From: a virus
Direction: 5' to 3' (one strand)
Length of the DNA: 27,790 nucleotides
Virus record (IMG/VR): IMGVR_UViG_3300021373_002725
Location: 1 to 27,790 of that record
Part shown: positions 1 to 27,790 of the stretch, piece by piece
How the letters are laid out: each line of letters opens with the position of its first letter
Numbering within the stretch: position 1 is the stretch's first letter
Notes under the pieces: generated by a model
Database searches by the model: none
Seen by the model: only the letters and a program-made list of their open reading frames with translations
What the model was told of the DNA's origin: nothing
Position numbers and translations under genes: made by a program

Positions 1-131
1 GGGCTGATGTCTTAAATCGTGCTGGCTTAGGTATGGAGGTAATGCATGAGCGTAATGCTCATAACTTCCCTTTAGACCTTGCAATGGCTAAAAAGACCTC
101 TATTGCACTGACGGCACCTGCTGTTGGTTGA
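1..131 (+). CDS. psbA: Photosystem II D1 protein, C-terminal end (partial)
   Basis: This is the last 42 codons of a D1 reaction-centre gene cut by the window edge; the reading frame begins at base 3. D1 binds the photosystem II cofactors in the thylakoid membrane, and phage copies replace the fast-turning host protein during infection. The C-terminal ligands of the manganese cluster are all visible in the stretch [14 protein letters not shown]: in standard D1 numbering these are H332, E333, H337, D342 and the terminal A344. Mature D1 ends at that alanine after CtpA cleavage. Here it is followed by a 15-residue extension, [15 protein letters not shown], which would be removed. A terminator follows at 189-214. 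Identification is firm; host versus phage origin cannot be judged from the fragment alone, but the phage genes downstream make it a phage copy. Confidence 0.95.
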
Positions 132-133
132 TA

Positions 134-142
134 TGCTATAGT
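134..142 (+). promoter_or_regulatory. Extended -10-like element after psbA
   Basis: TGCTATAGT matches TGnTATAAT with one mismatch and begins three bases after the psbA stop. No convincing -35 box is seen. A nearly identical element lies at 217-225. It could start a short transcript ending at the terminator at 189-214, or it may be chance. Confidence 0.25.
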
Positions 143-146
143 TCTC

Positions 147-214
147 TTGTGCCTTTTGGACGGGGCACAACACTGGGTCATCGATTGAGCCGAGGTTACA
201 GCCTCGGCTTTTTT
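147..214 (+). ncRNA. Possible short structured RNA between psbA and the next gene
   Basis: Seen: an inverted repeat TTGTGCC/GGCACAA (147-153 with 164-170, 10-base loop) followed by a perfect terminator hairpin, with an extended -10-like element just upstream at 134-142. Inferred: either a small RNA of about 65 bases, or simply the structured 3' untranslated region of the psbA mRNA. Nothing identifies it with a named RNA family. Confidence 0.2.
189..214 (+). terminator. Rho-independent terminator after psbA
   Basis: GCCGAGG (189-195) pairs perfectly with CCTCGGC (202-208) around a six-base loop, followed by six T. It closes the psbA transcription unit. Confidence 0.9.
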
Positions 215-216
215 CA

Positions 217-225
217 TGCTATATT
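217..225 (+). promoter_or_regulatory. Extended -10 promoter element for the 252-563 gene
   Basis: TGCTATATT matches TGnTATAAT with one mismatch. It sits directly after the psbA terminator and 27 bases before the ATG at 252, a position that suits a promoter with a short leader. No clear -35 hexamer is seen. Confidence 0.35.
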
Positions 226-251
226 CAAGGATGAAACAAAGGGGTTACCCC

Positions 252-563
252 ATGGAATCAATTTGGGATGGACAGGGCAGAGTGATGATCTCTAAAGTCA
301 AAAGACTCATGAAGTCACTGAGTTTCAGGATTGAAGGAGATGCTATGTATGGCTACACGCTAGAGATAGGAGAACGTGGTTATAACAAAAGAGTTTCAGC
401 CGAGTCTGTTGACTGGGGGAAAGCATCAAATGGCGATTTTTATGGTGCTTTTGGTGAAACTGTTTACGTTGAAAGCACTTTAAGGCAATACAGATTGACT
501 AAAGAAGAACTGATCAAAGCTGCAGAGAAGTATTTATCCTTAACGACACCTGCTGTTGGTTAA
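252..563 (+). CDS. Unknown 103-residue protein with a D1-like C-terminal tail
   Basis: I do not recognise the family of the main body. The ATG at 252 is preferred over the in-frame ATG at 216 because 216 overlaps the -10-like element and lies next to the terminator, whereas AAAGGGG lies seven bases before 252. The protein is mixed charged and polar with no membrane segment. Its last residues, TTPAVG, match the last residues of the neighbouring D1 protein (TAPAVG). The DNA also matches: 15 identical bases, 115-129 and 547-561, immediately before each stop. The gene is alone between terminators at 189-214 and 578-604. The tail may be a recombination scar from psbA or a functional imitation of the D1 C-terminus; this cannot be decided from sequence alone. 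Confidence 0.8.
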   Translation: MESIWDGQGRVMISKVKRLMKSLSFRIEGDAMYGYTLEIGERGYNKRVSAESVDWGKASNGDFYGAFGETVYVESTLRQYRLTKEELIKAAEKYLSLTTPAVG

Positions 564-577
564 GATCAGCCAAAAGG

Positions 578-604
578 CCCTTCACCTTGCGTGAGGGGTT
601 TTTT
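578..604 (+). terminator. Rho-independent terminator
   Basis: CCCTTCAC (578-585) pairs with GTGAGGGG (591-598), eight pairs with one G-T, around a five-base loop, followed by six T. It ends the 252-563 unit. Confidence 0.88.
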
Positions 605-645
605 ATTGGTATGTTTAAGCTGTAATCAATTAGGTTTAAGACGTT

Positions 646-948
646 ATGCTCAGTAAAATCGATCCTGATGAACGAGTTTTGAGCGAACCGACCATAGTTG
701 AAGAAGTTAATCGTATAGCAGAGGATCTTGGCTGGGAATCAAGCGATCATATTGTTGTTGAGATCGGTGGAACAGTCATTTCTGGCATTCATCAAGGTGA
801 TGATTACAACAAAAAATGGGCTACACCTTATGGTGTACGAAAATACAACAAAGATGCGTTCATTGTGATCAAAAACCAAACGAGAGACCCGTTTGAGCCG
901 TCGATGTCACCAGAAGATCTAAAGCCAGGGTTGACGGACTCAGAATAG
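646..948 (+). CDS. Hypothetical protein, 100 residues
   Basis: No family recognised. The product is hydrophilic and acidic at both ends (N-terminal LSKIDPDERVLSEP, C-terminal LTDSE) with a central stretch DHIVVEIGGTVISGIH that looks like beta strands, and no signal peptide or membrane segment. It is a single-gene unit, with terminators before it at 578-604 and after it at 976-1004. No Shine-Dalgarno sequence precedes the ATG. Given its place between psbA and hli it is probably an accessory, host-interaction gene rather than a virion gene, but this is context only. Confidence 0.75.
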   Translation: MLSKIDPDERVLSEPTIVEEVNRIAEDLGWESSDHIVVEIGGTVISGIHQGDDYNKKWATPYGVRKYNKDAFIVIKNQTRDPFEPSMSPEDLKPGLTDSE

Positions 949-975
949 TCGTTATCCTTAAGAAGGAAGAGGACT

Positions 976-1004
976 AAGACCCCCTAAAAAGGGTCTTTTT
1001 TTTT
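976..1004 (+). terminator. Rho-independent terminator
   Basis: AAGACCC (976-982) pairs with GGGTCTT (991-997), loop CCTAAAAA, running into an unbroken T tract to 1004. The recurrent GG-ACTAG motif begins on the very next base. Confidence 0.9.
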
Positions 1005-1014
1005 GGCAGAATAG
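1005..1014 (+). promoter_or_regulatory. Recurrent gene-start motif (GGCAGAATAG)
   Basis: Copy of the GGMADACTAG motif with C7 replaced by A, directly after a terminator and 32 bases before the hli ATG. A late promoter is the most economical reading. Confidence 0.5.
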
Positions 1015-1036
1015 CAAGATTTGATTCCTACTTAAA

Positions 1037-1141
1037 ATGGAAAATGCGGAAAAGCTAAACGGTCGCCTAGCGATGCTTGGTATCGTTGCTGCATTGGGAG
1101 CCTATGCCGTAACAGGTCAAATCATTCCTGGAGTCTTCTGA
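1037..1141 (+). CDS. hli: High-light-inducible protein (chlorophyll-binding, single helix)
   Basis: This 34-residue protein carries the Hli/CAB signature: ENAEKLNGRLAMLG contains the conserved ExxNGRxAMxG, in which Glu, Asn and Arg are the chlorophyll ligand and salt-bridge positions. A single hydrophobic helix follows (residues 12-30), ending IIPGVF. Hli proteins are thylakoid proteins that bind chlorophyll and protect photosystem II or newly made D1 under light stress. Cyanophages commonly carry them together with psbA, as here. The stop codon overlaps the next start (TGATG) by one base, so it leads a tightly packed cluster. No Shine-Dalgarno sequence precedes the ATG. Confidence 0.93.
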   Translation: MENAEKLNGRLAMLGIVAALGAYAVTGQIIPGVF

Positions 1142-1209
1142 TGCCACAAGGTAAAGGAACATACGGCACAAAAAAAGGTCGTCCACCTAAGAAAGGCACA
1201 AAGAAGTAG
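1141..1209 (+). CDS. Very small basic protein, 22 residues
   Basis: The ORF overlaps the hli stop by one base. The product is lysine- and glycine-rich, with GRPPKK resembling the AT-hook core GRP, which suggests nucleic-acid binding but does not prove it. I recall similar short peptides beginning MPxGKGTYG in other cyanophages, always unassigned. It is too short for domain analysis; the tight coupling to hli and the recurring pattern are the main grounds for calling it. Confidence 0.65.
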   Translation: MPQGKGTYGTKKGRPPKKGTKK

Positions 1210-1211
1210 AA

Positions 1212-1340
1212 ATGGGTAATTCACCAGTCGATAAGAGCAAGGACTTCATCAAGTCTGGGATGACTCTTGTCACAGAATATAACTCAGAGAAACACTTAAA
1301 GAAAAAAGGCGTCAACAAGTATAAACAAGAGCAAAAGTAA
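1212..1340 (+). CDS. Hypothetical small protein, 42 residues
   Basis: The ORF starts two bases after the previous stop. The product is hydrophilic, with a lysine-rich C-terminal third (KHLKKKGVNKYKQEQK) likely to be helical. No family is recognised and there is no membrane segment. The unbroken packing with its neighbours supports a real gene. Confidence 0.6.
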   Translation: MGNSPVDKSKDFIKSGMTLVTEYNSEKHLKKKGVNKYKQEQK

Positions 1341-1344
1341 GACA

Positions 1345-1431
1345 ATGAATCCAATCTTACTGGCCATGAGTATATTGATATTGAACGCCATCTTTTTTAT
1401 CAGCCTTCAAGATGACAACAGTAAGGATTGA
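1345..1431 (+). CDS. Small single-span membrane peptide, 28 residues
   Basis: Residues 3-21 (PILLAMSILILNAIFFISL) form one hydrophobic helix, followed by a short acidic tail QDDNSKD. This looks like a tiny inner- or thylakoid-membrane peptide. It starts four bases after the previous stop and overlaps the next gene by 20 bases in another frame. Function unknown. Confidence 0.55.
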   Translation: MNPILLAMSILILNAIFFISLQDDNSKD

Positions 1432-1558
1432 GATTGTTAAGCATGCCAACTATTATTATTGGCTGGTTGACTACGGTGCAGGACATAACATCGAAGGTTT
1501 TGCTGAGACATTACAGCAGGCAATGAAAGAAATAATGCAGTATGAAGATGGGGTATAG
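1412..1558 (+). CDS. Hypothetical protein, 48 residues
   Basis: The product begins TVRIEIVKHANYYYWLVDYG, which looks like a beta hairpin rich in tyrosine, and continues into a helix (AETLQQAMKEIMQYED). No family recognised. It overlaps the end of the preceding membrane peptide by 20 bases, an arrangement typical of compact phage early or accessory clusters. It is followed at once by a copy of the recurrent motif at 1559. Confidence 0.65.
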   Translation: MTTVRIEIVKHANYYYWLVDYGAGHNIEGFAETLQQAMKEIMQYEDGV

Positions 1559-1568
1559 GGTAGACTAG
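1559..1568 (+). promoter_or_regulatory. Recurrent gene-start motif (GGTAGACTAG)
   Basis: Nine of ten positions fit GGMADACTAG. It starts on the base after the stop of the 1412 gene and lies 69 bases before the next ATG, farther than most copies because two hairpins intervene. Confidence 0.4.
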
Positions 1569-1578
1569 AGTACGTTCA

Positions 1579-1622
1579 CCTCCTCTGGAGGCGGAAGTAA
1601 GACAACGCGGAACGGACCGTTC
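1579..1622 (+). other. Two adjacent inverted repeats in a gene leader
   Basis: CCTCC/GGAGG (1579-1583 with 1587-1591, loop TCT) and GAACGG/CCGTTC (1610-1615 with 1617-1622) lie between the motif at 1559 and the ATG at 1628. Neither is followed by a T tract, so they are more likely leader structure or a protein-binding site than terminators. Confidence 0.4.
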
Positions 1623-1627
1623 ATTCC

Positions 1628-1789
1628 ATGTTGGAATTCTTGATTGCATCTAGCATCACCTGTTCGCAGGCTAAAGATGTTATTTACCGTGTATGGATCC
1701 ATCCAGATCTAACTGACCTTGTAAAAGAGGAAATAGTCACGGAACTGAAGAACGCATCAGATTGCGACTGGAACGCACACGTTGACTGA
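1628..1789 (+). CDS. Hypothetical protein, 53 residues (small cyanophage family)
   Basis: The N-terminus MLEFLIASSITCSQAKDVI looks like a short hydrophobic helix followed by a cysteine and a polar helix. I recall short proteins of this pattern (hydrophobic start, then TCxxA) in many marine cyanophages and some picocyanobacteria, without known function. It could be a truncated signal-like or membrane-anchored peptide. It has its own leader with two hairpins and a copy of the recurrent motif. Confidence 0.65.
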   Translation: MLEFLIASSITCSQAKDVIYRVWIHPDLTDLVKEEIVTELKNASDCDWNAHVD

Positions 1790-1836
1790 AGGAACGCGCT
1801 TTTAGTGTAAAATTCACTGCAAGCGGAGCTTTCATC

Positions 1837-1989
1837 ATGTCTATCGCAACATACAGAGGTGTCAAGTATGACACCAAAAATGTCATGGAAAAATCTAAAG
1901 ACTGGAAGATGTCTTTAGAGCAAAAACATCTTGATAACTTTAAGTATCGAGGTGTTACATACAAATGGGAGGGACAAAATAATGTCTGA
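1837..1989 (+). CDS. DUF4278-like small protein, 50 residues
   Basis: The product contains two copies of the YRGVxY motif, YRGVKYD near residue 6 and YRGVTYK near residue 39. This is the hallmark of the DUF4278 family of short cyanobacterial and cyanophage proteins of unknown function. GGAG at 1825-1828 lies at suitable spacing before the ATG. The stop overlaps the following start (AATGTCTGA), so the two are probably translated together. Family call is good; role unknown. Confidence 0.8.
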   Translation: MSIATYRGVKYDTKNVMEKSKDWKMSLEQKHLDNFKYRGVTYKWEGQNNV

Positions 1990-2092
1990 ACTCCTGTTAA
2001 TCCAGAAAAAACTAAAGAAAAAGAACAAACAAAAAGCTTTATCGTTCGTGCGATTTAAGCAAGCAATGAGTAAGAAAAAACTCAAGGCATAA
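1982..2092 (+). CDS. Very basic small protein, 36 residues
   Basis: The ORF overlaps the end of the DUF4278-like gene by eight bases. About a third of the residues are lysine or arginine, in runs such as KKLKKKNKQK and SKKKLK, so nucleic-acid or membrane-surface binding is possible. No family is recognised. It is the last gene of the rightward cluster before the bidirectional terminator. Confidence 0.5.
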   Translation: MSELLLIQKKLKKKNKQKALSFVRFKQAMSKKKLKA

Positions 2093-2132
2093 AAAAAGGG
2101 CTAGCCAGAATAACTGGTTAGCCCCTTCTTTA
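2091..2132. terminator. Bidirectional terminator
   Basis: GGGCTAGCCAG (2098-2108) pairs with CTGGTTAGCCC (2114-2124), ten of eleven positions, around a five-base loop. It has seven A on the left, which become a T run for the minus strand, and a T-rich right flank. It can stop both the rightward small-gene cluster and the leftward beta-barrel gene. Confidence 0.85.
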
Positions 2133-2143
2133 TGCAGTGAAGA

Positions 2144-2512
2144 TCAGAAGTTGTACTTCACACCCACTTTTGTTCCGTAGCTGGTGTCAGCACCATCAAC
2201 ACCGCCGGCAAAGCTGATTTCGCCGTAGAGGTTGAGGTTCTCAGAAGCATTAACACCAATGCCGACCTTGCCCGTAGGAACGGTTTCAGTTGGGCCATTG
2301 TCAATGGAAATGATGCCAGCGCCACCTTGTGCATACCAGCTAGCAGATTTACCGATGCTGCCTTCGTAACCCAGATGCAGATCTGTCGCGGTTCCTGCAT
2401 AATTTGAGCCAGAGAAACCTGAATTGGCTTCCACGTTGGCGTAGGGGCCAGCAATTGCACCAGCAGGTGCCAGGGCAGCTGCAGCAGCGAAGGCAAGAGT
2501 GGTTTTAATCAT
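2144..2512 (-). CDS. Secreted outer-membrane beta-barrel-like protein, 122 residues
   Basis: The N-terminus is a clear signal peptide (MIKTTLAFAAAAALAPAGAIAG, cleavage likely after AIA near residue 21). The rest consists of alternating, glycine-rich amphipathic strands and ends in KYNF, a terminal aromatic residue typical of outer-membrane barrels. I recall homologues in many marine T4-like cyanophages, sometimes labelled porin or outer-membrane protein. At about 100 mature residues it could form a small barrel alone or oligomerise. It is the only non-endonuclease gene on the minus strand, with its own terminator at 2091-2132. The ATG at 2512 is chosen over an upstream in-frame start near 2671 because the signal peptide begins there. 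Confidence 0.85.
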   Translation of the reverse strand: MIKTTLAFAAAAALAPAGAIAGPYANVEANSGFSGSNYAGTATDLHLGYEGSIGKSASWYAQGGAGIISIDNGPTETVPTGKVGIGVNASENLNLYGEISFAGGVDGADTSYGTKVGVKYNF

Positions 2513-2576
2513 TGTAAACTCAAGAAAGGGACTAACGCGAAGATTGCTCGCATAATCAATATACCTAGACAGACCG

Positions 2577-2586
2577 GAATACTGGG
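2577..2586 (+). promoter_or_regulatory. Recurrent gene-start motif (GGAATACTGG)
   Basis: Nine of ten positions fit GGMADACTAG. It lies in the divergent gap between the beta-barrel gene and the rightward gene, 40 bases before the ATG at 2617. Confidence 0.4.
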
Positions 2587-2616
2587 GTACCATTTGGGAC
2601 AGTAATACGAGTGGGC

Positions 2617-2751
2617 ATGACCAAGCAGCGGAAGAAACTTTTGAAACTAATGGAAAAGGCTGCGAAATCAATTAGCAATGAAGAATCTAAAGAAATTATT
2701 AAGAAATTAAAAAGAGCAGGCAGGAAATATGGCCAATGTTCGGAAATCTAA
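2617..2751 (+). CDS. Hypothetical basic helical protein, 44 residues
   Basis: The product is a lysine-rich peptide predicted to be almost entirely helical (KKLLKLMEKAAKSI, then ESKEIIKKLKRAGRKYG). No family recognised. It reads into the structural operon, since the next start is 19 bases after its stop. Alternative starts are not obvious; only weak ribosome-binding sequence (GTGGG) precedes the ATG. Confidence 0.55.
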   Translation: MTKQRKKLLKLMEKAAKSISNEESKEIIKKLKRAGRKYGQCSEI

Positions 2752-2769
2752 GCTAGTCATTTAGTGTTC

Positions 2770-3270
2770 ATGGCTAGTCCGTTACTGGCATATTTTAACG
2801 GGCGGATCAAAGCCACGACGCAAAACACTGTAACGATTACTAATGGCCGTCCAGTTAAGTCTGGTGGCACGGAATACGTCGTCAAGTGTTATATAAAAAG
2901 AATTCAATATACCGGCGTAACCAGTGGATCTAAGCCATTGCCATTGGCATCACAGCTAGAAGGAAGGATGCTTCCCGGTGCCAGCGGCGATCAGTTTTAC
3001 TATCGAGGCTATGCCCTTCAGAAAGCCCCTCTAGGGGCCTACAACTGGCTAGGAGACCTAAGTGGTCTTACCTTCACAAACATCACGGCACAGGAGCTGT
3101 TCCTGCTGCCTGGTAGCGAAGTTGAGTTCAAGCTGGGAAACGATCCAACAATGCAAGCCATTGTTCAACGTTCCAGCGGAGTATTTGGTGGTGATGGGAT
3201 TGATGAAATTATTTACCCAGCCATCGGTGGTGTTGAGATTCAGCTGACAGGTTCTGATATTCAAAACTAA
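2770..3270 (+). CDS. Probable head-tail connector or head-closure protein, 166 residues
   Basis: The protein has no motif I can name with confidence. It is beta-rich, without membrane segments, and contains a central aromatic loop (GDQFYYRGYAL) and a C-terminal stretch GGVEIQLTGSDIQN. It is coupled to the next gene, an HK97-gp10-like tail-completion protein, by a TAATG overlap, which places it at the stopper or connector position of a siphovirus neck operon. ATG 2770 is preferred to GTG 2764 because the 14 bases before it (2753-2766) are repeated before the start of the 21575 gene at almost the same distance. A minor structural role of another kind is possible. Confidence 0.6.
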   Translation: MASPLLAYFNGRIKATTQNTVTITNGRPVKSGGTEYVVKCYIKRIQYTGVTSGSKPLPLASQLEGRMLPGASGDQFYYRGYALQKAPLGAYNWLGDLSGLTFTNITAQELFLLPGSEVEFKLGNDPTMQAIVQRSSGVFGGDGIDEIIYPAIGGVEIQLTGSDIQN

Positions 3271-3827
3271 TGCCGAGAAAGCAAGTAAAATCCAAAGGAG
3301 CAGTAGTATTAAAAAATTTAATTAAGTCAATGAATGACTTAGAAAGAGAGAACGGCAATATCAAAGGTGTTATTAAGTTAAAATCATCAGCAGACTTTAC
3401 TGACTACAGAACGCTTACTACTAAATTTCCAGATGCTGCCAAGGTCGCGCATGGGAAGGCACTAGCCATTGTTGCTAATGAGCTATATATTGCTTTTGGC
3501 TTGGCTATGGAAGCACCTGTTTGGCAATGGGATTTTGGCGATGGAGATATTATTGATACCGGCGACCTGCGGGATTCGCTAAATATTGTAGTTACACCAG
3601 AAGGTCTTCAAGTTATTTACACCGAAGAATATGCTGCTTATGTTTACTATGGGGCTTACATTAATCCATACGGAAATCCAAATGTCAAGATCTACATGCC
3701 GCCAAGGCCATGGATCAAGGCTGTATTAATGGGTGGAGGCCCCGTTGAGAAATTTGATCTGACAGGAACCTATAGACGTAATTTTGAAGTATTCATGAAG
3801 CAAGAATTACCTAATTTAAAATTCTGA
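3270..3827 (+). CDS. HK97 gp10-like tail completion / neck protein, 185 residues
   Basis: The central block carries the characteristic order of this family: DTGDLRDSL (an arginine-containing loop before a strand), then EYAAYVYYGAY, then PPRPWI near residue 145. Family members join the head to the tail or complete the tail at its head-proximal end. The N-terminal 60 residues are lysine-rich and probably helical. The start codon overlaps the upstream stop (TAATG), giving translational coupling. Length is in the usual range for the family. Exact equivalence to lambda Z or to HK97 gp10 is not determined. Confidence 0.75.
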   Translation: MPRKQVKSKGAVVLKNLIKSMNDLERENGNIKGVIKLKSSADFTDYRTLTTKFPDAAKVAHGKALAIVANELYIAFGLAMEAPVWQWDFGDGDIIDTGDLRDSLNIVVTPEGLQVIYTEEYAAYVYYGAYINPYGNPNVKIYMPPRPWIKAVLMGGGPVEKFDLTGTYRRNFEVFMKQELPNLKF

Positions 3828-3829
3828 TA

Positions 3830-3839
3830 GGCAACCTAT
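3830..3839 (+). promoter_or_regulatory. Recurrent gene-start motif, weaker copy (GGCAACCTAT)
   Basis: The core differs from GGMADACTAG at two or three positions, but it lies 28 bases before the ATG at 3858 and resembles the copy at 23498. A perfect palindrome, ATCAGCTGAT, sits between it and the ATG. Confidence 0.3.
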
Positions 3840-3857
3840 GCCGCTTATCAGCTGATC

Positions 3858-4412
3858 ATGGCAGTTTTACCTTTTGTTATTCAACCGAAAAAAAATACCG
3901 AAATTATTAAAATTGGTGACGAACAGATTGGTGTTTTTGAAATTGAACGCAAAGGCTACCTGACTGTTGCAGAAAAATCCTTTGTTGAAAATGTCACGCA
4001 AGGATCTGACGGAGTTTCTTCTTTAGTACTTCTGGCAAATAAAGTAGCAGCAGCTCATAAGACGACCCCAGAAAAAGCATACATGGCTATTACGGAGGCT
4101 ATGTCTGGCAACAACAAGTCTAAGTTAGCTCAAGTTATTTCAAGTGATTATTCAGAGGAATTATCTTTTGCAACCACGCGAATGGCAGAATCCATGCAGC
4201 GCCGTCAGATCGCAGCAGCAACTATCTTGTTGCAGACTAGAATTAATCATGAGTGGAGTATCCAAGACACCTTGGAACTCGACCCAATGCTTGTGCAACA
4301 ATTGACAGATCTTTACGACAGAGAAGAACAGCGTGAATCGATTGAGCCTGTAAGCAAAGAAGAAGAGGCTAAGCATATTGTGGGAAAGTCACCAGAGGAG
4401 AGTGGGGCATAA
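3858..4412 (+). CDS. Tail assembly chaperone, G-like protein, 184 residues
   Basis: This is the zero-frame product of a lambda G/GT-type pair. The N-terminus (FVIQPKKNTEIIKIGDEQIG) and an alpha-helical body with a glutamate-rich end (REEQRESIEPVSKEEEAKH) are consistent with tail chaperones, which bind the tape measure protein and recruit tube subunits. The strongest evidence is the slippery heptamer G GGA AAG in the correct frame eight codons before the stop, with a long open -1 frame continuing to 5017. It lies between neck genes and the tail tube and tape measure genes. Starting at ATG 3858, it has no Shine-Dalgarno sequence. Confidence 0.8.
   Translation: MAVLPFVIQPKKNTEIIKIGDEQIGVFEIERKGYLTVAEKSFVENVTQGSDGVSSLVLLANKVAAAHKTTPEKAYMAITEAMSGNNKSKLAQVISSDYSEELSFATTRMAESMQRRQIAAATILLQTRINHEWSIQDTLELDPMLVQQLTDLYDREEQRESIEPVSKEEEAKHIVGKSPEESGA
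4382..4388 (+). other. Programmed -1 ribosomal frameshift site (G GGA AAG)
   Basis: The zero frame reads GTG GGA AAG TCA, so GGGAAAG is phased exactly as the lambda G/GT slippery sequence. After slippage the -1 frame reads on without a stop to 5017. Twelve bases downstream a hairpin can form between AGTGGGG (4401-4407) and CCCCGTT (4416-4422), including G-T pairs, with the zero-frame stop TAA in its loop; it may stimulate slippage. Confidence 0.85.
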
Positions 4413-5017
4413 TTACCCCGTTTGAGACAATATTTTGGGATCTGAAGTCGTTATATCCTGGTGATAATGAATTTAGTTTTGACAATTATAGTTCTTTGCC
4501 TTACGAATATGTAATCGATGCATATCAAAATGGATCACGACAACGACAATCTTATTTACATCAGTTAGAGGCACCTGTCTCACTGCTCAGTGCTTTATTT
4601 GCTAATTCAAATAGAGACGCTAAAAAGCAAAAAGTTCCACACAAGATGGAAGACTTTTTCTTGTACCAGCCAGTTGATGACAGAAATACTCCGACAGGAG
4701 TTTACGGTGCCGCTGCAATGGAACTCATAGAGCAACAGTTATTCCCTCGATGGGCGTATTGCTTTTATAAGGATCTTAAAAATTCTTCAACAGGTAACCC
4801 TCCTAACTTGTTAGGTCTGATTCATGAAAAAGCTATAATACTAGGACCAGAAATTACAGAAAATTCCGTCAAGGGAATGTTGATTATGGAGGACGTAGTA
4901 TCTGAGCAGACGATCGAAATGGAATCGACTCTCGGTGGCATTATTAAAGTAACAATGCCAAAGGCGACTATACGTTACAGTGCAAAAGAAGGCGTTGAAG
5001 TTCCTATTGCTGCATGA
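4388..5017 (+). CDS. T-like extension of the tail chaperone, made as a -1 frameshift fusion
   Basis: This frame is open from the slippery site and has no ATG in its first part. The coding signal continues well upstream of the TTG at 4496: codons from about 4409 read IITPFETIFWDLKSLYPG, a sensible protein sequence. The fusion (3858-4388 read in zero frame, then -1 from 4388) would be 386 residues, 177 from the G part and 209 from the T part. In siphoviruses the long form coats the tape measure and is needed in small amounts relative to G. The 3' end overlaps the convergent HNH gene by 14 bases. Calling it as a free 173-residue protein from TTG 4496 would be wrong in my reading. Confidence 0.8.
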   Translation, partial: VTRGEWGIITPFETIFWDLKSLYPGDNEFSFDNYSSLPYEYVIDAYQNGSRQRQSYLHQLEAPVSLLSALFANSNRDAKKQKVPHKMEDFFLYQPVDDRNTPTGVYGAAAMELIEQQLFPRWAYCFYKDLKNSSTGNPPNLLGLIHEKAIILGPEITENSVKGMLIMEDVVSEQTIEMESTLGGIIKVTMPKATIRYSAKEGVEVPIAA

Positions 5018-5423
5018 TTGCCGCCGAGAAAGACTGACAATCAAAGACATCTCCTGAAATAGGAATGTTCTCTTTCTCAGCTTCCATCCATGCCCTAATC
5101 CTGTATTCCCGCTCCATTGAGTATGAGTTTTGATTGCGGAACCATTCAGCCCATTCTTGGCTTCCCTTTGAATGATTGCATTTCTTGCAGGCAGGGATAC
5201 AATTGCTTGTCCTATCTTCACCACCCCTTGCTCGAGGCTTGACGTGATCAAGAGTCAGTGAGGCATCGTCAATTGGTGGATTTCCGCAGTAAGCGCAGCA
5301 GTAACCCCAAGCCTCTTTGATCGATTGTCGCCAAAGGTGTTTCGCTTCTTTTCTTGTCATTGCATCTAGATTGAAAAGGTAGTCGTGGATCCTTGGTCGG
5401 ATCGGAAAATCCTTTTTAATCAT
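5004..5423 (-). CDS. HNH homing-type endonuclease, 139 residues
   Basis: The motif set is complete: a first zinc knuckle CAYC (residues 43-46), LTLDHVKPRARGG with the catalytic Asp-His at 59-60, Asn at 74, and a second knuckle CKKCN at 79-83. Such freestanding HNH enzymes cut DNA and spread by recombination between phages; others act in packaging, but those lie next to terminase, which is not here. It is on the strand opposite its neighbours and its 3' end overlaps the chaperone gene by 14 bases, which suggests insertion at the chaperone-tail terminator junction. ATG 5423 is taken; an internal ATG at residue 22 is an alternative start that keeps the whole domain. Confidence 0.9.
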   Translation of the reverse strand: MIKKDFPIRPRIHDYLFNLDAMTRKEAKHLWRQSIKEAWGYCCAYCGNPPIDDASLTLDHVKPRARGGEDRTSNCIPACKKCNHSKGSQEWAEWFRNQNSYSMEREYRIRAWMEAEKENIPISGDVFDCQSFSAAIMQQ

Positions 5424-5432
5424 CGAGTTCTA

Positions 5433-5498
5433 ATGACAATGACTCCGCTTGAGTATGAGGCATCTGGGCTTCTCATGAGCACCTTCGCGGCTGTCTAA
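5433..5498 (+). CDS. Possible 21-residue leader peptide
   Basis: ATG 5433 opens a short frame reading MTMTPLEYEASGLLMSTFAAV. It lies in the gap between the HNH start and the next rightward gene, and the recurrent motif follows it at 5518. Nothing but its tidy start and stop supports it. Confidence 0.2.
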   Translation: MTMTPLEYEASGLLMSTFAAV

Positions 5499-5517
5499 TC
5501 TATAGTTCCTTAAATTG

Positions 5518-5527
5518 GGCAGACTAA
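5518..5527 (+). promoter_or_regulatory. Recurrent gene-start motif (GGCAGACTAA)
   Basis: Nine of ten positions fit GGMADACTAG, 31 bases before the ATG at 5549. A perfect six-pair hairpin, AACACG/CGTGTT (5528-5545), separates it from the start codon. Confidence 0.5.
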
Positions 5528-5548
5528 AACACGGTTTTTCGTGTTCCG

Positions 5549-6010
5549 ATGGCGCAAACTTTTGCCACGACACCGCAGATTATTTATAATGTCCTAGCCA
5601 ATGACAGTAGCTTTTCTTCATACATAGGAAGCTATAGTTTTACTGGCGGAAGCACGAGTCCATCGATTGTTATTTTAACTCCTGGAGAAACTCTTCCACA
5701 GTTAGAATCACAGGTAGGTCTAGAATGCATAATTCATGATTCTGGTGACATTAGTCGCAAGGATTATATAAATGATAATTCTGACCTGCTAACTACTTGG
5801 AAAGTATTTTTAATTGTATGGGATGGATCAACAGGGAGTGACTTGGACTCCGCTGCTAAACGTGCTTTGCATCTATTTTATGGCAGTACATCTATCGAGA
5901 CTTTATCGGTCTCTAAAGGTCTTGGTGCTCGCGTTCAGACGATGATTATGATTCCTGAGAATGGTGGTTTGCATGCAGATGCAACAGCAATCTTAGATTC
6001 CTTACCTTAA
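5549..6010 (+). CDS. Probable tail terminator protein, 153 residues
   Basis: Size, position just before the major tail tube gene, and the alternating alpha/beta pattern (N-terminal helix TPQIIYNVLANDSSF, central strands TTWKVFLIVWDG, C-terminal helix and IMIPENGG strand) fit lambda U-like tail terminators, which cap the head-proximal end of the finished tube. No single diagnostic motif is visible, so the call rests largely on context. The gene has no Shine-Dalgarno sequence but carries a hairpin directly before its ATG. It is followed by a terminator-like hairpin at 6084-6104. Confidence 0.6.
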   Translation: MAQTFATTPQIIYNVLANDSSFSSYIGSYSFTGGSTSPSIVILTPGETLPQLESQVGLECIIHDSGDISRKDYINDNSDLLTTWKVFLIVWDGSTGSDLDSAAKRALHLFYGSTSIETLSVSKGLGARVQTMIMIPENGGLHADATAILDSLP

Positions 6011-6083
6011 AAGCTTGTTATTGCAGGCATTTTTACTGCAAGTGAATAAATAGTATTCCAGACCATTAGGAACCCTACGATAG

Positions 6084-6104
6084 TGGGGTGAATCCCCCAT
6101 TTTT
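6084..6104 (+). terminator. Rho-independent terminator before the tail tube gene
   Basis: TGGGG (6084-6088) pairs with CCCCA (6095-6099) around a six-base loop, followed by five T. It separates the tail-terminator gene from the tail tube gene and argues against translation starting at 6088. Confidence 0.65.
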
Positions 6105-6135
6105 GCTCAGTTTTCAGCATTCTGGAAATTCACCC

Positions 6136-6783
6136 ATGGCTAATTATTCTGCAGCCTTTGGATATAAGGTTTACTTACTTCCTTTGGCTTCTGCTCAAAC
6201 CGACCTAACTTTTAACGGAATCACGACTGGTACTGGCCTTAGCAGTGCTAGTACTGGATTCCTTAAAACTGACAGCTCAACCCTTGGTGACGAAGGCAAC
6301 CTTGCTGCCGACAATGACACCATTGCGTATGATACTGCGACCGGTATTTTTACGGTCGAAAGTCAAGCTTATGCAATGGACGGCACCACCGCCACTGACA
6401 AGCCTTTCAAATTGCTTGGCTTGACTAATGCCTCTCTAGAGACTGATACCTCTAGCGAAGATGTTATCACCTATGACCGCACAACTCGTGGTTATAACAC
6501 TAACATTGCTACGACTAAATCGTTCAGCATCTCACTAGAAGGTGTTGCTGACTTTAAGAGTGCAGCCTACCAAGTCTTGCGTTTGGCTGAAGCTAACACT
6601 GTTAACAACAGCTTGCGCGTTAAGTTTGCTCGTATCGGACCAACTGGTACTGACGAGACAATTTATGGTTACGGCACTCTCGAAGGCTACTCTGAATCAG
6701 TGGAAGCTGGCTCTGTGGTTTCCTTCAGTGCAACGCTGAATGGCTACGGCCCATATAACTTAGATATCGACGCCAACGCTTGA
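6136..6783 (+). CDS. Major tail tube protein, 215 residues
   Basis: The gene lies directly before the tape measure gene, between two terminators. The product is rich in threonine, serine and short beta strands (for example GNLAADNDTIAYDTATG and ITYDRTTRGYNTNIATTKSF), as expected for the stacked-ring tube subunit of siphovirus tails. Arginine is encoded only by CGT/CGC, unlike the AGA-rich tape measure gene next door, which signals high expression. The ATG at 6136 (MANYSAAFGYK) is chosen; an upstream in-frame start near 6088 would lie inside the terminator hairpin. No Ig-like C-terminal domain is seen. Confidence 0.8.
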   Translation: MANYSAAFGYKVYLLPLASAQTDLTFNGITTGTGLSSASTGFLKTDSSTLGDEGNLAADNDTIAYDTATGIFTVESQAYAMDGTTATDKPFKLLGLTNASLETDTSSEDVITYDRTTRGYNTNIATTKSFSISLEGVADFKSAAYQVLRLAEANTVNNSLRVKFARIGPTGTDETIYGYGTLEGYSESVEAGSVVSFSATLNGYGPYNLDIDANA

Positions 6784-6807
6784 TATTAACTTAAAAAGCC
6801 TCAAATG

Positions 6808-6829
6808 CCCCGCTACGGCGGGGTTTTTT
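6808..6829 (+). terminator. Strong rho-independent terminator after the tail tube gene
   Basis: CCCCGC (6808-6813) pairs with GCGGGG (6818-6823) around TACG, followed by six T. It isolates the tail tube transcript; the recurrent motif follows four bases later. Confidence 0.93.
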
Positions 6830-6832
6830 CTT

Positions 6833-6842
6833 GGCAGACTAT
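6833..6842 (+). promoter_or_regulatory. Recurrent gene-start motif (GGCAGACTAT)
   Basis: Nine of ten positions fit GGMADACTAG, four bases after a terminator T tract and 34 bases before the tape measure ATG. Confidence 0.5.
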
Positions 6843-6866
6843 TTTAGCTAATTCTAGTATCAAGCA

Positions 6867-9800
6867 ATGCTGACGGTACCAGTAAAGTTTGATGTAAACG
6901 CTGGTGAACTGCAGGCAGCTTTAAAGCAATTACAGGACGGAAGTCAAAAGGCTCTTCAAGAGATCCTTGACTTCAATGGAAAGAAAATAAATATCGAATA
7001 CAATTTTACTAGCAATGGATCAGTCATTGCAAAAGAATTAAGTGAACAAGAAGTTGCTATAAGAAAAGCAAATAAAGCATATCTACAGTCAGTTGGCGGT
7101 CAACAAAATTCTGTTGCAAGAACAAAAAAACAAATTCAAGTATTTAAAAAGCTTAGAGACGAGCTAAATCAAAACAACCCTAAGTGGAAGCAATACTCAG
7201 CTGCTGTAAAAATTGCAGAAGATAAACTAAAGAAATTACAAGGAGCAACTGCTGGCAGCCTGGACGCAATCAGGAATCAGCGAAGTGAATTAGTTAGAAT
7301 GCGTAATGCTGTAGCAATGAATTCACCTGAATTCAAAAAGCTAACATTAGAGATCAAGAAATTAGATGATAGGTTTACCCGAACTACACCTAAGGCTAAA
7401 AGTTTTTTCGGCGTTCTAGGTAGAATTGCTGTTGCACAGACTGCCTTTGCTGCCGTTACAGGTACATTTAGGTCTGCGGCTAATGCATTTGGAGCCTTTA
7501 CAGCTAGAGCAAAAGAGCTTGAGGCTTTTAATCTAGCAATCAGAAACGTAGGATTTACCCAAGCAGAAACTAATCGAATTTTTAAGCAAGCAGAAACCAC
7601 AGCGAATCGTCTTGGTGCTCCTCTACAGCAAGTTGAGAAGAGTTATAAAAGGATGATCCCGGCATTGAAGGCTGTAGGCACAAGTGCTGCTGACTCTGAT
7701 AAGTTCATTGCTGCTATCAGCGCAAGAAGCCAAACACTTGGATTAAATACAGAGCAATCAGGCAGATTGCTAGAGGCATTCGCTCAGGTACTGAGTAAAG
7801 GGAAGCTCCAAGCAGAAGAACTTAATCAACAAATCTCTGAACTTGACGGTGCATTCAGAACTCAATTTGCAGATGCATTAGGCGTAAGTAGTGCAGCATT
7901 AAATGAGTTAATATCTGACAGTAAAATTACTGCTGATGTATTTGTCGAGACTGTTAATAAAATGCAAAATGGCGTAGATGCGCTAGCAAAAAGAATTGAA
8001 AATGGTACAGCTACAATTCAACAGTTACAAAATGCAGCCTCTAATATTGAAACTAAAAACCTTGAAAGCATTGCTAAAACTATTGAACCAGCAATTAAGG
8101 CGTTTTTAGAAATCCGCTTGGCAGTTGCTGAATTTATCAAAGAATTTAAACAGACCAAAACCTTTGATTTTCTTGCTACTACATTTAATCAAATAGCAAA
8201 ATCAGCACGAACTTTAATTGATAATACTTTAAAATTAGTTTTAGCAATAAGCCAATTATTAGCCCCGATTACTGGATTGTTGGATGGTATTTTGAGGCTT
8301 GATGCTAATTTTGGCGGGTTGATTGGGGTTTTAGCGCATGTAGCAGCTGGTTTCCTTGTATTTAAAGCAGCAATTATAGGTACTATGTTTATTGGCAAGC
8401 TTAAAGTTCTTGTCACACTTACAACAGTCGCACTTAAAAGCCTTGCCACTTCAGGCAAGCTATCTGCTGTAGGCATGAATATGTCGACTGCAAGTGCAAA
8501 GAGGCTAGCGGTAGGATTAAGAGCACTTAAAAAAGCTGTACCATTTCTTGCTATTGCAGCAGGTATTGGGTTAATCGTCAACGCATTTAGGGCTAGCGCG
8601 AAGGGCGCTGCCGAGGTTAAGTCAGCATACAGTAGCTCTTTTGATAGCTTAAGTGAATCACTAGAAGAAGTCAGTACTGCAGCCAAAAAGGCTCCGCCTA
8701 CCCTTGCTGAAGCGACACAAAGCGTTGAACAAGTAGCAGATTCAGCTAGCTTCGCGGGCGGCGCATGGACATTACTTGGTACAGGCATTATTGCGGTTGG
8801 CGTAGCTGCAGCTACTGCCGCTACAGGTGGACTTGCACTGGTGGCTATTGCGGCTACAACAGCTGCTGCAGCGGCGGCTGCTGGAGCTAAAGCTAATGAA
8901 GAATTGCAAAAGTCTGGTAGGGGTAGGCAGCTTATTAAGTCAACTAAAGAATACAATGCTTTAGTTTCTCTGGCTGAAAGCAAAGCAAAAGGGCTCGGCG
9001 CTGCGATTGGGGCGACTGATTTTAGCAATTTTGCTTCAGGATCTGAAAATTTAGAGCAATTAGGGATATTGTATTCAGCTACCAGCAAAAATATTAAAGA
9101 GCGAATTGCTACAAATAAACAATTAATTGCTACAGAAAGGGATCGAGAAAAAGTAAATGAAGCTGTAATCACTAAATTAGAAGCTGAGAATGTACAGCTT
9201 GCAGAAAAAGGACGGCTGGCCGCTGCATCTGAAAAAGCCATACAAGATGAAACTGCAGCAAGAATTAGAAATGGCGATGCAAATGCAACGGCAGCAGCGT
9301 CTGCAGAGCAATTACAGAAAGCACAAAAACAGCTAAACGAAGAAATTAATACTGATTTAATTGAAGCACAGACAGAAGCAATCAAGAAGTATGGCAAAGA
9401 AGCTAATGCAGCATCTTTGATTGGTGCATCTAACATTGCAGCTGAAGTCGTAGCCTCTGAACAAAGAACAAAGAACGCAAAAGAGCACCTTGCGGTACTT
9501 GCGAAAAGAGGTAAACTTAATGAAGAAGAAATTGCTTTACAAAGGCAACTAACTAATGTAGTTGCAACAGAAACCCAAAAACAAGCTCAATTGGGAATTG
9601 ATGCTCGTAATGCAGTCATCGACGCATTCAAGGCGGGCATCGCTGAGGTCGACGGCCAAGTAGATATAATCCTACAAAGTTCAAGCAGACTGAAAGGTGC
9701 TTTTGATGGCATCAGCGGTACATTCGTTTCTGGATTACAAGCGGCAAATGGATTAATTGATGAAATTGCAAGCCGAGAACTTAAGGGTCTTGAGGTTGGA

Positions 9801-10952
9801 AGCGCAAAGAGAAAGCAAATTATTGAAAGACAACTTAGGGCACAAGCTCTTACTAATGAAATTGAAAATCGCATTGCTGTCTTAAAACTTACGACACAAA
9901 ATAAAATTGCTACAAGTCAAGCTAGAATTGAGCAAATCAGATTGAGAAATTTAGCCAAAATTGCACAGGCTGAAGGCAAGTCTGGATTAGCAAAAGCTTA
10001 CAGCGAAGCAGCCACTCAGCAAGGATTAATCATTCAAGGATTAGGTCAACAATTTGTGATAGAAAAGGAACTGCTTGGAATTACAAAAGCAACAAAAGAT
10101 CAAAAGCTAATCAGTAAAGGTATAGATGAAAAGCTTTCAACAAGTGCTCAAGGCGTAGCAAATAAGCTTGATGTGCAACTTGTCAGTCTTAAAGAGGCAG
10201 AGAAGAAGCGAAAGAATTTAATTAAGCTTGCTGGCGATTACGGTACTGCTATAGCCGAAGCTGCTACTGATAGCCAAGACACTGCCGAAGCACTACAGGG
10301 TACATCTTTAGAGAATGGCGTCGAGGGAGCTGAAGAAATAACAAAAGCGTTGGACAATGCCCAAGGTGCAGGCGAAGGCTTGGAATCTGTAATGGATGCA
10401 GTTAAGGACACTATGTCTGGCGGAGCAGATGAAGCCAATAAAATCGTTGGCTTCCTGAGGAAATCAGTAAGCGAAGCTAATAAGTTGCAACGAATTGTCC
10501 TTGAAAGTGGCTCTCGTCGCGCTATGGGCGGTCCTGTTACTAGTGGTAAGCAATATACAGTTAATGATGGCGGAGGCAGGGAAGGATTCTTAAGCAATTC
10601 CGGCAAGTTTAGTATGCTGCCTGCTGCAAGAAATATTAAATGGACTGCTCCTACTTCTGGTACGGTCATTCCTGCAAACCTTGTTAATGATTTTATCTCG
10701 GCAAGTTCCAGCGAAAAGATTCAATCTGCCTCATCTGGTATTAGGCCCAAACAAAACCCAGCTGCAAATACAACTTCAGACGGAGTTTCTGGCAACCTAG
10801 TCAAGCAAATGACCGCTGCTTTAACTGGTTCTGGCGGCAATCAACGCATTACAAACAACGTGACGATTCAAAGCCAGCAACCTGTCACAGATGCGTCGCA
10901 GATCATGACGAATGTGGCCCGCATGCGGCTCCGTAACGGCCGGAGGATCTAG
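6867..10952 (+). CDS. Tail tape measure protein, 1361 residues
   Basis: This is the longest complete gene of the tail module. It is overwhelmingly helical with long charged coiled coils (roughly residues 60-200 and 730-1150). The block from about residue 205 to 390 (AETTANRLGAPLQQVEKSY, then GKLQAEELNQQISELDGAF) matches the conserved phage tape measure domain. Hydrophobic segments lie near residues 455-515, 563-580 and 633-675, the last an alanine-rich stretch, as usual for proteins that pass through the host membrane. Tape measure proteins set tail length; at about 0.15 nm per residue the tail would be near 200 nm (inference). Codons are A/T-rich with many AGA arginines, unlike the tube gene. 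Confidence 0.95.
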   Translation: MLTVPVKFDVNAGELQAALKQLQDGSQKALQEILDFNGKKINIEYNFTSNGSVIAKELSEQEVAIRKANKAYLQSVGGQQNSVARTKKQIQVFKKLRDELNQNNPKWKQYSAAVKIAEDKLKKLQGATAGSLDAIRNQRSELVRMRNAVAMNSPEFKKLTLEIKKLDDRFTRTTPKAKSFFGVLGRIAVAQTAFAAVTGTFRSAANAFGAFTARAKELEAFNLAIRNVGFTQAETNRIFKQAETTANRLGAPLQQVEKSYKRMIPALKAVGTSAADSDKFIAAISARSQTLGLNTEQSGRLLEAFAQVLSKGKLQAEELNQQISELDGAFRTQFADALGVSSAALNELISDSKITADVFVETVNKMQNGVDALAKRIENGTATIQQLQNAASNIETKNLESIAKTIEPAIKAFLEIRLAVAEFIKEFKQTKTFDFLATTFNQIAKSARTLIDNTLKLVLAISQLLAPITGLLDGILRLDANFGGLIGVLAHVAAGFLVFKAAIIGTMFIGKLKVLVTLTTVALKSLATSGKLSAVGMNMSTASAKRLAVGLRALKKAVPFLAIAAGIGLIVNAFRASAKGAAEVKSAYSSSFDSLSESLEEVSTAAKKAPPTLAEATQSVEQVADSASFAGGAWTLLGTGIIAVGVAAATAATGGLALVAIAATTAAAAAAAGAKANEELQKSGRGRQLIKSTKEYNALVSLAESKAKGLGAAIGATDFSNFASGSENLEQLGILYSATSKNIKERIATNKQLIATERDREKVNEAVITKLEAENVQLAEKGRLAAASEKAIQDETAARIRNGDANATAAASAEQLQKAQKQLNEEINTDLIEAQTEAIKKYGKEANAASLIGASNIAAEVVASEQRTKNAKEHLAVLAKRGKLNEEEIALQRQLTNVVATETQKQAQLGIDARNAVIDAFKAGIAEVDGQVDIILQSSSRLKGAFDGISGTFVSGLQAANGLIDEIASRELKGLEVGSAKRKQIIERQLRAQALTNEIENRIAVLKLTTQNKIATSQARIEQIRLRNLAKIAQAEGKSGLAKAYSEAATQQGLIIQGLGQQFVIEKELLGITKATKDQKLISKGIDEKLSTSAQGVANKLDVQLVSLKEAEKKRKNLIKLAGDYGTAIAEAATDSQDTAEALQGTSLENGVEGAEEITKALDNAQGAGEGLESVMDAVKDTMSGGADEANKIVGFLRKSVSEANKLQRIVLESGSRRAMGGPVTSGKQYTVNDGGGREGFLSNSGKFSMLPAARNIKWTAPTSGTVIPANLVNDFISASSSEKIQSASSGIRPKQNPAANTTSDGVSGNLVKQMTAALTGSGGNQRITNNVTIQSQQPVTDASQIMTNVARMRLRNGRRI

Positions 10953-10954
10953 AG

Positions 10955-11374
10955 ATGGCTGGAAGTATCACTATTAGCTACGGAAGCGACTCTGTGGCCT
11001 TCACGGACTTCTCAGGGGATGATTTGCCGAGTTCTATCCTTGGTCAAGCTAGCTTAGAATTTACACAGATTGGGCTAGGCTATGCTCAAGGTCCAGCCCG
11101 ACGGCAACGCCATATTTGGGCAATCGCTGCATACGCAACGGACGGACAGATCGCAACATTAAATACAATTTTTACAGCCTGGGATCTCGCCCGTGCTTCT
11201 TCTTTAAATGCAGCCTCTGTTGATATTGTCGATAATTTGTTGCAACAAAAAACTGCAAATAGCAATATTCCTTCTATTACAACTAAAGCGTTTTTTACCA
11301 GTCCTCCAGCAGTTTCTTTAGTTGGTAACTTAAACGAACTTTATATACTTAGTTTTGGATTGACGGAGATATAA
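10955..11374 (+). CDS. Minor tail protein, possible distal tail component, 139 residues
   Basis: It starts two bases after the tape measure stop, with a clean GGAGG at 10942-10946 eight bases before the ATG. The product is beta-rich at its N-terminus (AGSITISYGSDSVAFTDF) and has a strand-helix-strand C-terminus. The position immediately after the tape measure gene is that of distal-tail or lambda M-like minor tail proteins. No diagnostic motif is recognised; the gene abuts the next large tail gene with no gap, so the two are co-translated. Confidence 0.65.
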   Translation: MAGSITISYGSDSVAFTDFSGDDLPSSILGQASLEFTQIGLGYAQGPARRQRHIWAIAAYATDGQIATLNTIFTAWDLARASSLNAASVDIVDNLLQQKTANSNIPSITTKAFFTSPPAVSLVGNLNELYILSFGLTEI

Positions 11375-14300
11375 ATGACACTTGTCAACACAACAGCTAA
11401 GATTAAAATCTATATCAATGGACAAGACTATAGTGATTTTTTAATAGAAGGTAATCTGTCGGACGATTCTGCATACTCTACAAATATTGTTACGACAAAA
11501 GGCTCAATTACACTTGGTGGTGATCCATCAATTTTAGATTTCAATAAAACAAAGTTTCCTCTAGGTTCCAAGGTAACGATTTACGCGAAACTAAGCAATG
11601 GAAGCTTTGCAAAAATACCTAGGGGGCACGTATATGTACTTAACTCTACAATGGACCTTCAGCAACGCTTGACCACACTAGAGGTTGGGTGCTCATTGGC
11701 ATATTTAAACTCACGGCCTGAACATTTTCAAAATGAAATAAAAGGATTAATGCAACGTTTCATACCAAGCTCTACGCTTGATTCTTTTGTTATTGATGAC
11801 TTTAACTTATCTGCATTGCAGACGCTTCTAGAAATAGATGGTAAAGTAATATTTCAGGATGCATGGGGTAATATTCAGTCTTTGAATGAATTTGGCAATG
11901 ATGGACTAGGAGCAAACTTAGCGAGTGCTAAATTAAAATGTTTCGATATCCATAGTGCTATTAATGTTGAAAGCATCGGCGGAGCAATAGAAGACCTGCC
12001 TAGTGCCATAATTGTCGAGAGCAGCGTAAATGTTCCAATTAAGCCAGATCAAGAACCAGACGAAGAACCAGATGAAGAACCAGATGAAGAACCAGATGAA
12101 TATGAACCTTTAGATGTTTACGCTGCCGCTGGAAAGCCTCCTCCATTCATAAGTTCAGAAACAACAAAAACTGTAAAAGTACCTGATTTTACCAAGACAG
12201 CTACCTTTTTTAGGATTTTAAACGGTTCTTCAACTGGCGAATCCGGCGACGAGGCTGTTCCAGGTTGTGGATCAATTACTGACGGAGAGGATAACAGTTC
12301 TGGATCAGCTGAATTTGCATATACAGCTAGCGGCGGGGCTCAAGGAACTACCAGAGATTTCACTGAAACCAGCACAAGTGGGCGCTATGTCAGCTACAAC
12401 GGCCCTGGTAACCAAGTAGATTTTGAATATAATTTTGAATATAATTCTGCAATGGTATATGCAGGCAGTATGTTTACTGCAGTTGTCAATAAATATGTTG
12501 AAATTATTAATAATGAGGTTGAAAGAGCAAAGTCATTTTTAAGTAAAGCCAACAATGCCTTGAAGCTAGGCCATGATTACGCCACGCGTCCCAGGACTAC
12601 TGTTTACACGATCGATGGAGATGAAATTATTAACACTGAAGAAACGGATGAGGGCGAAGCAGTTCTAAATGCAATTAATTATTATAATTGCATTGGGACA
12701 CAATATTACAATGCTGCCCAGAATATTTTAAAGTCTGCAGAAAATTTCACAAAGGAAGGAATAAGTTTTATTGATCAGTATAAATACGAGTACGGATATT
12801 CAAGTTGGAATACAACCACAAATGAATACGGCCTATCCGGTGAATTGATAAAGAAAACAACTTCAAGATATATTCATTCTAGCCTTTCAGAAGATGCAAC
12901 TAAAGCCGTCAACGACCTGCAGCCAAGTTACAGGTTAAGTCCAGTTCTAGATGCATTAAGATATCAGATAATAAACTCGCTTGATTTCTCGAGTGTTAGT
13001 GAAACAACCGGTCAGTCTTTTGATCAACTTGTTTCAGGCGATAGTCTACTGACTAGTCATAGTGAGAATACGGCCAGGAATGTAGAGTTATCTTATAATT
13101 TACAATTAGCTTCTACTACTACAACGACTTATGATTATTCAGATAGTTACACTACGGAAACCGAAATATTTGTTGATGAACAGAATGGATTTAATAATTA
13201 TACGCGCATTAATTACTCGTCTACAGGCAGCCGTAATGCACCTGAAGAAGATCGCATTAGAGTCCAAAGAGACGGTAATGGCAACGTTATCTTAAGTACA
13301 ACTGCATCTACAACTGCGAACGGAGAAGTCGAAAGAGACGATAATGGTGACATTATTTATATAAATCAAGAATTTAAAGATTTAGATTTAATTTGTAAAA
13401 AACAAATTAAGATCACCAATTCTCAATTCTCAGGTCAAATAGCTTCTATGTCTTGGCTTGGCCGTGGTCAATCTACTGATAAAACCATACAATTGCCTTT
13501 TAGATTAGCTCCACTTAGGGCTAAGGTAATCAATGGAGTCCGCGTAACACCCAATAGAAGCAAAGAGCTATCAAGATATCAGAGGATTCTATGTCAATAC
13601 GCCACTAATCAAGTGAAGAAAATAACCAGTGATAATTTTGGCTTTAGAATTACAGAGAGAGGCACTCGGGCAGAAATCTTTGGGTATTATCCTTATTATC
13701 CAATTACGTTAAGTTTAAAAAGTTTGCAAAAACGTTTTAAATTAAGAGCTGGGGCATCTAATTGGGTCTTTGATTCTGAAAATATATTATGTTCGCTTGA
13801 CTGTTTCAATGTTGGATCCATTGAGACAGCTCCTGGAGTAACAGAGGCTAGTCCTTTTAATTATACTACTTTTAAAAAAGTAGAAACGACAGCACCTGTA
13901 ACGACTAATGATTTAAAATCGCCAGAAACAGCAACTTCAATTGGAATAACAGCGATTCCGACTGGTGGCATATTAATGTTAAATGGCGTTGCTGTAGTTG
14001 TTGGCGATGTAATTACAATTGCAGACATCAATAGTAATAATCTTACTTTTGTGCCAACTGATACTACAGTCACAACAACAGTAGCTATTTCTTTTGAAGC
14101 ATTAGACAGCTTAGGGCAAAAGATAGGATCTGAAGATGGAATTTTCCCAGAACTGCAGACTTTAATTCCTGATATTGTCTTTGCTGATGCTGGAGAGTTC
14201 TCTGACGATACAAGTAATGGTGGATTTGATGCTGGTGCGGGTGATTTCGATACCGGTACAAGACCTGGCGGCGCGATCTCTCTTAATGGGGGTGATTTTG

Positions 14301-14686
14301 ATACAGGAGATACAATAACAGTTGGTGAACCAGGCGCTCCATCAGGTGCTTCTCAGTCAAACGGAGATAAAGATCCTGAAAATGATCTTGGAATAGTGGT
14401 TGTTGATGAAGACAATAATCAGTTGTCAACCGACAAACTCCCTGGACCGGAAGGTGATATCAACTCGAATTTTGAAGTTGTAATTGATTTTAATTTGCAT
14501 CCTGTCTCATATCTCACTCTTGAGGCTAAAAAAGTTACTTTACTAGGATGGGATTATGGACGAATTAAAAGTTCAGCAGGTACTGATATCGACATTGGAA
14601 GTGTAGTTGATCCAAATACTTATGCCTTAGATTTTGGCACTATTGTGTCACCAATTGAGCCAGTACTAACTTCTTCGGTCGTTTAG
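11375..14686 (+). CDS. Large tail-tip / hub protein, 1103 residues
   Basis: The start codon follows the preceding stop directly, with GGAG at 11365-11368. The N-terminal 200 residues (KIKIYINGQDYSDFLIEG, then GHVYVLNSTMDLQQRL) look like the hub domains of siphovirus tail-tip proteins, which connect the distal tail ring to the host-binding apparatus. A low-complexity acidic linker of four EPDE units (12053-12100) follows, then a long tyrosine- and serine-rich middle region. The C-terminal 250 residues are glycine- and aspartate-rich with repeated GGDFDTG-like units and end in a beta domain. No lysozyme or peptidase motif was seen. The general role is likely; the exact homologue is not identified. 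Confidence 0.7.
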   Translation: MTLVNTTAKIKIYINGQDYSDFLIEGNLSDDSAYSTNIVTTKGSITLGGDPSILDFNKTKFPLGSKVTIYAKLSNGSFAKIPRGHVYVLNSTMDLQQRLTTLEVGCSLAYLNSRPEHFQNEIKGLMQRFIPSSTLDSFVIDDFNLSALQTLLEIDGKVIFQDAWGNIQSLNEFGNDGLGANLASAKLKCFDIHSAINVESIGGAIEDLPSAIIVESSVNVPIKPDQEPDEEPDEEPDEEPDEYEPLDVYAAAGKPPPFISSETTKTVKVPDFTKTATFFRILNGSSTGESGDEAVPGCGSITDGEDNSSGSAEFAYTASGGAQGTTRDFTETSTSGRYVSYNGPGNQVDFEYNFEYNSAMVYAGSMFTAVVNKYVEIINNEVERAKSFLSKANNALKLGHDYATRPRTTVYTIDGDEIINTEETDEGEAVLNAINYYNCIGTQYYNAAQNILKSAENFTKEGISFIDQYKYEYGYSSWNTTTNEYGLSGELIKKTTSRYIHSSLSEDATKAVNDLQPSYRLSPVLDALRYQIINSLDFSSVSETTGQSFDQLVSGDSLLTSHSENTARNVELSYNLQLASTTTTTYDYSDSYTTETEIFVDEQNGFNNYTRINYSSTGSRNAPEEDRIRVQRDGNGNVILSTTASTTANGEVERDDNGDIIYINQEFKDLDLICKKQIKITNSQFSGQIASMSWLGRGQSTDKTIQLPFRLAPLRAKVINGVRVTPNRSKELSRYQRILCQYATNQVKKITSDNFGFRITERGTRAEIFGYYPYYPITLSLKSLQKRFKLRAGASNWVFDSENILCSLDCFNVGSIETAPGVTEASPFNYTTFKKVETTAPVTTNDLKSPETATSIGITAIPTGGILMLNGVAVVVGDVITIADINSNNLTFVPTDTTVTTTVAISFEALDSLGQKIGSEDGIFPELQTLIPDIVFADAGEFSDDTSNGGFDAGAGDFDTGTRPGGAISLNGGDFDTGDTITVGEPGAPSGASQSNGDKDPENDLGIVVVDEDNNQLSTDKLPGPEGDINSNFEVVIDFNLHPVSYLTLEAKKVTLLGWDYGRIKSSAGTDIDIGSVVDPNTYALDFGTIVSPIEPVLTSSVV
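12053..12100 (+). repeat. Four tandem 12-base units encoding EPDE
   Basis: GAACCAGAYGAA is repeated four times without interruption in frame; only the first unit has GAC for GAT. It makes an acidic, proline-spaced linker in the tail-tip protein, and the near-perfect repeat suggests copy number can change by slippage. Confidence 0.9.
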
Positions 14687-14687
14687 T

Positions 14688-14697
14688 GGAATACTAC
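14688..14697 (+). promoter_or_regulatory. Recurrent gene-start motif (GGAATACTAC)
   Basis: Nine of ten positions fit GGMADACTAG. It begins two bases after the stop of the tail-tip gene and 27 bases before the next ATG. The hairpin TTGAAT/ATTCAA (14699-14715) then runs into the A of the start codon. Confidence 0.5.
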
Positions 14698-14714
14698 CTT
14701 GAATTGGTGATTCA

Positions 14715-15131
14715 ATGGCTGTCTTAACCTCTGCTGAAGTTAATGAGCAAGCCGATCTGGTGTATATTCGAGGCACTTATTTTGTTGCGTTAACTTTGCA
14801 GACAGTTACTGATTATGATTCAGGAGTCACTTTATCAACTATTGAAACTGATGAAGTAACCGTCGGCAATGGAGGATATGCAAGATTAAGCTACACATAT
14901 ACTGCTACGGATTTAATAACTTATGCCAATGGACAGCCATTGTCAGGCAAAGTGGCTACGTTTGTTCATGACGGGTCTTCAACTGATATAACTTTCAACC
15001 ATGTAGTGCTTTTGCGTGATGTAAGTGGAACTGTTTCAGTTGTTGGTTTTCAAAAATTGTCTGAAATAATTACATTGACAAACAGTACTTCCGTTGAAAT
15101 CAATGTCGGCATTTTACATGGAGTTGCATGA
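14715..15131 (+). CDS. Probable minor structural protein, 138 residues
   Basis: The product is beta-strand rich throughout (VYIRGTYFVALTLQTV, YARLSYTYTATDLITY) with few charged residues, as in small tail or fibre-associated proteins. No family recognised. It begins a three-gene set, as its stop overlaps the next start (ATGATGG, four bases) and that gene's stop lies one base before the third. It lacks a Shine-Dalgarno sequence; a hairpin covers the bases up to its start codon. Confidence 0.6.
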   Translation: MAVLTSAEVNEQADLVYIRGTYFVALTLQTVTDYDSGVTLSTIETDEVTVGNGGYARLSYTYTATDLITYANGQPLSGKVATFVHDGSSTDITFNHVVLLRDVSGTVSVVGFQKLSEIITLTNSTSVEINVGILHGVA

Positions 15132-15385
15132 TGGATCTCCCTAGCAAGCTAAACGAAGCCTCGAACTTAAGCCGTTTAAATGCTGTTGATGCAGCCTATG
15201 CAGGAAGCCCATACGCTGGTACAAACTTTAACGCAAAATGGCAAGGCTATGATACAGATGGTAATGCACTTGTAAAATATCAAGGAGACACTTATACCGC
15301 AAAACAGCTGTCAATGCATTCTATTATTGCAAATACTTCGGTCGTATTACGTGCCGCAAGAGGCGTAAGATTTGTGAATTATTGA
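15128..15385 (+). CDS. Small probable structural protein, 85 residues
   Basis: The central segment WQGYDTDGNALVKYQG closely resembles IGYDANGNAIVKDRG in the next gene, so the two share a small beta module, probably by duplication. The rest is short helices and no membrane segment. It is translationally coupled to the genes on both sides. Two adjacent ATG codons at 15128 and 15131 are possible starts. Confidence 0.65.
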   Translation: MMDLPSKLNEASNLSRLNAVDAAYAGSPYAGTNFNAKWQGYDTDGNALVKYQGDTYTAKQLSMHSIIANTSVVLRAARGVRFVNY

Positions 15386-15386
15386 A

Positions 15387-16220
15387 ATGCCTACACTTTT
15401 TGAATTAGTAAAGGCATTCGCTGAGCGATCAAGACAACAGCTACTTGAGCAGGTAAAAAATCAGCAAAATGAATTAACAAGACCTGTTACATTCATAGGA
15501 TATGATGCTAACGGCAACGCAATCGTAAAAGACAGAGGAGAAATTAAAACAGTCGTAGATCATGGTAACGCCTCTAGAACTAAAGGAGAAATATTTATAT
15601 ATGACGAGGTAGCGACAGTTGAGTATAAAAGAAGAAAAAGACCCGAAGAACAACAAATTATATCTTTATCTCCTGTAAAACCAAAACCAGCCCGTAAAAA
15701 AATACTTAGCAGATCATCGATTGAAGACGCAGAGGCTGCTGAATTTGAGCTAAGAATCTTGAGAAGCGGGCTCGTTCATACTGCTGAAATAAGATATTCA
15801 TGGAATAATGGTACAGATTTAGACACAACAACTTGGATAGGTACCGTAAATAGCAGTCCAGCTAACGATGGCCCAGTTGGATGGGCTCATCCTAGTTCAA
15901 GCACTTATATGACTTGGTCGGGAGACGACACATCATCGAACGGATTAGAAATAGTGACTATAGATGGTGCCAAATTGCATGAAGATCTTGGTGAATTTTC
16001 TAAAATAATTACAATACAAGGAAATGGAAACTGGTACAGCGTAGCAGGGACATCAGCTGATATAGAAGTGCTCACTAAAACCATAGATGGATTAACAATT
16101 CAAGCACAATCTTGGACGGCACCGTTAACACTTTTCCAAAAAGGTGGCACAGGCGCAATGATAGGCAAATTCGACATTAACCTTAATAGCGGAGAGATTA
16201 TTCGCAGCTACCCTCAATAA
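15387..16220 (+). CDS. Probable tail-associated structural protein, 277 residues
   Basis: The N-terminal 35 residues are helical (ELVKAFAERSRQQLLEQV). They are followed by the GYDxxGNAxVK module shared with the preceding gene, then a basic, proline-containing linker near residues 80-110 (KRRKRPEE, KPKPARKK). The C-terminal 150 residues are a beta-rich domain with several tryptophans (YSWNNGTDLDTTTWIG, VGWAHPSSSTYMTWSGDD) that looks like a carbohydrate- or protein-binding sandwich. No named family is recognised. It is the last gene of the three-gene set and is followed by the recurrent motif at 16240. Confidence 0.65.
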   Translation: MPTLFELVKAFAERSRQQLLEQVKNQQNELTRPVTFIGYDANGNAIVKDRGEIKTVVDHGNASRTKGEIFIYDEVATVEYKRRKRPEEQQIISLSPVKPKPARKKILSRSSIEDAEAAEFELRILRSGLVHTAEIRYSWNNGTDLDTTTWIGTVNSSPANDGPVGWAHPSSSTYMTWSGDDTSSNGLEIVTIDGAKLHEDLGEFSKIITIQGNGNWYSVAGTSADIEVLTKTIDGLTIQAQSWTAPLTLFQKGGTGAMIGKFDINLNSGEIIRSYPQ

Positions 16221-16239
16221 GCCTGTAGGCGTTTAGCCA

Positions 16240-16249
16240 GGAATACTAG
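16240..16249 (+). promoter_or_regulatory. Recurrent gene-start motif (GGAATACTAG)
   Basis: Full match to GGMADACTAG, identical to the copy at 22334, 31 bases before the GTG start at 16271. Confidence 0.55.
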
Positions 16250-16270
16250 TGAAGTCTATATGCGATTGAA

Positions 16271-18259
16271 GTGGCACTGCAAATCAGACGAGGTACTTCT
16301 GCAGATGTCCAGTCAGAAAGTTTAATTCCGTTGGCAGGTGAACCGATCTATTTGACTGACACTAATTCACTATATGTAGGTGACGGAGCAACGCAAGGAG
16401 GCAATCTTATTGGTGGAGCAAATGAACTAAGTGGATTAAATTCTGTACATCTAAGCTCAGAAAACATTAGTACAGTTCAAAGTTTTTCAATCACAACTAA
16501 TGTTGTCCAGGTCACTACAGCTATCAATCATAGTTTTGGCCTTAACGATCAAGTTACAATTTCCGGTGCGAGCAGTACTATTTTAAACGGTACTCATACA
16601 ATCACCACCGTGCCAACCGGAGCACAATTTACATTTATCCTGACAAATGCTGACGTTGCAAGCACTGTTAGTACAGGCTCTGTAAGTCTTTTAATTCCAA
16701 ATAATAGCGTATTAGCTTATGACACCACTAACGCCAGATGGGAAGACAAGGAATTCGGTGACTTAAACATTACTCTCGATAAAATTAACAATATTGATTC
16801 CTTTAATGCAACTCTTTCTGGACACGCTAATCCTGATATTGGCAAAATCATAAGATATGATTACGACTTGAGCTGGAGTGTTAAAAGGCCAGGAGATCCA
16901 ATAAATAATTCAGCTGATCAAGGTTATATTGGAATTGATTTTGATAGCGGTATTCCAGGCAGTATTTATACTGCTAATAGTTCTTTGTGGACAGAAAATG
17001 CAAACAACAGTACTGGCGTATTAGCCTCTAGCGTAAGCGCAATTCCTTCACTACCGTACGGAGATGGTGCCGTAGATGGTAATAGTTTAAGATATACGCC
17101 GACAAATGCATTTACTGACTCCCAAGACTTTACTTTAGATTTTTGGTTTTATCGTCCAACTGGTGTAAGTAATTGGGACGAAGGAATGTCGTTTTTAAAC
17201 AGTGGCACCTATACAGCTTTTCAAGCTTTAATCGCAGGGAATGAGCTAATTTTAAAATCATGCGCTCTTTATGATGGCACTTTAACTAACTCTTTGTATA
17301 ACGTGATTAAATGGGAGGCTGCAACTTTAAGTAGCAGCTTGGATGATGAATGGATTCATGTAGCCGTAGTGAGGGAAGGTACTGACTTTCGGGCTTGGAT
17401 TAATGGAGTAGACAAAGGTACGGGAGTACTCCAAGGAAGTTATACAACTGCCCATGATTTCAAGTTTAGCAATTTTGCTGAGTTTATGGCAATTGGGTCA
17501 AATTTCCCTGTTGAGAATATTCCGGTAGGCCCTTTATTTGTTGACCTTCAAAAAGCTCACTATGATCCATCTGGAGGAAATATTTTTGTACCAAAAGACC
17601 GTGTAGATTTTTATAATTTGAAGTCAGGAGTAAAACTAGAGGAATGCTTAAACGTATCTACCTATGATCTTACAGATGGAGACGGATTGACGTGGCATCA
17701 AAACAAATGGATGCCTGGGCGTCCAGTATATACTAAGTATAAATTTAACTTGACAGCTGCGCCTACAGCCACTGTTGCAAGCTCTGAAAGGGTTGGATCT
17801 ATTCTTAGCCTCGGCGACTGGGCAGAAGTTACGTTTGCAAATTATGCTACAAATGGCAATATTGGACCTGCCAGTGTCAACGAAGATCCAAATCTAAATA
17901 TAACAAAAGGCGGCACTGCAATCTTTTCTGGCTTTCCAAAAGGAACTTATAGGATTGATTTAATTGCAGAAATTACACTTGACAGTTTAGCTATTAATTC
18001 TTACTATTCTCATTCTGTAAAAATTGAATGCAAAAACTTTACACGAGACCTAGGATCATCAACCAGTAAAACTTTATTTTCTACTAATGGTACGAATGTT
18101 CCGGCAGCGCCAGTTGTCCAAACAGTTGAGATGTCAAATGTAGTTAATTTTAAAGATGGATCTAGTATAGGCAATACTCTTGAAATCTTATTGGATAGCG
18201 ACCAGAGTGACCAATTTTATGTCAGTGACGCATTCTTAACTATAACAAAAATTAGCTGA
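16271..18259 (+). CDS. Tail fibre / receptor-binding protein with LamG-like domain, 662 residues
   Basis: The first 45 residues (LQIRRGTSADVQ, then LAGEPIYLTDTNSLYVGDG) match the short beta module found at the N-terminus of many phage fibres, including the Mtd-type N-terminal domain. About residues 215-440 form a concanavalin/LamG-like sandwich with its typical strands (QDFTLDFWFY, then DEWIHVAVVREGTDFRAWING). This fold often binds sugars on the host surface. The C-terminal 200 residues are beta-rich. GTG at 16271 is the start because the RRGT module begins there; no Shine-Dalgarno sequence is visible. Confidence 0.85.
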   Translation: MALQIRRGTSADVQSESLIPLAGEPIYLTDTNSLYVGDGATQGGNLIGGANELSGLNSVHLSSENISTVQSFSITTNVVQVTTAINHSFGLNDQVTISGASSTILNGTHTITTVPTGAQFTFILTNADVASTVSTGSVSLLIPNNSVLAYDTTNARWEDKEFGDLNITLDKINNIDSFNATLSGHANPDIGKIIRYDYDLSWSVKRPGDPINNSADQGYIGIDFDSGIPGSIYTANSSLWTENANNSTGVLASSVSAIPSLPYGDGAVDGNSLRYTPTNAFTDSQDFTLDFWFYRPTGVSNWDEGMSFLNSGTYTAFQALIAGNELILKSCALYDGTLTNSLYNVIKWEAATLSSSLDDEWIHVAVVREGTDFRAWINGVDKGTGVLQGSYTTAHDFKFSNFAEFMAIGSNFPVENIPVGPLFVDLQKAHYDPSGGNIFVPKDRVDFYNLKSGVKLEECLNVSTYDLTDGDGLTWHQNKWMPGRPVYTKYKFNLTAAPTATVASSERVGSILSLGDWAEVTFANYATNGNIGPASVNEDPNLNITKGGTAIFSGFPKGTYRIDLIAEITLDSLAINSYYSHSVKIECKNFTRDLGSSTSKTLFSTNGTNVPAAPVVQTVEMSNVVNFKDGSSIGNTLEILLDSDQSDQFYVSDAFLTITKIS

Positions 18260-18261
18260 TA

Positions 18262-18271
18262 GGAACACTAG
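18262..18271 (+). promoter_or_regulatory. Recurrent gene-start motif (GGAACACTAG)
   Basis: Matches GGMADACTAG except C at position 5. It begins two bases after the fibre stop and 42 bases before the scaffold ATG. Confidence 0.5.
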
Positions 18272-18282
18272 CCCGTCTATTT

Positions 18283-18300
18283 AGGGAGTGATTCCCTTTT
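18283..18300 (+). other. Hairpin with T tract just before the scaffold start
   Basis: AGGGA (18283-18287) pairs with TCCCT (18293-18297), followed by T residues; the ATG is at 18304. It may be a weak terminator or attenuator, or 5' leader structure of the scaffold mRNA. Confidence 0.45.
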
Positions 18301-18303
18301 ACC

Positions 18304-19041
18304 ATGTCTGAAGAAAACACCAAAGCCTCCGAGATGGAGACTGGCGGCCAAGAACTCACACCACAGGTCAGTGCTGAGGATAAATCTCAGTACAGTCCAG
18401 ATGAGGTCGCTAATCTCGTTAAAGCATTGCGTTCTGAACGGGAAGCTCGTAAGACCTATGAGCGTCAATACAAAGACAAAGAACAGCAACTTCTAAAGCT
18501 AAAAGACGTTGATCTAGACCGTTACCAACAATTAGAGGCTGATGCTGCTCGTGCTGCTGAGATTGAATCACGTTATGGTGAAACAATTCAAGCTATCGAA
18601 GAAAAATATGGACGGCAAACAGCAGAGGCTGAAGGTAAAGCCAAGCAAGCTGAAACCCAAATCAACGAATTTAAGAAGCGTTATGCTCTTGAAAAAGTAT
18701 TTACTTCAGCTGGTGGACGAACTGATTCTGCCGACGGCGTATCTTTTTTCGACATGTTCGCAGAACAAATGAGTAAGCGGTTCAGGCAAGAGCCAAACGG
18801 CAGTATTACTGTCGTTGATGAACAAGGCGATCCTATTCTTGATAGCGAATCAGGCAAGCGAATCTCGCCTGAAGACTTTGTAAGTAGCTACAAGACGCAT
18901 CCTGTTTATGGAACTTTCTTTAAAGGAGTCAAAGGTTCAGGAGCTGGATTAAATTACGCTGGAACAGATGCAAACGGTATGCCAGTAGAAGACTTATCGT
19001 CTCTGTCAAGGGAAGAATTATTCCTAAAGGCATTTGGATAA
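18304..19041 (+). CDS. Capsid scaffolding protein, 245 residues
   Basis: The N-terminus is acidic and disordered (residues 1-35), followed by a long charged coiled coil (about 38-130: LRSEREARKTYERQYKDKEQ, then EEKYGRQTAEAEGKAKQ), with a smaller C-terminal domain. This is the classic layout of phage scaffolding proteins. It lies directly before the major capsid gene. Scaffolds fill the procapsid during assembly and leave before packaging. A terminator at 19049-19068 separates it from the capsid gene, allowing different expression levels. Confidence 0.85.
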   Translation: MSEENTKASEMETGGQELTPQVSAEDKSQYSPDEVANLVKALRSEREARKTYERQYKDKEQQLLKLKDVDLDRYQQLEADAARAAEIESRYGETIQAIEEKYGRQTAEAEGKAKQAETQINEFKKRYALEKVFTSAGGRTDSADGVSFFDMFAEQMSKRFRQEPNGSITVVDEQGDPILDSESGKRISPEDFVSSYKTHPVYGTFFKGVKGSGAGLNYAGTDANGMPVEDLSSLSREELFLKAFG

Positions 19042-19048
19042 ATCTTTC

Positions 19049-19068
19049 GCCCCGAAAGGGGCTTTTTT
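19049..19068 (+). terminator. Rho-independent terminator (GAAA loop)
   Basis: GCCCC/GGGGC around a GAAA tetraloop followed by six T. It ends the scaffold transcript. Confidence 0.92.
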
Positions 19069-19072
19069 ATTG

Positions 19073-19082
19073 GGAAGAATAG
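19073..19082 (+). promoter_or_regulatory. Recurrent gene-start motif (GGAAGAATAG)
   Basis: Nine of ten positions fit GGMADACTAG (A at position 7), four bases after the terminator T tract. It would start the long leader of the capsid gene. Confidence 0.45.
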
Positions 19083-19218
19083 AAGTTTCGGAATTATATG
19101 TTAGAAAGCACCCGGTTTTGACTGGCCGTGATGGTTAGCAGGCAGGGTGTTCGAGTTAGAGCGTGATGCTCTGGACACGTTTCACCTTTCCTCCATTAAC
19201 CACAGGAGTTTAATTCTA
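19083..19218 (+). promoter_or_regulatory. Long capsid-gene leader with hairpin and ribosome-binding site
   Basis: About 135 bases without a plausible gene precede the capsid ATG, far longer than other gaps here. The hairpin AGAGC/GCTCT (19158-19172) and a strong Shine-Dalgarno sequence, AGGAG (19204-19208), are visible. CACCC (from about 19109) can pair with GGGTG (19145-19149). A structured, stabilising 5' leader for an abundant mRNA is the likely reading. Confidence 0.5.
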
Positions 19219-20121
19219 ATGGCTTTAAATCTATCCGAGGCTAAAAAGCACTCTCGGAATCCACAAGAACTGGCAGTTGTCACAGAACTAGCTGCTGGTC
19301 CTCTGCTGAGCGTTCTCCCTTTCCGCGACATTCAAGGCAACGGCCTTTTCTGGAAGCGTGAAGAGAGCCTCGGAGACGTGGGTTTCCGTAATTACAACGC
19401 TAACTACACCGAAAGCTACGCTGAGGTAAGTCAGCAGTCTGAAAGCCTTCGTCTGTTCGGCGGAGACATCAAAATTGACCGCGCAATCCTTGATTTGGAA
19501 GGTGGCGAGTCACGCGCTTATCAGGTTCAATCCAAGACCCGCGCAATGCGTCTTTCTTGGGAATCCCTGTTCATCAATGGCGACTCTAACCAGTCCCCTT
19601 CTGAGTTCGATGGCTTGGCTGCTCGCATGCCGGCGGCTGATCACGCAACTAATTCTCAAGTTATTCGTAACGCTTCTAGCGCCGCGACTCTTGACTTAGG
19701 TGCTCTTGATGAAGCAATCGACTCTGTTGATGCACAAGGCGGCACTAAGTACTTGGTTATGTCCAAGTCTGCACGTCGTGCTCTGACAACCAAGGCTCGC
19801 GCTTCTGCTCAAATCGACATTGCTCGTAACGAGTTCGGCTATCAGCAGATGGTTTATGCCGGTCTGCCTGTTATTGAGCTTGATCGTGACCATCAGAACG
19901 CTGCAATCCTTGATTCCACCCCTGCTGATCAATCGATCTATGTGGTGACCTTCGGCAATGACCTGCTGACTGGTATTCAGAACGGTGGCATCCAGGTTCG
20001 TGACTTGGGCGAGAGCACTGCTTCTCCTCAAATCATCGTTCGTGTTGAGTGGTATTGCGGATTGGCCATGGTCAATGGTCGCTCTGCTGCTCGCCTGACT
20101 AACGTCAACGCAACTGTCTGA
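19219..20121 (+). CDS. Major capsid protein, 300 residues
   Basis: The gene follows the scaffold gene, is bracketed by two strong terminators, and uses only CGN codons for arginine, marking very high expression. The sequence pattern fits an HK97-fold coat protein: N-terminal helix, then LLSVLPFRDIQGNGLFWKRE, a central helix region with AILDLEGGESRAY, and C-terminal strands ending GLAMVNGRSAARLTNVNATV. LPFxxIxGN followed by a capsid-type body is a pattern I recall from a family of siphovirus and podovirus coat proteins. The ATG at 19219 has AGGAG ten bases upstream; the upstream in-frame GTG at 19147 is rejected because it would translate the leader hairpin. Confidence 0.88.
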   Translation: MALNLSEAKKHSRNPQELAVVTELAAGPLLSVLPFRDIQGNGLFWKREESLGDVGFRNYNANYTESYAEVSQQSESLRLFGGDIKIDRAILDLEGGESRAYQVQSKTRAMRLSWESLFINGDSNQSPSEFDGLAARMPAADHATNSQVIRNASSAATLDLGALDEAIDSVDAQGGTKYLVMSKSARRALTTKARASAQIDIARNEFGYQQMVYAGLPVIELDRDHQNAAILDSTPADQSIYVVTFGNDLLTGIQNGGIQVRDLGESTASPQIIVRVEWYCGLAMVNGRSAARLTNVNATV

Positions 20122-20151
20122 TTCTTCTTTCTAGAAAATCAACAATACAAA

Positions 20152-20171
20152 GGGGCTTCGGCCCCTTTTTT
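20152..20171 (+). terminator. Rho-independent terminator (TTCG loop)
   Basis: GGGGC/GCCCC around a TTCG tetraloop, followed by six T, after the capsid gene. Confidence 0.93.
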
Positions 20172-20212
20172 ATGTAATTGGGATCCTATTACAGACCAAG
20201 TTGCTAACAGTT

Positions 20213-20221
20213 GAGCACTAG
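20213..20221 (+). promoter_or_regulatory. Recurrent gene-start motif, weaker copy (GAGCACTAG)
   Basis: Shares the CACTAG end of the copy at 18262 and lies 35 bases before the ATG at 20248. A second partial match, GGGATCCTAT, begins at 20180, closer to the terminator. Confidence 0.3.
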
Positions 20222-20247
20222 GTTTTTAAAATTTTTAGGTATTTATC

Positions 20248-20598
20248 ATGGCCGCACGTTCTACGGGAATGTTTCCCCGCGAAAAGTTTGACATTGACGC
20301 TAATTTTCTTGTCACTGCAAGTGACACGACCCCTGGCGTAACTCTTGCTAACATCAAGACCATCCGCGTTGGTCTTGTTAACACGACAATCACTGGCGAT
20401 GCTACTGTTGTTTTCAACATTGGTGGCCAGGACGTTACTTTTACTGCTAACGACTTCGACAAAAATGGCACTGCTATTGCTCACCTCCGTGGTGCTTTGT
20501 GCGATGCAGACAACCTCGTCAAGTACACCGCCACTGCTGGTTCCGGTACGGTTTCGGTAGGCACTGCTTTCCTCGATACAGTCGATAACGTAGGTTGA
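20248..20598 (+). CDS. Possible capsid decoration or head protein, 116 residues
   Basis: No family is recognised. The product is small, beta-rich and low in charge (KTIRVGLVNTTITGDATVVF, then GTVSVGTAFLDTV). It follows the capsid gene, is alone between terminators at 20152-20171 and 20620-20646, and uses only CGT/CGC for arginine. These features together suggest an abundant virion protein such as a decoration protein. This is inference from context and codon use; a head fibre base or other structural role is possible. Confidence 0.6.
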   Translation: MAARSTGMFPREKFDIDANFLVTASDTTPGVTLANIKTIRVGLVNTTITGDATVVFNIGGQDVTFTANDFDKNGTAIAHLRGALCDADNLVKYTATAGSGTVSVGTAFLDTVDNVG

Positions 20599-20619
20599 TT
20601 TAACAACATACGGAATAAT

Positions 20620-20646
20620 AAGGGTGGCTAAGGTCACCCTTTTTTT
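20620..20646 (+). terminator. Rho-independent terminator
   Basis: AGGGTG (20621-20626) pairs with CACCCT (20635-20640) around an eight-base loop, followed by T to 20646. The next ATG lies only four bases beyond the T tract, so that gene depends on read-through. Confidence 0.85.
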
Positions 20647-20649
20647 GTT

Positions 20650-20889
20650 ATGCATTTATCAAAGCTCCCCACAATCTTCGTTAAGGGTGGCGAAGAACGC
20701 AAAGCGTTTTTTACTATCCAAGCAAAAGAGCTTATTGCCGCTGGATGGGTTGAAAAAGGAACTGAAGAAAAAGTTGCTGAGCCTATTGTTAAAGCAAAAG
20801 AAGAACCTAAAGCTGTTGTGGAAGAGCCTAAGGTCGAAGAGAAGCCTAAAGCACGTCGTGTAACCAAAAAGAAAGTTGAGGAATCATGA
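20650..20889 (+). CDS. Small protein with charged Lys/Glu/Pro tail, 79 residues
   Basis: The first 35 residues form a compact unit (LSKLPTIFVKGGEERKAFF, then IQAKELIAAGWVEKG) reminiscent of short adaptor segments in cyanophage structural genes. The rest is a low-complexity tail of repeated KxEEPKxVVEEPKV type ending in basic residues (KARRVTKKKVEES). Function unknown. The gene begins right after the terminator at 20620-20646 and overlaps the next start by four bases (ATGA). Confidence 0.7.
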   Translation: MHLSKLPTIFVKGGEERKAFFTIQAKELIAAGWVEKGTEEKVAEPIVKAKEEPKAVVEEPKVEEKPKARRVTKKKVEES

Positions 20890-21071
20890 ACGATGAAGTC
20901 CTTTATGTAAAGGGTCCGCGATACCTTGATGGTGTCAATCTTGATGCTGACATCATTTCGGCTGAACCAAAGATTATTCGCCGGCAGGTAAGTGATCCTG
21001 TAAACGATGGAAGTCTTGGCAAGCCTACATATGTTCCAGGCTCAAAAAACCTAGACGGCACACCCCTTTGA
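20886..21071 (+). CDS. Hypothetical protein, 61 residues
   Basis: The ORF overlaps the previous stop by four bases with GAGGA just upstream. The product has a short internal echo, RYLDGVNLDAD near the start and KNLDGTPL at the end, and contains KPTYVPGS. No family or membrane segment is recognised. It belongs to the cluster of small genes after the capsid, probably minor virion or assembly proteins. Confidence 0.6.
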   Translation: MNDEVLYVKGPRYLDGVNLDADIISAEPKIIRRQVSDPVNDGSLGKPTYVPGSKNLDGTPL

Positions 21072-21078
21072 TAAAAGC

Positions 21079-21088
21079 GGAAGACTAC
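21079..21088 (+). promoter_or_regulatory. Recurrent gene-start motif (GGAAGACTAC)
   Basis: Nine of ten positions fit GGMADACTAG, 31 bases before the ATG at 21110. Confidence 0.5.
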
Positions 21089-21109
21089 TGAGAACTGCAT
21101 GGGCAAGTA

Positions 21110-21265
21110 ATGGCAATGCCTCTTTCTATTGCCAAAAGTCTTGGCAAGTCCAAAGCTAAAAAGAGCAAAGTAATTAGCGAGTATGGCGGCAAAGTATCGC
21201 CTGCCAAGAAAAAACCTTTTAATGGTGCAACTAATCGTTTAAGGAGGAAAAAGAGTGGCCGCTAA
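21110..21265 (+). CDS. Very basic small protein, 51 residues
   Basis: The product is lysine- and arginine-rich along its whole length (KSLGKSKAKKSKV, then RLRRKKSGR) and is probably unstructured and nucleic-acid binding. Its 3' end overlaps the next gene by 11 bases and contains that gene's ribosome-binding site. ATG 21116 is an alternative start two codons in. No family recognised. Confidence 0.6.
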   Translation: MAMPLSIAKSLGKSKAKKSKVISEYGGKVSPAKKKPFNGATNRLRRKKSGR

Positions 21266-21548
21266 AGGACGCACCGCCAAATTTTACGCTAGCAATCCTG
21301 AAGCGTATAAGAAGAAACTTGCTTATGATAAAAAACGGAATGAGAAGCCAGCACAAAAGAAATACCGGGCGGAGCTAGCTAGAGAACGCAGAGCTAGAGG
21401 TGTTATGGGTAAAGGTGGTAAGGATGTAAGTCATACTGCTGCCGGCAGATTCAAGATGGAAAACCCAAAAAGTAATAGGGCAAGAAATGGTCATGGCAAA
21501 AACGGTAGACTTGCTCCAGGTAAAGGCACTAAGAAATCTAAGCGGTAG
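21255..21548 (+). CDS. Basic protein, 97 residues, unknown marine-phage family
   Basis: Translation starts at GTG 21255 with a perfect GGAGG at 21243-21247. The product is highly basic, with GRTAKFYASNPEAYKKKLAY at the N-terminus, a helical RAELARERRARGVMGKGGKD segment, then a glycine/lysine-rich tail (KNGRLAPGKGTKKSKR). I recall similar proteins in marine phages, sometimes near endonucleases, with no proven role. The charge suggests DNA or RNA binding, perhaps a packaged internal protein. It overlaps the preceding basic gene, so the two are co-translated. Confidence 0.72.
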   Translation: MAAKGRTAKFYASNPEAYKKKLAYDKKRNEKPAQKKYRAELARERRARGVMGKGGKDVSHTAAGRFKMENPKSNRARNGHGKNGRLAPGKGTKKSKR

Positions 21549-21557
21549 GCAGACTAG
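21548..21557 (+). promoter_or_regulatory. Recurrent gene-start motif (GGCAGACTAG)
   Basis: Full match to GGMADACTAG, 27 bases before the ATG at 21575. It overlaps the palindrome GACTAGCCTAGTC. The 14-mer CTAGTCATTTAGTG after it (21559-21572) is identical to 2753-2766. Confidence 0.55.
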
Positions 21558-21574
21558 CCTAGTCATTTAGTGCA

Positions 21575-22333
21575 ATGGCGGTAAGGATAACCTCTGCAGA
21601 ATCAATCAAGCAGGCTATTCTTGCTGATGTTTTACTGCGTGAAATATTTGTAAAAGTACAAGTCAATCAAACTGGTTTAGCACCTATTGCCTTGGGGCCA
21701 AGTGTTGGTATTCTTGGAATTCCTTTAATTAGCGATTTTGAGGCGACTTGGAAACTAACAATCATTGGCTTAACTAATACAGAATCAAAGCAGGTCGCAG
21801 ATTCACTTGAAAGAATATTTATTGGAGCATCGTTTAAGTTTTCTAATAACGACATTCAGGTTAGTATTTTTTCGCTGGCAACAAGGGAAGTTTTAGAATC
21901 TGCAGAAGAACAAGAAAAGTTAAAGAAAGATGCACAGCGATCAAAGAATCTTGAGAAGGCAATTGAATATGCGGAGAATCTAAAAAGCGGTATTGATGGC
22001 CAAAAAGGTATCCAGGGTATTGCAGGAGCGAAAGGAGAGACTGGACTTCAAGGGCCGCCAGGAAGAGATGGGCAAGATCTTATTGCTACTGAAGCTGAAT
22101 TACATGACTTAAAAGATGTTTTTGTTCCAGATCCAAGGGTTGGGCAGGTATTGACATGGGATGGAGCAAGTTGGATTTCATTGTTTGTCCCTCAAACATA
22201 TAGATACGCGGGGAGTGGAATTGAGGAAGCACCTAATGACGGTAATTATTATGTACGCCAAAACAAGGCTTGGATTCTACTTTCTGAAGCATTAGGCAAT
22301 ACAGGTATCGAATCAGGAGATTTTGATCCCTAA
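21575..22333 (+). CDS. Structural protein with collagen-like segment, 252 residues
   Basis: Residues 1-110 form an alpha/beta domain of unknown family. Residues 110-138 are a charged helix (EEQEKLKKDAQRSKNLEKA), and about 138-169 is a run of Gly-X-Y triplets (GQKGIQGIAGAKGETG, GPPGRDGQD) that can trimerise. The C-terminal domain includes VGQVLTWDGASWI, a motif recurring in cyanophage fibres. A trimeric fibre or tail accessory protein attached through its N-terminus is likely. The gene opens the fibre block and has a motif copy but no Shine-Dalgarno sequence. Confidence 0.8.
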   Translation: MAVRITSAESIKQAILADVLLREIFVKVQVNQTGLAPIALGPSVGILGIPLISDFEATWKLTIIGLTNTESKQVADSLERIFIGASFKFSNNDIQVSIFSLATREVLESAEEQEKLKKDAQRSKNLEKAIEYAENLKSGIDGQKGIQGIAGAKGETGLQGPPGRDGQDLIATEAELHDLKDVFVPDPRVGQVLTWDGASWISLFVPQTYRYAGSGIEEAPNDGNYYVRQNKAWILLSEALGNTGIESGDFDP

Positions 22334-22343
22334 GGAATACTAG
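22334..22343 (+). promoter_or_regulatory. Recurrent gene-start motif (GGAATACTAG)
   Basis: Full match to GGMADACTAG, beginning on the base after the stop of the collagen-like gene and 28 bases before the ATG at 22362. Confidence 0.55.
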
Positions 22344-22361
22344 TCTAGCATTTTTACGTCG

Positions 22362-23495
22362 ATGCCAACCCCCGCTAATCGTGCAAAGATACAGCTGGCA
22401 AGGGGTTCGTTCAGCAATATTTCTGCTAGTCTTTCTGATCTACTTGATGGAGAGCTTTGCTACGCAAAAGATGAGAATAGACTTTATATGGTTGAGGGTA
22501 CAACCCTTACACCAGTCATAGCAGAAGACGATGATGTTTTAGTCGAAGTACATAATCAATCTGGTTCAGACATTGCAAAAGGCAAACCTGTTTATGTCAG
22601 CGGGACTCATAACTCAGGTAAGCCAATTGTTGCATTAGCTGATAATGATGGATCAGGAACTTACCCAGCAATCGGGCTTGTTTATGAAACTATTACCAAT
22701 GGCGCAGACGGCAAAGTAATTATTAGCGGCCTACTCACACATATTAGCACCAGCACACTAGGTAATGCTGGAGACCCTGTATATATTGATTCTACTGCTG
22801 GCGGTTTAACTACAACAAGACCTACTGCTGCGACAGAAAAAGTACAAAAAGTAGGATTAATCACAAGATCTCATGCCTCGAATGGCACTATTTTAATTAT
22901 TGGCGCTGGACGTACAAACGATATTAACAATGAACTAGTTGCATTAACAGGTGTCAGTTTAAATGCTACTAATTTAGGAACGTTTACTGGATTAACAATT
23001 CCAGATAACCAAGACATCAAGAATGCACTGCAAGCATTAGAAACCAAAGCAGAAACTGCGATTGTTGATGCTGACATCTCAGCAACAGCTGAAATTGCTG
23101 TTAGCAAATTAGCAAATGGCACTGTAAATCAAGTACTGGTTACTGACGGCACAGATGTTAGCTGGTCTGATAATTTAACGATTGCCGGTAATCTTACAGT
23201 TTCCGGTACGACTACTACTATTGATTCACAGACTCTTACTATTGAAGATAAAAATATTGAGCTTGCAAAAGTCACAACCCCAACAGATGTTACTGCCGAC
23301 GGCGGTGGTATCACTCTAAAAGGTGCAACCGACAAAACAATCAATTGGATTGATGCAACTGATGCGTGGACATTTAGTGAACATATCAATATTGCAGATA
23401 CAAAAGAATACAGAATGAATGGAACAGCTGTTTTAACTTATTCTGGATCAGATAAGATTCTTGATAACGTTACTGTTGACGGTGGCACGTACTGA
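22362..23495 (+). CDS. Tail fibre-like virion protein, 377 residues
   Basis: The N-terminus (AKIQLARGSFSNIS, then LLDGELCYAKDENRLYMVEG) is a variant of the short fibre module seen in the 16271 and 23560 genes. The middle (IAKGKPVYVSGTHNSGKPI, DGKVIISGLLTHIST) is a beta domain that I associate with capsid- or fibre-attached proteins. The C-terminal part (NLTVSGTTTTIDSQTLTIED, then GGGITLKGATDKTINW) is a repeat-like block very common in cyanophage fibres. It has a motif copy 28 bases upstream and no Shine-Dalgarno sequence. Confidence 0.83.
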   Translation: MPTPANRAKIQLARGSFSNISASLSDLLDGELCYAKDENRLYMVEGTTLTPVIAEDDDVLVEVHNQSGSDIAKGKPVYVSGTHNSGKPIVALADNDGSGTYPAIGLVYETITNGADGKVIISGLLTHISTSTLGNAGDPVYIDSTAGGLTTTRPTAATEKVQKVGLITRSHASNGTILIIGAGRTNDINNELVALTGVSLNATNLGTFTGLTIPDNQDIKNALQALETKAETAIVDADISATAEIAVSKLANGTVNQVLVTDGTDVSWSDNLTIAGNLTVSGTTTTIDSQTLTIEDKNIELAKVTTPTDVTADGGGITLKGATDKTINWIDATDAWTFSEHINIADTKEYRMNGTAVLTYSGSDKILDNVTVDGGTY

Positions 23496-23497
23496 TC

Positions 23498-23507
23498 GGT
23501 AACCTAG
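23498..23507 (+). promoter_or_regulatory. Recurrent gene-start motif, weaker copy (GGTAACCTAG)
   Basis: Seven to eight of ten positions fit GGMADACTAG. It lies two bases after the fibre stop but 62 bases before the next ATG, with palindromes in between. Confidence 0.3.
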
Positions 23508-23511
23508 TTCG

Positions 23512-23525
23512 CCGTTATATAACGG
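23512..23525 (+). other. Perfect 14-base palindrome CCGTTATATAACGG
   Basis: A perfect inverted repeat in the leader of the 23560 gene, followed by GCCTA/TAGGC (23534-23545). There is no T tract, so a protein-binding site or leader structure is more likely than a terminator. Confidence 0.4.
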
Positions 23526-23559
23526 TGTACCGGCCTACATAGGCACAAAAGGGAGCCAC

Positions 23560-24021
23560 ATGGCTAACACTATCAAACTAAGGCGTTCTGCAACGTCTGG
23601 GGCGGTTCCTACGACTGGTCAGCTTGCCTTAGGCGAGTTGGCGATGAATACTTTCGATGGAAAGTTATTCATCAAAACAGATCAAAGTGGTACAGAGTCA
23701 ATCGCTGAGATTGGCGCAGGTGGTAGCACAATTACGATTGCAAGCACGCCTCCAGGAAGTCCTAATGTAGGAGATATTTACTGGGATGATGTTGACGGTT
23801 CAGCATACATCTATTACGATGACACGAACACTCAACAATGGGTATCATTAAGTGCTAGTTCAGGCGCTGCTGCCACTTCAGTTATCCTAGAAAATGAGAG
23901 AGACATTAGTGACAACTATACGATCTCTGCAAACTACAACGGCCTATCAGCCGGACCTGTTTCGGTAGCAGCTAATAAGACTGTTACTGTACCTGCAAAC
24001 GCTATTTGGGCAATCATTTAA
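23560..24021 (+). CDS. Short tail fibre-like protein, 153 residues
   Basis: The N-terminal 50 residues (NTIKLRRSATSGAVPTTGQL, then LGELAMNTFDGKLFI) are again the Mtd-type fibre module, followed by a glycine/serine linker and a strand domain (DIYWDDVDGSAYIYYDD). The C-terminus (VSVAANKTVTVPANAIWAII) is a short trimer-forming tip found in many cyanophage fibres. GGGAG at 23551-23555 is a good ribosome-binding site. The next gene starts two bases after the stop. Confidence 0.83.
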   Translation: MANTIKLRRSATSGAVPTTGQLALGELAMNTFDGKLFIKTDQSGTESIAEIGAGGSTITIASTPPGSPNVGDIYWDDVDGSAYIYYDDTNTQQWVSLSASSGAAATSVILENERDISDNYTISANYNGLSAGPVSVAANKTVTVPANAIWAII

Positions 24022-24023
24022 TC

Positions 24024-24503
24024 ATGGCTTTCGGAACTGTTAAGGTTGATTCAATTACGACCAGTACCAAAACGGTAACGGTTGATAATTTAACGGAAAA
24101 TGGACTACTAGCATCAGCCATTGGAAGTACTGTTCAAGCTTTTGATGCTGACACTGCAAAGACAGATACAGCTCAAACCTTTACTGCTGCACAACGAGGA
24201 ACGATTACTGTATTAACGCCTGCAGCTACGGTAACTCCTGACTTTTCAGTATCAAATAACTTTTCTTTAACTTTAGGTCAAGGTACGTTAATCGATAATC
24301 CGAGCAGTCTTACTGCCGGCCAATCAGGGTCTATCTTTCTTGTTCAAGGTAGTACTGGTTATGCCGCAACTTGGGGTAGTTACTGGGACTTCGCAGGAGG
24401 TACTGCGCCAACACTTAGTGCTGCTACAAAGGTTGATAGAATTGACTATATCGTGCGTAGCGCGACATCTATTCACGCTGTGTTTACTGGTGATTACTCA
24501 TGA
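24024..24503 (+). CDS. Fibre-associated structural protein, 159 residues
   Basis: The product starts AFGTVKVDSITTSTKTVTVDNL, a sequence pattern frequent at the N-terminus of cyanophage fibre proteins, and continues as beta-rich sequence (GTLIDNPSSLTAGQSG, then AATWGSYWDF). The ATG at 24024 is two bases after the preceding stop; an in-frame ATG at 24006 would overlap that gene and is not needed. The stop overlaps the next start (ATGA). It may be an adaptor between the short fibre and the large adhesin that follows. Confidence 0.78.
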   Translation: MAFGTVKVDSITTSTKTVTVDNLTENGLLASAIGSTVQAFDADTAKTDTAQTFTAAQRGTITVLTPAATVTPDFSVSNNFSLTLGQGTLIDNPSSLTAGQSGSIFLVQGSTGYAATWGSYWDFAGGTAPTLSAATKVDRIDYIVRSATSIHAVFTGDYS

Positions 24504-27500
24504 GCGTCATTGGTTCTAACGTTCTTGCTGGCGCTAGTGGTGGTGCCGGTGCTGCTGGCTACGAGATCGAACGTAGTCTTAGGTTTAACGATGCCGACCA
24601 AAGTAATTTAAGCAGAACCCCATCCTCCATCGGCAACCGCAAAACATTCACCTGGAGTGGCTGGACTAAGCGCAGTGAGCTAGGTGGAACGCAACGCTTA
24701 ATGTTTGTCGGGCCAGGAAGCAATTACTTTTCTATTTCTTTTAATAATGACCAGATTCAAGTAGAAGAGGCTGGCGGCAGCAATAGTTTTTATGTTTACA
24801 CTAACGCAGTATTTAGAGACCCTAGTGCTTGGTATCATGTCGTTATAGCGGTTGACACATTACAAGCTACTCAAACAAATAGAGTTAAAGTGTATGTTAA
24901 TGGTACAGATCAACCATTAACAGCTGGAAACAACTGGCCCCCACAAAACGCAGATCTACAAATAAACAATACTGTTGATCACCGCATTGGACGAAACGAT
25001 GCTGACTGTTTTAATGGTTTCATAGCCGACGTAAATTTTATCGATGGTCAAGCATTAGCAGCAACAGATTTTGGCGCTCCTGATGACAACGGTGTGTGGC
25101 AGCCGAAGAAGTTTGCTGGGACGTATGGTCCGGTGGTTGATCAGAGTAGAACGTGGAGTGATGATTGGACAGGAGATTTTTATTCTGGATACGGCCCAAC
25201 ATTGGCTTTTAATAATGACTTTGGTCATGGTGTCGCAGTTCAATACCCTTCCAATGGAGCTACAGGAAGAACCGTAACGATAAGCCCTGCCATTTCAGGA
25301 TCAGTTATCAGAGTCAACTACGCCAGGAGCAACACAAGTACACCCGCTTCAATTAATGGAACAGAAACACTACCCTCAACCGGAGCGGGTTCAACTTATC
25401 AATGGCATACATTAACTGCCACAAGTATCAGTAGCGTTACGCTTTCTCATGATCCGATCGGGTCAAGCTATATAACTGCGATTGAAGTTGACGGCAAGCT
25501 TCTTATTGACTCCGGCGCATTCGTAGCTAATAACTCCTTCCACCTCGACTTTGCGGACAACAGCAGCAACGCTGCGCTTGGTACGGACACAAGTGGGGAC
25601 AGCATTACTTATCCTTACGTTGATTTTGATGGGACCGATGACGGCATCCTCAGTGAAGATCATGCGGACTATACGTTTGGGACGAATGATTGGACAATTG
25701 AGTATTTCGTAAGACCGAGAACTTTTGAAAGCTATGACGCAACAGTATCTAAATACAACGGTGGCACTGGCAATGCTTCTTTTTGGCAAGCTTTCCTTTC
25801 TACTAGAGATCTTATCTTCTATTTGTACAAGACTGGCTCTCATACTACTGTAACCAGCACGACTCTCTTTACTGCAAACGTTTGGGCGCATGTCGCGGTT
25901 GTGCGCGATGGAAACACTTTGCGGATGTATGTAAACGGTATTGAAGAAGATACTGCCGATATTACCGGGTGGTCCATAATTGACTCTCCTGCTGCGGTAA
26001 CAGTAGGAGAAGACGACGACGGCCTTTATCAGTTTGACGGACAAATTTCCAATGTTCGTATAGTTAACGGCACTTGTTTGTACCCTAGTGGCACAACATT
26101 TACTGTTCCAAGTTTGCCTTTAGCGAATGTTGCTAACACAAAGTTGCTTTGTTGCCAGTCCAGCACGTCTGTAACCGCAGCGACTGTTGCGCCTAACACG
26201 CTTACATTTTCAGGAGACCCCGTTGCAGGCAGCTCGGAGCCTCAATGGCCCACCTGGACTGTTAACAACTTAAGTGTTGGAACTCCTAACGCTCGCCCTT
26301 ACGCTTCACAGTTTGTGTCAAGTAATGGATTCAATGCTTCTTATCCTGCAATAAAAGCATTTGATGACAGCACTTCAACTTATGCTCAAGCATCAACTTC
26401 GGGAGGAACCTTAACTTTCACGCCAAGTGCTGGGATTGCGTATTCGTCATCAATTAAAATATTTATGCCATCAGCCGGTGCTACTGCTTCAATAAATGGT
26501 GGTAGTTCTGTTTCAGTAGCTAATTCTTCAGAAGCAACGATTGCAACAGGATCTGGAACTCTTACGTCTTTGGTTTTGGCTGCAAGCAATATACCGGGTC
26601 TTGCATATATCAAAATTGACGATCAGATTTTAGTTAATTCTGGTTTGGATGCAGGTAACGACTCCCTAATTGACACCCCAACCAACGGCACGCAGACAGA
26701 TACAGGTCTTGGTGGAGAAATTACCGGCTGCTATGCGACGTGGAACCCACTTGTTCAATCATCCTCAACCTTTAGTAACGGCAACCTGCAAGCGACAACC
26801 AGTGGTGGATCTGGGTATCCATTGGATATGGCTAACTTCTATACGCCTGCCGGTACGGGTAAGTGGTATTGGGAGTTTGAGTTGTCCGCATTAAGCGGTA
26901 GTAACTACACAATGGTTGGAATGCTCCCTGGAGATAGTGGTTATCAGCAAGGTGTTAGCGATCTCGCACATGCACATGGAGGAATAAGTATCTACGTTGG
27001 TTACGACGGATCAGTTTCTGCAGCAAGTGGCGCGGCAACTGCAGGTACTGCAACAGCGACTTTTGCCGTTGGAGATATTCTTGGCTGGGCGTTTGACGCT
27101 GAGAATGGAACTCTTCAATGTTACAAAAATGGTGTATCTCAGGGGACCCAATTTACAAACATAAGAACTGATATTGGCTGGGTATTTTGTGTAACTGATT
27201 ACGATAACTCAGCAACAGCAACCTATGTAATTAACTTCGGCCAACGTGCCTTTAGCCATCCTGTCAGTGGCTACAAGTGTTTAAACACTGCAAATCTAAG
27301 TTCAACGATTGCGGATGGCAGTAAGTATTTTGATACGACTTTGTGGAGCGGCAATGATACACAAAGGGACATCACTGGCTTAGGTTTCAGCCCTGACTTG
27401 ACATGGATCAAGCAGCGTAGCGGTGGTACTGCCAATCACTCGTTGATGGATACAGTGCGTGGAGCTACTAAGAATCTTGTCCCTAACGACAGTCAAAACG

Positions 27501-27790
27501 AAGGAACTGAGCCTGGTTATTTGAATGCTTTTCTAAGCGACGGTTTTTCCATCGGAACTAGCAGCGTTGTTAATGACGGGAATAGCGCATACTGTGCCTG
27601 GGTGTGGGACGCCGGAGCTAATAGCGACAAGACCTATACGGTTACTGTTTCTGGCGGCAACTTCTACATCGATGGTGCTCAACAACCAACGCTAACTCTT
27701 GCGGAAGGCAGCACCTACAAGTTTGATCAAGCCGATAGCACTAACGCTACACATCCTTTGCGGTTCTCAACTACTAGCGATGGAACGCAT
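24500..27790 (+). CDS. Large mosaic adhesin / tail fibre (partial, runs off window)
   Basis: The frame is open for 1097 codons and continues past the edge. Domains in order (approximate residues): glycine/alanine-rich start; LamG-like sandwich 28-195 (KTFTWSGWTKRSEL, then AWYHVVIAVD); a small beta domain 213-340 ending AIEVDGKLLIDSG; a second LamG-like domain 345-540 (NDWTIEYFVRPRTF, VWAHVAVVRDGNTLRMYVNG); a second copy of the small domain 600-715 ending YIKIDDQILVNSG; a SPRY-like domain 748-925 (GKWYWEFELS, then GDILGWAFDAENG); a block 938-1040 (LGFSPDLTWIKQRSGG) seen in many cyanophage fibres; and a cupredoxin-like end (FYIDGAQQPTLTLAEG). Such mosaics are host-binding fibres. The start overlaps the upstream stop. 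Confidence 0.85.
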   Translation, partial: MSVIGSNVLAGASGGAGAAGYEIERSLRFNDADQSNLSRTPSSIGNRKTFTWSGWTKRSELGGTQRLMFVGPGSNYFSISFNNDQIQVEEAGGSNSFYVYTNAVFRDPSAWYHVVIAVDTLQATQTNRVKVYVNGTDQPLTAGNNWPPQNADLQINNTVDHRIGRNDADCFNGFIADVNFIDGQALAATDFGAPDDNGVWQPKKFAGTYGPVVDQSRTWSDDWTGDFYSGYGPTLAFNNDFGHGVAVQYPSNGATGRTVTISPAISGSVIRVNYARSNTSTPASINGTETLPSTGAGSTYQWHTLTATSISSVTLSHDPIGSSYITAIEVDGKLLIDSGAFVANNSFHLDFADNSSNAALGTDTSGDSITYPYVDFDGTDDGILSEDHADYTFGTNDWTIEYFVRPRTFESYDATVSKYNGGTGNASFWQAFLSTRDLIFYLYKTGSHTTVTSTTLFTANVWAHVAVVRDGNTLRMYVNGIEEDTADITGWSIIDSPAAVTVGEDDDGLYQFDGQISNVRIVNGTCLYPSGTTFTVPSLPLANVANTKLLCCQSSTSVTAATVAPNTLTFSGDPVAGSSEPQWPTWTVNNLSVGTPNARPYASQFVSSNGFNASYPAIKAFDDSTSTYAQASTSGGTLTFTPSAGIAYSSSIKIFMPSAGATASINGGSSVSVANSSEATIATGSGTLTSLVLAASNIPGLAYIKIDDQILVNSGLDAGNDSLIDTPTNGTQTDTGLGGEITGCYATWNPLVQSSSTFSNGNLQATTSGGSGYPLDMANFYTPAGTGKWYWEFELSALSGSNYTMVGMLPGDSGYQQGVSDLAHAHGGISIYVGYDGSVSAASGAATAGTATATFAVGDILGWAFDAENGTLQCYKNGVSQGTQFTNIRTDIGWVFCVTDYDNSATATYVINFGQRAFSHPVSGYKCLNTANLSSTIADGSKYFDTTLWSGNDTQRDITGLGFSPDLTWIKQRSGGTANHSLMDTVRGATKNLVPNDSQNEGTEPGYLNAFLSDGFSIGTSSVVNDGNSAYCAWVWDAGANSDKTYTVTVSGGNFYIDGAQQPTLTLAEGSTYKFDQADSTNATHPLRFSTTSDGTH

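Follow-up and report, generated by a model that had tools for sequence, protein, structure and literature searches.

A ten-base motif that recurs ahead of genes in a 27,790-nt stretch of phage DNA (hereafter the window, meaning the whole stretch analysed) is probably a one-element late promoter for the virion genes of a cyanophage family, read by the host RNA polymerase core together with a phage-encoded, SigF-like sigma factor, sigB. This assignment is drawn from sequence alone, without transcript, binding or in vitro data, and because no transcript was measured the pairing of sigma and promoter is an inference. An earlier sequence-only reading of the window had suggested a phage-specific late promoter element. 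That suggestion is favoured by the excess of motif copies ahead of genes in ten genomes and by their bias towards the virion module of the annotated phage S-CBS2, and is also backed by a purine where transcription would be expected to start, the lack of a -35 element and the motif's absence ahead of genes in five cyanophages that do not belong to the family.

We propose that the element, whose architecture is visible in the sequences, comprises GG at -14/-13, a -10 hexamer [A/C/T]-A-N-[A/C]-C-T and then A-6, with the RNA start inferred at a purine 13-14 bases past the first G. Host core polymerase carrying the phage-encoded sigB would make the late RNA, with region 2 of sigB flipping out A-11 and T-7 and region 3 reading the GG; sigB has no recognised region 4, which we propose as the reason that the sites lack a common -35 element. 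Many virion genes have a copy of the element ahead of them, so that the long late region would be read as many transcription units, some of them beginning directly after a terminator. The 5′ leaders are predicted to be mostly short (about 13-20 nt), with longer, structured leaders for the scaffold and capsid genes. A promoter consensus, predicted starts and a named candidate sigma make late switch-on directly testable in vitro, and would offer a natural sigma-promoter pair for studying the evolution of -10 specificity and possibly a minimal promoter for cyanobacterial use.

The element in the window

The motif had been described as GGMADACTAG, with twelve close matches and three weaker ones. 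All twelve were located with at most one mismatch, save that the site placed at 2577 really starts at 2576; the weaker sites at 3830 and 23498 are present with two mismatches, whereas 20213 has no match within two. Comparison with relatives amends the consensus to a core of GG-H-A-N-N-N-T-A, and by this core 3830 and 23498 are good sites. Exact GGMADACTAG occurs three times on the forward strand and not on the reverse, and the reversed pattern does not occur. When up to two mismatches were allowed on both strands, the raw count was not enriched (83 against 104 expected, with 100/100 shuffles reaching 83). As the consensus is no commoner across the whole window than chance allows, the signal is carried by position and strand. 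De novo motif finding in 30 regions upstream of genes gave a score of 48.0; 15 dinucleotide shuffles searched with equal effort reached 39.1 at most. A different gene list gave 53.3, with 41.8 as the highest of 10 shuffles. The first of these searches covered 60 nt upstream of genes, and site 23498 falls outside it. Our own simple gene predictor overlooked several small window genes, and annotated starts were used only for S-CBS2. The scripted starts 1039, 19220 and 21111 were off by 1-2 bases and ruler positions were taken instead.

All sites lie on the + strand. Nine had been said to fall 27-34 nt before a start codon, and these were identified as 1005, 3830, 5518, 6833, 14688, 16240, 21079, 21548 and 22334; T tracts do precede the copies at 1005, 6833 and 19073. 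The first putative promoter, GGCAGAATAG (1005-1014), adjoins a terminator T tract and lies 32 nt upstream of a 34-codon ORF (1037-1141) that is hli-like on a weak Pfam match only. A promoter-like consensus match, GGTAGACTAG (1559-1568), has no clear downstream gene, and a probable element, GGAATACTGG (2576-2585), lies 41 nt before a small ORF at 2617 and has G rather than A as base 9. Further elements are predicted at 3830-3839 (GGCAACCTAT, 28 nt before ATG 3858), 5518-5527 (GGCAGACTAA, 31 nt before ATG 5549) and 6833-6842. The last, GGCAGACTAT, is preceded by a terminator and stands 34 nt before a long tape-measure-like ORF (6867), a label given from place and length alone, without a family search. 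Next come GGAATACTAC (14688-14697), 27 nt before ATG 14715, and GGAATACTAG (16240-16249), 31 nt before GTG 16271; the same letters recur at 22334-22343, 28 nt before ATG 22362.

Ahead of the head genes, GGAACACTAG (18262-18271) is followed 42 nt on by the scaffold gene (18304), whose leader contains a hairpin. The major capsid gene is preceded by a tandem pair, GGAAGAATAG (19073-19082) and GGAATTATAT (19090-19099), the downstream copy being 129 nt before ATG 19219; this additional copy at 19090, GGAATTATA, was absent from the sequence-only reading. A possible element, GGAATAATAA (20612-20621), lies 38 nt before ATG 20650 and is doubtful because a terminator intervenes. The remaining putative promoters are GGAAGACTAC (21079-21088), 31 nt before ATG 21110; GGCAGACTAG (21548-21557), 27 nt before ATG 21575; and GGTAACCTAG (23498-23507), 62 nt before ATG 23560, with an inverted repeat in the leader.

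Conservation and architecture in related phages

The sequence-only reading had held that its proposal would fail without enrichment over shuffled sequence or conservation in related phages. It survived both checks: the de novo score of the window lies above every dinucleotide shuffle, and the motif core was recovered upstream of genes in most related sequences. Across the window and its relatives, unsupervised upstream searches recovered a core GG-[A/C/T]-A-N-[A/C]-C-T-A in 17 of 20 sequences. In earlier de novo controls the shuffles, some of them plain, had been searched from fewer starting points than the genuine sequences, and we rely on an equal-effort repeat with 10 dinucleotide shuffles, in which the real score exceeded every shuffle in 19 of 20 sequences and the core was displayed in 16. 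The equal-effort run on G007 gave another motif (62.9), and a longer run gave the core at 90.5; among the exceptions, G016 yielded another motif, G025 one only partly alike, and G015 was equalled by one of its 10 shuffles. A leave-one-genome-out scan of ten sequences placed 185 of 420 matches upstream in the sense orientation, against 15 expected and 25 antisense, and each of the ten beat the best of 50 column-permuted matrices.

The aligned sites show GG at -14/-13, A-11 and T-7. The seed of the site matrix favoured these same letters. Of 180 sites, 142 have a purine at +13 (p 5e-15) and 125 have one at +14. A shared -35 was sought in 171 aligned sites and no information was found there, which upholds the earlier statement that no such box is shared. 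Each large relative has roughly 16-25 predicted transcription units with start points. Upstream of the major capsid gene, 28 of the 30 relatives compared have GG.A...TA between -123 and -155.

Genes and phages that carry the element

In annotated S-CBS2, 24 of the 43 genes in the virion module have the motif ahead of them, compared with 4 of the remaining 59 (Fisher p 4.6e-8), the module being taken as 5.9-42.7 kb with borders drawn by us; 18 of the 28 motif-to-start distances are 27-34 nt. Upstream-sense matches made up 27/48 in S-CRES1 and 26/40 in S-CRES3. None was found in S-CBS4 (0/11, scanned over 50,000 of 69,420 bases), S-CBS1 (0/1), KBS-S-2A (0/10), Syn5 (0/7) or S-PM2 (0/28, scanned over 50,000 of 196,280), five cyanophages outside the family that are recorded from Synechococcus hosts and have no sigB match in the DNA searched. 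We further tested 13 of 18 related records, comprising 8 of 9 with sigB and 5 of 9 without (G009 and G028 were left out): the eight with sigB exceed the motif expectation, whereas the five without are near it. Co-presence of sigB and motif may simply reflect shared descent and is not independent of phylogeny.

Two records with altered sigB residues, G011 and G012, have G at -6 in 47 and 62% of sites and mostly C at -9, whereas S-CRES3, of similar GC content, keeps A-6 in 85%. With the common matrix these two gave 7 and 5 matches, fewer than the highest counts among 60 permuted matrices (10 and 7); G016, with 6, was just above its highest of 5. The same sigB stretch also differs in G015, G016 and G024, yet most of their motif letters are the usual ones, and only changes particular to G011 and G012 could therefore matter. 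The drift of the motif alongside altered sigB counts as one event at most.

A phage-encoded sigma factor

The sigB gene (S-CBS2 gp077, S-CRES1 gp20, S-CRES3 gp21) lies between the large terminase and primase genes in the annotated genomes, and its frame in S-CBS2 is apparently shortened by a frameshift. It was found in 8 of 9 large relatives as well as S-CRES1 and S-CRES3; among the nine only G010 lacks it, and the sequence of that record stops about 5 kb past the gene for a further sigma factor, sigA. The window itself carries neither sigma gene, and both were seen in its near-twin G001 (major capsid protein 99.7% identical). A single-sequence search for sigB kept 6 loci and an alignment search 80 of 82. 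A scan of a genome collection with narrow patterns gave a single locus, which lies in a metagenome bin labelled 'Proteobacteria' and likely on a phage contig.

NCBIfam SigF was the best model for all three sigB proteins searched (E 5e-22 to 8e-24, model positions 30-189 of 258), with scores far below the curated cut-off for a full member. Five of five proteins fall in PHROG 36098, RNA polymerase sigma factor (E 1.2e-72 to 5.7e-119), an entry in which no promoter or regulon is stated. Profile searches of the PDB matched SigB, FliA and the sigma factor of entry 1l0o, and region 2 of the predicted model superposed on 8b3z with Z 11.9 and an rmsd of 1.9 over 77 residues. Pfam region 2 was below cut-off in 3/3 (15.3-19.7 against 24), and region 4 had no Pfam match in 3/3. 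The DNA-binding 2.3-3.0 stretch is largely invariant across 38 members. Judged by these matches, sigB qualifies as a sigma-70-family protein of the SigF/SigB/FliA kind (group 3), homologous mainly over regions 2-3. The best profile rows stop at residues 128-138, some lower rows reach 176-184, and the C-terminal helices align structurally with some full sigmas; on these profile and structure matches, the helices could be a region 4 remnant.

Two other kinds of polymerase factor were sought by tblastn in 19 related records and two controls, several of the records being fragments. A search with S-PM2 gp55 (E 0.01) for a T4-type factor found only S-PM2, and a far relative could escape it; a search with the Syn5 enzyme for a single-subunit phage RNA polymerase found only Syn5.

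Alternative readings of the element

Co-occurrence in the large relatives cannot choose the sigma factor, because the RpoD-like sigA (S-CBS2 gp061) is present in all 9 and passes the Pfam cut-off for region 2 in 9/9 and for region 4 in 3/9; its predicted model, from 6 sequences, has a mean pLDDT of 74.5. It could be sigA that reads the late promoters, leaving sigB another task. We regard this as unlikely, as the sigA proteins of the various phages share 25-38% identity with that of the near-twin while the motif core is constant, five records with a related sigma and no sigB match have no clear motif enrichment, and the sigA gene adjoins that for a single-strand-binding protein, a replication part, in S-CBS2 and S-CRES1, which fits an earlier role. 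A-11 and T-7 are common to ordinary -10 elements, and the host primary sigma might read the motif as an extended -10 promoter. This is hardly credible: T-12 occurs in only 18% of sites and T immediately 5′ of GG in only 26%, the TTGACA-like -35 and T-12 that mark housekeeping promoters are not met by the aligned sites, and the motif was not found upstream of genes in the five outside cyanophages. Placement mostly 27-34 nt 5′ of starts would also suit a processing or translation signal within the mRNA and no promoter at all, but three copies come straight after terminators, the distance grows to 42-146 nt for scaffold and capsid genes, and the -10 architecture, the purine at the start point and the likeness to a host promoter make such a signal very improbable.

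That host promoter is the J-Box of Nostoc punctiforme SigJ, GGGaAtacT with a conserved trio of Gs, for which SigF has been suggested as reader where SigJ is missing (PMC6495340). Host sigma of the SigF/SigJ type could thus read the phage sites, a host regulon being borrowed for late genes. The two elements share a register, with a run of Gs directly 5′ of a -10 that resembles aAtacT, an almost invariant A and T, and a -35 that is weak or missing; the aAtacT-like -10 is met both by the site profile, where A and T were partly seed-favoured, and by the seedless motifs. The trio of Gs is not met: the phage element has two, with a third in only 11 of 180 sites, adds A-6 and precedes virion genes, and its proposed reader is a phage-encoded sigma in which region 4 is not recognised. 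Drift of the motif is, moreover, seen in G011 and G012, whose sigB is altered in a particular way, and the five Synechococcus cyanophages without a sigB match in the DNA searched lack it upstream of genes. For 14 Prochlorococcus strains and one Synechococcus strain, sigma factors of no family but A.1 have been reported (PMC11119718), which bears on the hosts of these phages by analogy only. We consider a host reader distinctly unlikely. The sequence-only reading also knew of no named cyanophage promoter with this sequence; none was found in the open-licence literature searched, although the J-Box, a host promoter almost identical to it, has been published. Open-licence papers likewise yielded no description of a cyanosiphovirus late-gene switch (subscription papers, including the original S-CBS2 genome paper, were outside scope).

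The favoured reading, host core with phage sigB, has parallels. T4-type late promoters, with the motif TATAAATA, are read by the phage sigma gp55 with host core, lack a -35 and serve many late units; the proposed system is alike in each of these respects, and its motif differs. Middle/late promoters of phiEco32 (tAATGTAtA) are read by gp36, which lacks region-4 homology, with starts 6-8 bp downstream (PMC8948821). On the reading proposed here, both systems pair a phage sigma without recognised region 4 with a single -10-like element and a start nearby downstream, the predicted starts here lying 5-6 bases past the core and no -35 being present. Consensus and hosts differ, and no sequence comparison of gp36 with sigB lies behind the likeness.

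Leaders of the head genes

We tentatively extend the model, as something short of probable, to a two-sigma programme in which a captured cyanobacterial SigF/SigJ-type factor, having lost the domain that reads -35, directs transcription of most virion genes from a minimal GG-NANNNTA promoter. One G would have been lost relative to the host J-Box, sigma and promoter would be co-evolving, and a layer of GNGAY-loop hairpins would set relative head-protein output.

Capsid leaders gave a poor consensus fold, which was replaced by a hairpin count against mononucleotide shuffles. The 30 capsid loci used for the upstream comparison were among 52 listed of 80, and 29 of these plus the window served for the hairpin count; the remainder were near-duplicates, had short upstream DNA or were not needed. 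One permutation of the loop equals the GNGAY pattern, so the permutation maximum of 41 is no control. Neither five whole sources nor the capsid leader had an Rfam match. A GNGAY-loop hairpin is common to the leaders of scaffold and capsid genes, often of portal genes and sometimes of small-terminase genes.

An element upstream of genes in the window and its relatives

The window is an IMG/VR virus record of 27,790 bases. Its capsid gene shares 72-73% DNA identity across ~840 bases with those of the cyanosiphoviruses S-CBS2, S-CRES1 and S-CRES3, and tail, scaffold and major capsid protein families are among those found in the window. We kept 80 loci whose capsid genes are related to it and read whole nine large records of 61-84 kb, including S-CBS2. 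The sequence-only reading had proposed a ten-base motif, GGMADACTAG, as a late promoter element with a start codon 27-34 nt downstream at nine sites. The listed sites were found in the window, apart from a weak one at 20213 that had no match within two mismatches, and the nine spacings were reproduced. A plain count of near-matches over the window was not above chance, so a positional test was needed. Unsupervised analysis of 30 upstream regions from the window gave GG[A/C]AN-A-[C/A]-TA as the best motif, with a log-likelihood of 48.0 compared with at most 39.1 in 15 shuffles, bearing out enrichment over shuffled sequence.

We applied de novo upstream searches to 20 sequences (the window, the nine large records, S-CRES1, S-CRES3 and a further eight, more distant, that bear sigB, the gene for a SigF-like phage sigma factor), each with 10 dinucleotide shuffles searched with the same effort as the real data. 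The score exceeded all 10 shuffles in 19 of the 20; in the related record G015 one shuffle equalled or passed it. Sixteen of the 20 best motifs showed the core, GG-[A/C/T]-A-N-[A/C]-C-T-A, that of G005 only as GGaA....A. In G007 a longer search run recovered it. It was partial in G025 and visible but without significance in G015, and G016 returned a different motif. Scanning with leave-one-genome-out matrices (excluding both the window and its near-twin G001 when either was scanned) placed 185 of 420 matches in ten sequences upstream of genes in the sense orientation, against 15 expected by length, and the anticipated conservation in related phages was thus upheld. Antisense upstream matches numbered 25 of the 420, and each of the ten sequences exceeded the best of 50 column-permuted matrices. 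S-CRES1 (27/48 upstream in sense) and S-CRES3 (26/40) agreed with this result. No upstream-sense matches were observed in five out-group cyanophages, S-CBS4 (0/11), S-CBS1 (0/1), KBS-S-2A (0/10), Syn5 (0/7) and S-PM2 (0/28), S-CBS4 and S-PM2 being scanned in part only.

Architecture of the probable promoter

The profile of 171 sites from nine genomes was, in percentages, [T 51, A 27][A 45, T 26]-GG-[A 50, C 32, T 18]-A-N-[A 56, C 35]-C82-T-A99-[G 39, A 30], and no printed position upstream of -2 carried more than 0.07 bits, so the sites have no -35 in common. Because the matrix seed favoured GG, A and T, their near-100% values are partly built in. Counted from the first G, purines peak at +13 and +14 in the same sites; neither this peak nor the flatness of the upstream region depends on the seed, and seedless runs return the same core. 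Of 180 sites, 142 have a purine at +13, compared with 0.505 for the local background (p = 5e-15), and 125 have one at +14. If the hexamer spans -12 to -7, these purines would be the expected transcription start points. We infer with little doubt, in the absence of RNA or protein measurements, that the element is a promoter.

Genes and leaders downstream of the element

To assign genes in S-CBS2 we used the deposited annotation, a matrix built without S-CBS2 and a limit of 80 nt between element and gene. Within the virion module as we drew it (plus strand, 5.9-42.7 kb, including hypothetical, HNH and hli genes), 24 of 43 genes were preceded by the element. Of the remaining 59 genes only four had it, namely those for the small terminase, the portal, ribonucleotide reductase and an exonuclease. 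The distance was 27-34 nt in 18 of these 28. Among the 19 module genes without it, 12 start no more than 36 nt after the preceding stop, and the element of the capsid gene lies 134 nt upstream. The element precedes the annotated S-CBS2 hli and likewise a 34-codon hli-like ORF at 1037-1141 of the window, which matches a Pfam chlorophyll-binding family slightly below the cut-off (E 6e-4). The first 130 bases of the window match part of psbA, probably its 3′ end; this fragment (1-132) and the hli-like ORF place photosynthesis genes beside or within the late programme.

The plus-strand region of the window also holds a minus-strand gene at 2144-2671, which matches PHROG 417 (unknown function) and whose product looks, by eye, like an outer-membrane-type protein. 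A minus-strand HNH endonuclease gene at 5004-5423 lies between two plus-strand genes, and S-CBS2, S-CRES1 and S-CRES3 carry one in what looks like the corresponding position.

In 28 of 30 relatives a GG.A...TA element lies at -123 to -155 of the capsid gene, and the leader downstream of it is structured. In 23 of 30 non-identical capsid leaders there are two hairpins with GNGAY loops, and the total of 51 compares with a mean of 0.84 and a maximum of 4 in mononucleotide shuffles. In the window they lie at 19122-19138 and 19156-19174 in the capsid leader, and at 18283-18297 and 18327-18339 in the scaffold leader and first codons. The stems vary among phages yet remain paired, as judged by eye without a formal pair count. 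Between -140 and +60 of the start, such hairpins accompany 15/16 capsid, 15/16 scaffold, 8/17 portal and 6/17 small terminase genes, 0/12 tape-measure, 1/16 major-tail and 0/18 sigB genes, and 81/1539 of all predicted genes. Rfam gave no match for the hairpins. Their presence would account for the greater distance of the scaffold and capsid promoters from their genes. Our guess is that the hairpin is a translational operator for head genes; it remains a candidate RNA operator whose function is itself unknown. The capsid gene of the window is preceded by tandem promoter elements 17 nt apart (19073-19099); a pair spaced by 16-18 nt occurs in 13 of 30 relatives, the rest having a single copy or none by this pattern.

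Two phage sigma factors

The relatives encode two sigma genes. SigA-phi (S-CBS2 gp061) is RpoD-like, fast-diverging and present in 9/9 large relatives, with region 2 kept and region 4 above the Pfam cut-off in 3/9. SigB-phi (S-CBS2 gp077, S-CRES1 gp20, S-CRES3 gp21), encoded between the large terminase and primase genes, is found in S-CRES1, S-CRES3 and 8/9 large relatives; the record of the ninth, G010, stops ~5 kb beyond sigA. Copies are 53-73% identical to that of G001. SigF was the top curated model in 3/3 cases (aligned positions 30-189 of 258), and a PDB profile search placed SigB, FliA and the sigma factor of entry 1l0o among the best rows. In the predicted structure region 2 is sound and helices for region 3 are present; a linker then leads to a C-terminal domain of three helices whose relationships are unclear. 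Across 38 members the 2.3-3.0 stretch varies little, which fits a single constant promoter core. In S-CBS2 a frameshift apparently interrupts the sigB frame (56832-57564 of its record), and the part that matches the final 43 residues of the related proteins continues in another frame. A further homologue sits in the metagenome-assembled bacterial genome 'Proteobacteria bacterium UBA4457', likely on a misbinned phage contig.

Eighteen records carried a sigA-like or sigB gene, nine of them matching sigB, and 13 of the 18 were tested for the motif. In the eight with sigB, upstream-sense matches were 7/8 (G011), 5/5 (G012), 9/26 (G015), 6/19 (G016), 18/52 (G024), 13/26 (G025), 22/51 (G026) and 24/63 (G027), with 0.2-2.2 expected. 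The highest counts from 60 permuted matrices were 10 for G011, 7 for G012 and 5 for G016; the first two records stayed below theirs, and G016 was barely above. The five without sigB gave 3, 7, 1, 0 and 0 against 2.7, 4.5, 0.4, 0.4 and 0.2 expected. G011 and G012 have the sigB stretch KFSTYAVPVIRGELLHYVRDHSYLLRLSHRMRE, the usual form being, for example, KFSSLAVPTIRGELLHWIRDRTYAMRLTHKMRE, and their de novo motif is (C)CGGAAcCCT (scores 135.0 and 166.8 versus shuffle maxima of 80.9 and 69.3). When the seed was made neutral at the variable positions, -6 was G in 47% and 62% of their sites, respectively; S-CRES3, of similar GC (0.58), kept A at -6 in 85%. As the two records are closely alike, they represent at most one event. 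The stretch is also altered in G015, G016 and G024 (PYIRGSILHY or PYTRGAILHY), yet A at -6 is mostly retained (89-100%), indicating that some sigB changes are without effect on the motif; with the neutral seed, G016 had A in only 36% of 11 sites. We consider it probable that SigB-phi reads the element, an inference made without RNA or protein data.

Precedents indicate that this kind of system is already known; what looks new is the motif, the sigma-promoter pairing and the likeness to SigF/SigJ. In the portions of the sources available to us, the Nostoc SigJ J-Box, GGGaAtacT, is presented as an extended -10 in which a trio of Gs is conserved, an A and a T are near-invariant and the -35 is weak; where SigJ is missing, SigF is suggested as its reader (PMC6495340). 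The phage element has an identical register to the J-Box as given there, but a G precedes GG in just 11/180 phage sites. The accessible text on phiEco32 gp36 describes a phage sigma that lacks region 4 and reads one -10-like element, transcription starting 6-8 bp downstream (PMC8948821), and on that account it is a precedent for a region-4-less phage sigma acting on one such element. S-CBS2 RpoD expressed in Synechococcus elongatus altered growth and metabolism, according to the part of a review that we could consult (PMC10452541); this is the other sigma, SigA-phi, rather than SigB-phi, and no promoter is mentioned in that part. For the Microcystis phage Ma-LMM01, the available excerpt reports late promoters that are SigA-like (PMC5780444).

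Follow-up and report, generated by a model that had tools for sequence, protein, structure and literature searches.

A conserved slippery heptamer points to programmed −1 frameshifting between two tail-module genes of cyanosiphoviruses

Introduction

Two overlapping reading frames in the genome of a marine cyanophage-like virus raise the question of how the second frame is expressed: from a start codon of its own, or as an extension of the first frame through a programmed change of reading frame. The locus lies in a stretch of DNA which we will henceforth call the window, and which comprises a whole virus record from IMG/VR (27,790 bases). In phage lambda, a −1 frameshift producing gpG and gpGT was reportedly described by Levin in 1993. 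The lambda gpG/gpGT frameshift is reviewed in PMC5009743, according to which the heptamers G_GGA_AAG and A_AAA_AAG are both highly shift-prone in E. coli. A preliminary description of the window, made from its sequence, had proposed a lambda-type frameshift at this locus, together with a downstream hairpin and a role of the two products as tail-assembly chaperones. Here we assess these proposals by comparing the window with its relatives and with named phage systems.

Results

Sequence anatomy of the junction

The zero-frame gene (3858–4412, plus strand; henceforth G) encodes a gpG-like protein of 184 amino acids, recognised by its open reading frame, a profile and homologues with 31–37% identity in Synechococcus phages S-CBS2 and S-CRES1-3. 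Near its 3' end the zero frame reads GTG GGA AAG TCA, placing GGGAAAG at 4382–4388 (plus strand) in the phase G_GGA_AAG, exactly as had been claimed. The zero-frame stop codon TAA (4410–4412, plus strand) follows 21 nt after the heptamer, compared with 15 nt in lambda. The −1 frame, bounded upstream by a TAA at 4370, is open from 4373 to 5017 and contains no ATG, GTG or TTG until the TTG at 4496–4498 (plus strand), which a gene caller would take as the start of a separate gene and which corresponds to residue 37 of the −1 product. The part read after the shift (4388–5017, plus strand; henceforth T) is a gpT-like extension of 209 amino acids, homologous to its S-CBS2 counterpart from residue 1 onwards and matching phrog_34388 (3.1e-34). 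The predicted junction is HIVGK followed by VTRGEWG, in agreement with the reported VTRGEW start and the open frame to 5017.

We propose the following mechanism. Most ribosomes would translate 3858–4412 into gpG. In a minority of them, two tRNAs would re-pair on G_GGA_AAG (4382–4388) to GGG AAA, and these shifted ribosomes would re-enter at GTC 4388 and run to 5017, yielding a GT fusion of 386 amino acids whose first 177 residues are common to gpG. The lambda record carries the identical heptamer, G_GGA_AAG, in its G gene, which confirms the earlier statement on this point. The two systems are alike in heptamer phase, in the −1 direction, in the position of the site close to where the first gene ends and in having a tape measure gene downstream, whereas the annotated lambda T has 144 amino acids against 209 for the T part of the window.

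The heptamer is retained in all relatives

Viral contigs (scanned twice), prokaryote genomes (scanned once) and the annotated phages together yielded 87 loci (including the window), which reduced to 67 distinct junctions of 180 bases. The closest named relatives at the locus were Synechococcus phages S-CBS2 and S-CRES1-3, with Prochlorococcus phage PSS2 more distant; in all of these the heptamer, the frame and most of the gene order are kept at a T identity of 31–40%, although a G homologue was not found in PSS2 by blast.

All 87 loci had both reading frames intact, exactly one in-frame X_XXY_YYZ heptamer in the overlap, and the T frame always at −1 relative to G. The heptamer was GGGAAAG in 42 distinct junctions, AAAAAAG in 22 and GGGAAAA in 3. 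Given that the site was kept while identity of the T-part protein to the window fell to as low as 29%, the heptamer has persisted longer than most of the sequence around it. A GGGAAA or AAAAAA heptamer occurred within the last 63 bases of 66 out of 67 G ends, as opposed to 1 out of 370 control open reading frame ends from the same loci; the single exception was PSS2, where it lies 117 bases before the G stop codon. The PSS2 locus (L019:2947-3073) also has a dual-open overlap of 187 nt, which greatly exceeds that of most other relatives. Furthermore, the glycine codon within the site was GGA in all 45 GGG-type junctions, while elsewhere in both genes GGA made up 280 of 1243 glycine codons (22.5%). 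According to the preliminary description, homologues that had lost the heptamer despite conservation of both frames would speak against the frameshift, and no such case was found among the 87 loci. Considering that the site is kept in every relative found, the sequence comparison argues that the frameshift is real, though of a well-known kind.

Genomic context and the putative chaperone role

The genes downstream of the pair, namely those for the tail tube protein (6088–6783, plus strand; PF06199, 2.8e-6; phrog_38654, 1.1e-74) and the tape measure protein (6867–10952, plus strand; phrog_2335, 7.5e-19; tblastn match to the S-CBS2 tape measure), identify the locus as a tail module. The gene order in the window is G-T, an HNH endonuclease gene on the other strand, one further gene, tube and tape measure. 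The HNH gene (5004–5423, minus strand; PF01844, 2.7e-13) is convergent with T and overlaps its 3' end; this position is also filled in S-CBS2 and S-CRES1-3, though not in PSS2. Before the tail module lies a small protein gene (2144–2671, minus strand) assigned to phrog_417, a family of unknown function (1.2e-42), whose product has a signal-peptide-like N-terminus and whose true start is probably near 2513.

In lambda-like phages the pair typically follows the tube gene and directly precedes the tape measure gene. Lambda itself has the order G-T-H, with the pair immediately before the tape measure gene H. By contrast, the pair at 3858–5017 lies upstream of the tube gene rather than between the tube (6088) and tape measure (6867) genes of the window, and is thus separated from the latter. 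The 83 bases between the tube and tape measure genes contain no open reading frame of at least 60 amino acids.

Searches for similarity to known proteins gave few leads. Alignment to lambda G and T with hhalign revealed no sequence similarity, Pfam returned nothing above the cut-off for either protein, and a PDB profile search gave nothing useful. The folds were predicted, from alignments restricted to the window and loci on contigs, with pLDDT values of 81.5 and 84.8, and their comparison with PDB was uninformative, with G matching ion-channel helices and T staying below Z 3.2; YqbN (3klu) scored Z 4.8, not above unrelated entries. The viral Foldseek matches were A0A346A5Z9 and A0A510E8E6 for G, and A0A346A5Z8 and A0A510E8J5 for T. 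These accessions pair up and are near-consecutive, as expected of neighbouring genes, and they provide the best support for the chaperone reading.

On the lambda model, gpG and gpGT would be tail-assembly chaperones uniting the tape measure and tail tube proteins. This proposal of the preliminary description held in part: the pair does belong to a tail module that includes tube and tape measure genes, but it lacks similarity to lambda G and T and its place in the gene order differs. There is a small but appreciable chance that the frameshift is real and the pair serves another role in tail or neck assembly, as the position upstream of the tube gene, the adjoining gene resembling neck or tail-completion genes (3270–3827) and the lack of a sequence match to a known chaperone, or of a convincing one in fold, might suggest. 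Such a role sits less well with the finding of no other candidate pair between the tube and tape measure genes and with the annotation of T in relatives as a tail assembly protein; it is also a known rule that long-tailed phages keep the G/GT frameshift even where sequence similarity is low (PMC5009743). A lambda-like tail chaperone appears to be the natural reading of the pair.

T lacks a conserved start of its own

An alternative account of expression is that T is a separate gene, coupled to G and translated from TTG 4496 or a near-cognate codon, with the heptamer being incidental. GenBank annotators have made this choice: S-CBS2, S-CRES1, S-CRES2, S-CRES3 and PSS2 are each recorded with two separate genes and an internal T start, located at residues 40, 69, 69, 40 and 48 of the −1 product, respectively. 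The frameshift was thus unannotated in all five records inspected (out of eight matching), as anticipated in the preliminary description, which had foreseen two gene calls and a false internal start. The alignment of phrog_34388 to T, which begins only at residue 43, could likewise be taken in favour of a separate gene; it would however be explained if the family had been built from truncated annotations.

The T frame itself points the other way. Across the relatives compared, its first ATG, GTG or TTG is scattered between residues 2 and 87, and no start codon is conserved. In one close relative (L021) the T protein is identical to that of the window, yet the TTG at residue 37 is missing. Moreover, the 36 codons preceding TTG 4496 are conserved as protein, with a pN/pS of 0.34 for residues 1–36 versus 0.36 for the next 150 codons (residues 37–186), meaning that purifying selection constrains the stretch before the TTG to the same degree as the remainder of T and that, as had been claimed, the −1 frame reads as protein before any start. 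Together with the retention of the heptamer at 87 out of 87 loci, this makes a separately initiated T highly improbable, and we judge the TTG to be spurious. Slippage of RNA polymerase instead of the ribosome is less probable still. AAAAAAG, a run on which polymerase could slip, is present at a third of the junctions, but the window and most relatives have GGGAAAG, with no homopolymer longer than three, in the same frame and place, a pattern that fits tandem tRNA re-pairing instead.

Considering the unbroken conservation of the heptamer and the lack of a conserved T start, we infer that a programmed −1 ribosomal frameshift of the lambda type very probably joins G and T. It is a known kind of frameshift, identified here in a lineage of cyanosiphoviruses that are recorded with two separate genes; the literature we searched, with limited coverage of subscription journals, contained no report of this frameshift in cyanosiphoviruses.

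A stop codon abutting the heptamer

A distinctive trait of the lineage is a zero-frame stop codon that abuts the heptamer. The distance from heptamer to stop was 0 in 37 of the 67 junctions (for example L024:2495-2504 and L016:2995-3004) and 3 in nine others. S-CBS2, S-CRES1 and S-CRES2 differ from the window in this way, having AAAAAAG directly followed by TAA. A published tool reports mean stop distances of 26 and 36 nt for two sets of tail chaperones (PMC10885494). The 37 abutting stops comprised 29 TAA, 8 TAG and no TGA codons, and TGA ended the T gene in 17 of the 67 cases, neither set of counts being phylogenetically independent.

On the T tree the abutting state required 14 changes, of which at least 8 gains or losses were forced by well-supported branches, and the heptamer was never lost across these gains and losses. 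The window neighbours abutting-stop forms on the tree and has TCA where those have TAA; this codon, which follows AAG, differs from TAA by a single base, and valine is retained in the −1 frame. In some bacterial dnaX variants the stop codon of the shorter product also follows the shift site immediately (PMC5009743). These variants resemble the 37 junctions in having a slippery site followed by an immediate zero-frame stop, but they concern a cellular polymerase gene, and the stop of the window itself is 21 nt away. It is conceivable, though we consider it unlikely, that the shift is coupled to termination in this lineage, with slow release-factor action, and not a 3' RNA structure, setting the ratio of G to GT.

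Candidate stimulators

The hairpin noted in the preliminary description is present, with the 8 bases at 4400–4407 pairing with 4416–4423 (plus strand), 11 bases from the heptamer, and it does enclose the zero-frame stop TAA in its loop. Its folding energy is within the range of shuffled sequences (z = −1.1 over 50 nt, −0.5 over 80 nt and +0.5 in a further stretch), and covariation counts for the named pairs were not above those of shuffles, leaving a stimulatory role unsupported. As RNAalifold also found no consensus structure over 22 close relatives, we rejected the hairpin as a conserved stimulator; it may still act as an individual one in the window alone. A hairpin enclosing the stop is not a family rule, because in most relatives the stop abuts the heptamer.

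Strong predicted hairpins within about 65 nt downstream of the heptamer (z about −3 to −5) were confined to some distant relatives, namely L060, L061, L063, L067, L083, L090, L094, L098 and L099; no downstream hairpin of this strength was seen in the window, which suggests that stimulators differ between branches. The family mean z was −0.98 compared with −0.32 in control windows (p = 0.02, uncorrected for relatedness). An Rfam search gave no match.

Another candidate is a GAGG at 4365–4368 (plus strand), a possible internal Shine-Dalgarno-like stimulator located 13 nt before the heptamer, and hence within the spacing of 9–14 nt reported for −1 shifts (PMC5009743). Among 46 clusters, GAGG, AGGA or GGAG started 8–12 nt before the heptamer in 15, versus 7.4 expected (p = 0.002, uncorrected, with four bins), and was not enriched at the 9–14 nt spacing (10 versus 8.3).

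Discussion

The comparison amends how a widespread tail module of aquatic phages is annotated, in that its second protein would be about 40 residues longer than recorded and made as a fusion with the first. Such annotation also appears to have left at least one public protein family, phrog_34388, truncated. Finally, the 67 junctions constitute a natural data set in which the slippery site, the distance to the stop codon and the downstream structure vary, while the putative frameshift stays.
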